DNA of 51,047 bases from a virus, in the IMG/VR virus record IMGVR_UViG_3300046808_000728, positions 1 through 51,047 of that record; one strand, written 5' to 3'. The position numbers were made by a program, and so were the translations under genes. Of the stretch, positions 1 through 51,047 are shown in pieces. Numbering within the stretch: position 1 is the stretch's first letter; each line of letters opens with the position of its first letter. The notes beneath the pieces were generated by a model. The model was not told the origin of the DNA. It ran no database searches and worked only from the letters and a program-made list of their open reading frames with translations.

Positions 1-333
1 GAAGAATTTCCAAAATGTATCGTTTGCTGGATACTGATTGACTAAAAAGCATTTATCCATGGATACATTTCTGTAATCTTTCATCATTATATCCCAAGTC
101 ACAACAACATTGTGTTTAGCTTCGTTTATTTTTTTCGGACCTTTTGGCTTTCTGTAACTCAAGTTCGTAATACCGTTGATTGAATTCAAAAGCGAATTTG
201 AATTACAACACAGCATTCTGCGTATGAATTTGTTCTTTTTCAGTGTCCGCTCAGGGCGTCTTCTAATAAAAACAATTTCACACACATTCGACTTCAGCAA
301 GTTTGCCAACTCAATCCGATTAACCTTTCTCAT
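1..333 (-). CDS. Partial DUF2693-like (SH3-barrel type) small protein, 3' end outside window
   Basis: This frame opens with ATG at 333, inside the end of the co-chaperonin gene (14-nt overlap), and stays open to the left edge, so only the first 111 residues are visible. It begins IELANLLKSNVCEIVF, has a basic Arg/Lys-rich middle, and then VVVTWDIMMKDYRNV near residues 76-90. A leading LLK.NVC.I.F strand pair followed by a WD..k..yR.. strand resembles the DUF2693/SH3-barrel proteins common in T4-type marine phages. I infer the family from this pattern only, and its role is unknown. It is probably co-transcribed from the early promoter upstream of the co-chaperonin gene. Confidence 0.5.
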   Translation of the reverse strand, partial: MRKVNRIELANLLKSNVCEIVFIRRRPERTLKKNKFIRRMLCCNSNSLLNSINGITNLSYRKPKGPKKINEAKHNVVVTWDIMMKDYRNVSMDKCFLVNQYPANDTFWKFF

Positions 334-733
334 TTACTTTACAGATTCCAAACATTCTCTGTTCATTGATGAACAGTCCGTTTTTAAGTTTTCCGTAATC
401 TTCAACTTCAAGATTGGTAATTGGAATTCCCATGTTGTTGGGGAATACTACAATTTCGCCAACCTTTGTATATTTTACATTGGGTCCAATCAGAATGACT
501 TTGCCTTTTCTCCAAGCATTGTGGACTTGATTAATCGGAACGGCGATTCCACCGCGTAGGATGTATTCAGACCCATCTTCTGAACCGTGAATATCACAAT
601 ATTCAATCAGAATTACATCATCGAAAACCTTCGATAGTTTGTAATCATCCAGACCGAAATCGCTTGGAAGTGCTCGATCTGCTAGATCGATGTGAGACTT
701 TTGAGGAGTTAATATATCTACAGATACTGACAT
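320..733 (-). CDS. GroES-like co-chaperonin (gp31 analogue)
   Basis: The 137-residue protein reads like a GroES/Cpn10 fold. A central GGIAVPINQ strand stands where GroES has its mobile-loop GGIVLP. It is followed by GKVILIGPN, then VKYTKVGEIVVFPNN (GroES: VKVGDIVVF) and a C-terminal INEQRMFGI strand (GroES: LSERDILAV). T4 gp31 and marine phage co-chaperonins replace host GroES on GroEL to fold the large capsid protein, and I infer that role here. The N-terminal ~35 residues are extra relative to GroES. The ATG at 733 lies 5 nt after the -10 of an early-type promoter (TTGACA 761-766), which argues for expression before capsid protein accumulates. It overlaps the next gene by 14 nt. Confidence 0.75.
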   Translation of the reverse strand: MSVSVDILTPQKSHIDLADRALPSDFGLDDYKLSKVFDDVILIEYCDIHGSEDGSEYILRGGIAVPINQVHNAWRKGKVILIGPNVKYTKVGEIVVFPNNMGIPITNLEVEDYGKLKNGLFINEQRMFGICKVNEKG

Positions 734-738
734 GTAAA

Positions 739-766
739 CATTTAATTACATTTCAGTATTTGTCAA
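739..766 (-). promoter_or_regulatory. Early-type promoter for the co-chaperonin gene
   Basis: TTGACA (761-766), a 16-bp spacer, TAAATG (739-744), then 5 nt to the ATG at 733. The -35 lies inside the 3' end of the gp62-like gene. The -35 is perfect; the -10 is imperfect in its last base but sits at the same spacing as the other early promoters here. Confidence 0.6.
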
Positions 767-1093
767 CATATTCCATTCTCTCTTTGAATAAAAGTCAGGA
801 ACCTGATGCTCGATTTTATCTGATGCCTGTTGTTTTTTGTTTTTCTTCACGTAATCAATTTTACGCTTTTTAACCTTTGGTAGTACATGCTCGAAAAACC
901 TATATGTGTCTTCGTCTGAATTGAAGATATCATGATATGTGTTTGTCGTGGCGTTGATATAATCAACATAGGCTCCATTGCTGTAAAACGAAAAATATCG
1001 ATTTACCATATAAGGAGAAAATTCATCAAGAGCCGATGCATCTATTTCGGGGGACGGCTTTTCGAAAAGCAAGTGGTTTATAGCGCTGAACAT
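746..1093 (-). CDS. 62: Clamp-loader small subunit, gp62-like
   Basis: A 115-residue protein with EFSPYMVNRYFSFYSN near residues 24-40, followed by a helical segment with FFEHVLPKVKKRKIDYVKK. The FxPYMVNRxxSF motif followed by a basic RKR.dy.kK segment is characteristic of the short gp62 clamp-loader subunits of marine T4-type phages, which pair with the gp44 ATPase to load the gp45 clamp. T4 gp62 itself is longer (about 187 residues). No gp44 gene is in the window. The gene overlaps the GT6-like gene upstream by 16 nt and ends 13 nt before the co-chaperonin start, so it looks like the distal gene of the glycan operon. Confidence 0.6.
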   Translation of the reverse strand: MFSAINHLLFEKPSPEIDASALDEFSPYMVNRYFSFYSNGAYVDYINATTNTYHDIFNSDEDTYRFFEHVLPKVKKRKIDYVKKNKKQQASDKIEHQVPDFYSKREWNMLTNTEM

Positions 1094-1905
1094 TGTGTAG
1101 TATTAGACTCTACCAAGAATTCTGAACTTTGCAAGATCAATCGGCCATTCGCAAGATCGAAAATGTGATTTTTACATCTTGCCATTTCCGATTTCAAATC
1201 ATCAATGTTCAAGTTTACATCTCTTGTGTTATCTATCCCGCCTTTGCAACTGATTAAAAATTCAAATTTCGAAGATGGTATTATAGTAACATCCCTAGTA
1301 TTAAAATAATAATTTAAATAGCTCTCATCATTTACAGCCGGTTCGTAATTTTTTGATTTGTTGATCTCCATCAACTCATTCAATTCTGACAACATGTTTA
1401 GAACCTTTTCATAACGACCACCAAAAAATGCACCATAACAATAAGTTAAATGTTCTTCTGATCCGCCTAAACAGCAAGATGAAATTGGATTTCTATCGAA
1501 TGGTTTTTTATATACATCTGGATTATCGGGATCGAATGCCATGTATGTCGAATTTCCGAAATGTTCTCCAGCTACGATATTGCCGCCGATGAACCAATCC
1601 CCAAACTCCTTATTTATGTTCGTATCTGCATCAAAATAATAAAGATAATCAACGTCGATATTATCTTTATTGTCTAGTATATTATGAAATTTCGAATTAG
1701 TTCCTTCCAACCAGCTATTGTGTTTAGTCTCAAAATATTTGTAATTTATATAGTCTGGTAAGCATTCAGAAGGATCAGAATCTGAAAATATAAAAAACTG
1801 TAGGTAGAAATTTCCCTTATAATACTTGTAAAACTTCTTTATAAATCTTATAGCTAAAACTATATAGGCGTTTGTCCCTATGACATAAATTCCAAGTTTT
1901 TTCAT
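1078..1905 (-). CDS. Glycosyltransferase family 6 (ABO/alpha-1,3-Gal type)
   Basis: The 275-residue protein follows the GT6 plan. An N-terminal IYVIGTNAYIVLAIRFIKKF strand-helix is followed by YYFDADTN around residues 89-96 (the DXD metal/nucleotide-sugar site), then TYCYGAFFGGRYEKVLNML near 154-172 and AVNDESYLNYYF near 190-201, matching the GT6 pattern YYGGAFFGG...WHDESHLNKYF. GT6 enzymes transfer Gal or GalNAc in alpha-1,3 linkage with retention. The bacterial GT6 proteins I recall often carry NXN in place of DXD, whereas this one keeps an acidic DAD. A cyanophage GT6 has been described, so a phage copy is not unprecedented. It lies inside the glycan operon, 16 nt from the GT11 gene, and overlaps the gp62-like gene. 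Confidence 0.75.
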   Translation of the reverse strand: MKKLGIYVIGTNAYIVLAIRFIKKFYKYYKGNFYLQFFIFSDSDPSECLPDYINYKYFETKHNSWLEGTNSKFHNILDNKDNIDVDYLYYFDADTNINKEFGDWFIGGNIVAGEHFGNSTYMAFDPDNPDVYKKPFDRNPISSCCLGGSEEHLTYCYGAFFGGRYEKVLNMLSELNELMEINKSKNYEPAVNDESYLNYYFNTRDVTIIPSSKFEFLISCKGGIDNTRDVNLNIDDLKSEMARCKNHIFDLANGRLILQSSEFLVESNTTQCSAL

Positions 1906-1921
1906 TTCAATGGTTGTAACT

Positions 1922-2680
1922 TTAAGTTAGGATTCTCAGTTTTATAAATTCATCTCTATGTATGTCACGGCTATACTCACCATTCATCCAATATTCTGGA
2001 ACTATTATTTTATTTTTGTTAGTTCCTAAAAAACTACCCCACCACGAAAATGAACTATTGCTACACACTATATTTTTATATTTACTCAATAAAATTAAAT
2101 CATCTAACGCCGGTCTGGATCGATGTAAATTAAATTTATAGCCTTTAAATTCGTTAGAAATATACTCCGGCGAATCTGAGAAGATGTCTATATTATATCC
2201 ATCAAATATTTCAAAACATTTGTTGAAATATTTTGTATTACATATTTTATATGCATTTTCTATTGTCAGGTAGTCACCCCTCCTTATATGAAAGGCTACC
2301 CTATCAGAATTCATAGAATCTATGTCGGAAGGTGTGTATAGTAAATTTTTAAAATCATCGGCATAATTTTGAAAATATTTCAAAGATTGAAAATATCCAT
2401 TTAAATGTATATCTTTATCTTTTTCAGGGTCTGGAATCTTAACATATTTATAAGCATTATGCTCTGTAAATTCGCATTCTTTTGATAATGGAATTTCATA
2501 GTTGAAGTTTTTAAATATTGTTCTTGAATATGGATCGGATGCAGATTCACCATCATATGGAAAATTTTCAGTATTAATTTTTAAATCTAAGTTATAATCT
2601 CTGCAATATGCATATGCGGCAGCAATTTGAAACAATTGATTGCCCAATCTGCCGCGTAATTTTATATAACACTTATTCAT
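1922..2680 (-). CDS. Glycosyltransferase family 11 (alpha-1,2-fucosyltransferase type)
   Basis: All three GT11 signatures are present in 252 residues: GRLGNQLFQIAAAYAYC (10-26), HIRRGDYL (131-138, the GDP-fucose binding HxRRGDY motif) and SNSSFSWWGSFLG (207-219). The length is close to bacterial GT11 enzymes such as FutC/WbsJ (about 290) with no missing block. The expected reaction is transfer of L-fucose, or a related GDP-sugar, to the 2-OH of a terminal hexose. GT10, GT6, GT2-like genes and a methyltransferase flank it with gaps of 4-16 nt, suggesting that one multi-sugar structure is built or edited. Confidence 0.88.
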   Translation of the reverse strand: MNKCYIKLRGRLGNQLFQIAAAYAYCRDYNLDLKINTENFPYDGESASDPYSRTIFKNFNYEIPLSKECEFTEHNAYKYVKIPDPEKDKDIHLNGYFQSLKYFQNYADDFKNLLYTPSDIDSMNSDRVAFHIRRGDYLTIENAYKICNTKYFNKCFEIFDGYNIDIFSDSPEYISNEFKGYKFNLHRSRPALDDLILLSKYKNIVCSNSSFSWWGSFLGTNKNKIIVPEYWMNGEYSRDIHRDEFIKLRILT

Positions 2681-2684
2681 AATA

Positions 2685-3386
2685 TTAATATTTCAATCTT
2701 GCACCGTGGAATGGATATTCATCATCAAACAAATATCCATTCTGATCTAATGCCATCCATATTTCATTTTGCAATAACAGCACATTTTTAGTTTTACATA
2801 TAAGGGAAAATATAGATTGATCATGTCTATGATCGATGAAATCAGGGTGATTTTGAATAATTGACGGACTATCATCTATCAGATGATAGTCCGAAGCCAA
2901 CTTAATCCATGTATTTATTATATCTACAGTATTGGGAGTTTTTTTAATGATGAAAGAGGTCGCGGCTACTTGACCAGTGTTTAAGAACCTTTCAGCATTT
3001 AATTGAACCACTAAATCCATTTTACAATACTGACATTCTAAATGAGGCGTTTGAAACGCCAACATGTCTACCTCGCGCAACAATTCTTTATATTCATTAA
3101 ATCTACGAATGCCTTTTGGATTAATAATGCATCCAATATCGCAATATACTAATATATCCCCGGCCTCCATATTATCCAAACATTTCCCGACTATTGTTGG
3201 TTTCCACGACCAATATCCAAACCCTCTAGAATTGGTATTGCAATAATTTAACATATCGGATGATAAATCTTCCTCTCCGAATAGTTTTATATGATCGAAA
3301 AATTTTGAATTTACGGCTTCATCATATATTCTAGTTTTAGTTTTAGAATATTTCGAATCTGCAAATGAAGAAAACCAGACTTTCAT
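2685..3386 (-). CDS. Putative GT-A-fold glycosyltransferase
   Basis: A 233-residue protein with GFGYWSWKPTIVGKCLDNM near residues 55-73, then GDILVYCDIGCIINPKG near 76-92, where YCDIGC takes the position of a DXD-like motif, and HRHDQSIFSLICK near 187-199. A GYWxWKP segment followed by a GDIL.Y.D.GC segment and a late HDQS..s motif recurs in uncharacterised phage and giant-virus glycosyltransferase-like proteins. The assignment to a GT-A fold is my inference from these motifs and from the cassette it sits in. Donor and acceptor are unknown. Its start overlaps the methyltransferase stop by 4 nt. Confidence 0.6.
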   Translation of the reverse strand: MKVWFSSFADSKYSKTKTRIYDEAVNSKFFDHIKLFGEEDLSSDMLNYCNTNSRGFGYWSWKPTIVGKCLDNMEAGDILVYCDIGCIINPKGIRRFNEYKELLREVDMLAFQTPHLECQYCKMDLVVQLNAERFLNTGQVAATSFIIKKTPNTVDIINTWIKLASDYHLIDDSPSIIQNHPDFIDHRHDQSIFSLICKTKNVLLLQNEIWMALDQNGYLFDDEYPFHGARLKY

Positions 3387-3913
3387 TTTTTAGCCTCCAC
3401 ATTCAAACTCATAAGCATTCCATTATCTTTATCTAAATGCGGTAGATAACATTGACTGAAATCGTCTATATTAGAATGCTCTGTATTTCTCCAATCATAT
3501 CTTTGAACATCCGAAAACCCGACATCAATGAGATCATTTTTCAATGTTTCGAAATCCCATCCACAATAATGATAATTTTGTGGATAAGTTTGACCGCCCC
3601 ATAAAAATCCTCTAAGTATTTTGAGATCTTTATATTTTAAATAGTGATTGCATACCGATTCGATATCAGGAACTGCCAATCTCAAAATTCCACCATCGGA
3701 TAATACATCATACCAATTTTTCAAAATATTTATATATTCGTATCTATTAAAATGTTCCAACACATGAGAACAATATATCAATTCAATATTTTTATCTTTA
3801 AAACTATATAAGTCTTTGATATCCTTAACTACATCGACTCCTTCACTTGGACGGATATCTACATTTATGAATCCCTTTAAAATTTTATCACCACACCCAA
3901 TATGTAATTTCAT
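3383..3913 (-). CDS. Class I SAM-dependent methyltransferase
   Basis: MKLHIGCGDKILKGFINVDI at the N-terminus is the glycine-rich SAM-binding motif I with its acidic end. IELIYCSHVLEHF (about 58-70) and LSDGGILRLAVPDIE (about 86-100) are motifs II and III of the Methyltransf_11 type. The 176-residue size is that of a minimal Rossmann methyltransferase with a short C-terminal cap (YHYCGWDFETLKNDL). Such enzymes are common in LPS/O-antigen clusters, where they O-methylate a sugar. With glycosyltransferases on both sides and 4-nt overlaps, a sugar substrate is the best guess, but it cannot be read from the sequence. Confidence 0.8.
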   Translation of the reverse strand: MKLHIGCGDKILKGFINVDIRPSEGVDVVKDIKDLYSFKDKNIELIYCSHVLEHFNRYEYINILKNWYDVLSDGGILRLAVPDIESVCNHYLKYKDLKILRGFLWGGQTYPQNYHYCGWDFETLKNDLIDVGFSDVQRYDWRNTEHSNIDDFSQCYLPHLDKDNGMLMSLNVEAKK

Positions 3914-4716
3914 ATATATTTATTATATATTAGCCAATCTTCCACTGTCAAGTACTTATTTGCTATCTCAAAATTTTGCTTTACATAAGATAGTTTAGAA
4001 TTATATAACTCCAAGGTTAGACTATTCAAAATACTTTCTAATTCTTCGAAAGTATTAAATATTAAAAGTCCTTCAGGGTTAAAGAAATGTGATATATTTT
4101 CACACCCCCAGTAAATGGGAATGGTACCAGTTTTAAAACAGTCTATTATTTTTTCAGTAAAATACCAAGGAGATTTAGTATTTTCTATAACTATAGAAAA
4201 CATATAATCTTTAAGCGCATCTACTTTATGGTCAACTGGATTATAATAATATCCAAATTTATCAAATCCATTAAAATTATTAGCGATATAATGCCTCAAC
4301 CTATGCCCCTTTAATTGCATTTTCCCAGATGCTATCAAATTACATATTTTATTTTTTGGATATATATATTGATCATTTGGGGAAATCCAACATCCGCCCC
4401 ACGGTACAACTTTACTATTGGGTAATTTTAAAATATCTGCATCATGTGTCCATATTTTAGAAAAATTGCTATAGTGTTTCTCTAACCATTCATAATATGG
4501 TGAATGGTATTCTCTGGGCTCGATCAACCATGCAATATTATTAGGATTTTTTTCACGATATTCAGTTAAATTGCAATCAGTATATACCACAATATCATCA
4601 TCTGATATTGTGGATGTTCTATCCCATTCTAATAATAGTGAATTATTGTATGGTGTAGAGAATTCTTGATGACTGAATATAGAATCTTTAATTTTTAGTT
4701 TCATATGAAATTCCAT
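3910..4716 (-). CDS. Glycosyltransferase family 10 (alpha-1,3/4-fucosyltransferase type)
   Basis: The C-terminal half carries the GT10 GDP-fucose signature: YMFSIVIENTKSPWYFTEKI then IDCFKTGTIPIYWGC and a following FFNPEGLLIF (about residues 170-220 of 268). The N-terminal half has WLIEPREYHSPYYEWL and IWTHDADIL, typical acceptor-domain strands. GT10 enzymes add fucose in alpha-1,3 or 1,4 linkage. Two starts are possible: ATG at 4716, or ATG at 4704 whose ATGA overlaps the TGA of the upstream gene by 4 nt. The second fits the cassette's style of translational coupling. With the GT11 gene this gives two candidate fucosyltransferases in one operon. Confidence 0.85.
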   Translation of the reverse strand: MEFHMKLKIKDSIFSHQEFSTPYNNSLLLEWDRTSTISDDDIVVYTDCNLTEYREKNPNNIAWLIEPREYHSPYYEWLEKHYSNFSKIWTHDADILKLPNSKVVPWGGCWISPNDQYIYPKNKICNLIASGKMQLKGHRLRHYIANNFNGFDKFGYYYNPVDHKVDALKDYMFSIVIENTKSPWYFTEKIIDCFKTGTIPIYWGCENISHFFNPEGLLIFNTFEELESILNSLTLELYNSKLSYVKQNFEIANKYLTVEDWLIYNKYI

Positions 4717-5432
4717 GTTTTAACTTCATTTAATAAAGCATTTGTATCCATTGATAATATTCTATTATATTCGTTAATATTATCATTTATATATGGATTA
4801 TTATCATAGGCGGTTTCTGTTCTGATATGATTCAAATGGTATAATGGTCCAGAAACTCGCGCAATCTTGTATGCTAATTTGGAATATCTTGTATAAATTT
4901 CATTATCTTCATAACCAAGCCCTTTGAAGTTTTCATTAGCTCCTCCCCCATTTATAAAAACATCCCTTTTGAAAAATACAACTCCTCCAACAGAATCGGA
5001 ATTGAATAAAGTACACTCATTCAATGGTATTTCTTCTATTTTAGAAGTATATTCATGATATTTTTTAGGAACATCATAAAATCTACCATCATAAGGGTAT
5101 ACTATATCATACTCTCCAGAATTTATAAGATTAAATGCTTTTATCAATTGAGCAGGATTCATAAAAATATCAGCATCATAATGTGCTATAATGGGAGCAT
5201 TCGAGTGTTTTACACCAATATTCAAACCTTTTTGCCTATTGAAGAACTCATCAACCTGATTGAATATATAATCACATTCGTATCTATCCTTTAACTTTGG
5301 AGAAGTGTCTGATTCAGTTAAAATAATATTACATTCAATATTATTTTTTAGAAATTCCATAATAATATCTAAATTATTAATTCTATCAACACTATCTACC
5401 TTCAAAGATATTATAATATCTAACTTATTCAT
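4701..5432 (-). CDS. GT-A glycosyltransferase (GT7/GT27-like, galactosyltransferase C-terminal type)
   Basis: A 243-residue protein. NRQKGLNIGVKHSNAPIIAHYDADIF (about 65-90) contains the DAD form of the DXD motif. VGGVVFFKRDVFINGGGANENF followed by KGLGYEDNEIYTRYSKL (about 148-187) is the acceptor-side block of the galactosyltransferase C-terminal (Glyco_transf_7C) family, and a LYHLNH metal-ligand-like histidine motif follows. The enzyme should be an inverting, metal-dependent hexosyl- or HexNAc-transferase; substrates are unknown. It overlaps the upstream GT2 gene by 4 nt and the GT10 gene downstream by 4 or 16 nt depending on the start used. Confidence 0.75.
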   Translation of the reverse strand: MNKLDIIISLKVDSVDRINNLDIIMEFLKNNIECNIILTESDTSPKLKDRYECDYIFNQVDEFFNRQKGLNIGVKHSNAPIIAHYDADIFMNPAQLIKAFNLINSGEYDIVYPYDGRFYDVPKKYHEYTSKIEEIPLNECTLFNSDSVGGVVFFKRDVFINGGGANENFKGLGYEDNEIYTRYSKLAYKIARVSGPLYHLNHIRTETAYDNNPYINDNINEYNRILSMDTNALLNEVKTWNFI

Positions 5433-6241
5433 TTTTTTAAAAATTTTAATAGTTCTAACACTTCTGATTGTGATGTATCTGGAACTCCATTAGGTCCATA
5501 AGGTGATATGTTGTGTTTTTTCTCAAACAACTGTATCGATTTTTTTATATTTGAACTCCACTCTTCCATTTTTTTGGAAGTTTTTATAGTTGAAGATTCT
5601 TCTGAACAGGCTTGTTCAGTGATATATTCATATGAATTAGCTATATCAGCCCACCACCAGTAAGGAGTTGAATATTTATTCAATGATAATGTATAACTAT
5701 GCGAAACATGATCAAATGCATTTTTGAAATTTTCATCAATCAATCCACACATTTCAAGAGCTTGTTTTGTATAGTAACAAAACGCTCCGACACAGTGCAT
5801 ATTCAAAGCTATCGAAACATCATCCGCGTAATTTACAATAAGTCTAGGAGTTGGGATTCCTTTAGAAACGCCATTTTTATTCGCGGGGCCATGATAGCCA
5901 AACATCATATGTTGAATACCTGATATTTTAGATGCTTTTATGTATGTATGAAAAATACTATCATCTAATATCAACATATCGTCCTCTATTATAAATATAT
6001 GATCACACCCTTCATCTAAAAGATGCCTCATAGCTATATTTTTAGATTTGGCAACGCCTAAATTAACCTCATTATTTACAAGATAATAATTGTAACCTTC
6101 TAAGTTATCAATTCGATCTCCATCATTCACAATAATGAGATCGACGAAATTGCAATATGCGATACTATTTAATAAGTTTTTGAGAAATTCGGGTCTGTTA
6201 CATGTAACAATCCCAACCCCTATTCGTTCTTCACTTGCCAT
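5429..6241 (-). CDS. Glycosyltransferase family 2-like
   Basis: GVGIVTCNRPEFLKNLLNSI (about 8-27) is the classic GT2 N-terminal strand-helix. NLGVAKSKNIAMRHLL and IFIIEDDMLIL (about 84-96) supply the nucleotide-sugar binding region with EDD in place of DXD. A conserved tail follows (MHCVGAFCYYTKQALEMCGLIDENF), and the C-terminus has a WWWADIAN segment. The length, 270 residues, is normal. It is the first glycosyltransferase of the cassette and overlaps the NadR-like kinase gene by 11 nt, so the cassette appears to be read from the early-type promoter in front of that kinase gene. Confidence 0.78.
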   Translation of the reverse strand: MASEERIGVGIVTCNRPEFLKNLLNSIAYCNFVDLIIVNDGDRIDNLEGYNYYLVNNEVNLGVAKSKNIAMRHLLDEGCDHIFIIEDDMLILDDSIFHTYIKASKISGIQHMMFGYHGPANKNGVSKGIPTPRLIVNYADDVSIALNMHCVGAFCYYTKQALEMCGLIDENFKNAFDHVSHSYTLSLNKYSTPYWWWADIANSYEYITEQACSEESSTIKTSKKMEEWSSNIKKSIQLFEKKHNISPYGPNGVPDTSQSEVLELLKFLKK

Positions 6242-6965
6242 TTTTTTTAATTTGTTTCATTAATTTTCCAACAGCAGCATCCATCTTCGTAGCCTTTTGT
6301 TGGTCTTTGAGAAGAGATTCTATCAACTGTAAATTTTCTTCGCTGAAGAAATTTGAATCGGGTTCGATCAGTGCGCCAGATTCATCAATGAACTGTGATA
6401 TATAGAATAGCCTGTCATCAACTGTCTTACCTTCAACTGGAATGATCGCAGGGCAATCATCCTTTGGATAAAATATATCAGTCTCCAAGTTTTCTGAGTA
6501 ATGCTCATATAGTTGAGCGAACACGCCATCAACTTCCTTTAGGTGTTCAAGATTTACATCACGGATACCATCATCTACAACTTTAATTTCATCATCGAAT
6601 GGCAACCAAAAAATAATATCAAGGTGCTTCATACTTTCTCTAACCAGCGATATACTTGCAGCAGTAACTTCATCTGAAATTTGATCATACGAGTTTGCAA
6701 CAAGCGTGTACGCCAAATTATCCCAAGGACATCTATCATAAATGATGTTGGTATCTTTCGGGATACTTTCCTGCGTTTTTAGCATCCAATCCAAAATTAA
6801 TAACTGGGTTTCTTCATTTGTATTTGAAGAATGTTCCAAATTATTCTCTTCGAGAATATCTCGATATGTTTTGGCAGGGGTTTCAAACATTGGCCATTTT
6901 TGCATGAAAGCTCTTACTAATGTTGACTTCCCTGAATTTTGGGTACCGCTAATTGCAATTCTCAT
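6231..6965 (-). CDS. NadR-like P-loop NTPase/kinase (AAA_28 type)
   Basis: MRIAISGTQNSGKSTLVRAF places a Walker A motif (GTQNSGKST) at residues 7-15. IIYDRCPWDNLAYTLV (about 74-89) is the DR.xxDxxAY lid/substrate motif of the NadR-type kinase and deoxynucleoside-kinase-like AAA_28 proteins. IIFWLPFDDEI follows as a later core strand. The C-terminal 60 residues are acidic then Lys-rich and probably form a helical appendage. Such proteins are frequent in T4-type phages and may act in NAD or nucleotide metabolism; the substrate cannot be fixed here. An early-type promoter (TTGAAA, 16 bp, TAAATT) ends 6 nt before its ATG. Confidence 0.7.
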   Translation of the reverse strand: MRIAISGTQNSGKSTLVRAFMQKWPMFETPAKTYRDILEENNLEHSSNTNEETQLLILDWMLKTQESIPKDTNIIYDRCPWDNLAYTLVANSYDQISDEVTAASISLVRESMKHLDIIFWLPFDDEIKVVDDGIRDVNLEHLKEVDGVFAQLYEHYSENLETDIFYPKDDCPAIIPVEGKTVDDRLFYISQFIDESGALIEPDSNFFSEENLQLIESLLKDQQKATKMDAAVGKLMKQIKKNGK

Positions 6966-6971
6966 ATTTTT

Positions 6972-6999
6972 AATTTATCAAAGATTATTCAGATTTCAA
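6972..6999 (-). promoter_or_regulatory. Early-type promoter for the NadR-like kinase and glycan operon
   Basis: TTGAAA (6994-6999), a 16-bp spacer, TAAATT (6972-6977), 6 nt to the ATG at 6965. The -35 is inside the last codons of the HNH gene. The same hexamer pair and spacing recur at 27290-27317. Confidence 0.65.
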
Positions 7000-7650
7000 G
7001 AACATTTCCCAATCTTCTAGAAAATCTACGAAAACATATCCATTTTTCGGTTTTGTTGGTGGTTTCATCAGCTTCAGTTTCTTTCCTTGTGTTGATACCC
7101 AAGCCTTTAAATCGGGATCTGATGGCTTGAATTTCGAAAGATCACACTCATCGAGAAGTCTATCCGCCTTCCACATATTAAGCTCTCTATGGCACGTAAT
7201 CTGGTTATCCCATGTATTTGCGTTGCCGGGATGTTTTGATTTCGGATATATATGATCCACTGTCATTGTGCCAACGCTCAACTTCAATCCTGAATATCCG
7301 CATGTATAGTTATCCCGTTTGAATATGTTGTATTTCGTCGGGAAAATCACTCTTTTATGGGGTATTCCTTCATAGTTTGAACATACCACAACAGATGGCA
7401 CTCTTACATCTCCACGGATCGTTTTTATTTTTTTGTCATAGCTACGCACGGGCAGCTTCATCCATTCTTGAGCGCTTTTAACGACGTTGAAATACGATAT
7501 TTCGTCCAGCTTGTTGCCGTTTTCATCGAATTCATAAATCAAGTCCAATGGATATACAACTTCGGAAAAAATATTCCCGAATGTTTTCTTTTCATCACAA
7601 GTTCCGACAGGGAAATAGTGCTTGTTTAAGACTAAAATGCCTTTGCTCAT
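6985..7650 (-). CDS. HNH endonuclease, COG1403 type
   Basis: An N-terminal GILVLNKHYFPVGTC block is followed by a strand-rich spacer and then the HNH core FKRDNYTCGYSG...MTVDHIYPKS...NTWDNQITCHRELNMWKADR (about residues 108-165). This is the arrangement of chromosomal and phage HNH nucleases of the COG1403/McrA type (VLN.sy.Pv... then RD.y.CqYCG). The usual CxxCG zinc pair is CGYSG here, so one zinc cysteine is replaced by serine, which may mean no structural zinc. The catalytic DH and the Asn/His positions are kept. It could be a free-standing homing endonuclease or a host-DNA nuclease. An early-type promoter precedes it and it diverges from phoH. Confidence 0.78.
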   Translation of the reverse strand: MSKGILVLNKHYFPVGTCDEKKTFGNIFSEVVYPLDLIYEFDENGNKLDEISYFNVVKSAQEWMKLPVRSYDKKIKTIRGDVRVPSVVVCSNYEGIPHKRVIFPTKYNIFKRDNYTCGYSGLKLSVGTMTVDHIYPKSKHPGNANTWDNQITCHRELNMWKADRLLDECDLSKFKPSDPDLKAWVSTQGKKLKLMKPPTKPKNGYVFVDFLEDWEMFLKSE

Positions 7651-7656
7651 TGCATG

Positions 7657-7684
7657 ATGATAATGAGCGGATTGGCTTTGTCAA
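7657..7684 (-). promoter_or_regulatory. Early-type promoter for the HNH gene
   Basis: TTGACA (7679-7684), a 16-bp spacer, TATCAT (7657-7662), 6 nt to the ATG at 7650. This is the clearest early-type promoter in the window, since it lies entirely in non-coding DNA. The expected start of transcription is at or next to the A of ATG. Confidence 0.78.
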
Positions 7685-7744
7685 GTGTATATATTTAGTA
7701 AAAAAACCAAATCTAAAAGATTCCACTACCCCTAACAGATTTTG

Positions 7745-7754
7745 ATAAATACTA
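7745..7754 (+). promoter_or_regulatory. Late-type promoter for phoH
   Basis: The sequence ATAAATACTA (TAAATA at 7746-7751) matches the T4 late consensus TATAAATACTATT. It ends 3 nt before the ATG at 7755 and 6 nt before the ATG at 7758. No -35 lies 16 bp upstream. The spacing used elsewhere favours the second ATG as the start. Confidence 0.65.
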
Positions 7755-7757
7755 ATG

Positions 7758-8498
7758 ATGAGCGTAAAACGTGCTACGCGAAAGCGTAAAGAAGTGCCGG
7801 ATCTCGAAAGAGAATTTATGGAGTCATATAAAAAGAATTTCGATTTAAACAATTTGAAATTGAAAAAACACTTCCCGTTTACAGACAACCAAACGAGATG
7901 TTATTATACGATAAATGATAACAATACCAACATGGTATTTATTGATGGACTAGCTGGAAGCAATAAAACATACCTGTCTGTATATGCAGCCCTTGAGCAT
8001 TTGAAAGAGGGTAAATGTGAACAGATCATTTATATCAGATCCGTCGTCGAAAGCTCTTCAAGAAGCTTGGGAGCGCTTCCCGGTGAACTTGATGAAAAGT
8101 TCAGTCCTTACACATTACCTCTAATGGACAAGCTATCAGAGATAGTAGATGAAGGAAGCACTCACGCATTGTTCAATCAAAAATATATCAAAGCGATTCC
8201 CGTGAACTTTGTACGAGGATTGACATTTCACGATTCATTTGTGATCATTGATGAAGCCCAGAACCTAACTAGAGGTGAATTGACCACAATCTTAACCAGA
8301 TTCGGGAGAAACAGCAAATACATTATATGCGGTGATGCCAATCAGAGTGACATCAAAGACTCTGGTTTCTCAAAAGTGTTTCAATTATTCAATACCGATC
8401 ACTCATATAAAAACAACATACACTGCGTCAAATTCGACGTTGACGATGTTGTAAGAAGCCCAATACTCAAGCATATTACTCAAATTTTGGGCGTTTGA
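7758..8498 (+). CDS. phoH: PhoH-like P-loop ATPase
   Basis: A PhoH core with FIDGLAGSNKTYLSVYAALEHL (P-loop about residue 60), IIYIRSVVESSSRSLGALPGELDEK (the PhoH R(P/S)V...lGfLPGd.dEK motif, about 92-116), FVIIDEAQNLT (Walker B, about 161-171) and IICGDANQSD (sensor-like). PhoH proteins are ATPases common in marine phages; their role is unsettled. The P-loop reads GxxGSNKT, so the Gly normally before Lys is Asn, which is unusual for this fold. Two consecutive ATG codons (7755, 7758) are available and the promoter spacing favours 7758. The neighbouring gene is convergent and ends one base beyond its stop. A hairpin terminator lies just downstream. Confidence 0.85.
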   Translation: MSVKRATRKRKEVPDLEREFMESYKKNFDLNNLKLKKHFPFTDNQTRCYYTINDNNTNMVFIDGLAGSNKTYLSVYAALEHLKEGKCEQIIYIRSVVESSSRSLGALPGELDEKFSPYTLPLMDKLSEIVDEGSTHALFNQKYIKAIPVNFVRGLTFHDSFVIIDEAQNLTRGELTTILTRFGRNSKYIICGDANQSDIKDSGFSKVFQLFNTDHSYKNNIHCVKFDVDDVVRSPILKHITQILGV

Positions 8499-8726
8499 TC
8501 AGTTGTTACCCCAACTAGTTCCGTTGAACCAGTCCAGCCCCCTTTGATTCTCAATCGGGGCTGGTTTTGGTGCAGGGTAATGAATTACTTCAGGCTGAAT
8601 CTCGACGGGTGGTTCTTCTTTTTGAACTTCTTCTTTTTCAATCTTTCCGAATTCGGATGTTTCGATGGTAGAGGTTCCAAAAACTTTAAACGATTCGTCC
8701 TCGATTGCTGATACTTCAATTTTCAT
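8499..8726 (-). CDS. Small acidic/proline-rich hypothetical protein
   Basis: Not recognised. From ATG at 8726 it is 75 residues: MKIEVSAIEDESFKVF, then a Glu/Lys segment (KIEKEEVQKEEPPVEIQ), a Pro/Ala linker (HYPAPKPAPIENQ) and a C-terminal GLDWFNGTSWGNN. The layout suggests a short beta region, a flexible arm and a terminal aromatic peptide that might bind a partner. An in-frame ATG at 8744 exists, but an early-type promoter has its -10 (TATATT, 8736-8741) downstream of it, so 8726 is the start that can be transcribed. Its stop abuts the phoH stop, and its 3' coding region contains the phoH terminator hairpin. Confidence 0.65.
   Translation of the reverse strand: MKIEVSAIEDESFKVFGTSTIETSEFGKIEKEEVQKEEPPVEIQPEVIHYPAPKPAPIENQRGLDWFNGTSWGNN
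8534..8568 (+). terminator. Rho-independent terminator for phoH, inside the convergent gene
   Basis: CCAGCCCC (8534-8541) pairs with GGGGCTGG (8557-8564), with an inner TTGA/TCAA stem, followed by TTTT (8565-8568). It acts on plus-strand transcripts leaving phoH. It is located wholly in the coding sequence of the opposing gene. Confidence 0.65.
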
Positions 8727-8735
8727 ATACTCAGC

Positions 8736-8763
8736 AATATACATGAATAAAAATAAATGTCAA
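8736..8763 (-). promoter_or_regulatory. Early-type promoter for the 8499-8726 gene
   Basis: TTGACA (8758-8763), a 16-bp spacer, TATATT (8736-8741), 9 nt to the ATG at 8726. It falls in the gap after the stop of the upstream minus gene and decides the start codon. Confidence 0.68.
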
Positions 8764-8769
8764 TCTAGA

Positions 8770-9168
8770 TTATTGCAATTGATTGCCTTTAGAATCGACA
8801 TATATCATCTGCTCTTTGCCGGTTGTTGGATCTACAATATAAGCAGAATATATATTTCTCTTAGAAGCCTGATCGTATGACTGGTATTGTATACGTCTCC
8901 ATGAAGGTTTTTTATTTGCTGCGATCAGACCTGCTTTTATAGATCGTTCAACTTCAGGTGTGACTTTCACCTCTCCGGGATTTGTTTCACCTGTAACAGC
9001 ACTCTTCACGCCCTTCACAAAATTTTTCGGAGTGCTTAACAATGCGTGTGTCTTTGGAGCAATTGCCTTCATGGCATAATTGCCAGCTCTCCAAGCTCCC
9101 CTCGCTGTGTTTTTAAGAGCGTTCCAAACACCTTCTGATAATAGTTCTCTTTGTGAATATTTTTTCAT
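8770..9168 (-). CDS. Hypothetical protein, probable virion component
   Basis: A 132-residue basic protein that I cannot place in a named family. The N-terminus YSQRELLSEGVWNALKNTARGAWRAGNYAMKAIAP looks like an amphipathic helix with Gly/Ala spacing. The middle (NPGEVKVTPEVERSIKAGLIAANKKPSW) is helical. The C-terminus is a beta region (RIQYQSYDQASKRNIYSAYIVDPTTGKEQMIYVD). It overlaps the protease-like gene by 4 nt and is the last gene of a run of small proteins headed by a late-type promoter at 10933-10938, so I infer a late, virion-associated role. Confidence 0.55.
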   Translation of the reverse strand: MKKYSQRELLSEGVWNALKNTARGAWRAGNYAMKAIAPKTHALLSTPKNFVKGVKSAVTGETNPGEVKVTPEVERSIKAGLIAANKKPSWRRIQYQSYDQASKRNIYSAYIVDPTTGKEQMIYVDSKGNQLQ

Positions 9169-9611
9169 AAATCTACTTCTATGTTTTTTCCAGCAACATT
9201 GACTAAACTTACATCGATCAATGCATCGAGTGATTTTTCTATGAAATCTTTACCTATCAATATTTTTTGATTGTTGCTGCTTCTATTACCAACACTAAAT
9301 GGAATATTCTCAAAACTTCTCTTTCCAATTTTTATGTCGAAATTTACAACAGGTCTTGGCTCTTGCTTGCCAGCACCTATGTTGATTACAATTTCATCAA
9401 CAAGTTCTTTTTCCAGCGATATGGCATTGACTGTTGTAAATCGGACTAATTTTTGTTTTTTGTCAATTTGAATGTCTTCACCATGGATTACATTGAATGC
9501 ACCGTTACCGCTGTCGATTTTTGAAGATATTTTTCCAAGACCGTCGATGTATACATCTTCGATCAAACCTATAACATACTTCTCAAAAAAGAACTGGTCG
9601 AACTTTATCAT
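9165..9611 (-). CDS. Retropepsin/RimK-type protease-like protein (Zn_protease family fold)
   Basis: The 148 residues from ATG 9611 contain KISSKIDSGNGAFNVIHGEDI (about 28-48), RFTTVN, RPVVNFDIKIGKRSFENIPFSVGNRSSNNQKILIGKDFIEK (about 87-128). The order alpha-lead, KIDsGa...., V.F, then V...IG......i.l.dRs....lLiGr.fl is that of the clan-AA 'ATP-dependent zinc protease' (PF05618/COG4067) proteins. DSG replaces DTG(A), so the presumed catalytic Asp is kept. It sits in a late-type operon, so a role in virion maturation is an attractive inference. An upstream ATG-like start at 9632 exists in frame, but GGAG sits 8 nt before ATG 9611, which also avoids overlap with the previous gene. Confidence 0.6.
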   Translation of the reverse strand: MIKFDQFFFEKYVIGLIEDVYIDGLGKISSKIDSGNGAFNVIHGEDIQIDKKQKLVRFTTVNAISLEKELVDEIVINIGAGKQEPRPVVNFDIKIGKRSFENIPFSVGNRSSNNQKILIGKDFIEKSLDALIDVSLVNVAGKNIEVDL

Positions 9612-9613
9612 GT

Positions 9614-10066
9614 TTATTCTCCGCAACCACAATTGGCGTAATCTGCTTTGGTAGACAATCTAAAATACACATCGCTTGTATAGTCAGATGCTTTGGTGAT
9701 CTTTGCGGCCATCCATTCTTCGAAATCCGCGTCTTTTGACATTTCACTCAAACGATTTGCAAATTCAACTAATTTAGCCAATTCGCTTCTGATCATATCA
9801 TTACGTTCTGTTGTCGCATAATCGTCGTGATCATCTTCATGAGAATGTTCTTGATCAATTTCTAAAGGCTCATCTGTATCAAATGACATCACCACAGCAC
9901 CTCCTTCAGAATCATCCATGTCGTTAAAATCAGCGTTGTCTGAATAATCATCATCGTGAACCTCATAATCTTGGTGTTGCTCGTCTCTGTCTTCGTCATC
10001 CTGAGATCCGAAGTTTGTCATATAATTTTCCCAAATGAGGGAGTGTTCTTTTAGTTTGAAGTCCAT
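9614..10066 (-). CDS. Acidic hypothetical protein, probable virion/prohead component
   Basis: A 150-residue protein from ATG 10066. After a short helix the region around residues 20-95 is extremely acidic (DDEDRDEQHQDYEVHDDDYSDN, later EHSHEDDHDDY) and must be disordered. The C-terminal third (SELAKLVEFANRLSEMSKDADFEEWMAAKITKASDYTSDVYFRL) is helical with a W.a.KI..A.DY.s.v pattern seen in small structural proteins of marine T4-type phages. It ends in CGCGE. An in-frame TTG at 10087 would overlap the upstream gene and is less likely. Function unknown; the context is the late-type operon 8770-10926. Confidence 0.55.
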   Translation of the reverse strand: MDFKLKEHSLIWENYMTNFGSQDDEDRDEQHQDYEVHDDDYSDNADFNDMDDSEGGAVVMSFDTDEPLEIDQEHSHEDDHDDYATTERNDMIRSELAKLVEFANRLSEMSKDADFEEWMAAKITKASDYTSDVYFRLSTKADYANCGCGE

Positions 10067-10070
10067 AATG

Positions 10071-10457
10071 TTATTTAATGTTTCCAAGTAATGTTCTCAT
10101 CTCATCAGGCATGTGAGGATTCATTATTTTTTGATACTGCTTGTAAAACTCACGACCATTGACTTGTCCGCTCTTTAATGCGTCATCAAATGCATTTGCA
10201 ATTTGATCTATTTGATCTTTGTCTTCCAGATTGCCAACAGCGTCTAAATACAACTTGCTCAATTCGAGAATGCTTTTGATGTATTCATTTTCCCCTTGTT
10301 GGGTCATCTTCAACGATTCTGGTGCAGCGGGGGGTTCCGCTGGCGGTGCTTCTTCTGGAGGAGGTGGTGCCGCCATTGGATCAACAGCGCCTTGTTCGTC
10401 CTGCTCTTTTAAAATTTTGTAGTAAGAGCTTATCAAGCTTAATGTTTTGCTTTTCAT
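10071..10457 (-). CDS. Hypothetical protein with Pro/Ala linker, probable virion component
   Basis: A 128-residue protein: a short N-terminal helix (MKSKTLSLISSYYKILKEQDEQG), a Pro/Ala/Glu-rich linker (about residues 26-48), and a helical C-terminal domain (NEYIKSILELSKLYLDAV...IANAFDDALKSGQVNGREFYKQYQKIMNP). No family recognised. The gene follows the 10459-10926 gene with a 1-nt gap and shares its late-type promoter. Scaffold or prohead-core proteins of T4-type phages are often small, linker-rich and helical, but nothing here is specific enough to claim that. Confidence 0.5.
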   Translation of the reverse strand: MKSKTLSLISSYYKILKEQDEQGAVDPMAAPPPPEEAPPAEPPAAPESLKMTQQGENEYIKSILELSKLYLDAVGNLEDKDQIDQIANAFDDALKSGQVNGREFYKQYQKIMNPHMPDEMRTLLGNIK

Positions 10458-10458
10458 A

Positions 10459-10926
10459 TTAATAAGTTGAATTTATTGCGTTTGTATTGACTGCTTGCAA
10501 CCCTTTTTTAATTCTTTCCGATCCTTTTTTATAAGCTTGTATGGCATCTTTTGCCAACTTTTGCCTCTCCGCGACTGCTCCTTTAGCTGCTTGTGCAGAA
10601 GTTCCAAATAATCTAGCGGCCATTCCTTTCAAACCACTGGATGCAGTATCTGCAAGTTTTTGAACTTCCTTATCAATTTCATATGTACCAGTTCCAGCAT
10701 TTATACTTTCGGCATCTTCTTCTTCCGAATTGAATCCTTCAGAACCTTTCAATTGCAAAACGTAGGTTTTGTTATTTTCAACATCATCTATGTAAAAATT
10801 ACCGTCTCCACTCATTCCAAATTTAACGCCAACACCTTTTAAAAATGATTTAAAATCATGTAAATCCGTAAAAAATTCACTATTTTCTGGATTATATTCC
10901 TCTACGAGATCTAAAAACTTACTCAT
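10459..10926 (-). CDS. Hypothetical protein, first gene of a late-type operon
   Basis: A 155-residue protein, not recognised. The N-terminal half is a compact alpha/beta region (FFTDLHDFKSFLKGVGVKFGMSGDGNFYIDDVENNKTYVLQLKG). The C-terminal half is an Ala/Lys-rich helix (LADTASSGLKGMAARLFGTSAQAAKGAVAERQKLAKDAIQAYKKGSERIKK), possibly membrane- or DNA-associating. Its ATG follows TAAATA by 6 nt, and the TAA of that motif is the stop codon of the upstream gene. It heads the operon of five small genes ending at 8770. Confidence 0.55.
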   Translation of the reverse strand: MSKFLDLVEEYNPENSEFFTDLHDFKSFLKGVGVKFGMSGDGNFYIDDVENNKTYVLQLKGSEGFNSEEEDAESINAGTGTYEIDKEVQKLADTASSGLKGMAARLFGTSAQAAKGAVAERQKLAKDAIQAYKKGSERIKKGLQAVNTNAINSTY

Positions 10927-10932
10927 GCATAA

Positions 10933-10938
10933 TATTTA
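10933..10938 (-). promoter_or_regulatory. Late-type promoter for the 8770-10926 operon
   Basis: On the minus strand TAAATATTATGC precedes ATG 10926; TAAATA occupies 10933-10938, with a 6-nt spacer. The first three bases are the stop codon of the 10936-11478 gene. No TTGAC-like element lies 16 bp upstream. Confidence 0.68.
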
Positions 10939-11478
10939 GACAAATAGGCACAGCTTGTTTGTAAAATCTTGGAAATAAGAATCATTTAAGAATTTATATC
11001 CGTGCTTTTCAAAATATTTTTTGACATGTTTGTATGATTTGCATTTTCTAGGCTGATTTAAAAAGTTTTCAATCATTGTAACCGTTTCACAGTCCCCGTT
11101 TTGAAAATTATCAAATATCGTGGTCATATCATGACAGGTTTCAAGTATGTTGAAGCCAAACATTGTCTTCAATTTTTTTACAAGCCTGTTTCTAAACGCA
11201 TCCTTTGTCAAGATATTGCTGTATATATTAAGTTTTTCTGTTCTTTTTCGACTTTTTATAAATTCCACGAATGTTTGTATGAATTCATTGGTGTATAAAC
11301 GAACATTATTCTTATTTTTAAAATTAAAATCGACTTCCATCGATAGGGATGTCAATAATTTTGCAAAATTTCTGTTGGTTTGCTTAAAAATCTCATCAAT
11401 ATCCAAAATTTCTTGATTTCTAGACTCAAAAATCATAGATGTTACGTAATTTTCAATGTTTTCTAGGTTGACAGGCAT
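10936..11478 (-). CDS. Hypothetical protein
   Basis: A 180-residue Asn/Lys/Phe-rich protein, predicted mostly helical (FKQTNRNFAKLLTSLSMEVDF, TNEFIQTFVEFIKSRKRTEKLNIY, FRNRLVKKLKTMFGFNILETC). It has no signal peptide, membrane segment or motif that I recognise. It overlaps the GIY-YIG-like gene by 26 nt and is probably translated from the same early-type transcript. Its TAA stop doubles as part of the late-type promoter of the next gene. Confidence 0.5.
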   Translation of the reverse strand: MPVNLENIENYVTSMIFESRNQEILDIDEIFKQTNRNFAKLLTSLSMEVDFNFKNKNNVRLYTNEFIQTFVEFIKSRKRTEKLNIYSNILTKDAFRNRLVKKLKTMFGFNILETCHDMTTIFDNFQNGDCETVTMIENFLNQPRKCKSYKHVKKYFEKHGYKFLNDSYFQDFTNKLCLFV

Positions 11479-11908
11479 AAAAATTAAAGTTTTTGTATTT
11501 TTCTTTCAGAGATTTTGGAACAGAATTGATCCTGACATTGATGATTCCATTGTATGAAGAATCATCGAACAAAACATTGTGACGCATTTGCTCCAACATT
11601 TCAAGGAATTTCATTTCCCATTGTGTTTCGCACATATGTATCACCTCTTTTTCAAAAAAGTCAAGCCCATATTTAGCAATATCAGCTTTTAATTCCTCTG
11701 AAGAACCCCAATATTCTTCAACATTATTGTCGATATATGCTATACGATGACGCTTTTTACCCTTTAAAGGCTTTCTTTTGACACGTTTTAGCAGTTTTTT
11801 ACACCCAATATAGTATTTTTTCTCACTTTCTGGATGATTATTGCGCACTTTGTACACAAATCCATGATAATTATCAGTACATTCAGGCATTCCAATCCAT
11901 TTTGACAT
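11453..11908 (-). CDS. GIY-YIG-like endonuclease
   Basis: The 151-residue protein has YHGFVYKVRNNHPESEKKYYIGCKKL (about 14-39), in which GFVYKV and YYIG stand for GIY and YIG. A basic stretch (RKPLKGKKRHRI) follows, then EYWGSSEELKADIAKYGLDFFEKEVIHMC (about 65-93) and MKFLEMLEQMRHNVLFDDSSYNGIINVRI (about 99-127), where a Glu in the last helix would be the metal ligand. This is the compact phage GIY-YIG-related family that carries YNGIINVRI near its end. The role could be homing or DNA processing. It has its own early-type promoter. Confidence 0.7.
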   Translation of the reverse strand: MSKWIGMPECTDNYHGFVYKVRNNHPESEKKYYIGCKKLLKRVKRKPLKGKKRHRIAYIDNNVEEYWGSSEELKADIAKYGLDFFEKEVIHMCETQWEMKFLEMLEQMRHNVLFDDSSYNGIINVRINSVPKSLKEKYKNFNFYACQPRKH

Positions 11909-11912
11909 ACAT

Positions 11913-11940
11913 TAATTATACAAAGTATGATATATATCAA
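11913..11940 (-). promoter_or_regulatory. Early-type promoter for the GIY-YIG-like gene
   Basis: TTGATA (11935-11940), then TATAAT (11915-11920) after 14 bp or TAATTA (11913-11918) after 16 bp, ending 6 or 4 nt before the ATG at 11908. The same double reading occurs at 17582-17609. Confidence 0.55.
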
Positions 11941-11941
11941 T

Positions 11942-11970
11942 AAAAAACGGATTACTATCGTAATCCTTTA
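11942..11970 (-). terminator. Rho-independent terminator after the 12114-12386 gene
   Basis: Read on the minus strand, GGATTAC GATA GTAATCC is a 7-bp perfect stem (11949-11966) followed by GTTTTTT (11942-11948). It ends leftward transcripts just before the early-type promoter of the GIY-YIG-like gene. Confidence 0.65.
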
Positions 11971-12113
11971 AATGACATTACACCTGTATTACCTATATTA
12001 GTACATATATAATATATATTAATAATAATAGGATCTTAACCCACCCACCTCCCTATAATTATAATCATTATATTCAAATGTCAATGGGTGTATAGGTAAT
12101 AAATCAAAAAATA
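11967..12113. other. AT-rich non-coding stretch with a C/G-rich tract
   Basis: Together with the terminator and promoter next to it this forms the longest gene-free region (11909-12113). It is nearly pure A/T with several small inverted repeats (for example around 12054-12075), except for CCCACCCACCTCCC at 12040-12053. The minus strand of that tract is a run of short G-tracts. No ORF with credible coding properties is visible. It is transcribed, if at all, as the 3' untranslated part of the 12114-12386 transcript. Confidence 0.5.
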
Positions 12114-12386
12114 TTACATTTTCTTATTCTTCTTACCATTTTTCTTACTCTTAGCACCTTTTTGATGTTTTAAAGGATCGAATATATTGTTTATTTTATT
12201 TCTTCTACTAATCCCTAACACTTTAGGAATAACAGTAGACCCAGTTGCATAACTATCAGTGTTTTCAATAGAACCGCCTTCTAAACCGGGACTATCACCA
12301 AGAACATCAGCAGCCATCATGTTTTCAATATACATAGATTCATATATATCTTGTAATTTATCCATTTCATGTCTTGACATTCTCAT
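12114..12386 (-). CDS. Small basic-tailed hypothetical protein, late-type
   Basis: A 90-residue protein. An N-terminal helix (SRHEMDKLQDIYESMYIENMMAADVLG) is followed by a Gly/Ser/Thr-rich linker and a basic tail ending GAKSKKNGKKNKKM. Not recognised; the helix-plus-basic-tail layout would suit binding to DNA or to a procapsid surface. Its ATG lies 5 nt after TAAATA (12392-12397), and a terminator follows, so it looks like a late monocistronic unit. Another ATG at 12380 is in frame. Confidence 0.55.
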   Translation of the reverse strand: MRMSRHEMDKLQDIYESMYIENMMAADVLGDSPGLEGGSIENTDSYATGSTVIPKVLGISRRNKINNIFDPLKHQKGAKSKKNGKKNKKM

Positions 12387-12401
12387 ATCTTTATTTACTA
12401 T
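12374..12401 (+). promoter_or_regulatory. Early-type promoter for the uvsY-like/uvsW/gp55 operon
   Basis: TTGACA (12374-12379), a 16-bp spacer, TACTAT (12396-12401), 11 nt to the ATG at 12413. Its -35 lies inside the first codons of the divergent minus gene and overlaps that gene's late-type promoter region. Confidence 0.68.
12392..12397 (-). promoter_or_regulatory. Late-type promoter for the 12114-12386 gene
   Basis: TAAATA on the minus strand, 5 nt before ATG 12386, no -35. It is interleaved with the early-type promoter read in the other direction, sharing positions 12396-12397 with its -10. Confidence 0.6.
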
Positions 12402-12412
12402 AAAAGATATTT

Positions 12413-12817
12413 ATGGATGTTTTAGAGAATAAAAATGATTTGGTCAAACGATATCGTGATTTCGTATCGGATATTAATGACCTTACACTACGCGATAAAT
12501 TAAATCAAGTGCCTAGTGAAAAAGCATATTGGGCGCAGATTCTTTCTGATTATGAGAAGGCTTTATACAAGCTCCAAGTAAAACAAAAGACAATTATTAA
12601 GGATTTAAGCGCTAAGTTGATTGAAAAATCACCGGTAAATCTAACAAAGAGTGTGTTGGATGGGGTAAAAGATGATGCATCTCTCGATGGTATCAATTCT
12701 GACATACATGAACTGGAACTTGCTATAAAACATTTCTCTAGAATTTACGAAAATGTTAAATACATAGCAAAAGATTTCGAAAATATATTGAAATATAAAC
12801 AATTACAAGATTCCTGA
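12413..12817 (+). CDS. uvsY: UvsY-like recombination mediator (putative)
   Basis: A 134-residue, almost entirely helical protein with many Lys residues. QILSDYEKALYKLQVKQKTIIKDLSAKL is followed by a second helix block DIHELELAIKHFSRIYENVKYIAKDFENILKY. T4 UvsY is 137 residues, helical and basic, with a comparable arrangement, and lies beside uvsW. The size, fold prediction and position directly upstream of uvsW support the call, but the sequence match is by general pattern only. UvsY loads UvsX onto gp32-coated single strands. It starts 11 nt after an early-type -10 and ends 2 nt before the uvsW start. Confidence 0.45.
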   Translation: MDVLENKNDLVKRYRDFVSDINDLTLRDKLNQVPSEKAYWAQILSDYEKALYKLQVKQKTIIKDLSAKLIEKSPVNLTKSVLDGVKDDASLDGINSDIHELELAIKHFSRIYENVKYIAKDFENILKYKQLQDS

Positions 12818-12819
12818 CC

Positions 12820-14265
12820 TTGATAACGTTCCATTACGATAGCAATACTAGAAAAGGCCAGATCATTTGCGACATGGTTGTAATGACTCTTCTTAAAAAG
12901 AAGTTCAGTGTCAAAAATGAATCTGCAAAATTCATGAAAAAATTTGGAAGAACCATTCCAGATAAGAAATTTGCTATCGATAAGATGGGAAGATTCGATT
13001 TCGGCTTGTATAAGGATATTTTGAAGTTTCTGAAGGATCAAAACTTCAACACTATAGATTTCACAGATGAGTTCAAAACACACTTGCGATGTGGTATTGG
13101 AGTGGATGAGATTTTTGACGGTTTTGCGTACCCTCACAGGGACTTTCAGAAGGAAATAGTGTCTTTGTGCCTAAAACACGGTAGAGGCACTGTAAAGAGC
13201 GCTACAGGCTCAGGAAAGAGCTTCTGTGTAGCATCTCTGATTGAGAATTTCTGGAGAAACAGAAAGAGCAGATCATTCAAAGCATTGGTGATCGTGCCGG
13301 GAATATCATTAGCTTCCCAATTAGTGGGTGATTTCTCTGATTACAAGGTGAATTTCACTTACAGCAAGTGGACAGGCACATCAAAACTTGAAGATACCGA
13401 CGTTGTAATAGTCAATAGTGAGAACTTGACATCTAAAGTCAAGGACAACCCTTGGATTTATGATGTTGATTTATTGATAGTTGATGAGTGTCACCGTGTC
13501 ACCACAACCAGCAAGCTATCAAAGATCATCCCGAAGTTCAAAACACCCAACAGGTTTGGTTTTACAGGAACATTTCCAAAGGATGTTTACGAAACTTGGA
13601 AAATAATAGGAACATTCGGTCCTCTGTTGTTCGAAAAGAACAGCAAAGATCTGAGAGATGAGAAAATACTAACAGATGTTAGTGTAAAAATGATAAAACT
13701 CATTCATCCAGAGATGAACAAGCCTAAAAAAAGCAAAAAGAAGGATAAAACTCCAACGGAAGATTATAATAATGAGCTTTCATTCATATACAATTCATCT
13801 TCTCGAAATAATATAATCAAAAAATTAGCAAAGGGGCTTTCGAACAACACATTGATTCTGGTAAACCATTTGGAACATGGTGATATTTTATATGAAAACT
13901 TGAATTCCTTGGAAGGAAAAGAAGTGTTGTACATAAAAGGTGATGTGGATATTCAAAATAGACTCGAAGGCATCCAAAATATGGAAACTTCGGATAATAT
14001 TATATGTATAGCCATGAGTAGTATATTCTCAACTGGTGTAAATATTAAAAATCTCCACAATATCATATTCACTGCCGGTGGAAAAAGCTTTATACGAATA
14101 GTTCAAGGCATAGGACGAGGACTAAGACTCCATGAGAACAAACAGTCGTTGCGCATATTGGATATAAATGACAATTTGAAATATTCAGAATCACATTCTC
14201 AACAAAGAAAAGATATTTACGACGAGGAAAAGATCCCGTGGAGTGAAAAAGAAATAATTTTATGA
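12820..14265 (+). CDS. uvsW: UvsW-type superfamily 2 helicase
   Basis: The 481-residue protein has an N-terminal ~100-residue DNA-binding region, then HRDFQKEIVSLCLKHGRGTVKSATGSGKSFC (Q-motif and Walker A, about 107-137), ALVIVPGISLASQLV (Ia), LLIVDECHRV (DECH Walker B, about 221-230), RFGFTGTFP (III), VLYIKGDVD, and a C-terminal VQGIGRGLRLHENK (motif VI, about 427-440). T4 UvsW remodels branched DNA and R-loops and links late replication to recombination. The apparent start is TTG at 12820, 2 nt after the previous stop; the next ATG would remove conserved N-terminal sequence. Its end overlaps gp55 by 4 nt (ATGA). Confidence 0.88.
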   Translation: MITFHYDSNTRKGQIICDMVVMTLLKKKFSVKNESAKFMKKFGRTIPDKKFAIDKMGRFDFGLYKDILKFLKDQNFNTIDFTDEFKTHLRCGIGVDEIFDGFAYPHRDFQKEIVSLCLKHGRGTVKSATGSGKSFCVASLIENFWRNRKSRSFKALVIVPGISLASQLVGDFSDYKVNFTYSKWTGTSKLEDTDVVIVNSENLTSKVKDNPWIYDVDLLIVDECHRVTTTSKLSKIIPKFKTPNRFGFTGTFPKDVYETWKIIGTFGPLLFEKNSKDLRDEKILTDVSVKMIKLIHPEMNKPKKSKKKDKTPTEDYNNELSFIYNSSSRNNIIKKLAKGLSNNTLILVNHLEHGDILYENLNSLEGKEVLYIKGDVDIQNRLEGIQNMETSDNIICIAMSSIFSTGVNIKNLHNIIFTAGGKSFIRIVQGIGRGLRLHENKQSLRILDINDNLKYSESHSQQRKDIYDEEKIPWSEKEIIL

Positions 14266-14714
14266 AAGTAAACAAGGAAGTAATTAAGCAATATTATGTA
14301 AAGCCGTCTGAATTTTCAAAACAGATTCAGGAATATTATGACACTGATAAAATGACCAACGAGTTGGCTATGAATATATTGAAAATTGCTGAAAATCTCA
14401 GCTACAATTGGAGATTTATAAATTATACCAAATCGTGGAAGGAAGAAATGATTGGAGATGCTGTTATTAAAATGTATTCAGCGTTGGATGGAAAGAAATA
14501 CAAGCCGGGATTTGGATTTAGTCCATTTAGTTATTTCAACCAGATTGCGTGGAATGCATTTACCAATAGAATAAAGAAAGAAAACAAGCAACACGAAGGC
14601 TTGCAAGAGTATAAGCAGATGATGTACGAGCAACATTTAATGGAATCAGAGGGTGATATTTACGTCAAGCAAGCCAATTTTGATGACGATGATTACGAGT
14701 ATTCAGACGATTGA
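14262..14714 (+). CDS. 55: Late-transcription sigma factor gp55
   Basis: A 150-residue protein. MTNELAMNILKIAENLSYNWRFINYTKSWKEEMIGDAVIKMYSALDGKKY (about 32-83) followed by KPGFGFSPFSYFNQIAWNAFTNRIKKENKQ (about 82-112) matches T4 gp55's region-2-like core (Y.F.nY...eEMv.Dgie......dp......Npf.YFtqi.y.AFlrRI.kEkKQ). The C-terminus is very acidic (DDDDYEYSDD), where gp55 carries its clamp-contacting tail. gp55 replaces sigma70 on host RNA polymerase and recognises a TATAAATA-type -10 without a -35, which fits the TAAATA promoters seen across this window. Start and upstream stop overlap as ATGA. Confidence 0.82.
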   Translation: MKVNKEVIKQYYVKPSEFSKQIQEYYDTDKMTNELAMNILKIAENLSYNWRFINYTKSWKEEMIGDAVIKMYSALDGKKYKPGFGFSPFSYFNQIAWNAFTNRIKKENKQHEGLQEYKQMMYEQHLMESEGDIYVKQANFDDDDYEYSDD

Positions 14715-14738
14715 CTTTCGTATTTTTCGGTTTATCAT
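14711..14738 (+). promoter_or_regulatory. Early-type promoter for gp47/gp46
   Basis: TTGACT (14711-14716), a 16-bp spacer, TATCAT (14733-14738), 9 nt to the ATG at 14748. The stop codon of gp55 (TGA) lies within the -35 hexamer. Confidence 0.68.
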
Positions 14739-14747
14739 TTGGCAGGT

Positions 14748-15767
14748 ATGATAAAGAAAACTAAAATCGCCATGTTCAGCGATCTCCATTTAGGGATCTA
14801 TGGCAATTCTGAAAAGTGGCATGAAACCGCGCTGAACTGGGCTGATTGGATCGTTGCTGAACTAACAAGCAAAAAAATCAGCGACATCGTATTCTTGGGT
14901 GATTTTTTCGATAATAGAACAGAAATCAGTGTTCAAACACTACATATTGCTTCTATTATCATAGAAAAATTCAAAAAGTTCAATATGTTCATGATAATTG
15001 GCAACCACGATGCCTATTATAAGAACAGAAGTGATGTTCATAGTCTTGGAATGGTAAATGGTCATGAAAATATCACATTGGTTGATAAAAATTTGGAATT
15101 TAAAGCCTTCGACAAGGCATTTTTGATGGTTCCATGGAATAATTCCCTTCCAGAGGGCAAATATGACTATGTTTTCGGGCATTTTGAGATTCAAACGTTC
15201 AAAATGAACAATTTTACAGTTTGCAGCCATGGTTTGTCGCCCATGGACATTCTGAGTCGTGGAAAACTGGCGTTTTCTGGTCATTTCCACAACAGAAATA
15301 GTAAAGTATACTCCGAAGGCAGTATCAATTACATCGGAAGTTGCTTTTCGATGGATTTTTCAGACGTTGATAATACAAAAGGATATCACATTTTAGATGT
15401 TGAGGATGGATCGGTTGAGTTTTTTGAAAACACCAAGTCTCCTGTCTTTAAAAAGTTCTATACAAGCTCATTAAAATCTCTCGACAAAGAAACAATTGAA
15501 AATAACATAGTCAAGTTGCTCGTCGATACGGATATTGAAGAGAAGAAGCTTGAAAAACTCCAAGCAGCCATTGCAAAGCTGCAACCTTGGCAGTTTACGA
15601 CAGAGCATAACGTCGCTTCGAAAACATTAGAAGATGTCGAAGTTGTTGATTCCATCAATATCTCAGATATGTTCGATGAATTTTATGAAAAGCTCGGTCT
15701 GAGTGAAGATCAATTGGAGCGAGTTAAGAAAATCAACGAAGAACTTTACAAATTGAATAAAATTTAA
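14748..15767 (+). CDS. 47: Recombination endonuclease subunit gp47 (SbcD/Mre11-like)
   Basis: The calcineurin-like phosphoesterase motifs are in order: FSDLHLG (about 9-15), DIVFLGDFFDNRTE (about 46-59), FMIIGNHDAYY (about 81-91), FGHFEIQ and FSGHFHNRN (about 175-183). These supply the two-metal site of Mre11/SbcD/gp47 nucleases. The length of 339 is that of T4 gp47. It partners gp46 in resecting ends for recombination-dependent replication. A TTG at 14739 is also in frame, but ATG 14748 fits the promoter position. The gene ends in TAATG, overlapping gp46 by one base. Confidence 0.9.
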   Translation: MIKKTKIAMFSDLHLGIYGNSEKWHETALNWADWIVAELTSKKISDIVFLGDFFDNRTEISVQTLHIASIIIEKFKKFNMFMIIGNHDAYYKNRSDVHSLGMVNGHENITLVDKNLEFKAFDKAFLMVPWNNSLPEGKYDYVFGHFEIQTFKMNNFTVCSHGLSPMDILSRGKLAFSGHFHNRNSKVYSEGSINYIGSCFSMDFSDVDNTKGYHILDVEDGSVEFFENTKSPVFKKFYTSSLKSLDKETIENNIVKLLVDTDIEEKKLEKLQAAIAKLQPWQFTTEHNVASKTLEDVEVVDSINISDMFDEFYEKLGLSEDQLERVKKINEELYKLNKI

Positions 15768-17566
15768 TGAAAAAAATCAAATACAACAAATTATCAGTTC
15801 AAAACTTTCTTAGTATTGGCAACGATACAATCGAGATTGATTTCAAGAAAGGTTTAAATCTAATAACAGGTGAAAATATCGACAATCCTGAAAGAAAAAA
15901 TGCTGTTGGGAAGAGCGCACTGATGTCTGCTTACTTTTTTGCTCTTTTTGGAGAGACGATAGGTAAAATTAAAAATGAATACATCGTCAACAACATCACA
16001 AAGGGCAAAGGCAAGATTCAATTGCTGTTCGATGTTGAAACTTCAACAGGTACACAGAGTTATAAAATCATCAGACAAGTAAAACCTTCTAAAGTTGAAC
16101 TTTGGAAGGGTGATGAGGATATAACCAGAGACAGCATTGCAAATACAAACAAATATATCTGCGATCTACTAGGCACCAACCCGACGATTCATAAAAGCTG
16201 CGACATTATGACTCTGAGTGAAACAACTCCATTCATGTTGAAGACAGCAGCCGAAAAACGCAAGTTCATTGAAGACATTTTCGGCATTGAGATTTTCGGA
16301 TTGATGCTGAAGGATTTGAAAAAATACATATCTGAAAATAAGAACGAGATGAACGTATCATCCGCCGTTCTTGAAGAGTTGAACAACTCAATATCATCAT
16401 ATACAACGCAGTTGGAAATGATTAAAAAGCAGATCGAGGAGCGAGACGCGCTATTGGAGTCTAGAAAAAATGAAATTTTGGAAAAGATTAAGTCTGCCCA
16501 ACTAAAGTTAGACAACCTACCGCCTGATGTTGATCTGAACAAGCTCTCTGAACAGTCGAACAAATTAACAAACGGTTGCGACAAAATAAATTCTAAAATA
16601 TCGGATATACTTTTGAAAGTGAACGGTCTTCGTAAGGATTTATCTTACGTAAAAACAGAACTGTCGAAATTGGATGTCGATGGAGATGTGAAGTGTGATA
16701 AATGTTTACAAGACATACCACACTCTCATGTGGAATTACTCGAAGGCATCAAAGCAGAAAAGAAAGCGAAAATAACAAGTATTGAAGATGAAATAACCAA
16801 GATTGAACATGAGAGACATGATTGGGTTTCAAAGAAAACCAGATTGGAAGATAATATTAAATTGATAAATCTCCAAATAAGAAATCAACAAGAAGTAACT
16901 AGAAAGAAAGAAAACTTAATCGAATTAATCAATGAATATAACAATTCATTGGCGAATGTTGAAAATGATAGCAAAAGCTCATCCTTAAATCCAGAATTTA
17001 TCGAAGATAACATTGATAAATCAAAGAAAAGACAAGATGAATATTCTGAAACTTTGAAAAATTGCAAAATCAAAGAATCAGATTACGATGTTTGTAAATT
17101 TGTTCTTGGAGAAGAAGGTGTGAAGAGTTTTGTAATTAAAAAGCTGTTGGAAATGCTCAACCAGACTATAAAAAAATACATAACACAATTGGGCATGAAT
17201 ATCACTTGCAAATTTGATGAATATTTTGATGAAGAAATAACAAACAATAAAGGCAGCAAGTTTTCTTACAGTAATTTGTCAGGAGCCGAAAGACGAAGCG
17301 TTGATATAGCATGTGTGTTGAGCTTCTCAGACATGAGAAGAAAAATAAGCGGCATATCCAGCAATCTAGAATTCTATGATGAGATTTTCGACAGCGCTTT
17401 TGATGAAAGAGGATTGGATCTATTGATCGAAGTTCTGAAACAGCGCATCGTTAAAAATAATATGTGTGTGTATGCCATCTCACATAGAAAAGAAACCATG
17501 AAGCATGTGGATGGGGAAATCATCAATCTTCAAAAAGAGAATAATATTACTCGGCGCGTTAAATAA
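15767..17566 (+). CDS. 46: Recombination endonuclease subunit gp46 (SbcC/Rad50-like)
   Basis: A 599-residue SMC-like ATPase. NLITGENIDNPERKNAVGKSALMSAYFFALFG (about 31-62) contains the P-loop. A long coiled coil (about 180-460) is interrupted by KCDKCLQDIPHSH near 308-320, a CxxC zinc hook. YSNLSGAERRSVDIA (about 501-515) is the ABC signature, and EFYDEIFDSAFDERG (about 534-548) is Walker B/D-loop. It forms the gp46-gp47 complex with the adjacent gp47. Start and stop are clean; a 47-bp gap containing a promoter and an inverted repeat follows. Confidence 0.92.
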   Translation: MKKIKYNKLSVQNFLSIGNDTIEIDFKKGLNLITGENIDNPERKNAVGKSALMSAYFFALFGETIGKIKNEYIVNNITKGKGKIQLLFDVETSTGTQSYKIIRQVKPSKVELWKGDEDITRDSIANTNKYICDLLGTNPTIHKSCDIMTLSETTPFMLKTAAEKRKFIEDIFGIEIFGLMLKDLKKYISENKNEMNVSSAVLEELNNSISSYTTQLEMIKKQIEERDALLESRKNEILEKIKSAQLKLDNLPPDVDLNKLSEQSNKLTNGCDKINSKISDILLKVNGLRKDLSYVKTELSKLDVDGDVKCDKCLQDIPHSHVELLEGIKAEKKAKITSIEDEITKIEHERHDWVSKKTRLEDNIKLINLQIRNQQEVTRKKENLIELINEYNNSLANVENDSKSSSLNPEFIEDNIDKSKKRQDEYSETLKNCKIKESDYDVCKFVLGEEGVKSFVIKKLLEMLNQTIKKYITQLGMNITCKFDEYFDEEITNNKGSKFSYSNLSGAERRSVDIACVLSFSDMRRKISGISSNLEFYDEIFDSAFDERGLDLLIEVLKQRIVKNNMCVYAISHRKETMKHVDGEIINLQKENNITRRVK

Positions 17567-17581
17567 TATGTTTTATATGAA

Positions 17582-17607
17582 TTGACATGCGAATGGTTTG
17601 ATATAAT
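17582..17607 (+). promoter_or_regulatory. Early-type promoter for the GT-B glycosyltransferase gene
   Basis: TTGACA (17582-17587), 14 bp, TATAAT (17602-17607), 6 nt to the ATG at 17614. A 16-bp spacer would instead give TAATTA (17604-17609). It is embedded in a 15-bp inverted repeat. Confidence 0.6.
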
Positions 17608-17635
17608 TATGGTATGTTTGTCAAACCATTCGCAT
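17587..17635. repeat. 15-bp perfect inverted repeat around the promoter and start codon
   Basis: ATGCGAATGGTTTGA (17587-17601) and TCAAACCATTCGCAT (17621-17635) are exact inverted repeats separated by 19 nt that hold the -10 element and the ATG of the downstream gene. The right arm is also codons 3-8 of that gene. It could be an operator in DNA or, in read-through transcripts from gp46, an RNA hairpin presenting the start codon in its loop. Confidence 0.85.
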
Positions 17636-18807
17636 CTCCTTTTCCAAAAGCTCCGACTTTTAAAAACCAAACTGTTTCAAAAAGAAACGTAAAAAATACA
17701 TCCACTAGATACGTCAACTATATGGCGGATCGTCAAGGATGCGGTATGTGGAGAATAGGATGGCCTGAAATGCACCTAAATATGTGTTCGATGGGTGACA
17801 GTACATCCCTTACAGCCATGGTTCTTAACAAGGAATGGTATAGAAATTTACGTGTCGTTAAATTACAGCGTCAAGCTTCATCAGAACAGAAGGAATTCGT
17901 TAAGTTCCTAAAGAGTATACAGCCCGAATGCGGATTTAAACTGATGTATGAAGTTGACGATGTTGTCTTCAGGGAGGATATCCCGGATTATAATGTCTAC
18001 AAGCCTTCCTTTGATAATGATGAGATTCGACAGAATTGCATCGATATAATCAATATGTGTGATGAGGTTACAGTAACATGTAACTATATGCGGGATCTTT
18101 ATAAACTAAGAACTGGTAAAAAAGAGATCACAACAGTTCCTAATTTCCCACCGTATTGGTGGATTGGGCATCATTATAACTATAGAGAAATTGTAGATAA
18201 CTTCGATAAGAATAAGAAGAAGCCAAGAATCGTATATGCTGGATCTGGAGCGCATTTCGATGTCGCAAACAAGACAGGACAACAAGACGATTTCACTCAT
18301 GTTATAAAGTTTATAACCGACAATGTTGACAAATATCAGTTTGTTTTCATAGGAGCCGTTCCACCTCCGCTACAGAAATTTGTATTCGATAAGAAAATTG
18401 AATACCATCCTTGGAAAAATTTAATGCAATATCCGAACTTCTTGAGAAGTCTCAAAGCTCAATTGTTTATTGCGCCATTACAAGATAACAATTTCAATAG
18501 AAGCAAATCGGACATCAAATACATTGAAGCCGCTTGTCTGGGAATTCCTTGCTTATGCCAAGACATGGCAACATATGCAAACGCACTTGATGATTTGAAA
18601 TTCACAGATGGCGAAGACCTTGCAAACAAGGTTGAGAAAATTCTAAATTGGAAAAATCGAAACAAGTATTACAAGCTTATCCCGGAACTCAGAAACATAG
18701 GATCTCAAAGATTCCTAGAATTGGATGAAAATATCGGAGCGTTTATGGAAGCCCTGAATACGGATTACGGAGATCCTTCCAGAGTGTTTTTGAAACGGTG
18801 GAATTGA
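17614..18807 (+). CDS. GT-B glycosyltransferase (GT4-like)
   Basis: A 397-residue protein. FKLMYEVDDVVFREDIPDYN (about 110-129) and EVTVTCNYMRDLYKLRTGKKEITTVPNFPPYWW (about 150-183) form the acceptor-side Rossmann half. RIVYAGSGAHFD (about 207-218), FVFIGAVPPPLQ and IEYHPWKNLMQYPNFLRSLKAQLFIAPLQDNNFNRSKSDIKYIEAACLGIPCLCQD (about 262-317) are the GT-B donor half, with the E...G.P motif of GT4. The N-terminus holds a MADRQGCGMWRIGWPEMHLN segment common in phage members. It lies between gp46 and DNA polymerase, not in the glycan operon. T4 codes DNA glucosyltransferases amid its replication genes, but no hydroxymethylase is in this window, so DNA as acceptor is speculative. Confidence 0.75.
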   Translation: MFVKPFASPFPKAPTFKNQTVSKRNVKNTSTRYVNYMADRQGCGMWRIGWPEMHLNMCSMGDSTSLTAMVLNKEWYRNLRVVKLQRQASSEQKEFVKFLKSIQPECGFKLMYEVDDVVFREDIPDYNVYKPSFDNDEIRQNCIDIINMCDEVTVTCNYMRDLYKLRTGKKEITTVPNFPPYWWIGHHYNYREIVDNFDKNKKKPRIVYAGSGAHFDVANKTGQQDDFTHVIKFITDNVDKYQFVFIGAVPPPLQKFVFDKKIEYHPWKNLMQYPNFLRSLKAQLFIAPLQDNNFNRSKSDIKYIEAACLGIPCLCQDMATYANALDDLKFTDGEDLANKVEKILNWKNRNKYYKLIPELRNIGSQRFLELDENIGAFMEALNTDYGDPSRVFLKRWN

Positions 18808-18815
18808 ATAATTGA

Positions 18816-19091
18816 TTATTTGAATTCTGAATATTGTGCCAGTGTTGGTCGGAGTCGTTCAAACATACCTTTTAATTCATTGAAGCTATTCATATCAGAT
18901 GGATCTTTAAAAAAATCAGCCTTGGTGGTTTTGTAAAAAGCTATAGTCCCTTGTAAATATTTCTCAATGGCGCTGCAAATCTGATTGGCTTCAGCCTTGA
19001 CTTTTTCGATCTGCGGATTATAGTTCGCGTACGATGATTCAAAATCGAGATTTTCATAAATCTCGCTCAATTCATTGATATAGTCTGTCAT
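18816..19091 (-). CDS. Small helical hypothetical protein, late-type
   Basis: A 91-residue protein from ATG 19091 (MTDYINELSEIYENLDFESS...). It is predicted helical throughout (QIEKVKAEANQICSAIEKYLQGTIAFYKTTKADFF, FNELKGMFERLRPTLAQYSEF), with no recognised family. It stands alone on the minus strand between two plus-strand genes and has its own TAAATA promoter 5 nt before the ATG, so it should be expressed late. I guess a small virion or assembly protein. The convergent glycosyltransferase gene ends 8 nt beyond its stop. Confidence 0.6.
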   Translation of the reverse strand: MTDYINELSEIYENLDFESSYANYNPQIEKVKAEANQICSAIEKYLQGTIAFYKTTKADFFKDPSDMNSFNELKGMFERLRPTLAQYSEFK

Positions 19092-19102
19092 AATTATATT
19101 TA
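19075..19102 (+). promoter_or_regulatory. Early-type promoter for DNA polymerase
   Basis: TTGATA (19075-19080), a 16-bp spacer, TATTTA (19097-19102), 6 nt to the ATG at 19109. The -10 is the exact complement of the late-type TAAATA used on the other strand. Confidence 0.58.
19097..19102 (-). promoter_or_regulatory. Late-type promoter for the 18816-19091 gene
   Basis: GTTAAATATAATT precedes ATG 19091 on the minus strand; TAAATA ends 5 nt before the ATG. It occupies the same base pairs as the polymerase -10. Confidence 0.68.
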
Positions 19103-19108
19103 ACAATA

Positions 19109-21694
19109 ATGTATCGAAACTGCGTTTACAACAACAGGGAGCAATGCGTCCATTTATTCACATGGGATTCCGATGGGAATAGAGTGAAATTTGATTTGGA
19201 TTTCAATCCATATATTTTGATGGAGCATAAAGATGGTGAATTTGAAAGCATCTTCAATACAAAATTAAAGAAGAAAGAGTTCAACACACAATTCGATAGA
19301 AGTAAATTCATCAAAGAATCCAAACTCAGAAAGATCTTTGAAAATCTACCCGCCAATCAGCAGTTCCTGATTGATAACTATTGGATGACAAATACAGATC
19401 CTGAGTTCTCCAAGTTCCCTCTCAAGGTCATGTTCATAGACATCGAAACTTTCAGCAACAAAGGAAAGTTTCCAGACATTCAGAATCCTGAAGACGTAAT
19501 CAATTTGATTACCTGCTATGATGCGATCAACAACAGATATGTTTCATTTGGACTGAAACCATTTGATACCTCTCACATAAAGGATAAAAAAGTGAAATAT
19601 ATCCACTGCAAGAGTGAAGAAATTCTACTGAAATCGTTTATTAAATTCTGGGAGATAGACTATCCTGATGTTGTTTCGGGTTGGAATTCGAGCGGATTCG
19701 ACATGCCGTATATTATAAATCGAATCGCCGTCGTTTTGGATGAAGAATGGCAGAAGAGATTGTCCCCGATTGGAAGAATATACGAAAAAGTCAAGAAGAA
19801 AGTCAAGTTTGGAGAACCTCCGATACAGATTGTAATTGAAGGTGTTTCATCGGTTGACTACAAGGTTCTTTATCAAAAGTTTAAATTAGACAAACAGGAA
19901 TCATACAAGCTTGATTATATTGCAGAGGTTGAGCTAGGAGAGCAAAAGCTTGAATACGAAGGCCAACTGTGGCAACTTGCCCTGAATGATTGGAACACGT
20001 TTGTAGAATACAACATCAAAGACGTTGAGCTTCTTGTAAAGCTTGATGACAAGCTGCGATACATGAAGACTTTGAGATTCCTGTCCAATATCGGACTTAC
20101 CAATATTGAAAAGGCCATCGACACAGTTCCTATTATGAATGGCGCATTGGCAGTTCAGGCTAGAAAAAGAAATCAGCACATCCCAACATTTGTCAGACCT
20201 TTGAAAGAAGGTAAAAATCCGGGTGCTTATGTAAGAGTTCCAAAAATCGGATTCAGTGAAAACATCGTCAGTTTCGATGCGAATTCTCTATATCCGAGTG
20301 TGATGATTTCTCTCAATCTTTCACCTGAAACTAAAATTGGGAAGTGTGAAGAGATCGATGGATTATATAAGATCCATCATGTCAGTGGAACGACCTATGA
20401 ATTATCCAAGACAAACTTTGAAAAGTATGTCAATCAAGAAAGTATTTGTATAACAGAGTCCGGCTTTCTTTTTTCTCAGAAAAAGCGAGGTATCGTTCCC
20501 GAGTATCTGGATTGGCTTTATACAGAGCGTAAAAAAATGCAAAAGCTGTATAAGGAATGTAAAAGCCGTTTGGAAAAGGGAGAAATGGCAGGTGATGAAG
20601 TTGAAAGATTGAAAGATGATATGAATAGATACGACTCTGTTCAGTATGCATACAAAATTAATCTCAACTCTCTGTATGGATATATGGGAAATGCATATGC
20701 TCCGATGGGTGACGATGATATCGCATCTTCCGTTACTCTCACAGGACAATCGGTTATTAAAAAATCGGCTGATCTTTTCGTGGAGTCGATCTTGAAAAAA
20801 GATGCATCGATATCTGAAAAGGAAGCATTTGATTCAATCATATATGGCGACACGGACAGTATTTATGTCTCTCTGAAATGTCTGGAAAATCGGGGCGTTC
20901 CTTTGAGAGATGGGAAATCAATATCATCTGTTTTTTATGAGTGCTGCGATTACATTGAAAACTATTTGAATGATGGAATGTCGAAATGGGCGATTGAGTA
21001 TTTGAAAAGCTCAGATCCAAGGTTTGTTTTCAAACGAGAAACGATATGCGATTCTGGTATCTTTTTAAAGAAAAAATATTACGTGTTGCATGTTATCGAT
21101 GATGAAGGATTCGAAGCTGATAAATTCAAATACAAAGGCGTGTCTGTAGTTAAAACAACAATGCCGAAAAAACTAAAACCCTATCTTAAAGAGATTGTCG
21201 AAACAATGATCGTTTCGAAAAATAAAAACATGACAGATGATCTGTTTAAGCAAGCATACGAGACGTTCAAGACACTCCCGATTGAAGTGATATCCAGATT
21301 GAGTGGTATCAATACCTTTGATAAGTATTCACAAAATTGTGATGGATTACAATCAATGGCGAGCGGTATGCAAGAACACATGCGTGCGGCTCATTACCAT
21401 AATGAATTGCTGAAGATGCTATCAATAGAAGGCAAGTATCCAACTCTGAAACAGGGCGATAAAATACGATACGTTTCAGTTCAAAAGCCGAATAGATTCA
21501 ACATTGATACCATTGCATATGCTTCAAAATATCCACAGGAATTTTCAGATGTTTTCAAGATTGATTACGAGAAAATGTTCGAGAATCTGATGTACAGAAA
21601 CATTGAATTTTTCTACAAAGCAGTTGGTTGGATTTTGAGGAAGCCGAATGAAAATCTAAAGACCGATCTTTTGGAATTTTTCGCAGAGGATTGA
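19109..21694 (+). CDS. 43: Family B DNA polymerase gp43
   Basis: At 861 residues it is close to T4 gp43 (898) and complete. The exonuclease domain has MFIDIETFS (about 108-116, ExoI), NSSGFDMPYI (ExoII region) and YNIKDVELL (ExoIII, about 309-317). The polymerase domain has SFDANSLYPSVMISLN (motif A, about 387-402), YAYKINLNSLYGYMGN (motif B, about 513-528) and IIYGDTDSIYVSL (motif C, about 578-590). The C-terminus would bind the gp45 clamp. An early-type promoter overlaps a late-type promoter of the divergent gene just upstream. The stop TGA is part of the -35 of the next promoter. Confidence 0.97.
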   Translation: MYRNCVYNNREQCVHLFTWDSDGNRVKFDLDFNPYILMEHKDGEFESIFNTKLKKKEFNTQFDRSKFIKESKLRKIFENLPANQQFLIDNYWMTNTDPEFSKFPLKVMFIDIETFSNKGKFPDIQNPEDVINLITCYDAINNRYVSFGLKPFDTSHIKDKKVKYIHCKSEEILLKSFIKFWEIDYPDVVSGWNSSGFDMPYIINRIAVVLDEEWQKRLSPIGRIYEKVKKKVKFGEPPIQIVIEGVSSVDYKVLYQKFKLDKQESYKLDYIAEVELGEQKLEYEGQLWQLALNDWNTFVEYNIKDVELLVKLDDKLRYMKTLRFLSNIGLTNIEKAIDTVPIMNGALAVQARKRNQHIPTFVRPLKEGKNPGAYVRVPKIGFSENIVSFDANSLYPSVMISLNLSPETKIGKCEEIDGLYKIHHVSGTTYELSKTNFEKYVNQESICITESGFLFSQKKRGIVPEYLDWLYTERKKMQKLYKECKSRLEKGEMAGDEVERLKDDMNRYDSVQYAYKINLNSLYGYMGNAYAPMGDDDIASSVTLTGQSVIKKSADLFVESILKKDASISEKEAFDSIIYGDTDSIYVSLKCLENRGVPLRDGKSISSVFYECCDYIENYLNDGMSKWAIEYLKSSDPRFVFKRETICDSGIFLKKKYYVLHVIDDEGFEADKFKYKGVSVVKTTMPKKLKPYLKEIVETMIVSKNKNMTDDLFKQAYETFKTLPIEVISRLSGINTFDKYSQNCDGLQSMASGMQEHMRAAHYHNELLKMLSIEGKYPTLKQGDKIRYVSVQKPNRFNIDTIAYASKYPQEFSDVFKIDYEKMFENLMYRNIEFFYKAVGWILRKPNENLKTDLLEFFAED

Positions 21695-21718
21695 CATATT
21701 CTAAACCGTGGCTAAATC
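21691..21718 (+). promoter_or_regulatory. Early-type promoter for the 21724-21975 gene
   Basis: TTGACA (21691-21696), a 16-bp spacer, TAAATC (21713-21718), 5 nt to ATG 21724. The polymerase stop codon lies within the -35. Confidence 0.66.
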
Positions 21719-21723
21719 GAAAT

Positions 21724-21975
21724 ATGACCTTGCAAGAAGCTTACAATAAAGGGCTTGATGACGCTGAAACAAACATCATCAGGCAAATAGCGTCACTGAT
21801 CAGAAGTAATCAAATGGAAGAATTGCAAAATCCAAAACTGAAAGAACTTCAGGAAATCTTATCCGAGTGGGGTGATTATTTCCATACTCAAAGTAAATTG
21901 CTGACCATGACAGGAAAGAAACACAAGAAAATGCTAGTCAGACACATTCAAAAACTTGACAATAACCAACTATAA
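21724..21975 (+). CDS. Small helical hypothetical protein
   Basis: An 83-residue protein from ATG 21724, predicted as three helices: LQEAYNKGLDDAETNIIRQIASLI, PKLKELQEILSEWGDYFHTQSKLL, and a basic TGKKHKKMLVRHIQKLDN tail. Not recognised. An in-frame TTG at 21691 overlaps the polymerase gene, but the early-type promoter occupies that stretch, so the ATG is preferred. Position between polymerase and the uvsX pair suggests a replication-associated early role, without direct evidence. Confidence 0.6.
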   Translation: MTLQEAYNKGLDDAETNIIRQIASLIRSNQMEELQNPKLKELQEILSEWGDYFHTQSKLLTMTGKKHKKMLVRHIQKLDNNQL

Positions 21976-21983
21976 TATACTAT
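21956..21983 (+). promoter_or_regulatory. Early-type promoter for the 21992 gene and uvsX
   Basis: TTGACA (21956-21961), a 16-bp spacer, TACTAT (21978-21983), 8 nt to ATG 21992. TATACT at 14-bp spacing is an alternative -10. The -35 lies within the end of the preceding gene. Confidence 0.62.
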
Positions 21984-21991
21984 AAAAACAT

Positions 21992-22339
21992 ATGAGTAAA
22001 CAGCATATCGCAATACAAGACCAAATCGGAAGAACCATCATTGGAATTCTCGACTCTGAAACCGAAACAACCGTAACAATTGAAAATCCAGTAGTGCTTC
22101 ATCTGGAGCTTGAAGAAAACGGTCGGATTCAAGTGCAGACATTCCCAGTGTTCTTCTTCGAGCTTATCGATAAGGATCGTAGAGATACCAACAAGTGGAC
22201 ATATTCGAAGTCAAATGTAACTCTGAGTGAAGTTATCCTTTCCGAAGATATCATCTCTCAATACAAGAGACTAAACAACCCAGTACCACAAGCACCAGTT
22301 CCAAATTCACCAAAGGTTATTTCAATTGATGATCTATAA
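21992..22339 (+). CDS. Hypothetical protein, possible Sm-like beta fold, upstream of uvsX
   Basis: A 115-residue protein. KQHIAIQDQIGRTIIGILDSETETTVTIENPVVLHLEL followed by RIQVQTFPVFFFELID and WTYSKSNVTLSEVILSEDIISQYKRLNNP reads as a run of five or six strands and a terminal helix. The Gr.iiG.l......t.ti.nP strand pair is reminiscent of Sm-like barrels, an inference from pattern only. The C-terminal tail is Pro-rich (PVPQAPVPNSPK) and ends in acidic ISIDDL, a possible clamp- or partner-binding peptide. It is 5 nt from uvsX and shares its promoter. Confidence 0.55.
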   Translation: MSKQHIAIQDQIGRTIIGILDSETETTVTIENPVVLHLELEENGRIQVQTFPVFFFELIDKDRRDTNKWTYSKSNVTLSEVILSEDIISQYKRLNNPVPQAPVPNSPKVISIDDL

Positions 22340-22344
22340 AAAAT

Positions 22345-23475
22345 ATGGAAGATATTAAACAAAAAGATTTAGATTCCCTTTGGGAGAGTATATCTGATAT
22401 CACTCCGTTTTCATCATATCTGAGTGAAAACAGAGTGACTGATGATGACTGGATTGATACAGGATCAATGGTTCTCAACGCGCTGATTTCTGGATCAATG
22501 TACAAGGGAATTCCGAAAGGAAGAGTAACACAATTCGCCGGTCCTTCCCAAACATACAAGACTGGTTTCGTTTTAAAGATTCTGGCAAATGCTCAGAAAC
22601 GAGGAATGAACGTTGTCATCTATGATACAGAAGGCGCTATCGATGCGGATGCAGCCAAGTCCGCTGGATTGGACGACAAAAAAGTTCGATACATTAAAAC
22701 GCAAACTGCTGAAACCACTAGAAATTCTATCTTTAAACTCCTTACTAAGATCAAGGAGAATAAATGGGACGGTAAATTCATCATTGCAATCGATTCAATT
22801 GCAAACCTTCAAAGTGAAATGGAATTGAATCGAATGGATAAGGAAAACACATCGGCTGATATGGGAACCTTTGCAAAAAGTGTCAAATCACTGCTTAAAA
22901 CATGCACTGTAATGAGTACTTTAACAAATACTCCGATTGTAGTGACAAACCACGTTTATGATGATCCTAGTCAGATGTATCCAACTCTGGAAAAGAACAT
23001 CGCTGGCGGAAAAGCAGCAGTGTATCTTCCTTCAGTAACCGTTCAGTTGGCTAGAAAGCCAATGAAAGATGATGGGGGAAAAACAATCGATGATACTAAA
23101 GCAGCCTCTCAAAAGAGTTTCACTGGTGTTGTTATAAGAGCACTCACTGTGAAGAATCGCTTCGTCAAGCAATATCTTGAAGGTGAGATGTTCCTGTCCT
23201 TCGCAAAGGGTCTCGATAAGTATTTCGGTCTGGTTGATATTATGAAGGGTGTTGGTGTTGTTGTTGCCAACGGTGCTACATACACAGACTGGAAAGGTGA
23301 AAAGCTTGGATTTTTCAAACAATGGAGAAAGAAACCGGAAGTTTGGGAATATCTGTTGCCAGAACTGGAAAAGAGAATAAAGAGTGAATGGGCTTATAGT
23401 AATAAGCTGAACGATGATGACCCGACAGAGGGTGAGCATGATGACTTCGAAGACGGAGAAGTCGAAGATGCATAA
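22345..23475 (+). CDS. uvsX: UvsX RecA-like recombinase
   Basis: A 376-residue RecA-fold protein. VTQFAGPSQTYKTGFVLKIL (about 60-79) is Walker A in the UvsX style (GPS.s.K), VVIYDTEGAID (about 90-100) carries the catalytic-type Glu, and FIIAIDSIANLQSEMEL (about 144-160) is Walker B. PIVVTNHVYDD and IAGGKAAVYLPSVTVQLARK (about 193-238) cover the loop regions. The C-terminus is strongly acidic (DDDPTEGEHDDFEDGEVEDA), as in UvsX and RecA. It drives strand exchange with UvsY and gp32. A strong bidirectional terminator begins at its stop codon. Confidence 0.93.
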   Translation: MEDIKQKDLDSLWESISDITPFSSYLSENRVTDDDWIDTGSMVLNALISGSMYKGIPKGRVTQFAGPSQTYKTGFVLKILANAQKRGMNVVIYDTEGAIDADAAKSAGLDDKKVRYIKTQTAETTRNSIFKLLTKIKENKWDGKFIIAIDSIANLQSEMELNRMDKENTSADMGTFAKSVKSLLKTCTVMSTLTNTPIVVTNHVYDDPSQMYPTLEKNIAGGKAAVYLPSVTVQLARKPMKDDGGKTIDDTKAASQKSFTGVVIRALTVKNRFVKQYLEGEMFLSFAKGLDKYFGLVDIMKGVGVVVANGATYTDWKGEKLGFFKQWRKKPEVWEYLLPELEKRIKSEWAYSNKLNDDDPTEGEHDDFEDGEVEDA

Positions 23476-23505
23476 AAAAGGGCGGGGTCAACCCCGCCCT
23501 TTTTT
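23474..23505. terminator. Strong bidirectional terminator
   Basis: GGGCGGGG (23480-23487) pairs with CCCCGCCC (23492-23499) around a TCAA loop. The stem is extended by A6/T6 flanks, giving a 14-bp stem with U-tracts on both strands. It separates convergent uvsX (plus) and the 23505-25283 gene (minus), overlapping both ends. It is conspicuously GC-rich for this genome. Confidence 0.92.
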
Positions 23506-25283
23506 TATTTTGTATTTCGCCAATGCCAGTAATTTAATGGCTTTGTTATATTTTTATTTTCGTAAACAACTGAACGTCCTTTGAATTTGCTATCTGCTTT
23601 GATTTGCGTGTCCATGTAATCCAGTGTGTAATCATATGATTCCTGAACAGGTGGTTGTTGCACGGGTTCAGCGCCCGCTTGCATCATTTCTTTATCTTGT
23701 CTGACGAGAAGTTTATTCATTCTTTCTGTGATCATTTCTTGTATGGCCTTTAATTCCATTAGAATTACATTTTTAACAGCGTCTAACTTGCCTTGGTTTT
23801 CTGGTTTATTGAAAACTGCACGAACAACTGAGTTTTCAATACCCGGAATTATTGATTTATCAGGATCGATGTCAGCTTTACCCAACGAACTATTGGTCAT
23901 ACCTTCGTAAATACTTTCCAATACGATGGCTTCATTCGGGGCCGTTCCTAAAGATGCAATTTTATCAACAACTTTTGTTTTAAAATCATCCGCTGTAAAT
24001 ACTAATCCCTTCGCTTCATATGAATCGTAATACTTATCCAAGAATGAGGTTATGAGATTATAACTAGACATCGTAATGTTGTTCACAGCTTCTCTTGGGA
24101 ATTCAATGCTGGGTTCGATTGTTGATTTTATAGTCGGCTGTTTGGATGGATCATATGGTGTGTTTATGTGTTTTTTGACATCGACACCCCACACGCTGAG
24201 AATTGTGGAAAGATATTCATTCAGATCATATGATGATGTTTCTTCAATTTCATCTGCTACCGTTCCAGTGTCTTGATATTTTTTTAGAGTTGGTGAGATG
24301 GCCATGGCATCTTTTCTCTTTGTTATAGTTTCTCTCTGGAGACGGTTTAAATGTTTCAACTCTTTGATAATTGGTTCGAGAGGAACTCGCATGGTGTTGT
24401 ATTCGGATTTTGAAACACCAGCATTAGCGGTTGAGAAGATTCTGTCGGATGCAGTTGCCGAACTTGATCGGCTTCTGTCTGTTAATCTATAATGATCAAA
24501 TATATCAAGTGTCAAAGCCGCATCAAACGCTGGGCTTTGGATTACTTCGCGTCTTTTTAAGACTTCTGGATCAGTTGGATTTTTTATGAACAGTGTATTG
24601 AAAGCCGATTCAACTGCTCTTGTGTCTGTTTTCGGATCATCATTTACATACTTGACAATATCAAGCGGACCCATCAACGCGGCTTTTTTATTACCCGGAT
24701 TTTCGAGCATATCGAAACGTTGTTGGATCAAATCATCCAATCTTCGTCCAGATGTGTATGTTTTTTTATTTGATATATTGTCTCCAATTTCAATCATTTG
24801 CTTTGTTACAGCCTTTGGCAATACAAGCGCTGCGAATTTATCACTTGATAGAGATTTGAAATCTGGGTAATATTTGCTATAAATAATAGATTCGATTAAT
24901 TTTATGGCAGAATCATAATGTGGATTTTCTTGAGAATTTGGAACCACATCTTCAAATGTGTCGATGTCGAATTTTTTGAAATCTTTATCCACATCTTTTA
25001 ATAAATTATCTACGAGTCTATTGATGACTGCACTTATTGATTGATTTGTGTATATGAATTCATTTGTCATGTCGTTGTAAACTCCAATGACAGTTTTTCT
25101 AAATAAATTCGGCTTGGATGATGAACTTCCGCGAAGAGTTGGATCTAAATCTCCTAATTGCGGGCTTAATTGTGTAAATTTAGCATTTAATGGCCCGTAT
25201 GCGGTTGCTGGTCTAGCCATTTCTTGCAATTCTTGCAAATCGCTTATGCATTCTAATAAATAATCAAATTTGATCTTCTCCAT
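23505..25283 (-). CDS. Large hypothetical protein, late-type, probable virion protein
   Basis: A 592-residue protein starting at ATG 25283 (MEKIKFDYLLECISDLQELQEMARPATAYGPLNAKF). It is predicted mainly helical with Ser/Thr-rich joints. There is no motif, transmembrane segment or signal peptide that I recognise. Near the C-terminus KAIQEMITERMNKLLVRQDKEMMQAGAEPVQQPPVQES is a coiled-coil-like helix and a Pro/Gln linker. It has its own late-type promoter (TAAATACATCC then ATG) and a dedicated terminator, and interrupts the plus-strand replication genes. This makes a late structural or ejected protein the best guess. An in-frame TTG at 25310 lies upstream of the promoter and is unlikely. Confidence 0.65.
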   Translation of the reverse strand: MEKIKFDYLLECISDLQELQEMARPATAYGPLNAKFTQLSPQLGDLDPTLRGSSSSKPNLFRKTVIGVYNDMTNEFIYTNQSISAVINRLVDNLLKDVDKDFKKFDIDTFEDVVPNSQENPHYDSAIKLIESIIYSKYYPDFKSLSSDKFAALVLPKAVTKQMIEIGDNISNKKTYTSGRRLDDLIQQRFDMLENPGNKKAALMGPLDIVKYVNDDPKTDTRAVESAFNTLFIKNPTDPEVLKRREVIQSPAFDAALTLDIFDHYRLTDRSRSSSATASDRIFSTANAGVSKSEYNTMRVPLEPIIKELKHLNRLQRETITKRKDAMAISPTLKKYQDTGTVADEIEETSSYDLNEYLSTILSVWGVDVKKHINTPYDPSKQPTIKSTIEPSIEFPREAVNNITMSSYNLITSFLDKYYDSYEAKGLVFTADDFKTKVVDKIASLGTAPNEAIVLESIYEGMTNSSLGKADIDPDKSIIPGIENSVVRAVFNKPENQGKLDAVKNVILMELKAIQEMITERMNKLLVRQDKEMMQAGAEPVQQPPVQESYDYTLDYMDTQIKADSKFKGRSVVYENKNITKPLNYWHWRNTK

Positions 25284-25288
25284 GGATG

Positions 25289-25294
25289 TATTTA
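25289..25294 (-). promoter_or_regulatory. Late-type promoter for the 23505-25283 gene
   Basis: GTTAAATACATCC directly precedes ATG 25283; TAAATA ends 5 nt before the ATG. It lies 4 bp from the -35 of the divergent early-type promoter. Confidence 0.7.
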
Positions 25295-25298
25295 ACCG

Positions 25299-25326
25299 TT
25301 GACAACGCAAAAAAGGATGTTACCCT
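25299..25326 (+). promoter_or_regulatory. Early-type promoter for the GT/helicase operon
   Basis: TTGACA (25299-25304), a 16-bp spacer, TACCCT (25321-25326), 5 nt to ATG 25332. It supports ATG 25332 over the in-frame upstream ATG at 25317. Confidence 0.66.
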
Positions 25327-25331
25327 CCCGT

Positions 25332-26003
25332 ATGGGGAATAAAAAAATCGCTTTTTTCTCAGCAACTCAAAAAAACACAGCCGCTGAGACTTCACTTTTG
25401 AAAAGCACGCTGAATTTCGACATGGATGTGGATATCGCGTTTGCTTTGAGCAACACCGAACATCTCGCTGTGGTCTATAATAGAGCGATAGACGCCGCTC
25501 TTAAAGAAGATTGGGATGCTTTGGCATTTGTTCACGACGACGTTATTCTGGAACACGATCCAAGACCCAAATTATCGAAACTTTTCGACGAATACGATAT
25601 GATTGGTGTTGCTGGAACATCTTCAATCGAGCTAAAATCTCCAGCGTTGTGGCATTTGATGGGTGGTGGCTTCGGTTCTGGTAAACTACATGGCGCTGTT
25701 GCTCATGGAGACGAAAAACGGAAACACATGACATCATTTGGAGTGTACCCTCATCGTGTTGTCATGATTGATGGTGTATTTATTGCTATGAATAGAACTC
25801 TGATGGAAAAACTAAGATTCGATGAAACCAATCCGTCCAAGTACCATTTTTACGACCTTGACATATCCTCTGCTGCCCATAAGATGGGTTGCCGAGTAGG
25901 AGTCGGTGACATCCACATCACACACCAATCAGAGGGATTGCGTGAATTCACTGATGATTGGAAAGCTGGCGAAAGTTGGTTCCTTAAAAAATATGAATCT
26001 TGA
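25332..26003 (+). CDS. GT2-type glycosyltransferase-like protein (StrF-like, Glyco_tranf_2_5)
   Basis: From ATG 25332, 223 residues. NTEHLAVVYNRAIDAALKEDWDALAFVHDDVILEHDP (about 45-80) carries the HDDV form of the DXD motif. YDMIGVAGTSSIELKSPALWHLMGG and VVMIDGVFIAMNR (about 140-152) follow, and KYHFYDLDISSAAHKMGCRVGVGDIHITHQS (about 167-197) is the D.D...a...G..v.v.....H acceptor/metal block of the Glyco_tranf_2_5 (StrF-like) family. It is transcribed early with the gp41 helicase, overlapping it by 11 nt. The acceptor is unknown. Confidence 0.72.
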   Translation: MGNKKIAFFSATQKNTAAETSLLKSTLNFDMDVDIAFALSNTEHLAVVYNRAIDAALKEDWDALAFVHDDVILEHDPRPKLSKLFDEYDMIGVAGTSSIELKSPALWHLMGGGFGSGKLHGAVAHGDEKRKHMTSFGVYPHRVVMIDGVFIAMNRTLMEKLRFDETNPSKYHFYDLDISSAAHKMGCRVGVGDIHITHQSEGLREFTDDWKAGESWFLKKYES

Positions 26004-27309
26004 TTTAGAATACTTTGAAAAAGTTATCGCCCGCCAATCGATGGTGGATTCGTCTTATTTGAACGCAATTGCTGATTATGTAAAGCCCGAATTCTTCGAA
26101 GACAAACGTATCGCCAAATATTTCGAAATTGTCAAGGATTTCCACGACAGGAGAAATGAACTTCCGACTATAACGGAAATAAAAACTTATCTAACTGATG
26201 ATTCCTTGAAAGAAGGATTTAGACAGTTGGTGGCATCGTTCAAAGAAATCGACAAAAATCTCAATAAGGATGAACTGTATGAAAATACAGAACGCTTTCT
26301 GAAAGAAAAGAGTGTGTATAATACTCTTCTGAAAGTTGCATCTGAATTGTCCGAAGGAATTGTCGATACTTCGAAAATCCTAACACAATTTGAAAGCTCA
26401 TGTAATATAAACTTGATATCCGACAAAGGTATGGAGTTGTTCTGCGATGCTTCGTTGTTAATCGATGACATCTTGAATGTTGAATCATGCATATCGTCTG
26501 GTTGGGAATGGTTGGATAATGCGTTGGGAGGCGGATACAGGGAAAATGGTAAGGGGCTGTATGTATACGCTGGTCAGGCAAACATCGGCAAGAGTATTTT
26601 CTTGGGTAATACGGCTATCAACATAGCAAAGCAGAATAAGTCTGTTTTGGTCATTACTCTTGAGATGAGCGAAATGCTTTATGCCAAGAGAATGTCGTCG
26701 AATCTTACTTCAATTCCTTTGAATCAATTCGAAAGCTCAACTGATTCAATCAGAAGCATTCTAGCCAAACGAAAGAGGGAAATACCAGACGGTAAGATCT
26801 TCATCAAAGAATTTCCGCCAAGCACGATAACACCAAAGCAATTGGCGGCGTTTGTTAAGAAGTTTAAAGAGAGCGGCGAGCGTGTAGATGCGATAGTGAT
26901 CGATTACATCAACCTATTGCATTCAACCATCGGATCTAATTCATACGAGCGTGTGAAATACATATGCGAGCAAGTTAGAGCGATGAGTTATCAATTTGCT
27001 TGCCCTATAATTTCAGCAACTCAGCTCAATAGATCTGCCTACAATACAAACAATCCCGGAATGGAAGGATTGTCAGAATCGATTGGTCTTGCTGCTACAG
27101 CCGATGTTATTATATCCATCTTCCAAAACGAAGAAGATCAGGATATGAATATCATCAGACTTGGTATGATGAAAAATCGATATGGTCCAAGAGGAATGGT
27201 TCAACTGATGAAAATCAATTATGATACTTTAACAATTGAACAAAGTGACGAAGACTGCACAATTCACGAAGATGAGAATATTTCATTACTTGAAAAATTT
27301 GCAAATTAG
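25993..27309 (+). CDS. 41: Replicative helicase gp41 (DnaB family)
   Basis: A 438-residue protein from ATG 25993. An N-terminal helical domain (EYFEKVIARQSMVDSSYLNAIADYVKPEFF...) is followed by a RecA-type motor: LYVYAGQANIGKSIFLGN (Walker A, about 190-207), VLVITLEMSEMLYAKR (about 217-232), AIVIDYINLLHS (Walker B, about 302-313), ISATQLNRSAYNTNN (about 344-358), and a C-terminal MMKNRYGPRGMVQLMKI arginine-finger-like segment. T4 gp41 is 475 residues. It works with gp61 primase, which is 4.3 kb downstream. A longer in-frame reading from 25906 would lie inside the preceding gene and is not expected. Confidence 0.92.
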   Translation: MNLDLEYFEKVIARQSMVDSSYLNAIADYVKPEFFEDKRIAKYFEIVKDFHDRRNELPTITEIKTYLTDDSLKEGFRQLVASFKEIDKNLNKDELYENTERFLKEKSVYNTLLKVASELSEGIVDTSKILTQFESSCNINLISDKGMELFCDASLLIDDILNVESCISSGWEWLDNALGGGYRENGKGLYVYAGQANIGKSIFLGNTAINIAKQNKSVLVITLEMSEMLYAKRMSSNLTSIPLNQFESSTDSIRSILAKRKREIPDGKIFIKEFPPSTITPKQLAAFVKKFKESGERVDAIVIDYINLLHSTIGSNSYERVKYICEQVRAMSYQFACPIISATQLNRSAYNTNNPGMEGLSESIGLAATADVIISIFQNEEDQDMNIIRLGMMKNRYGPRGMVQLMKINYDTLTIEQSDEDCTIHEDENISLLEKFAN

Positions 27310-27317
27310 ATTAAATT
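27290..27317 (+). promoter_or_regulatory. Early-type promoter for the DHH-like gene
   Basis: TTGAAA (27290-27295), a 16-bp spacer, TAAATT (27312-27317), 7 nt to ATG 27325. Both hexamers and the spacing equal those in front of the NadR-like kinase. Confidence 0.55.
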
Positions 27318-27324
27318 GTGTTAG

Positions 27325-28176
27325 ATGAACGTTTTTGTATGGGTAAATTCCGACTTGGATGGAGTGGGATCAACAGTATTACTTGGGAATATATTTAAAA
27401 ATTTTGAATACAGACCTATATTCTTTGGCAATTTCGAAAAAGAATATCTGGAATGGTATGATGATAATTTCCAAAAATATGATAAGATATTCGTAGTTGG
27501 AATTCCATTATCTCAAGATATCGTCAACAAACTGGATGATAAGAAAGTCGTATTTGTATCAGACAAACTTGAAACAGTGAAAGTCGGAGAATCGACATTG
27601 ATACAAGAAGACACATCATCGTGTTCTAAATTGCTATACAAAAAGTTCAGTAAAAAATTCGAATTTCCGAAACCTTTGAAACTTTTGATAACGATTATAG
27701 ATGATTATAATAGTTACAATTTAAAGCTTTCGGAAAGTAAAATAATGAATGCTTTGTATAGAAGAAGCGGATCTAGACGGTTTTACAATTTTGTCAACAA
27801 TTTCTGGAATGGATTTGAGCAATTCTCAGATAGTGAATTGAAAATATCCGAGTCATTTTATAAAGATCTCCAAACGGAATTGGAAAATTTAGACCTTTAC
27901 AAAGGTACATATCGAGGACATTCAATCATAGCCACATTCTCATCTTTCAGCGCGTCGGAGGTCGCAGCATCTTTGTTGGACAACTACAATCCTGATGTAG
28001 CGATTGTTGTGAATCTAGATACCAAATTTGTTTCTTTTAGAAAGAAAGCAGGATCACCAGCCGATATTATATTCATGGCTCAAAATTTATGCAACGGTGG
28101 TGGTAGTGAGTATTCATCGGGTGGTCAGTTGACATCGAAATTTTTAGAACTAACAACCCAATTATCTCCACTATGA
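27325..28176 (+). CDS. DHH/DHHA1 family phosphoesterase-like protein with altered active site
   Basis: A 283-residue protein. FVWVNSDLDGVGSTVLLGNIF (about 3-23) corresponds to DHH motif I (H.D.DG..S). IFVVGIPLSQDIVNKL is motif II, VVFVSDKLE is in the place of motif III (DHH), and a central ITIIDDYNSYNL segment is typical motif IV. The C-terminus IIFMAQNLCNGGGSEYSSGG corresponds to the GGG...GG substrate loop of DHHA1 domains (NanoRNase/RecJ). The catalytic His of motif I is Asn and DHH itself reads SDK, so hydrolytic activity may be lost or changed. It follows gp41 by 15 nt and is coupled (ATGA) to the next gene. Confidence 0.65.
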   Translation: MNVFVWVNSDLDGVGSTVLLGNIFKNFEYRPIFFGNFEKEYLEWYDDNFQKYDKIFVVGIPLSQDIVNKLDDKKVVFVSDKLETVKVGESTLIQEDTSSCSKLLYKKFSKKFEFPKPLKLLITIIDDYNSYNLKLSESKIMNALYRRSGSRRFYNFVNNFWNGFEQFSDSELKISESFYKDLQTELENLDLYKGTYRGHSIIATFSSFSASEVAASLLDNYNPDVAIVVNLDTKFVSFRKKAGSPADIIFMAQNLCNGGGSEYSSGGQLTSKFLELTTQLSPL

Positions 28177-28472
28177 ACGCAGATCCATCCAACAGTATGA
28201 TAGAAAATGAACAATGGCATTTGTTTTTATGCTATTGCACATTTATAGTAAACATTCAAGGTAAGAAAATGTCTGTGCAGAATGTTTTCGTACATACGCT
28301 ACAAAATGATAAAATGCGAAACTTATTGAAAAAATTACTGTGCATGGACACTGACTTCGATGTTGTTAAAATGTTTTTGGATTTTGATCCCAGCCTTGTC
28401 AAGAGCAAGTATGTGACCAAATATCTAAATAATCGAACTAAAACTTCGAAAAAAGTTGGGAAAACATCTTGA
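28173..28472 (+). CDS. Small hypothetical protein
   Basis: A 99-residue protein whose ATG overlaps the stop of the DHH-like gene by 4 nt. Predicted helices: ENEQWHLFLCYCTFIVNIQ, QNDKMRNLLKKLLCM, DFDVVKMFLDFDPSL. The tail is basic (NNRTKTSKKVGKTS). There is no recognised family. Early co-transcription with the DHH-like gene suggests a joint role. Its TGA stop lies in the TTGACT of the next early-type promoter. Confidence 0.5.
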   Translation: MNADPSNSMIENEQWHLFLCYCTFIVNIQGKKMSVQNVFVHTLQNDKMRNLLKKLLCMDTDFDVVKMFLDFDPSLVKSKYVTKYLNNRTKTSKKVGKTS

Positions 28473-28496
28473 CTTATCGAGTTTTTGGATTAAATT
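28469..28496 (+). promoter_or_regulatory. Early-type promoter for the small membrane protein and gp32
   Basis: TTGACT (28469-28474), a 16-bp spacer, TAAATT (28491-28496), 25 nt to ATG 28522. Here a short leader (about 19 nt) is expected, unlike most promoters in the window. The upstream stop codon is within the -35. Confidence 0.58.
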
Positions 28497-28521
28497 AAAT
28501 GGGTAAGAAGAATCTGACCGA

Positions 28522-28701
28522 ATGAAAACTCTAATATACTTTATTTTGATTTTGATACTACTGAAAGTGTTAAAATTGATTGAATTAAGTTGGTTTTGGA
28601 TTTTGGCTCCGGTATTTTTACCAGTCTCCATCGTATCGGCACTTTGTCTAATTGCCGCTATTTGGACGACAATTCGCATATATAAACTAATAAAAGAATA
28701 A
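28522..28701 (+). CDS. Small two-helix membrane protein
   Basis: A 59-residue protein: MKTLIYFILILILLKVLKLI, a connecting ELSWFWILAPVFLPV, then SIVSALCLIAAIWTTIRIYKLIKE. Two hydrophobic helices are joined by a Trp/Pro-rich turn (WFWILAPVFLP), a layout common to tiny phage membrane proteins of unknown function. It fills the gap between 28472 and gp32, stops 4 nt before the gp32 ATG, and has an early-type promoter upstream. Function unknown; the early timing argues against a simple holin. Confidence 0.65.
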   Translation: MKTLIYFILILILLKVLKLIELSWFWILAPVFLPVSIVSALCLIAAIWTTIRIYKLIKE

Positions 28702-28705
28702 AAAA

Positions 28706-29596
28706 ATGAGTACTAAAAATAAATTCAATGCTAGCATGTTTGAAAAGATTAAGGACGCCCTTAATAAAACCACTGAAACTTCCAATAGCGCATTTTCGAA
28801 TGTGATGAAGTTTCCCGCTGGGAAGACATACACGCTTCGTATAGTTCCTAATCTGGAAGACCCTGAGAAGACATTCTTCCATCACTATACACACGGTTGG
28901 AAGAGCAAGACTACCGGTAGTTATATCTCAACGCTATCACTGCAAACATTCGGTGAGCGCGATCCAATCACCGAAACATTCTGGTCACTCATCAAGAGTG
29001 ATGACAAGAATGAGAAAGAACTTGGTAAAGTTATTCGCCGCAAGGAGAATTGGTTTGTCAATGTTTATGTAATCGATGATCCATCAAATCCTGACAACAA
29101 TGGAACTGTCAAGATTTTGAAAATTGGACCACAGATCAAAAAGATCATCGATGATGCCCTTACCGGAGATGGCGCAGAAGAATTCGGTTATCGAATCTTC
29201 GATCTTGGTGAAGATGGTGCAAACCTCAAGATCAAAGCTGAAACCAGTGGAGATTTCGTAACATTTGCATCTTCTGGCTTCTACAACAAGCCTCAGATCA
29301 AGCTATCAGATGAACAAATCGATAAGATTTACGAATCTGCACATGATCTGGAAGCCATCTATCCCAAGAAGACAGTTGATGAGCTTCAAGAAATCTTGGA
29401 TGTTCATTTTTACGGAAAGAGTGGTGGAAAGACTTCCACACCCAAGACTACAAATGCAACACTGAAGCAACCACCAGTTCTAGATGATGACGATGTGAAT
29501 GATGATATTCCATTCGATTTCCCATCCAAAACAAGTGGTTCAAGTGAACCAAGTGAAGATGATATCGATAAAATGCTAGCCGACCTAGAAGACTAA
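28706..29596 (+). CDS. 32: Single-stranded DNA-binding protein gp32
   Basis: A 296-residue protein. The basic N-terminal stretch (MSTKNKFNASMFEKIKDALNK) is the cooperativity region. The OB core has SNVMKFPAGKTYTLRIVPNLEDPEKTFFHHYTHGW (about 31-65), TFGERDPITETFWSL and ENWFVNVYVIDDPSNPDNNGTVKILKIGPQIKKII, very close to other marine T4-type gp32 proteins. The C-terminus is acidic (DDDDVNDDIPFDF...EDDIDKMLADLED), as needed for partner binding. The whole protein has no cysteine, so the zinc ribbon of T4 gp32 is absent. Confidence 0.9.
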   Translation: MSTKNKFNASMFEKIKDALNKTTETSNSAFSNVMKFPAGKTYTLRIVPNLEDPEKTFFHHYTHGWKSKTTGSYISTLSLQTFGERDPITETFWSLIKSDDKNEKELGKVIRRKENWFVNVYVIDDPSNPDNNGTVKILKIGPQIKKIIDDALTGDGAEEFGYRIFDLGEDGANLKIKAETSGDFVTFASSGFYNKPQIKLSDEQIDKIYESAHDLEAIYPKKTVDELQEILDVHFYGKSGGKTSTPKTTNATLKQPPVLDDDDVNDDIPFDFPSKTSGSSEPSEDDIDKMLADLED

Positions 29597-29599
29597 TAT

Positions 29600-30040
29600 A
29601 TGTTAACACCTGAAGATAAAAAAGTATTATTGGATTTTGCTGGCCCACTCTTTGCTCAAAGTAAAGAGATCGATTCGATGTATTACAACGACTCGAAGCC
29701 AAAAACTGATGGTATTGAAGATTCAGGTATCGCGTATGGAATTCAAAAGGCGCTTGAGAGAGATTTCGCAAACTCTCAAGCGCCTCGTCGCGTCGAAGCT
29801 GCTCATGTACCCATGCCTCAGTATATTCCAATTCCACAGCATATACCAGCTCCGATGCCTCAATACGCGCCTCCTGTTCCTCAACAAGATCCAGACCAGT
29901 TGGAGTTTAAGTTCAACGTAACCGAGCAAGAAAAAACAAACACGTTGTTGGAAGCTCAAAATAAACTCATCAAACAGTTGATAACCAAGATCGATAAGCT
30001 AATATCCATTTCAAATGAAAGCACAAAAGCTAAAACTTAA
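29600..30040 (+). CDS. Hypothetical protein with Pro-rich linker and C-terminal helix
   Basis: A 146-residue protein. The N-terminus is LTPEDKKVLLDFAGPLFAQSKEID, the middle is Pro/Gln/Tyr-rich with repeated MPQYxPxPQHIPAPMPQYAPP (about 72-95), and the C-terminus is a polar helix (VTEQEKTNTLLEAQNKLIKQLITKIDKLISI) able to form a coiled coil. Not recognised. It lies 3 nt after gp32 and overlaps gp45 by 26 nt, so it is translated with core replication proteins. An adaptor or scaffold role is a guess. Confidence 0.55.
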   Translation: MLTPEDKKVLLDFAGPLFAQSKEIDSMYYNDSKPKTDGIEDSGIAYGIQKALERDFANSQAPRRVEAAHVPMPQYIPIPQHIPAPMPQYAPPVPQQDPDQLEFKFNVTEQEKTNTLLEAQNKLIKQLITKIDKLISISNESTKAKT

Positions 30041-30740
30041 CAAATCTGATTTCTTATTCTTTCTGGATTCACTATCCAAGCTCAGCGATTCCGCCATTCT
30101 AACTATTAAAGATGGCGGAATTTCCGCATTAAGTACTAATATAGATGCGTCGTTGTTTTTGTGGAATTCAATGCCAGTCGAGTGTGACGATGATATAAGC
30201 ACTCTCAATATACCTTCACTATCAAAGCTTAAATCAGCGTTGGATTTGTGTGAATCGTCCGAGTTTATTGAGTTGACCCTCAATAGAAACAACCTTGAGT
30301 ATCGGGGATCTTCTGTGAAGTTTAAATATCACCTCCACGAAGATGGGGTTCTCATGAAGAGCAAGACCAGTCTGGAAAAGCTCAAGAGTTTGAAGTATGA
30401 TATATCCACAGTCTTTTCAAGAAGCTTTTTGAAATCTTTCTTGAAGGCAGCTACTTCTTTTTCAAAAATCACCAAATTACACTTGTATACTGATGATGAT
30501 CATCTGATGTGGTCATTAAAGGATTCAACCATAGCAAACAGCGATGTATTCACTATGAAAGGCAACGAAGTTGACTTTGAGTTGGATTCTTTAATTCTGA
30601 ACATAGACAATATACGTCTAATGCAGTTCCCAACTGATAATATCAATTTAAAAATAAACACATCACTTGGAATTGCTAAAATTGAGTTGAAATATGGGAG
30701 CGTCGATCTAAATTATACTATATCAAGTTTAATAAAATGA
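30015..30740 (+). CDS. 45: Sliding clamp gp45
   Basis: A 241-residue protein (T4 gp45 is 228). KLNKSDFLFFLDSLSKLSDSAILTIKDGGISALSTNIDASLFLWNSMP and a second half (SRSFLKSFLKAATSFSKITKLHLYTDDDHLMWSLKD...IRLMQFPTDNINLKINTSLGIAKIEL) show the two-domain PCNA-like repeat of T4-type clamps. Position between gp32 and the primase agrees. The clamp is the processivity factor for gp43 and, in T4, the activator that contacts gp55 for late transcription. Its end overlaps the next gene by 4 nt. Confidence 0.85.
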   Translation: MKAQKLKLNKSDFLFFLDSLSKLSDSAILTIKDGGISALSTNIDASLFLWNSMPVECDDDISTLNIPSLSKLKSALDLCESSEFIELTLNRNNLEYRGSSVKFKYHLHEDGVLMKSKTSLEKLKSLKYDISTVFSRSFLKSFLKAATSFSKITKLHLYTDDDHLMWSLKDSTIANSDVFTMKGNEVDFELDSLILNIDNIRLMQFPTDNINLKINTSLGIAKIELKYGSVDLNYTISSLIK

Positions 30741-31075
30741 TTAAAAACAAAGTATCAACACTGGGTTATTTTTTAAAGCGTCTGCGTGATTGTGGATTCA
30801 TAGCTATAAAAGTATATGACAAGTATTCATTTCAAGATTCACGAAAGTGGACTGTTATGGTCGATCCCGGTGGCAGAAGCGTTGGTATAACTTGCTACCA
30901 AAACAAAGATTACAAGGGTGATGTGTTTTTTGAAATAAACGACGGCGGCACCCTCTTTCCAAAGAATTACAATTTGAAAACAAATTCCATGGAAATTGTG
31001 ATTACTTCTCTTCTGGAAAAGGGAGTAAATCAAAAGAGCGAGGATAATGAATTTCTAAAAAAAGAAAAGGTTTAA
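30737..31075 (+). CDS. Hypothetical protein downstream of the clamp
   Basis: A 112-residue alpha/beta protein (STLGYFLKRLRDCGFIAIKVYD, RKWTVMVDPGGRSVGITCYQNK, VFFEINDGGTLFPKNYNLKTNSMEIVITSLLEKGV). Similar small proteins follow gp45 in some marine T4-type phages, but I know no function. Its ATG overlaps the gp45 stop (ATGA), so it is translationally coupled to the clamp. A late-type promoter begins just after its stop. Confidence 0.55.
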   Translation: MIKNKVSTLGYFLKRLRDCGFIAIKVYDKYSFQDSRKWTVMVDPGGRSVGITCYQNKDYKGDVFFEINDGGTLFPKNYNLKTNSMEIVITSLLEKGVNQKSEDNEFLKKEKV

Positions 31076-31077
31076 TT

Positions 31078-31083
31078 TAAATA
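31078..31083 (+). promoter_or_regulatory. Late-type promoter within the replication cluster
   Basis: TTTAAATACTATT directly precedes ATG 31089 and differs from the T4 late consensus TATAAATACTATT at one base. TAAATA ends 5 nt before the ATG, and there is no -35. Confidence 0.75.
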
Positions 31084-31088
31084 CTATT

Positions 31089-31373
31089 ATGAACGATGAC
31101 GAATCGGATTATACGGAAGACGATATAAAGAAACTTTTAATTGATTCGTTAAAAATAAAATTAAAAGATGATAGGAAAAAACCTAGTCGGGTTAAAATGA
31201 ATCAGGCTATAATTTCGTCTTTAAGTGAGTTCATGAGTTGCTTTGCCCTCATAGGTTATGATTTAGAAGGCAATTACGTCAATCTAAGGATAAGCAAAAC
31301 ACCTATGGATAAATCTGCTTTGGAGCATTCCTTTATAAAGGAGTTTAGTAAATTTATAAATGAGTCAATGTAA
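31089..31373 (+). CDS. Small hypothetical protein with its own late-type promoter
   Basis: A 94-residue protein. The acidic N-terminus (MNDDESDYTEDDIKKLL) is followed by SLKIKLKDDRKKPSRVKMNQAIISSLSEFMSCFALIGYDLEGNYVNLRISKTP and a C-terminal helix FIKEFSKFINESM. Not recognised. A near-perfect late consensus precedes it. The T4 late co-activator gp33 is a small protein of similar size, but I see no sequence signature and do not assign it. One-base overlap (TAATG) with the next gene. Confidence 0.5.
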   Translation: MNDDESDYTEDDIKKLLIDSLKIKLKDDRKKPSRVKMNQAIISSLSEFMSCFALIGYDLEGNYVNLRISKTPMDKSALEHSFIKEFSKFINESM

Positions 31374-31654
31374 TGTTGAAGGGTTTATTCAAGAAAAAAC
31401 TAAGATTTGGAGACGCATATGCGGTGCAAACTGGTGATTATGCGGGTCAAATGTACATTTTCATAGAAAAAACAAAGGACAGCTATGAATTCTTGTCAAG
31501 TCCGCTGATGGAAAATCGATCAGTGCCTGTGGAAAAGTTTGACTTTGCGTTGCAGGAAGGTATAATTGAGTATGTCGAAAGGTTGCCTAGATATGTCCGC
31601 AATATTACGCGGGCTAAATTCAAAGAAAACGAATCATTTTATAAATCTGCCTGA
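31373..31654 (+). CDS. Small hypothetical protein, primase-proximal
   Basis: A 93-residue protein beginning with a basic LKGLFKKKLRFGDAYAVQTGDYAGQMYIFIEKTKDSYEFLS segment and continuing VPVEKFDFALQEGIIEYVERLPRYVRNITRAKF. The strand pair with VqTGdYaG.m is reminiscent of small KOW/SH3-like barrels, a weak inference. It overlaps the primase reading frame by about 60 nt, so the two proteins use the same DNA in different frames there. Confidence 0.55.
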   Translation: MLKGLFKKKLRFGDAYAVQTGDYAGQMYIFIEKTKDSYEFLSSPLMENRSVPVEKFDFALQEGIIEYVERLPRYVRNITRAKFKENESFYKSA

Positions 31655-32660
31655 GAGTTATGTGGTTTCCAAGTTTTTTGAACTGGGACCATATCCAACG
31701 CAGAACGCATACAACAACACATATCAATGTTGCTGCCCTATATGTAAAGAAGGTAAAAGTTTTGGAAAAAAACAGAGATGTTTCTACATCCCATCAAACG
31801 ATTTGATATTTTGCCACAATTGTGGATGGTCTAGCAAGCCTCTGAAGTGGATTACCACAGTCTCCGGGATGTCGGTATCTGAAGTTTATGCAGAAATACA
31901 ACAGGGTGAGTTTGATATGATTAATATATCAGATGGCGAAGTTCCAACCTCTGTTGAAGTGCCATCATTACCTCAAGATTGCATCAATTTATACGACAAA
32001 ACTCAAGTCTCGTTCTACATTAAAAATAATATAGTTGTAAATGCCTTCAAATATTTAAAATCTAGAAATCTGCTGAAGGCCATCAACAAACCAGACTCCA
32101 TGTATATATCTTTGAAGGATTATGGACACAAAAACAGATTGGTTCTACCATTCAAGGACGTTGATGGTAAAATTGTATTCTACCAAAGCCGTAAAATATT
32201 TGATTGGGACGAAAAATGCAGATACTTATCAAAGCGTGATTCAGATAAATCGCTATTCAACATAGATAAGGTCGATTCATCGAATGGTGATGTCATTTAC
32301 ATGTTTGAAGGCCCGATTGATGCGTGTTTTATAAAAAACGGAGTCGCGGTCGCTGGCATTAATGAAGGTAATGTGCTGTTTACAAATAAACAAGAAGAAC
32401 AACTAAGGCAGTTTAAGTTTTTCAAAGTTGTTTGGTGTTTGGATAGCCAATATTTGGATTCAGCGAGTAGAGAAAAAACCAAAGTGTTGCTAGAATCTGG
32501 ACAAACTGTATTTATTTGGCCTGAAAATTACGGCAAAAGATACAAAGACTTCAATGAAATGTGTATAGATAGAGATATTTTTGAAATAGATCAAGAATTT
32601 GTCAATAAAAATACATATTCTGGTAAATTGGGTCTTACAAGATTAAGAATGATCAATTAA
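31593..32660 (+). CDS. 61: DNA primase gp61
   Basis: From ATG 31593, 355 residues. The zinc module is YQCCCPICKEG (about 42-52) and LIFCHNCGWSSKPLKWI (about 70-86). A linker leads to the RNA-polymerase/TOPRIM part: GHKNRLVLPFKDVDGKIVFYQSR, YMFEGPIDACFIKNGVAVAG (TOPRIM Glu, about 234-253), VVWCLDSQYLDSA (about 279-291, acidic pair) and a KRYKDFNEM segment. It makes RNA primers with gp41. The exact start is uncertain: ATG 31572 and TTG 31566 are also in frame and lie deeper in the previous gene. A terminator follows 2 nt after the stop. Confidence 0.88.
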   Translation: MSAILRGLNSKKTNHFINLPESYVVSKFFELGPYPTQNAYNNTYQCCCPICKEGKSFGKKQRCFYIPSNDLIFCHNCGWSSKPLKWITTVSGMSVSEVYAEIQQGEFDMINISDGEVPTSVEVPSLPQDCINLYDKTQVSFYIKNNIVVNAFKYLKSRNLLKAINKPDSMYISLKDYGHKNRLVLPFKDVDGKIVFYQSRKIFDWDEKCRYLSKRDSDKSLFNIDKVDSSNGDVIYMFEGPIDACFIKNGVAVAGINEGNVLFTNKQEEQLRQFKFFKVVWCLDSQYLDSASREKTKVLLESGQTVFIWPENYGKRYKDFNEMCIDRDIFEIDQEFVNKNTYSGKLGLTRLRMIN

Positions 32661-32662
32661 AC

Positions 32663-32692
32663 AAAAAACCCATGGATAACCATGGGTTTTTT
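32663..32692. terminator. Bidirectional terminator between primase and the convergent gene
   Basis: CCCATGG (32669-32675), an ATAA loop, CCATGGG (32680-32686), flanked by A6 (32663-32668) and T8 (32687-32694), gives a 13-bp stem with U-tracts on both strands. Confidence 0.9.
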
Positions 32693-32715
32693 TTGATTTT
32701 TAGGGTTTTTAAAAT

Positions 32716-33159
32716 TCAGACATACTTGTATTTCGCATTCTTGGTCTGCGCCATGAATCCGAGGAATCCTTGGTGCAACGCAGCCAAGTCAGAAGCAACA
32801 CGGGATATCTTCGTTTGCTGTGATTGTTTCATCTTATCAAACACTGTATCAGGCTCCGCATTAGCTAATCTGCTTTGAATGCTTGTTGGGTCTTCGCTAT
32901 TCAAGACCTTTAAGAATTGATCGATTGAATCAATCCATGTTTGCAGTTCACCTACGATTTGCTGGTTTCTTTTTGAGAGGATATCAGCTAATTCGCTTTG
33001 TGTAGTGTCCATATCAGTCGATGCGTCGAATGCAGTTGGGTCAGTTCCATCATCTAGAGAGTTTTCCATAGCATCTCTTTCGAGATCGTCATCCATCATA
33101 TCAATATCATCGGCTTCTAATAAAACCTTCTTAAATCTAGCAGCGTATAGATTGGTCAT
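32716..33159 (-). CDS. Acidic helical hypothetical protein, late-type
   Basis: From ATG 33159 the protein has 147 residues: TNLYAARFKKVLLEADDIDMMDDDLERDAMENSLDDG, then helices STDMDTTQSELADILSKRNQQIVGELQTWIDSIDQFLKVLN and KMKQSQQTKISRVASDLAALHQGFLGFMAQTKNAKYKYV. The conserved-looking C-terminal helix and acidic N-terminus resemble small virion proteins of marine T4-type phages, but no function is known to me. The frame extends to 33216, but the late-type promoter (TAAATA 33165-33170) leaves ATG 33159 as the start, 5 nt downstream. Confidence 0.6.
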   Translation of the reverse strand: MTNLYAARFKKVLLEADDIDMMDDDLERDAMENSLDDGTDPTAFDASTDMDTTQSELADILSKRNQQIVGELQTWIDSIDQFLKVLNSEDPTSIQSRLANAEPDTVFDKMKQSQQTKISRVASDLAALHQGFLGFMAQTKNAKYKYV

Positions 33160-33164
33160 AGCAG

Positions 33165-33170
33165 TATTTA
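33165..33170 (-). promoter_or_regulatory. Late-type promoter for the 32716-33159 gene
   Basis: ACTAAATACTGCT directly before ATG 33159; TAAATA ends 5 nt before the ATG, no -35. It is divergent from a second late-type promoter 13 bp away. Confidence 0.7.
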
Positions 33171-33183
33171 GTGCTTTGATGAA

Positions 33184-33189
33184 TAAATA
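33184..33189 (+). promoter_or_regulatory. Late-type promoter for the 33195-34284 operon
   Basis: GAATAAATATACAC directly before ATG 33195; TAAATA ends 5 nt before the ATG, no -35. Confidence 0.7.
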
Positions 33190-33194
33190 TACAC

Positions 33195-33557
33195 ATGGCA
33201 AGCAAAGATTCCCCATATTCTACAGGTTTCATGTCTTCAAATATTAATTTTGATACTGATACCGAACAAATGTTTAGACAGATCAAAAGAGAAGAAAACG
33301 AAACACACGAAGCTATTCCAACTTTGCCATATGAAATGACAATGTTGCCACAATACTGCGCGAATATTGTCGATAATGCCATGAATGCATCAATTAACAT
33401 AGAAAATGTACTAAAATCTAAGAATTTTAAAAATAAAGACGACCTTTTAAAGTTAAAGAACAATTTGGATAAAATGATAAAATATCTCATCAGAAATGTC
33501 GATCCAACTCTTGACAAATTCGCAATAAGGCGTAGTATGGACTCAAATGACGAGTAA
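33195..33557 (+). CDS. Helical hypothetical protein, late-type
   Basis: A 120-residue protein. A flexible N-terminus (ASKDSPYSTGFMSSNINFDTDTEQM) is followed by helices YEMTMLPQYCANIVDNAMNASINIENVLKS and KDDLLKLKNNLDKMIKYLIRNVDPTLDKFAIRR. Not recognised. It begins the late-type plus-strand trio and overlaps the membrane protein gene by 11 nt. Confidence 0.55.
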   Translation: MASKDSPYSTGFMSSNINFDTDTEQMFRQIKREENETHEAIPTLPYEMTMLPQYCANIVDNAMNASINIENVLKSKNFKNKDDLLKLKNNLDKMIKYLIRNVDPTLDKFAIRRSMDSNDE

Positions 33558-34035
33558 AACAGTGTATAGTTCCATACTGGCATCGCTAGTATCCATCGTA
33601 TTGTTATCATATGGACTCAGTACTTGGGTTCCTTTTACAAACACATTATCCTTACTTGGATCGATTTTGATCATCGCTGGTTGCGTTGTATATGCCAAAT
33701 ATACGGGGGTTCTTTCAAAGAAAGAAGAAAAACCATCCAGTGATATGGATGATATTGCAAATATGATTTCTGAAATGGATGAAGTCATATCTGAATATGA
33801 AAACATGCTTTCAGAGCAACTGGTAAAACTTCCATGCAACTGCGGTCAGACTTTATTCGAGGGTATTTTGATACCAAATGCCGAGAATATGTGTAAATGT
33901 CCATCTTGCAAAGAGACATACAAGGTTATGGTAAGCTATGATTCAATTCTGGTTACAGAACCTCTGGAACCAGCTACCATTTATGAAAATTTAACAAAAG
34001 CTGCTTCGACCGACATTAATAAAACGCTAGAGTAA
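33547..34035 (+). CDS. Two-TM protein with a C-terminal zinc-ribbon-like motif, late-type
   Basis: A 162-residue protein. Two hydrophobic helices are visible (VYSSILASLVSIVLLSYGL, about 5-23, and LSLLGSILIIAGCVVYAKY, about 33-51), then a Lys/Glu linker, an acidic helix (DMDDIANMISEMDEVISEYENMLSEQL) and a four-Cys module CNCGQTLFEG...NMCKCPSCKETYKVMVSY (about 96-128) that reads as a zinc ribbon. No named family. The late-type operon position suggests a role in the envelope late in infection or in the virion; holin-like action is possible but unsupported. Confidence 0.6.
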   Translation: MTSKTVYSSILASLVSIVLLSYGLSTWVPFTNTLSLLGSILIIAGCVVYAKYTGVLSKKEEKPSSDMDDIANMISEMDEVISEYENMLSEQLVKLPCNCGQTLFEGILIPNAENMCKCPSCKETYKVMVSYDSILVTEPLEPATIYENLTKAASTDINKTLE

Positions 34036-34044
34036 ACTGGTCGC

Positions 34045-34284
34045 ATGCAAAACGTAAATATAAAACTGAAAAACGGCAAAGTCGAAATCATGGATGCAGT
34101 TTCATTCTCCAGATGGGTTTGTCTGGTCGAAGCTTTCGACATTATTTTTGAAAAAGCCGCTCAGCTCAATTTGGATATTGAGAGCTTTATAAAACCCGTC
34201 GCCATCGAACACTACATCAACGAAAGATTCGATTCTGTTCTGTGTGATGTGAAGTATGAATTGGAGAATGGTTTATTGAACTGA
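34045..34284 (+). CDS. Small hypothetical protein, last of the late-type plus operon
   Basis: A 79-residue protein (VNIKLKNGKVEIMDAVSFSRWVCLVEAFDIIFEKAAQLNLDIESFIKPVAIEHYINERF...), mixed strand then helices. Not recognised. It follows the zinc-ribbon protein by 9 nt and its end overlaps the convergent GT2 gene by 12 nt. The terminator for this transcript is about 180 bp further on, inside that opposing gene. Confidence 0.5.
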   Translation: MQNVNIKLKNGKVEIMDAVSFSRWVCLVEAFDIIFEKAAQLNLDIESFIKPVAIEHYINERFDSVLCDVKYELENGLLN

Positions 34285-35100
34285 TAACTCTCGCTCAATT
34301 CGTTCAATTGTCTCTTTACCAAGAGAAGGTTCGAAGTGTGCTTTTAGTTCAGTTGTATCCAAATCTAGTTCTTTGAATCCGATGAGATAATTTTTGAATC
34401 TTTGGTCTAGCTGATTTGGGTACGACACACCTTCTGGTCTATAAAATCGATGGCACCACCTTAAAAACGGCAGGCATAGTGTTCGCTTGCCGTTTTTTCT
34501 GTATTTTTCGTGGATGTATCCTTCTTCACCACCAAATCCCCTGAACTTTGTATTGAATCCTAACCATGAATCTTTTCTACATGAAAATAATCCAAGACCC
34601 TGCGCGGGTATCTCAAAAGGAACTCCGTTAGGATCTTCGCCTCGCTCATCATTACCCCACACCCCCCACATATTTGACCTCCAAACGAGATCAAAATGGG
34701 TAGAAGTTCCTTTAAGATTGTCATAAACCAATGGTCCTTGTAATAAATTGCCGTCATCTTCATTGTTATCATAAAAGTCTATTAATTTTTTAAGAGATCC
34801 CGGTTCTAGAAGAACATGACTGTCTATACTTAGCACATAAGGTGTCTCAGCAAGATCAAAAATTTTATTTCTGACAATAGTCGATTTATAATTTGTGAAA
34901 GGAAAGTATTGCACTGGTTCATCAACCCAATCTAAAAATTCCCGTATGCATTTGGAATGTGTTCCAGATGGATTATTGTCAATCACGACAAATTCGACAT
35001 TATCCATCACTTCTTTGTGAAATAATCTGATTGATTGTATTGTGAAATACAAACCGTCCAGATCATCATGAACTGCCATCCCAATTGTAAGTTTCCTCAT
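34273..35100 (-). CDS. Glycosyltransferase family 2-like
   Basis: A 275-residue protein. LTIGMAVHDDLDGLYFTIQSIRLFH (about 4-28), VEFVVIDNNPSGTHSKCIREFL (about 35-56), YVLSIDSHVLLEPGSLKKLIDFY (about 88-110, DSH in place of DXD), IPAQGLGLFSCRKDSWLGFNTKFRGFGGEEGYIHEKYRKNGKR (about 170-212) form a typical GT2 core with the GGEE..i acceptor motif. Close relatives sit near tail-fibre genes in marine phages. Next to two Thr/Pro-rich virion proteins it is a candidate for virion-protein glycosylation, an inference from position only. A weak early-type promoter (TTGCAA, 16 bp, TAAATT) ends 5 nt before its ATG. Confidence 0.78.
   Translation of the reverse strand: MRKLTIGMAVHDDLDGLYFTIQSIRLFHKEVMDNVEFVVIDNNPSGTHSKCIREFLDWVDEPVQYFPFTNYKSTIVRNKIFDLAETPYVLSIDSHVLLEPGSLKKLIDFYDNNEDDGNLLQGPLVYDNLKGTSTHFDLVWRSNMWGVWGNDERGEDPNGVPFEIPAQGLGLFSCRKDSWLGFNTKFRGFGGEEGYIHEKYRKNGKRTLCLPFLRWCHRFYRPEGVSYPNQLDQRFKNYLIGFKELDLDTTELKAHFEPSLGKETIERIERELSVQ
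34463..34498 (+). terminator. Terminator for the 33195-34284 operon, inside the opposing GT2 gene
   Basis: AAAAACGGCAGGC (34463-34475) pairs with GCTTGCCGTTTTT (34485-34497, one G-T pair), with T6 at 34493-34498. Plus-strand transcripts would stop here, well inside the convergent coding sequence. On the minus strand it also has T5 and could attenuate the GT2 transcript when it is not translated. Confidence 0.75.
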
Positions 35101-35105
35101 ATTTT

Positions 35106-35133
35106 AATTTATTAAAAATTGAGTTTTTTGCAA
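35106..35133 (-). promoter_or_regulatory. Possible early-type promoter for the GT2 gene
   Basis: TTGCAA (35128-35133), a 16-bp spacer, TAAATT (35106-35111), 5 nt to ATG 35100. The -35 matches consensus at four of six positions, so this is the weakest of the set; TAAATT could equally be a one-mismatch late-type element. Confidence 0.4.
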
Positions 35134-35426
35134 GTATTTTCAACACATTCAGATGTTGTCGATGTGTTTAATGGAATTATCGTGGTGGTTGTAGTTGTGG
35201 TAGTAGTTGCTGGGAGGGTTGTGTTTATAGTCGATGGATCTGTTAATGAAGGAGACGGGGGGATTCTTACTTTCATTATCGGAGGTAGTGGAAACGGTGA
35301 TTTTGTTGTATTTTCGACCGGAGGAGGGAATATATACTTTATTTTAGGAGGACAGCACGGTATTTTTGGAGTTGCCGTTGTTGTCGAAGTAGTGGTCGGT
35401 TCTGGTGTTGTACCTGTCGTTTCCAT
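35112..35426 (-). CDS. Thr/Pro-rich mucin-like protein (shorter paralogue)
   Basis: A 104-residue low-complexity protein. PEPTTTSTTTATPKIPCCPP, a non-repetitive strand-like core (KIKYIFPPPVENTTKSPFPLPPIMKVRIPPSPSLTDPSTI), a Thr run (TTLPATTTTTTTTTIIPL) and a Cys-containing end CVENTCKKLNF. The core and ends align with the upstream neighbour (PPSxxLTDPS, C...C.nKL.), so the two are tandem duplicates. Such Thr/Pro tracts are extended and are typical O-glycosylation substrates in other systems. AGGA sits 8 nt before its ATG. A fibre or virion-surface accessory role is inferred from the late tail-fibre context. Confidence 0.6.
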   Translation of the reverse strand: METTGTTPEPTTTSTTTATPKIPCCPPKIKYIFPPPVENTTKSPFPLPPIMKVRIPPSPSLTDPSTINTTLPATTTTTTTTTIIPLNTSTTSECVENTCKKLNF

Positions 35427-35428
35427 AA

Positions 35429-35902
35429 TTAATATCCTAATTTATTAACACATGGTTTGCAAATTATACTGACTGTTGTGGATGTTGATGTCGATGTTGT
35501 AGTTATCGGCTGTATCGTAGTTGGAGTGATAGTTGTAGTTGATATAATCGAAGATGGGTCCGTCAATGGATAGCTCGGAGGAACTTTGACGGTTATGGCT
35601 TCAGGAAGAGGCGTCGGGGTTTTCGTAGTTACTATTACCGGTTCAGGAGGATGCTCTATAATCAACTCAGGGCAACTTAAACATGGGTAGCATGTCGTAG
35701 ATCCCGGAATTGGGGGTGGTGTCGTGGCTGTAGTTCCAGTGGTAGTACTTGTTGTTGTACTTGTGAGTGGGGGGGTAGTTGTAGTGGTAGTAGTTGTAGT
35801 GGTAGTAGTTGTGGTACTACCTGAAGGTGGCGGGGTAGTTGTAGACGAACCCTCTGGTGGAGGTGTAGTTTCGTCTGGTGGAGGTGTAGTTTCGTCTGGC
35901 AT
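35429..35902 (-). CDS. Thr/Pro-rich mucin-like protein (longer paralogue)
   Basis: A 157-residue protein. It starts with two DETTPPP repeats, then GSSTTTPPPSGS and a run of 14 Thr (about 30-43), TTSTTTGTTATTPPPIPG, a Cys cluster (TTCYPCLSCPELII), a core PEPVIVTTKTPTPLPEAITVKVPPSYPLTDPSSI, more Ser/Thr repeats, and CKPCVNKLGY at the end. It is paralogous to the next gene. DNA tandem repeats (21-bp units at 35853-35899) and a G7 tract point to length variability. AGGA lies 7 nt before its ATG. It is likely part of the late operon 38215 to 35112. Confidence 0.6.
   Translation of the reverse strand: MPDETTPPPDETTPPPEGSSTTTPPPSGSTTTTTTTTTTTTTTPPLTSTTTSTTTGTTATTPPPIPGSTTCYPCLSCPELIIEHPPEPVIVTTKTPTPLPEAITVKVPPSYPLTDPSSIISTTTITPTTIQPITTTSTSTSTTVSIICKPCVNKLGY
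35853..35899. repeat. 21-bp tandem repeat coding for DETTPPP units
   Basis: Two full 21-bp copies (35853-35873 and 35874-35894) and a partial third encode repeated DETTPPP at the N-terminus of the longer Thr/Pro-rich protein. A shorter 15-bp repeat in the Thr run lies about 35779-35810. Confidence 0.8.
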
Positions 35903-35904
35903 AC

Positions 35905-36669
35905 TTACATCCTGTTAAATTCGACTGTTTCTACAGTTGTTGCATTTTCGGTTCCTTGTGTGTGAAAATTTTTCAAAAACAAAACACTTGGAGCACTTAA
36001 TGACGAGATAGGAGATGAATATGAAAAACCGGGTCTAAATATGTCAGCGGAATCAGGATTGAAATTTATATTAATCGAAGTTAATTCTATGAATTCAGTT
36101 GATCCGTCTGGTTTAAAATCTATAGTGATCTTATCAGTGTTTGTATATTTAAATCGCATGGTTTTGTACGACTTGCCACTTGATAATATCTTAAATTCTG
36201 GATTTATATTTGAAAGTTCATTATAGTATGTAACATTATCATTAAAATCTCTTATAATTAAACTATTTCGTTTTATACTACCTAAACCAACACCGCTTCG
36301 AGTATTTGATGATAAAGCAAACAATCCAGTGGTGTCAAATGCTATACAAATCCCTAGAATTGAATCACTTTCCCCATTACCTTCGAGTATTATGCGTTCA
36401 TAATTTTCAGTTAATATGTAATTTCCATCTTCATCTAGTAAAAAACCAGATAAGGGAACAGTTCCGCTATATCCCAAATAATGACCCGGAATTGAAGACA
36501 GAGATGGTTTTGTTGATGTTAAGAAAGTTGCAAATGCAGCTTCATTACCAGATATAGCATACTGAAAACTCCAAATTATGTCATAATTTGGGTTGTAGTT
36601 CTTTTTTTCATCTACAAATGCTATATATTTTGCATTTGCTGGTAATTTAACATCAGATGGAAAGCTCAT
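35905..36669 (-). CDS. Phage structural protein, beta-rich
   Basis: A 254-residue, strand-rich protein. YDIIWSFQYAISGNEAAFATFLTSTKPSLSSIPGHYLGYSGTV, ILGICIAFDTTGLFALS, RNSLIIRDFNDNVTYYNELSNINPEF, MRFKYTNTDKITIDFKPDG and FIELTSININFNPDSADIFRPGFSYSSPIS give the pattern of a lectin-like (concanavalin-type) jelly roll in which 'f.l..s.....G..lGy.g' and 'i.ird' strands recur. I infer a virion attachment protein because it lies between a collar-domain fibre and the Thr/Pro-rich proteins. No catalytic motif is visible. Confidence 0.55.
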   Translation of the reverse strand: MSFPSDVKLPANAKYIAFVDEKKNYNPNYDIIWSFQYAISGNEAAFATFLTSTKPSLSSIPGHYLGYSGTVPLSGFLLDEDGNYILTENYERIILEGNGESDSILGICIAFDTTGLFALSSNTRSGVGLGSIKRNSLIIRDFNDNVTYYNELSNINPEFKILSSGKSYKTMRFKYTNTDKITIDFKPDGSTEFIELTSININFNPDSADIFRPGFSYSSPISSLSAPSVLFLKNFHTQGTENATTVETVEFNRM

Positions 36670-36670
36670 A

Positions 36671-38215
36671 TTATAAAGTATAACCGATTAGTCGCACGCT
36701 ACCATTCTCGTCAGAGTTTCCTATCGACACTCGAAGTGCAAAAGATGAAGAATTTCCGTTTGAACTCAGGGGAATCATGCATTGAGTGGTTGAAGTGGAA
36801 CCTCCGTAAAATTTTGTGCTTGATTTATTTATCAAATATTCATTTACACCAACAACGTAGAGATTTGTTGGTGTATTTAAAAGTGATGTATTTAAAGCAG
36901 CACATATTATGCCTTGCTGACCATTATTCGTTAAATTCAACGTACTTTCCAGCAAGACCGTTTTCGCATTCGCTGGTAATGTTTGCGGCAATGCTAATAT
37001 GGTAGGATAAACTGTAATAGTTGACGTTTCAGACATATTACTAGTTACAGTTTTTACAGTGATTGGAGTTTTCAAGAATTTCACATATCCTGAAGAATTT
37101 ACTATCTCTGTACCTGAAAGCGTGGTTACAACACCAGCTGATACAAATGGAACTGAGCTTACTCTTCCATAATCATCAACAATAAATGGAGTTTCCACAG
37201 TTGTTGATGGTATAATTGGCGGTAAACCAATTTGTATATTGCCACTCAACGTGCTGACAGGAGTTCCAGTTACAGTAACTCCATTCAATGTTCCAGATAG
37301 TGTATTTCTAACAGTGAGGGTCGATGTTACTAAATTATCAGCGATAGCTTTGATAATGAAATTGGTCCCGACTGCACTCAAGGATACATTAGTTCCACTG
37401 TTCAAGCTAAACGTTGTCGAAGATGCTGGGTCTCCAGTTACCCCATACAATGTTTTATTTGTTAAATTAGGAACATTGAAGTTTCCACCAGAGCCTCCGT
37501 AAGTGGTGCCTATGGCGGCGGATAGATCTGGGTATACTGATCCTGAAACACTCTGACCATTGCATAGAAGCCATCCATAAGGAACAGTTCCTCCAGAAAC
37601 AAACGGTGTTATCATACCTACAGGTATTCTGGATGCAGAATTACTTACATAAAATGTATTAAGAGAAAGCGGAGTCGCCCAAGATAGATTTCCATAGATA
37701 TCTGTTGATAAAAAGAAATCATTTTGTAATCCACCAGATGGCCATTTATAATTGACAGATTCTATCGATAGTTTGGACGGCAATGATAGATATTCAGAGT
37801 TATATGGTGAAATTCTGTTTGTTGAGATCCCACCACCGCTCAAGTTTAAAGTATTCGTGGATGCGTCGATGTCAATACTGTTACCTGCTGTGTAAACAGA
37901 TCCTACAACTCTCCAATTATTGATATCTGTATATAAATTCCCATTGAATTTACATAAAGTTTTGTTCACAGTATTGAATACCAAGTCTCCTACCTGTGCA
38001 TATGAGAAAGTAATGGGATTACCTTCGCCCAAATATTTATTACCAGCGACTAGACCACCGAGAGTTGAGCCATCTCCGATAAACAATCTATCAATGTCGG
38101 TTGCATATCCAAGTTCACCGCTATCTAGAAGTATAAGTTTTCTGTCTGAATCCTGTCCTTGACGAACGATGAGTTTCAGAAGAGTATTTTGGAGGATTTC
38201 AATTGAATTTGACAT
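36671..38215 (-). CDS. Tail fibre protein with collar domain
   Basis: A 514-residue protein. The N-terminal module (LKLIVRQGQDSDRKLILLDSGELGYATDIDRLFIGDGSTLGGLVAGN, about 11-57) is the virion-anchoring repeat found in many fibre and tropism-determinant proteins, and is shared with the next gene upstream. The middle has PVGMITPFVSGGTVPYGWLLCNGQSVSGSVYPDLSAAIGTTYGGSGGNFNVPNL (about 200-252), a textbook phage tail collar domain. The C-terminal half is Ser/Thr/Val-rich beta structure. TAAATA lies 8 nt before its ATG and includes the stop codon of the preceding gene. It should head the late operon down to 35112. Confidence 0.82.
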   Translation of the reverse strand: MSNSIEILQNTLLKLIVRQGQDSDRKLILLDSGELGYATDIDRLFIGDGSTLGGLVAGNKYLGEGNPITFSYAQVGDLVFNTVNKTLCKFNGNLYTDINNWRVVGSVYTAGNSIDIDASTNTLNLSGGGISTNRISPYNSEYLSLPSKLSIESVNYKWPSGGLQNDFFLSTDIYGNLSWATPLSLNTFYVSNSASRIPVGMITPFVSGGTVPYGWLLCNGQSVSGSVYPDLSAAIGTTYGGSGGNFNVPNLTNKTLYGVTGDPASSTTFSLNSGTNVSLSAVGTNFIIKAIADNLVTSTLTVRNTLSGTLNGVTVTGTPVSTLSGNIQIGLPPIIPSTTVETPFIVDDYGRVSSVPFVSAGVVTTLSGTEIVNSSGYVKFLKTPITVKTVTSNMSETSTITVYPTILALPQTLPANAKTVLLESTLNLTNNGQQGIICAALNTSLLNTPTNLYVVGVNEYLINKSSTKFYGGSTSTTQCMIPLSSNGNSSSFALRVSIGNSDENGSVRLIGYTL

Positions 38216-38223
38216 ATTTTATA

Positions 38224-38229
38224 TATTTA
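38224..38229 (-). promoter_or_regulatory. Late-type promoter for the 38215-35112 operon
   Basis: TTTTAAATATATAAAAT precedes ATG 38215; TAAATA occupies 38224-38229 and its TAA is the stop codon of the upstream gene. The spacer is 8 nt, longer than at other late sites. Confidence 0.5.
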
Positions 38230-39309
38230 AAACTTGAATACTGGTATCGCATATGAACCAGTCCCATATGAGGTTTCTATAACTATAAATCCAGCGGATG
38301 ATAATAAGATATTATTACTAGTCAACCCGTTTGATGAGATTGCACTTATAAGGGTTTGATTTGTGTATGTTGTCTGTAAAGGATTCCCGTTGAATACAGA
38401 TAACATGGAAGTGTTTGTCTCATTTCCAGTAAACGATTGTGTTATAGTCGAAGACAGTGATGTAATTTGACCCTTTGAATTGTATGTGAAGTTGGAAAAA
38501 CTAGCATTTCCTCCACTACCCAATATGTCTTTCAATGAAATTACATTGGAGTTATTTTGAATAGTTGCGCCATCAACACTTGCGATGATGGAGACTAACT
38601 TCCCAGCACTTAAACTTAATCCATTTCCAATAGCGTCAGGGCCGATGGAACTCAAACCAACAGAACCCAAAGGCACGCTCGTCAAGGACAGAACACCACT
38701 ATTGAACGAGAAACCAGATCCCACATTTAATCTTATGGTATTGCCGCTTCCACCTGTCAATCCGTCGCCAAATGAGCTTGATGCTATGTGGTTTTGATTG
38801 ATTTGAAGGACGGATAATTGATTTGTTGTGGAAATCGTGAGGGTAACTCTATCTACATTGGCAGATAATCCATTGGAAGCGGTTGCAACCAACCCACCTT
38901 GGTTATAGGCAGCGCTTTGATCAAAATTAGCGCCACTTATCGCGTTATTTTTGATGCTTAATTGTCTCGATGTGTTATAGTATAGACTTGTGTTATCAGG
39001 ATTGGTTCCAATAAATACCCAAGAAGACAATTGACTATAATCCGATCCAGATAATTGATACAAGAACCCGTTTTCATTTACAATATCCCCTCGAACTGCA
39101 TTTTGGAGAGTGTTTCTTGTATTTGAAACAGTCAAAGGATCGTGATTTAAGTTGCCAGCAACCACACCTCCAGATAGAATACCATTCCCTATGAATAAAC
39201 GTTTAGTATCAACTGTAAATCCAAGCTCTCCTTGCTCAAGTATGATTCTCTGACGTTGTGAATCCGTTCCTCTTCTTACTTTAAGTTTGATTATTGAAAT
39301 ATCTGCCAT
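38227..39309 (-). CDS. Tail fibre protein with shared N-terminal anchor module
   Basis: A 360-residue protein. IIKLKVRRGTDSQRQRIILEQGELGFTVDTKRLFIGNGILSGGVVAGN (about 5-52) matches the anchor module of the downstream fibre gene. The rest is low-complexity Ser/Asn/Leu beta structure (SGANFDQSAAYNQGGLVATASNGLSANVDRVTLTIS..., SFNSGVLSLTSVPLGSVGLSSIGPDAIGNGLSLSAGKL), typical of trimeric fibre shafts. It lacks a collar domain. It starts 2 nt after the stop of the 39312-39995 gene and shares its promoter. Confidence 0.72.
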   Translation of the reverse strand: MADISIIKLKVRRGTDSQRQRIILEQGELGFTVDTKRLFIGNGILSGGVVAGNLNHDPLTVSNTRNTLQNAVRGDIVNENGFLYQLSGSDYSQLSSWVFIGTNPDNTSLYYNTSRQLSIKNNAISGANFDQSAAYNQGGLVATASNGLSANVDRVTLTISTTNQLSVLQINQNHIASSSFGDGLTGGSGNTIRLNVGSGFSFNSGVLSLTSVPLGSVGLSSIGPDAIGNGLSLSAGKLVSIIASVDGATIQNNSNVISLKDILGSGGNASFSNFTYNSKGQITSLSSTITQSFTGNETNTSMLSVFNGNPLQTTYTNQTLISAISSNGLTSNNILLSSAGFIVIETSYGTGSYAIPVFKF

Positions 39310-39311
39310 AA

Positions 39312-39995
39312 TTATGAAATTCTATTCCAAACATACACACCGTATGATGGATTTGTTAGTGTTATAGGGGTTATTTGTGAAGCTCCAACCACTCCAGAAG
39401 TTCTTCCAACAGAAGGTACCACTGCGTTTCCCTCTAATCTATAAGAAACTGGGTTGGTTTGTAACCTTCCACCTCTCGCTAAGTAATTTGTAGAAATCAA
39501 AGAATCTTTATCTGCGGAAAAGTCTTCAATTTCGTTTGCTATGAAGTGAAAGTGATCCGGTATATTAGAAGAAGATAATGTTTGTTGATAAAAACCCCCA
39601 GTATTAGCACCTACGGTCACAGTTTTGGAAACACCCCCAGCATCAGTTCCGGTGCCGACTCCTGTTATCACCATTCCCTGTGATACTTGAACCCACGACG
39701 TTCCTATAAAGCGGGTAGCGGGGTTTGTGGAATCCAATGTTAATAAGCACGACCCTACTGGATAAATGTAATCAATTAATTTGATTAGATTTGGCTGAGA
39801 TGGGAAAATTATGTTTCCTGCGCTCAAGGAACCCGTTACGACAGCCCCATTGTTCTCCATACCCAGAGAAAGAGATGATTTGTTGCCTAAACCGTCATAA
39901 ACATCGGTTATATTTGCAGATGAAAGCGATTCTGCTTCCACATGCAACAAAGATCCGTATAAATCAGATATGAACTGATCGGTGAGTGATTTCAT
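39312..39995 (-). CDS. Baseplate/short-fibre collar-like protein
   Basis: A 227-residue protein. After an N-terminal region (FISDLYGSLLHVEAESL) it has LIDYIYPVGSCLLTLDSTNPATRFIGTSWVQVSQGMVITGVGTGTDAGG (about 71-119), the YPvGSi......NPa..fgGTW..v..Grvl.G collar/insertion block of tail-fibre tips. SSSNIPDHFHFIANE (about 138-152) carries the histidine motif and YGVYVWNRIS the conserved C-terminus. Such proteins cap baseplate wedges or short fibres and can bind metal at the HxH site. TAAATA ends 6 nt before its ATG. Confidence 0.78.
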   Translation of the reverse strand: MKSLTDQFISDLYGSLLHVEAESLSSANITDVYDGLGNKSSLSLGMENNGAVVTGSLSAGNIIFPSQPNLIKLIDYIYPVGSCLLTLDSTNPATRFIGTSWVQVSQGMVITGVGTGTDAGGVSKTVTVGANTGGFYQQTLSSSNIPDHFHFIANEIEDFSADKDSLISTNYLARGGRLQTNPVSYRLEGNAVVPSVGRTSGVVGASQITPITLTNPSYGVYVWNRIS

Positions 39996-40001
39996 TAGTT
40001 A

Positions 40002-40007
40002 TATTTA
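40002..40007 (-). promoter_or_regulatory. Late-type promoter for the 39995-38227 genes
   Basis: GCATAAATATAACTA directly before ATG 39995; TAAATA ends 6 nt before the ATG. A TTGAAA at 15-bp spacing is probably fortuitous. Confidence 0.66.
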
Positions 40008-40024
40008 TGCTTAAAAATTGCTTT

Positions 40025-41734
40025 TCAAGATAAATCCACTAGTTTCTTTTGCAGATCATTTATCAATGTGAATATTCGCTGCAAAGATACAACATTTACA
40101 TTCTCGTTACCGTTTAATATCAAGTTAGTCAACTCATAAGTTAATTCAGGCGTTGGAATTACAGATAATGTTGGATTTGCCAAATCTCCAGTGCTTGATT
40201 TCACCTTTTCAACGATGGTTGCGATGTTGATGGTATCAATTAGGAGATTTGTGATGATTGAATTGAAAGAAATACCAACGCTGCTCGTATTACATTTTAT
40301 CCCCGTGAATGCTTTTGATACATTTAATGGCACATAGGTTTCATACAACGAAGATCTGGTTTTAGATATGTATATACGCCCGATGTTATGCATTATGTAA
40401 TACAGATATCCATTTTTTTGGATTGTATTGTACGTCAAGTTGTTGTAACTGTTTGACAACATCTTGTTTGAATTGAACTTTATTTGGATATCGTTTATGT
40501 TTTCTTCGGTTTTGTTTATGATATAATCATTTAAATAGAAGAAATTTGAAGATCTAGCTTTAGCCAATCTGTTATTTATGTTTAAAAGCGGGCGAATTTC
40601 GGTTTCCGCTCTAGGTTGATCCGATTGTTCTATCTGGGTGATGGTCTTTTTCAGATAAAAGAAGTCAGAGTCCTCTGTTGAAAACTCAATTCCTGTAGCT
40701 TCGTCGGCATATAACAATTCTTCACGACGAAATGTGTTTGTGTAATCATCGCTATCGAAAAATATGAAATAATAGAGTCCATTCTTCTGACCGACTGCTA
40801 TTACATTGTCGTCTTCTTTTCTTATGTCAATTGCTATGAGATTATCTAGATCCAAATCACTCAATGATAGTTGTAATAGGATTTCATTTGAATATTTGTT
40901 TTTCAAATACAGAACATTCCCACTGTATTCTGTTCGCTTGTTGAATCCTATCGTATATAATCCTATATTTTCAGAGTTGGCCGAAATTGAAATGCTATCT
41001 TTTAAAAATAGATTGCTACAATCTTCGTATTTTGATAAATTATATATTAAAAGTTCAGAATTTGTATAAAAATACAATTCATCAGAATCATAATCCTGTT
41101 CAATTTTTAAATTTACTGAGTTTTCAGCCTGACTGACTATTGTTAATTTCTTAGATGGATCGTTGAAAGTCCCGCTTAGAGCGTATGTGATATTATCAGA
41201 CACACAATAGTATATGAAATTGTCATTGGCGTCTATTATGAAAGAACCAGACTCCACTCTATCCAAGAATGCCCATTCTTTAGAATAACTAAATGGATCG
41301 CTGTGTGTATACACGTTTTTCCCATACATTTCATCATCCGGTGTTCTAGAATCAGCCTCTGTTGAAGTTAATGTATAAAAGTAGGTGTTTTTGTAGTCGT
41401 AAGGAACATTGTTTGGATTTATGAAAATTGAATTTTTATAAATTTTCAAATTATTCTCATCAATGCGTCCGAATAACTCATTCAAGGTGTTGTCGTTTAG
41501 TATATCCAACGCATTTGGAACTGCTAAATCGATAGTTGGTGTGATTCCATCGAAAACAGCATAATTTAAATACAAATCACTTAAAAAGTTTGATTTTGGA
41601 GTCAATTCTCTGGATTCATAGCTTGGTTTTTTACCAGAATATGCAACGCCGCTCAACACATGGAAATAGCCACTGTAAGGAGCTGAATCCAGTGTGAATG
41701 CATTGCCATCATCATATTTGAAATAAGAAATCAT
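40025..41734 (-). CDS. Large structural protein, baseplate/tail
   Basis: A 569-residue protein of alternating short strands, rich in Tyr, Asn and Ser (SGSFIIDANDNFIYYCVSDNITYAL, LYFYTNSELLIYNLSKYED, IAIDIRKEDDNVIAVGQKNGLYYFIFFD). Repeated '.n.l.i.......v.v....lyyi' blocks suggest a beta-propeller-like middle. The C-terminus is helical (TPELTYELTNLILNGNENVNVVSLQRIFTLINDLQKKLVDLS). No named family. It overlaps the 41731-43944 gene by 4 nt and belongs to the same late operon. Confidence 0.6.
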   Translation of the reverse strand: MISYFKYDDGNAFTLDSAPYSGYFHVLSGVAYSGKKPSYESRELTPKSNFLSDLYLNYAVFDGITPTIDLAVPNALDILNDNTLNELFGRIDENNLKIYKNSIFINPNNVPYDYKNTYFYTLTSTEADSRTPDDEMYGKNVYTHSDPFSYSKEWAFLDRVESGSFIIDANDNFIYYCVSDNITYALSGTFNDPSKKLTIVSQAENSVNLKIEQDYDSDELYFYTNSELLIYNLSKYEDCSNLFLKDSISISANSENIGLYTIGFNKRTEYSGNVLYLKNKYSNEILLQLSLSDLDLDNLIAIDIRKEDDNVIAVGQKNGLYYFIFFDSDDYTNTFRREELLYADEATGIEFSTEDSDFFYLKKTITQIEQSDQPRAETEIRPLLNINNRLAKARSSNFFYLNDYIINKTEENINDIQIKFNSNKMLSNSYNNLTYNTIQKNGYLYYIMHNIGRIYISKTRSSLYETYVPLNVSKAFTGIKCNTSSVGISFNSIITNLLIDTINIATIVEKVKSSTGDLANPTLSVIPTPELTYELTNLILNGNENVNVVSLQRIFTLINDLQKKLVDLS

Positions 41735-43944
41735 ATGTAATTTGTGAATTTTATGTTATTTATAATTGAAGTTGCTGGAATGTTTTGTTGGATCTTGTCC
41801 AACATGACGTTTTTCAGATATTCCAGAGTATCAGAGTTACTGATTCCTAAATTATCAATCGATACATTGATATAATTACTCTTATTTGAATTCCCATTGC
41901 AAATTGTCTGGATATGTTTGATATCATCGAGAGAATTTCTCATTCCACATGGTAGAGTGATAACAATATCATCAACCGCTTGCCTGTTTTGTATAAATGG
42001 AATTATAAATGCTAAATTCTCATCAATTTTTTGATCTGCTATTATTATATCGGTTGTTATACCATTCGGCTCTAAAAGATCTTGATCGTTGTAATAAAAT
42101 TTACCATATATGATCGATTTGTTGGAAAATTGAGCGATTTCAGTTGATATATCCAACACTTTGGCGTTATTTAAAAAGAAGAATCCTTTTCCAGTCAGGG
42201 CATCATAACTGAAACAAACGAAATTATCTTTGTACTTCTTATAAAGTGTCGTTGCGTCGAATATCAAGGTTTGATTATTTGAATTATTGAATAATTTCAA
42301 TTCAAATGTTATATCATCCGCTGTTTTTGTAATTTTTACCCCAGCATCTATATTATTTCGAAGACTTTGGATAGTCCACTCTGGATCAGATCCATTAAAG
42401 TAAAACGATAGCGTTATCTTGCCAGCATCATTGATCAAATTTTGATAATTTAATGGGATTTGATTTGCTCCACCACAATCGACAGTGTTTGTTGCTGTAA
42501 TAATATCGAATAATTCATTGTTATTGAATCTGTGGTATTCGTATTTTCTATTAGGTTGAAAGCTCAGATCACTACGCTTGTCAAAAATCACATATTTCGA
42601 AACATTTGAACTCAATGTTGCGTTTGTTGTGATTAAATTTTCAATTGCCTGATCATATGTGATATCAAACACGCCTTTTTCAGACAATGCATTCTTCTTG
42701 GATATCAAATCCGGGTAGAAGTATCGATCAACCCATGTTTTAGTTTCACCTACACCTGATAACCATGTGCATAGATAAACCTTTCCATCTTCTGAATAGT
42801 TGTTTGTGTCTATTTGATAGATTTTATCAGCATATTGTGGAGTGTCGTATCCATATGATCCACAATCCACGAATCTGGTGTCATTTATATTCAGATTGCT
42901 GAATGGATACATACTTGAAGGAGCCTGAAATTCAGTGATACCTCGTCTTATTAAATAAGGTTTGTTGTAAAATACGTAATTTAAAGAAAGTTCAGATGAA
43001 TTTTCAGAATCAATTGTGTTTGTTATATTTGTATAATTTCTGAAATCATCAACCGCTATGTCATATCCAGATGATAGAAGATTCTGACCGTTTGTGAATA
43101 CATCACTTACAGTTAGTTGATTTTTTAAAACGATAATGTCTTTATATTCAGATGAGTATGGAGAATGAATTAAAAAGTTGTTGCTTAAATCAAACTCACT
43201 TTTAGAAGAATCGATTATATTCGAAGCATTCTGATATGTCACGAATGATGTGTTTGGAGATACTTCAAGTTTATATTCTTTAGGTCTAGCGACTTTGAAA
43301 TTGCTTGTTAGGATTGTATTTTTGTTTTCATCATTCAATTCAATCAATACAAGCCCATCGCCTTCTTTCTTTACCAGTTTATTACTGGAAAGAGCCTTTA
43401 TAAGAAATAGTTCTTTCTTGTCGTTGTATATGTATTTGAAAAATTGAGGATTTTGCTCATCCTCTTCATCGGGAAGTAGAACATCCCATTTAAATAACAG
43501 ATCGCCACTATCTTCACTTAGTAGATAAGTTTTTCCAGATTCTATAAATGATATTGTGCATAAATTATTTTGATAAAAGTCCAAATCAAAATATGTTCGT
43601 TCGCTTAATTCATCATCGAATGTTATGGAATAAGTATTTGCATTTGCAATCGGTGTTGATCTTGACAAATAAACAGATCCAGATTGCAAATAAGTCAGAA
43701 GTTTTTCTGATTTTAAAGTATTTGTGTTGAATTTTAAAAAAGTATCTGCTCTTGTATTATTCGTCAGATAAAAGTTTGAATATTCTTTGGTTTTGAAATC
43801 ATTAAAACCGGAAAGCGCCAAAGGGAAATTGAAAGAAAATCCGTTTTGATATGTTCGTCTTACTTGTTTATAAGAAGTATTATCCATCGTTGACTTCCAT
43901 GATTTAGAAGTCAACGATGATAGAGATTTTATGATCGTTTCCAT
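41731..43944 (-). CDS. Large structural protein, baseplate/tail, possible LamG-like domain
   Basis: A 737-residue beta-rich protein. Residues about 480-640 (KITLSFYFNGSDPEWTIQSL, VKITKTADDITFELKLFN, NFVCFSYDALTGKGFFFLNN, SIIYGKFYYNDQD, GITTDIIIADQKI) follow a LamG/concanavalin jelly-roll rhythm. The C-terminus has DTLEYLKNVMLDKIQQNIPATSIINNIKF, which suits wedge contacts. No family name can be given. Its ATG is 5 nt after a TAAATA whose TAA ends the upstream gene. Confidence 0.6.
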   Translation of the reverse strand: METIIKSLSSLTSKSWKSTMDNTSYKQVRRTYQNGFSFNFPLALSGFNDFKTKEYSNFYLTNNTRADTFLKFNTNTLKSEKLLTYLQSGSVYLSRSTPIANANTYSITFDDELSERTYFDLDFYQNNLCTISFIESGKTYLLSEDSGDLLFKWDVLLPDEEDEQNPQFFKYIYNDKKELFLIKALSSNKLVKKEGDGLVLIELNDENKNTILTSNFKVARPKEYKLEVSPNTSFVTYQNASNIIDSSKSEFDLSNNFLIHSPYSSEYKDIIVLKNQLTVSDVFTNGQNLLSSGYDIAVDDFRNYTNITNTIDSENSSELSLNYVFYNKPYLIRRGITEFQAPSSMYPFSNLNINDTRFVDCGSYGYDTPQYADKIYQIDTNNYSEDGKVYLCTWLSGVGETKTWVDRYFYPDLISKKNALSEKGVFDITYDQAIENLITTNATLSSNVSKYVIFDKRSDLSFQPNRKYEYHRFNNNELFDIITATNTVDCGGANQIPLNYQNLINDAGKITLSFYFNGSDPEWTIQSLRNNIDAGVKITKTADDITFELKLFNNSNNQTLIFDATTLYKKYKDNFVCFSYDALTGKGFFFLNNAKVLDISTEIAQFSNKSIIYGKFYYNDQDLLEPNGITTDIIIADQKIDENLAFIIPFIQNRQAVDDIVITLPCGMRNSLDDIKHIQTICNGNSNKSNYINVSIDNLGISNSDTLEYLKNVMLDKIQQNIPATSIINNIKFTNYI

Positions 43945-43949
43945 TTAAA

Positions 43950-43955
43950 TATTTA
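43950..43955 (-). promoter_or_regulatory. Late-type promoter for the 43944-40025 genes
   Basis: CCTTAAATATTTAA directly before ATG 43944; TAAATA ends 5 nt before the ATG and starts with the stop codon of the 43953-44594 gene. Confidence 0.7.
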
Positions 43956-44594
43956 AGGCGGTAGCGTAGTTGTTGTCGTAACCGGACCCGGTGTGGTTGT
44001 TGATGTTGGACCCGGTGTGGTTGTTGGGGACGGTGTGGTTGTGGATGCTGGTATCGGGGGTGTTGGTGGTGGGGTTGTCGTATTTAAGCTTTCAGCTTCT
44101 ACTAAGAACCCTCCTTTATCCACAGAAAATATAAACTGTTTGTTGTTATCAGATACTTGCATAATATTTGCATATATATGCTTCATATCCCCGATACTTT
44201 CAAAATAATCGGATGTTATTATTTTGAAAGGTTGCACTATTGAACATTTGTCACCATTTATATATTCTATATTGACTTCGGCAGATAATAATTTATATCT
44301 GGATGTTTCTGATGGATAATAGAGGTGGGATACTTCATTTGAAAGTATTGAACTTATTTTATTATAAAGTATTTCTGGAATTATACTGTCAACTCTGTAG
44401 TCTTTACTGAATGAATTTTCAAAAATAGCAGACTCTCCATCACCCCAATTGATTCTTAGATACATGGGAATTTCAGACTCTGATATCCCACTCAATACAA
44501 AGGTCACAGAAGTCAAATCATACAGTTTGACTTCTGGTAATGTTGAAGATAGTGCGGTTGCTGAACTAGCAAATCCAATTGTGTAAGTATTCAT
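43953..44594 (-). CDS. PKD-like structural protein with Thr/Pro-rich C-terminal tail
   Basis: A 213-residue protein. The N-terminal half is a beta sandwich (VKLYDLTSVTFVLSGISESEIPMYLRINWGDGESAIFENSF, about 22-62) with the WGDG turn of PKD domains. The C-terminal 42 residues are a Thr/Pro/Ser tail (TTTPPPTPPIPASTTTPSPTTTPGPTSTTTPGPVTTTTTLPP), made partly by a 24-bp direct repeat (about 43984-44026). The tail is a third mucin-like segment in the late block. Overlap with the 44591 gene is 4 nt. Confidence 0.65.
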   Translation of the reverse strand: MNTYTIGFASSATALSSTLPEVKLYDLTSVTFVLSGISESEIPMYLRINWGDGESAIFENSFSKDYRVDSIIPEILYNKISSILSNEVSHLYYPSETSRYKLLSAEVNIEYINGDKCSIVQPFKIITSDYFESIGDMKHIYANIMQVSDNNKQFIFSVDKGGFLVEAESLNTTTPPPTPPIPASTTTPSPTTTPGPTSTTTPGPVTTTTTLPP

Positions 44595-47299
44595 AGAGTT
44601 AATTCTTCGTTTATCAATGATACTGGTCCTGATGATAGATAAACATTCAGTATAGTGCTATAATTAGTTGTGAATAGGTTTGAGTAACTCTCAAACGATC
44701 CAAAATACACATCGTGTTTCAAGAATGACACATTCGGATTAATGATGAAATCATATTCATTCAATGCGATCATTTCATTTTGATCTTTTATCAAAAACGA
44801 GATGTTGTATATATTATTGGTGCTATTATACACCAGAACTGGTTTATCTACAATATCAAACCGAACATTGCCACCAGAAACACTGAAAAATTGAGTGTTT
44901 GAAGTGTAATCTGTGTCATTTATTGGGAATATTTTCAAGTTTTTACTTGTCAACGTATCATACTTATAAATCTCTGGATATATGATGTAATTATTTGTTG
45001 AGATTGTCGGAGTTGTACTGTTGAGAACACAATAATATACATCGGTTCCCACTTTAAATCTATTCGACAGTTGATTTACATCATTTGTTGAGTGTTCGAT
45101 CACATAAGCTGTCGTATTTGGATTTACGAAACTTGAATTTTCATATTTTATCTTTTCGAAAATGAGATAATTGTCGGTTTCGATGGATAGTGTATCATAT
45201 GCAATCTCAAATTTATTAACGCTTGATAATTGAGCGAATACAGCGGAATTGTACTTGGAACTGAGATAAGAAAATTCACTCAGAAGAGCTGATACTCTAT
45301 TGGTAGAGCCGTTTCTCACAAAAATCTTACCATTCAAGTCAATTCTGTCGTTGTAAGTGTTTCTATCAAAAGAATCCACTTCAAATGAGGTAGCATTATC
45401 GGTTTGATTGATATATGTGTAATTTACTTTATCAAATTGATAATCATAGACAAATTCTGTTGTAAATTTACCTCCATCCACATTCAAGACTGAATTTCCA
45501 GAAAGTGGTCGTAGTGTTTGTGTAAAATCGGCTGTTAATGTTGGATAAGCGGCATCTAAAAGAGCGCGTTGGAGCGGTGATTTCGTATTTAACGCAGCTT
45601 CAAACAGAGTATTGTAGTAATACACTCCAGAACCCGGAAAACTGTTTAAATCGGAGTTTATAGGATCACTTAGAAACTCCGTATCATTTTTCATGAAGAG
45701 TCCGCCATCTCTTATTTTAAATGAAGGTTTTAAATTGGACTCCGTTGGCGCTTTTAATTCTTGATAAGGTGAGAAAAACCTGAAGAAGAGGGTCCAAGCA
45801 CCTGAAGTTGAAGAAAATGAATTGGTGTATGATGATAACCCAGATCTTATTGTTTCGGTATATGATGTATCATCATATGTGAAATAATTAAAAGCATATT
45901 CTTCACCATATAAATCATCGTAGAACTGATAACCATTTAATATCAGACTTTTGATGTATGATGGTGTCCTTACTTGGATGTTTGATTTGAAATTGTCGTC
46001 TATTTTAAATAGACCAAACTTATTTCCATACACATCTCCTTTTTGATCTGCAATATATCCAGATTCGAATATTGATTCGAATGATTGATCAAACGAATCG
46101 GATTTCTCAGCAACATATCCGTAGTATTTTGTATCTGATTTATTAGATATCGCTTGATTGACAGCGTTTCCAGATGATGTGTTTCGTTTTAGATATTCAC
46201 CATCTACGAAAAATGTCAAAACCTCATCATTACTTCCAAATATGTTTGGATCAGGGAAAAAGTATAACGAATTTGGTTGTAAATTGGCGGTATTTATTAA
46301 AAACGATTCGTTTTTACCATCTACAAAGACAATACTTGTTTTACTTGGCTTGAAGAACCCCAAGTCTTCTTTAGTTATTAAAGATCCTTTGTGTGTGGAT
46401 GCTGTCGTCGGGTAGTTTCGGTTTAATACATTGCCGCTTTTAGCAGAAGCTTTGAAAAGCTGACCTGATACAAAATCGGTTGATGTCGAACCAGTTGAAA
46501 TGTAATAAAAATCACTACTGACGCTCTTTTCAGTTAGTTTTCTTTTATTATCAAAGAGCTGATCAACTTCTTTCAGAGCTTTAATTTCATCCGATACACC
46601 TACAAATACTTCAGAAATCAATTCTTCATTTGATTTAAGGAAAATGTTTTGATTATAATCCAAGTCCTTGTAATCATATACATATTGATCAGGGGTTTGA
46701 TCGAAATATGTGCCATATACATTGTATAGCTCTTCAATATCAATTTTCAGCTTTGTTTTTATCGCTTCGATATCATATTCTATTGGTCCAAGCTCTTGAT
46801 TTTCTAAGAATTCGAGGGTTTTTTCAAAAATTACCTTTTCAACTCCAAGTACGCTACCCTTTAGCTTTTTTCTAGTTATTTCGTATTTTACATCACTTCT
46901 TTTAGAATTGTAATATTTGCAAATATCTACAAGTTTTCTACTGTAAAACCCTAAAACTGTATCAAGATCGTACTCATCATTGAAATCAATCTTGGAAATG
47001 AATTCTTTTTCTTCCAGAGTTGTATATTTCAGATTTATATCCTTTATAAACTCTCTGTATTTCTCAACTATCAGGTTGTTTTCCGTGGAATTTGAGTTTT
47101 TCTTTTTGGTATTCCAACGCTTCAAGTATTCATTGTAATACGTTTGTAATACATCGGGTTCAAAGCTTATCGAAACGGTTTTGATAAACAATAAAAACGA
47201 CATTGGAGTACTAACATCCAATGCATTAATTTCTAAAACGTTTGGGTTTGTTATACTCTTTGGTACTTCGGGATACCCGTACTGTAGCGTCGATGACAT
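44591..47299 (-). CDS. Very large structural protein, probable baseplate component
   Basis: A 902-residue protein. The N-terminal 230 residues are helical (EKYREFIKDINLKYTTLEEKEFISKIDFNDEYDLDTVLGFYSRKLVDICKYYNSKRSDV), a segment that recurs in the large wedge-associated proteins of marine T4-type phages. The remainder is a long series of beta repeats rich in Asn, Ser and Tyr. It lies two genes from gp6, where T4 has gp7, so a gp7-like wedge role is possible but unproven. Its ATG follows TAAATA by 6 nt. Confidence 0.62.
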   Translation of the reverse strand: MSSTLQYGYPEVPKSITNPNVLEINALDVSTPMSFLLFIKTVSISFEPDVLQTYYNEYLKRWNTKKKNSNSTENNLIVEKYREFIKDINLKYTTLEEKEFISKIDFNDEYDLDTVLGFYSRKLVDICKYYNSKRSDVKYEITRKKLKGSVLGVEKVIFEKTLEFLENQELGPIEYDIEAIKTKLKIDIEELYNVYGTYFDQTPDQYVYDYKDLDYNQNIFLKSNEELISEVFVGVSDEIKALKEVDQLFDNKRKLTEKSVSSDFYYISTGSTSTDFVSGQLFKASAKSGNVLNRNYPTTASTHKGSLITKEDLGFFKPSKTSIVFVDGKNESFLINTANLQPNSLYFFPDPNIFGSNDEVLTFFVDGEYLKRNTSSGNAVNQAISNKSDTKYYGYVAEKSDSFDQSFESIFESGYIADQKGDVYGNKFGLFKIDDNFKSNIQVRTPSYIKSLILNGYQFYDDLYGEEYAFNYFTYDDTSYTETIRSGLSSYTNSFSSTSGAWTLFFRFFSPYQELKAPTESNLKPSFKIRDGGLFMKNDTEFLSDPINSDLNSFPGSGVYYYNTLFEAALNTKSPLQRALLDAAYPTLTADFTQTLRPLSGNSVLNVDGGKFTTEFVYDYQFDKVNYTYINQTDNATSFEVDSFDRNTYNDRIDLNGKIFVRNGSTNRVSALLSEFSYLSSKYNSAVFAQLSSVNKFEIAYDTLSIETDNYLIFEKIKYENSSFVNPNTTAYVIEHSTNDVNQLSNRFKVGTDVYYCVLNSTTPTISTNNYIIYPEIYKYDTLTSKNLKIFPINDTDYTSNTQFFSVSGGNVRFDIVDKPVLVYNSTNNIYNISFLIKDQNEMIALNEYDFIINPNVSFLKHDVYFGSFESYSNLFTTNYSTILNVYLSSGPVSLINEELTL

Positions 47300-47305
47300 T
47301 GATAA

Positions 47306-47311
47306 TATTTA
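47306..47311 (-). promoter_or_regulatory. Late-type promoter for the 47299-43953 genes
   Basis: AAGTAAATATTATCA directly before ATG 47299; TAAATA ends 6 nt before the ATG, no -35, in the 33-bp gap between the two large structural genes. Confidence 0.68.
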
Positions 47312-47332
47312 CTTGTCAGATGCCGACTTTGA

Positions 47333-49459
47333 TCATATTGACAAAGATTGATAAAGAGAATCCAAGAACATATTATTAAACACGCCATCCGAAGCAAATA
47401 AATAAGAATTATCAACTGTCGGACCAAGTATTGTTGTTTTTGAATTTTCGAAATTTATGATGTTATCAGTCACGGTGCCATCATAACCATCAACATATTC
47501 AAAAAACACATAATATTTTTCGAAATCTTGTGGGCTGAATGATGATGGCAGAACGAGCGGCCAACCCCAGTCTGATGTATATTGAGACAAGTTGTATGTT
47601 TGTCCTGATCCAGCACACAGCGGTTGATATGTATTCAGCAATGTGTAAGAATTGCTGAATTTCTCCAGAGCAACGATTGGAGTTCCAGCGGTTATGGTAT
47701 AAGTCAGTGTATCTATCTGATCACCAATGTTCGTTCCATATTTGTCTTTTTGAGTGTATCCTCTGGTATCGAAATTTTGATTGAATTTATTCGTTGTTCC
47801 GATTAGTTTGTTTAGACTGACAGATGCCAGATTCGCAATTCGATCTATGTCTTCAGGATAATTCGTGGATGCTCTGTTGAATACAAGCTCTTCATTATCA
47901 ACAAGCCTCATATCTGAAATAAGAGCCTGAATGTTTTTAGTGTCGATATCTGTATTGTTTGCTATGAAGTTTGCTATCTTTTCATAAGTCTTGACACCTA
48001 TTGAATTGTGATCATAGTTATCAGATCCAAATATACTTCCTAAGAAATCATTAAACAGTATAGGATTGTTTTTGATTTTTTCTTGGAAAGCTAAATCGGT
48101 GAACGTTTGAGCAGCATTGAAATCCTCATTGACTTTGTATATGTCGTAATAATTATGTGAGTATATATCAAAGTAACTTGAACTTGCACTCAGTGTGAAT
48201 GCTGATAGATTATCATTTGTGAGCGTTGCGACACAAGATAACTGTACTGCTGTTGTTATCGAGCTAAGATATGGGAATTGGATATATCCTCTGAAAGATC
48301 CACCGTGATCCAGTTGATCTATAGTATAGTTTAAAGAAGATATTGTATAATACGTTGATGGTATCAATGCTGTATTCGCTACAAGTCTCTCGTTGGCTTG
48401 GGTTAATATATAGAATCCGTTATTATCGATTAGATAATCTCCAGATAATACACTTATAGAAAGAGCCGATAATTGAATATTATTGAAGTTTTTGAGAGAA
48501 TATTGAGCTGAATCTTTAACCTTTACAACAAATGGTATCTTGCTATTGATAAATTTTGTATGATATATATCGAATGAGCTTATGGGGGTGCTTTCCCCAT
48601 CGATACCATTGGATGTTATGCTGAGTCTGAACGCATCATTGTTGGGGGTTATATTTGCACTCAGCAAGACTCCCAGATTGTTTAGGTAATCGGTTGTTTT
48701 TTCTGCAACTATTGTGTTTGTATTGCTAAACTTGAATAATATCGATGTATTACCAACCGTATCATCTTTGTAATACACGTATTTCGTAGCTGAAGTTCCA
48801 ACAAAGAATGAACCAGCATCTGTTTTAGAGCATGGAACTATTGATCCGTTGTCAATCTTGGCGTACAATGCATCTCCTGATGTTATTTTGATATCTGGAA
48901 CCTCGTAATATTGCACATTTTGTATTGCAATATTTGATGTGGAATCAAATATGGAATATGTTGGACGTAAATGTACGAATTTATCAGATTGAATTTCGAA
49001 GAAGTTCGTACTTCCCGAATTATTCACTGAATATACAACATTCGTTATGGGCTGATACCACGGATATGTGACATTCAAGGTCCAAGGACCGTGAATAACA
49101 CTCTGTGTCAATTCCAAGTAGCCTTTATTGGATGATAGATTGGTAAATTCGAGAGTGTATGGTATGTAATCTTTAACTTCTACGTTTTGAGAATAAGACG
49201 ATATCAATGCATTGTTTTGGCAGTCGAATACCAATAGATTTACTGTGTAAACCCCCGGAAAATTGTAATATTTGATTGCTGTGAGCGCTTTTGATGTTGT
49301 ACCATCACCAAAAGACCAAACAACATCTTTGTTTGGAAACAAATCCAAATCAGGTATGAACTTGAATGGTGTTGACGATAAGCTATAAGAACTCAATACA
49401 TTCTCATTCTTGAAATCGTATACATCAAAAGTCGTATATGTTGTTTTTAAATCAGGCAT
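47333..49459 (-). CDS. Large structural protein with N-terminal PKD domain
   Basis: A 708-residue protein. DVVWSFGDGTTSKALTAIKYYNFPGVYTVNLLVFDCQN (about 45-82) is a clear PKD domain (W.FGDG......p.h.Y...G.Y.V.L.v.d). The rest is a chain of beta modules, with a helical region near 490-600 (FTDLAFQEKIKNNPILFNDFLGSIFG; KTYEKIANFIANNTDIDTKNIQALISDMRL). PKD and other Ig-like domains on phage tails often mediate weak carbohydrate binding. It overlaps gp6 by 8 nt, so it belongs to the baseplate operon that enters from the right. Confidence 0.68.
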   Translation of the reverse strand: MPDLKTTYTTFDVYDFKNENVLSSYSLSSTPFKFIPDLDLFPNKDVVWSFGDGTTSKALTAIKYYNFPGVYTVNLLVFDCQNNALISSYSQNVEVKDYIPYTLEFTNLSSNKGYLELTQSVIHGPWTLNVTYPWYQPITNVVYSVNNSGSTNFFEIQSDKFVHLRPTYSIFDSTSNIAIQNVQYYEVPDIKITSGDALYAKIDNGSIVPCSKTDAGSFFVGTSATKYVYYKDDTVGNTSILFKFSNTNTIVAEKTTDYLNNLGVLLSANITPNNDAFRLSITSNGIDGESTPISSFDIYHTKFINSKIPFVVKVKDSAQYSLKNFNNIQLSALSISVLSGDYLIDNNGFYILTQANERLVANTALIPSTYYTISSLNYTIDQLDHGGSFRGYIQFPYLSSITTAVQLSCVATLTNDNLSAFTLSASSSYFDIYSHNYYDIYKVNEDFNAAQTFTDLAFQEKIKNNPILFNDFLGSIFGSDNYDHNSIGVKTYEKIANFIANNTDIDTKNIQALISDMRLVDNEELVFNRASTNYPEDIDRIANLASVSLNKLIGTTNKFNQNFDTRGYTQKDKYGTNIGDQIDTLTYTITAGTPIVALEKFSNSYTLLNTYQPLCAGSGQTYNLSQYTSDWGWPLVLPSSFSPQDFEKYYVFFEYVDGYDGTVTDNIINFENSKTTILGPTVDNSYLFASDGVFNNMFLDSLYQSLSI

Positions 49460-51047
49460 CGATTACTTCTATTTTATTTATTAGCGATTGAGGAGAATAG
49501 AAATATGGGAATTTATAAAACGGAAGCGTTGTCGTTTGATTTACGATATCATTGTCACTATCGACATATATCGGATTCCATGATAAGAAAGATACTCCGT
49601 TGAAGAATGTATTTTCCTTTGTATTTTCCGTTCTTATTGAAGATACACCCTCAATTCCCAATATCGATGCTGTCAAGTCTGTTAAGTTTAATGTCTGCCC
49701 CAATACGTTATTGGATGGCTTGAAAAAATTCAAGATTGTATCATTTATCTTGGATTTCAACACCCCTTTGTTGATTTTATTCGTTTTACTTCTAACAACA
49801 ACGAGTTTTGATTCATCAACAACACTTCGAAGTGAATTTATTGTACTGAATCCAATATCAAATGCCACGTAGATAGGATCTCTAGGTACAATTTCATTGG
49901 ATATCATCTTTTTGTCTCTGGTGATGTCAATTATGAGATTTTTAAATGATTCACTGAGATAATTCGGATATGTACCATCTTGCGTTACTTCAAATTTCGG
50001 CACACAGAATATGTTGACGTTGTTGAAATCACAACTATCTGCAAAGTTGACCTGATTTATTAAAACACGGTTGACTTTATTCGGATCTACACATATGCGG
50101 TAGTAATAGTCGATGTATTCGTTTATAAATCTGTCATTATCAACAACCTTGACAGTATTCAAGATGTTTGGTATGCTCTTGCTCAAGAATTTCTCATAGT
50201 CGGCTTCAGTTACAAGTCTGTTTTGTGCAGCGATCAGGAACGGTGCATTGTTTTTGATAGACTCAACAGTTTCAGCTTCACTTATGGTTGTTGAATTCAG
50301 AGGATTGTTGAATGTCAATGAAGGACTCAGAACAGTTGTTATGATTTGAGAGTTTGAAGATGTTGTATCCTCATAGATTTCGCTGAATGTATTTGAAGCG
50401 TATGTAAAGAGCTTATTTCCATTGATTGCGTTTTTGCTTATGATACCTTTATCACCATCGCTCAAGATATACATTATCTTAACCTCATCACCGGATTCCA
50501 GTCGTTTTCCGAATGTGTTGTTTCCGAATTTTACTTCGTAATGTCCATTTTCATTCAATCTAAGCTCATATGCTCTCTCGGTTGCATTTGAAAGATACAA
50601 GCTGTCGCTTTCTTTGTATTCATACCAAGTATCGGTATTCACTTCCTTGACATACACGCTTATTGTACCATCTGCTATGAATCTACTGTCATTTGTGTTG
50701 ACCAAGTTATCAACAACAATCGGAAGAGTTTCAAAATCCAGACCTTCTGATGTATAAGTCGGATATTCTTGAACTGTACCTTGATATAAGATCAGATTGT
50801 TGTTGATCGAATCTATAGTTTCATTCGATGTTGTGGTTTTTTCAAAAAGTGTATCTTCCAAAACGGTGTATTGGATATTATCCACTAGAAAGTAGCTGTA
50901 CTTTCTAATCATATAGCTACCAACAGCCAGATTGGATGATGCGGTGCAGTTGATTGGAACAATTGATGTTTGTCTGCCTGTAGGCTTGTATCCTATCAGT
51001 TTAACAATACGATTCATGTTCTCATAAATCGAAGCCTGATCAAAAAG
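49452..51047 (-). CDS. 6: Baseplate wedge subunit gp6 (5' end outside window)
   Basis: The frame is open to the right edge (LFDQASIYENMNRIVKLIGYKPTGRQTSIVPINC...), so the Met at 51017 is internal and the gene is cut. The visible 531 residues include SYMIRKYSYFLVDNIQYTVLED, YELRLNENGHYEVKFGNNTFGKRLESGDEVKIMYILSDGDKGI (about 160-202 from that Met), NNAPFLIAAQNRLVTEADYEKFLSKSIPNILNTVKVVDND and LVVVRSKTNKINKGVLKSKINDTILNFFKPSNNVLGQTLNLTDLTASILGIEGVSSIRT. This is the gp6/J-like wedge family order (r.vt..DY...l....p.i..v.v). gp6 dimers form the wedge ring and drive baseplate rearrangement. T4 gp6 is 660 residues, so about 130 are missing. Confidence 0.82.
   Translation of the reverse strand, partial: LFDQASIYENMNRIVKLIGYKPTGRQTSIVPINCTASSNLAVGSYMIRKYSYFLVDNIQYTVLEDTLFEKTTTSNETIDSINNNLILYQGTVQEYPTYTSEGLDFETLPIVVDNLVNTNDSRFIADGTISVYVKEVNTDTWYEYKESDSLYLSNATERAYELRLNENGHYEVKFGNNTFGKRLESGDEVKIMYILSDGDKGIISKNAINGNKLFTYASNTFSEIYEDTTSSNSQIITTVLSPSLTFNNPLNSTTISEAETVESIKNNAPFLIAAQNRLVTEADYEKFLSKSIPNILNTVKVVDNDRFINEYIDYYYRICVDPNKVNRVLINQVNFADSCDFNNVNIFCVPKFEVTQDGTYPNYLSESFKNLIIDITRDKKMISNEIVPRDPIYVAFDIGFSTINSLRSVVDESKLVVVRSKTNKINKGVLKSKINDTILNFFKPSNNVLGQTLNLTDLTASILGIEGVSSIRTENTKENTFFNGVSFLSWNPIYVDSDNDIVNQTTTLPFYKFPYFYSPQSLINKIEVIDA

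Follow-up and report, generated by a model that had tools for sequence, protein, structure and literature searches.

TAAATA boxes of the window and their genes

The window analyzed here is positions 1-51,047 of the virus record IMGVR_UViG_3300046808_000728 (contig G001 in our comparisons). The original prediction listed 12 TAAATA sites ahead of ATG codons as late promoters and proposed that late transcription starts coincide with start codons. All 12 sites are present. The spacer between box and start codon is 5 nt (N5) for ATG 12386, 19091, 25283, 31089, 33159, 33195 and 43944, and 6 nt (N6) for ATG 7758, 10926, 39995 and 47299.

The box at 7746-7751 (plus strand) precedes a phoH-like gene (7758-8498; PhoH, PF02562) and occurs in 7 of 7 orthologs. 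Here two ATGs lie in tandem at 7755 and 7758, and the box spacing matches the second, not the first; the pyrimidine-purine step falls at 7756/7757, so ATG 7755 would be upstream of the RNA start. On the same strand, the box at 31078-31083 stands before gene 31089-31373, and each of its six orthologs has it at N5. The divergent pair consists of a left half on the minus strand (33165-33170; gene 32716-33159; orthologs 6/6) and a right half on the plus strand (33184-33189; gene 33195-33557; 6/6 orthologs, every one N5), with 35 nt separating the two ATGs.

All remaining boxes lie on the minus strand. Those at 10933-10938 (gene 10459-10926; 6/6 orthologs, conserved N-terminus MSKFL), 12392-12397 (gene 12114-12386; 3/3), 40002-40007 (gene 39312-39995, baseplate-type Gp10_C; 5/5), 43950-43955 (gene 41731-43944; 5/5) and 47306-47311 (gene 44591-47299; 5/5) are found in all orthologs. 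Gene 41731-43944 starts with ATG in the window and with GTG in its other orthologs. The box at 19097-19102 (gene 18816-19091) occurs in one of the two contigs with the gene, the sole carrier being the window itself. The box at 25289-25294 (gene 23505-25283) has no comparative support, because no ortholog of this gene was found in other contigs. The TAAATA at 38224-38229, 8 nt (N8) before ATG 38215 of a tail-collar/fibre gene, had also been counted among the late sites; it exists, but it is present in only one of five contigs with the gene and is probably a chance occurrence.

Late transcription machinery

The late-promoter sigma factor gp55 is encoded at 14262-14714 (plus strand), where it had been predicted, as confirmed by matches to phrog_234 (E 2.3e-23) and to the profile of T4 gp55 (PDB 7d7c, E 1.7e-14). 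Its identity among six relatives is 56-72%. A sliding clamp of the gp45/PCNA fold lies at 30015-30740 (plus strand; AlphaFold2 mean pLDDT 89.5, top Foldseek matches to PCNA with E 3e-11, profile match to PCNA with E 2e-3). The gp45 sliding clamp is the activator of late transcription in T4. Orthologs of the clamp loader gp44 are present in the window and in four other contigs. No gp33 coactivator ortholog was found with confidence among the contigs searched with Syn9 gp33, which gave a single weak match (E 0.026, in G006).

T4 late promoters have no -35 element, and their box is located one helical turn ahead of the start (PMC2988020). The absence of a TTGAC-like -35 element had been claimed for the window and held in the relatives, where just 11 of the 201 N5 sites have TTGAC spaced as a -35 element. 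The criteria of a T4-type late system (gp55 encoded, sliding clamp encoded, box without a -35 element) are met. The use of gp55 at these boxes is inferred.

Frequency of the box relative to chance

A genome-wide search for the box at its spacing relative to expectation, proposed together with the original prediction, came out in its favour. The window has 73 copies of TAAATA; TAAATA-N5-ATG occurs eight times and the N6 form four times, against about two each in simulated sequence. When only ATGs that open 60 codons or more are counted, TAAATA at N5-6 occurs 12 times in the window, while each of the 14 other anagrams of A4T2 scored 0-3, though most are commoner than TAAATA. The arrangement was also sought in related phages: TAAATA-N5-ATG was found 297 times in 14 contigs, against 38 for the reversed control, and 339 times in 18 further contigs, against 26. 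The same arrangement thus extends across 32 related uncultured contigs, with an approximately tenfold excess over the reversed control. An overlap in which the stop codon of the upstream gene doubles as TAAATA was rejected, since no more than 32 of 201 sites would allow it.

Spacer and start site geometry

In seven contigs with about 200 sites, the spacer peaks at exactly 5 nt with a tail at 6-8 nt. The codon after the box at N5 is ATG in 198 cases, GTG in 23, TTG in three and CTG in one, and the base preceding ATG at N5 sites is T or C in 88% and G in 1%. At spacers of 7 nt (N7) and 8 nt, the pyrimidine-purine step remains at box+5/+6 independently of the ATG position. A step 5/6 nt past the box, with the ATG there or 2-3 nt further on, is what is expected of a transcription start site. 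The N6 sites show no clear step, which counts against this reading.

The start codons of 34 divergent box pairs are mostly 26-40 nt apart, so these back-to-back promoters mostly leave no room for leaders. At -40 to -16 of starts, TAAATA is found in 2-6% of cases in this group versus 24% in T4. The position of the box, the pyrimidine-purine step and the lack of leader room in divergent pairs are shown; the actual 5' ends of the mRNAs are inferred.

Conservation and gene specificity

Besides the window genes starting at 7758, 10926, 12386, 31089, 33159, 33195, 39995, 43944 and 47299, the box is present in every ortholog copy of gp6, gp13, gp15, gp17, gp18, gp20 and gp21. Each of eight replication genes has it in none of seven copies. 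The T4-type criterion that the box be confined to late genes is met, apart from gp4, gp23 and part of gp25, where the exact box is missing. Upstream of the box the orthologs' DNA is near random, and the protein is conserved from its first codons. These comparisons show both the conservation and the late-gene specificity of the box.

Starts on the same strand with a gap below 15 nt were taken as operon-internal. Equal frequency of TAAATA at such starts would have refuted the original prediction; the box stands there in about 10-20% of cases, less often than in most classes of starts preceded by free space or by a change of strand.

Translation signals and the gp23 exception

Shine-Dalgarno (SD) 4-mers at -18 to -4 do not exceed control windows in nearly all contigs, versus 71% in T4. 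The absence of SD sites is shown, and the criteria of leaderless genes (a box as far from the start codon as from a start site, and no SD site) are fulfilled; leaderless initiation by ribosomes is inferred. The non-late starts of the group are also A-rich. A phage-encoded bS21 acting as a translation switch was considered and rejected, as it was not found in the group, only in HTVC008M.

An exception to the leaderless pattern is gp23, whose leader, about 55-60 nt long, is structured, with a conserved hairpin and no Rfam match. Of all late mRNAs, that of gp23 should be the most abundant, yet it has a leader, and this counts against the leaderless reading. The prediction of a whole late regulon committed to leaderless or near-leaderless initiation is supported, though the pattern is not absolute.

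Early promoters

Two relatives (G005 and G006) have 34-40 early-type promoters of the form TAtAAT-N6-ATG, which makes their early genes look leaderless as well. Enrichment at positions linked to starts was seen for TTGACA and TATAAT. In the window, TATAAT at 17602-17607 (plus strand; TTGACATGCGAATGGTTTGATATAATTATGGTATG) lies at N6 from ATG 17614 of a glycosyltransferase-like gene and is a candidate early promoter at leaderless distance; the orthologs of this gene in G005 and G011 have TTGACA with TAAATA at N5. Early promoters locked to ATG and the genome-wide lack of SD sites go beyond the original prediction. Promoters of Bacteroidetes type (TAnnTTTG) were rejected for lack of enrichment, and the "leader" that recurs at 56-57 kb in G003 proved to be a protein repeat and not a promoter.

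Comparison with known systems

T4 (Straboviridae; gp55/gp33/gp45) resembles this group in its gp55 sigma factor, sliding clamp, TAAATA core, absence of a -35 element and restriction to late genes. The distance from box to start is about one helical turn in both, measured in T4 and inferred here. The T4 late box is TATAAATA, whereas this group has R-Y in place of T-A directly before TAAATA. The distance of T4 late boxes from ATG peaks at 24-28 nt, and strong SD sites accompany them, whereas in this group the distance is 5 nt and SD sites are absent; the T4 peak supports the earlier contrast with T4 leaders of some tens of bases.

The late promoters of cyanophages (Kyanoviridae), NATAAATA, share the gp55-type box, which lies upstream of T4-like late genes (PMC2984593). 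Syn9, S-PM2 and P-SSM2 have no N5 peak, with boxes placed about 20 nt or farther upstream. Pelagibacter phage HTVC008M has 12 TAAATA-N5-ATG sites, several adjoining structural genes, but it differs in that about half of its starts have SD sites and other spacings occur too. Prediction of late promoters in pelagimyophages has been reported as unsuccessful (PMC7029224).

The late promoters of phiKZ are similar in that a phage motif overlaps the transcription start: the motif is TATG, with the start at G, and it is read by a phage-encoded multisubunit non-virion RNA polymerase (PMC4666361). However, this motif is unrelated and not gp55-dependent. Bacterial and archaeal leaderless mRNAs likewise combine a promoter box at constant spacing from the start codon with the lack of an SD site, but these are cellular genes that the host transcribes with its own polymerase and factors, while here phage promoter classes are involved, including a phage-sigma regulon. 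No earlier report of this arrangement was found in the literature searched.

Proposed mechanism and alternative explanations

Very likely, the TAAATA boxes are gp55-type late promoters and promoter-proximal late mRNAs begin at the start codon. This is inferred from sequence alone, without RNA 5' ends, and in that sense the predicted coincidence of late initiation with the start codon is supported. By T4 numbering the boxes would occupy -11 to -6, and RNA polymerase with phage gp55 would initiate 6 nt past the last A of the box. Selection would have put the start codon on the initiation nucleotide or 1-3 nt after it, each promoter-proximal late mRNA would start with AUG or GUG itself, and SD sites would have been given up genome-wide. 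Presumably the first gene of a unit would be translated as a leaderless mRNA, its host tolerating or preferring this type of message; the internal genes of the unit would rely on termination-reinitiation or on A-rich non-SD starts.

There are three alternatives. TAAATA could be a translation signal, A/U-rich non-SD or Kozak-like, within a longer leader. In favour of this, Flavobacterium, without SD, uses certain base identities near the start (PMC6847099), and the A-richness of non-late starts fits as well. We consider it very unlikely, since the box marks late-type genes and never replication genes, anagrams score far lower, the pyrimidine-purine step tracks the box and not the ATG in N7/N8 sites, divergent pairs have only 26-40 nt, and early genes of G005/G006 have another box, TAtAAT N6, in this position. 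It is also very unlikely that the boxes are promoters while functional mRNAs come mostly from promoters farther upstream, leaderless initiation being a minor by-product. Many box-bearing genes do lie within same-strand runs, and gp23 shows leaders still in use; against this stand the rarity of TAAATA at -40 to -16, the strand-switch genes without an upstream cistron, and the complete conservation of the box, which speaks for its being needed. Chance in an AT-rich genome combined with selective listing of sites, to which the commonness of TAAATA in the window and a few unconserved sites such as 38215 might point, is all but excluded by the anagram, simulation and reversed-pattern controls and by ortholog conservation, which refute it for the set, though not for each individual site.

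Host and biological meaning

A search for the host with DNA polymerase and gp23 gave no match in bacterial genome contigs. A cyanobacterial host was not supported, as no Photo_RC gene was found in 16 contigs, which is weak negative evidence. The preference of the host for leaderless mRNAs is inferred.

A bolder reading, towards which we lean only slightly, is that the whole clade lacks SD-led translation: leaderless mRNAs would serve early and late genes, perhaps every promoter-proximal one, host-type early and gp55 late promoters having slid to the start codon. The only gene known to retain a special structured leader is that of the capsid. If this reading is true, the host would be a bacterium with leaderless, non-SD initiation as its main route.

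A textbook example of a regulon under a phage-encoded sigma-like factor is the T4 late system. Judged by genes and box, this machinery appears to have been re-aimed so that transcription and translation starts would coincide genome-wide. The clade is uncultured and found in hundreds of viral contigs, and it is set apart from T4 and the isolated T4-like phages checked, HTVC008M being partly similar. For T4-type phages from metagenomes, the pattern supplies an exact rule by which late promoters and start codons can be located. It also suggests that the host initiates translation in an unusual way, its leaderless translation being inferred, and offers a natural test of viral adaptation to a host translating without Shine-Dalgarno pairing.

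Phage and its relatives

The window (51,047 bases, 35% GC) comes from a T4-type phage, and its identifiable genes include those for gp46/47, gp43, UvsX, gp41, SSB, primase, a UvsW-like helicase, and gp55; ORF calling placed a minus-strand gene run beside the replication module (1-7650). It is enclosed by G001, an 89-kb IMG/VR contig. Its DNA polymerase is about 31% identical to those of the nearest isolates, which are cyanophages. Relatives of gp55 are encoded at 48 loci, and those of the major capsid protein in at least 578 stretches. No phage isolate in the collection searched exceeded 60% identity in gp55 or gp23, so the clade is an uncultured one.

The window gp55 matches that of T4, and the product of 30015-30740 is predicted by AlphaFold2 with Foldseek to be a sliding clamp. 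G001 carries gp44, as do four further contigs; no gp33 ortholog was identified with confidence.

Position of the late box

The original prediction had read 12 TAAATA boxes before ATGs as a leaderless or near-leaderless late regulon. Every one of these boxes is present at the claimed spacing, the box near 7755/7758 fitting the second ATG, and only the site at 38215 (spacer 8) should be dropped, with a box in 1 of the 5 contigs holding the gene. The layout thus held, while an RNA start at the codon remains an inference. The prediction had also called for a genome-wide count of TAAATA-N5/6-ATG against expectation, which showed an excess over anagrams, simulation, and the reversed pattern, and for a search in related phages, which found the N5 spike in related contigs.

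In the window, 12 boxes sit at spacer 5 or 6 from an ATG that starts a frame of 60 or more codons, against 0-3 for each of 14 other arrangements of the same letters and about two per spacing in simulated sequence. By our own summation, TAAATA-N5-ATG outnumbered its reversed pattern 297 to 38 in 14 related contigs; a second set of 18, picked by gp23, gave 339 to 26. When only ATGs that open 60 or more codons are counted, spacers form a spike at exactly 5 nt, trail off over 6-8, and are scarce at 4 and above 10; in an unbiased scan of every hexamer preceding ATGs, TAAATA at spacer 5 came first, far ahead of the rest. The spike is seen in contigs with gp23 identity of 70% or more and in those at 62-66%, and not at distant, T4-like gp55 loci (<45%). 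In contrast, the identical test gave peaks at 24-28 nt in T4 and at 20-26 nt in Syn9.

Conservation among orthologs

The box preceded every copy examined of the late-gene orthologs: gp17 (3/3), gp18 (4/4), gp21 (2/2), gp20, gp13, gp15, and gp6 (5/5 each), and PhoH (7/7). The same was true of the window genes at 10926, 31089, 33159, and 33195 (6/6 each), 39995, 43944, and 47299 (5/5 each), and 12386 (3/3), all counts including G001. The box was found in 0/7 copies each of the genes encoding the UvsW-like helicase, gp55, gp47, gp46, gp43, UvsX, gp41, and SSB. Between orthologs the DNA directly 5′ of the box is nearly unrelated, and the proteins are conserved from their first residues (MSKFL, MATRTI, MSELC...), indicating that the start codons are right and that the box is the conserved element. 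Start-codon choice favoured box-preceded ATGs, which could inflate single cases; the contrast between late and replication genes is not inflated, because both were treated alike.

Predicted RNA start

In T4, late promoters lack a -35 element, and their 8-bp TATA box lies one helical turn before the start site (PMC2988020). In the numbering of that paper the first base of the box is -13; the last A is therefore -6, and +1, six bases later, would be the A of the ATG at spacer 5. The base before ATG was a pyrimidine (T or C) at 88% of the 201 N5 sites and G at 1%. Where the ATG lies further off, at N7 and N8 sites, the pyrimidine-purine step is still at box+5/+6 and hence tracks the box rather than the codon; at N6 sites its position is ambiguous. 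Codons following N5 were ATG (198) and GTG (23), both purine-first, with TTG and CTG at background level. Boxes occur on each strand in 34 divergent gene pairs, one of them 33159/33195 in the window; the start codons mostly lie 26-40 nt apart, which leaves no room for leaders.

A weak A/T tract (roughly G-AAA-TTT) lies upstream of the box, 25-31 nt before ATG at the 201 N5 sites, close to a position reported to be unconserved in T4 late promoters.

Shine-Dalgarno signal

SD-like tetramers at -18 to -4 were about as frequent as in the control window across all seven contigs (3-14% vs 5-14%), unlike T4 (71% vs 2%) and the isolate HTVC008M (48% vs 12%). The absence spans all genes, late and non-late. 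Phyla of bacteria in which SD genes are few tend toward nucleotide biases that have been ascribed to leaderless mRNA or S1 (PMC5397173).

The gp23 exception

The exact box is absent at the gp23 ATG. The gp23 leader, about 55-60 nt, includes a hairpin that is conserved, AUGAGGUC-loop-GACCUGA, whose compensatory variants include AGGCUA/UAGCCU and AGGAA/UUCCU. In related stretches L151-L183 and many of L184-L230 a conserved hairpin leader, ACCAAGANNNAUGAGGUC-loop-GACCUGAA...AUAGAAAG, lies about 60 nt upstream of the major capsid gene, again with compensatory stem changes, more distant relatives often having a second hairpin; it matched no Rfam family. Upstream of the capsid genes of another related contig, G003 (56.4-57.6 kb; L063), lies a protein with a tandem 24-residue repeat.

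Early promoters

Before ATGs, TTGACA peaks at 28-30 nt and TATAAT at 6 nt, a spacing at which, as inferred from sequence alone, a sigma-70 promoter would be expected to start transcription on the ATG. Two related contigs carry TTAATTAAAACCGAAn-TAtAAT-N6-ATG (G006, 40 genes) and gATwAAACACTAnnn-TAtAAT-N6-ATG (G005, 34 genes), nearly all on one strand and with a pyrimidine before ATG in every copy. The leaderless layout therefore extends beyond gp55 promoters.

Directly 5′ of TAtAAT-N6-ATG in these early regions are contig-specific boxes, TTAATTAAAACCGAA in G006 (L070-L073; 40 copies) and ATwAAACACTA in G005 (L083-L085; 34 copies), which might serve as activator sites for early or middle promoters of the phage. 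G005 and G006 also have suppressor-type tRNAs with a CTA anticodon (L092:13136-13210 and L069:3941-4013); despite these, TAG still terminates 8-9 long ORFs in each.

Leaderless layout of the clade

We found no report of leaderless gp55 regulons in the literature searched, which left out most subscription papers. HTVC008M has 12 N5 sites like the clade yet retains SD, so the trait is partly present outside it. In this cultured Pelagibacter phage (NC_020484) TAAATA-N5-ATG sites include 6268, 7550, 18931, 19444, 31120, and 49748, and its N5 sites are usable for direct 5′-end mapping. In this clade the arrangement of the late regulon suits leaderless or near-leaderless initiation (0-3 nt), and in at least two members that of the early regulon does too; in both, the arrangement is shown, and that the RNAs would begin there is inferred.
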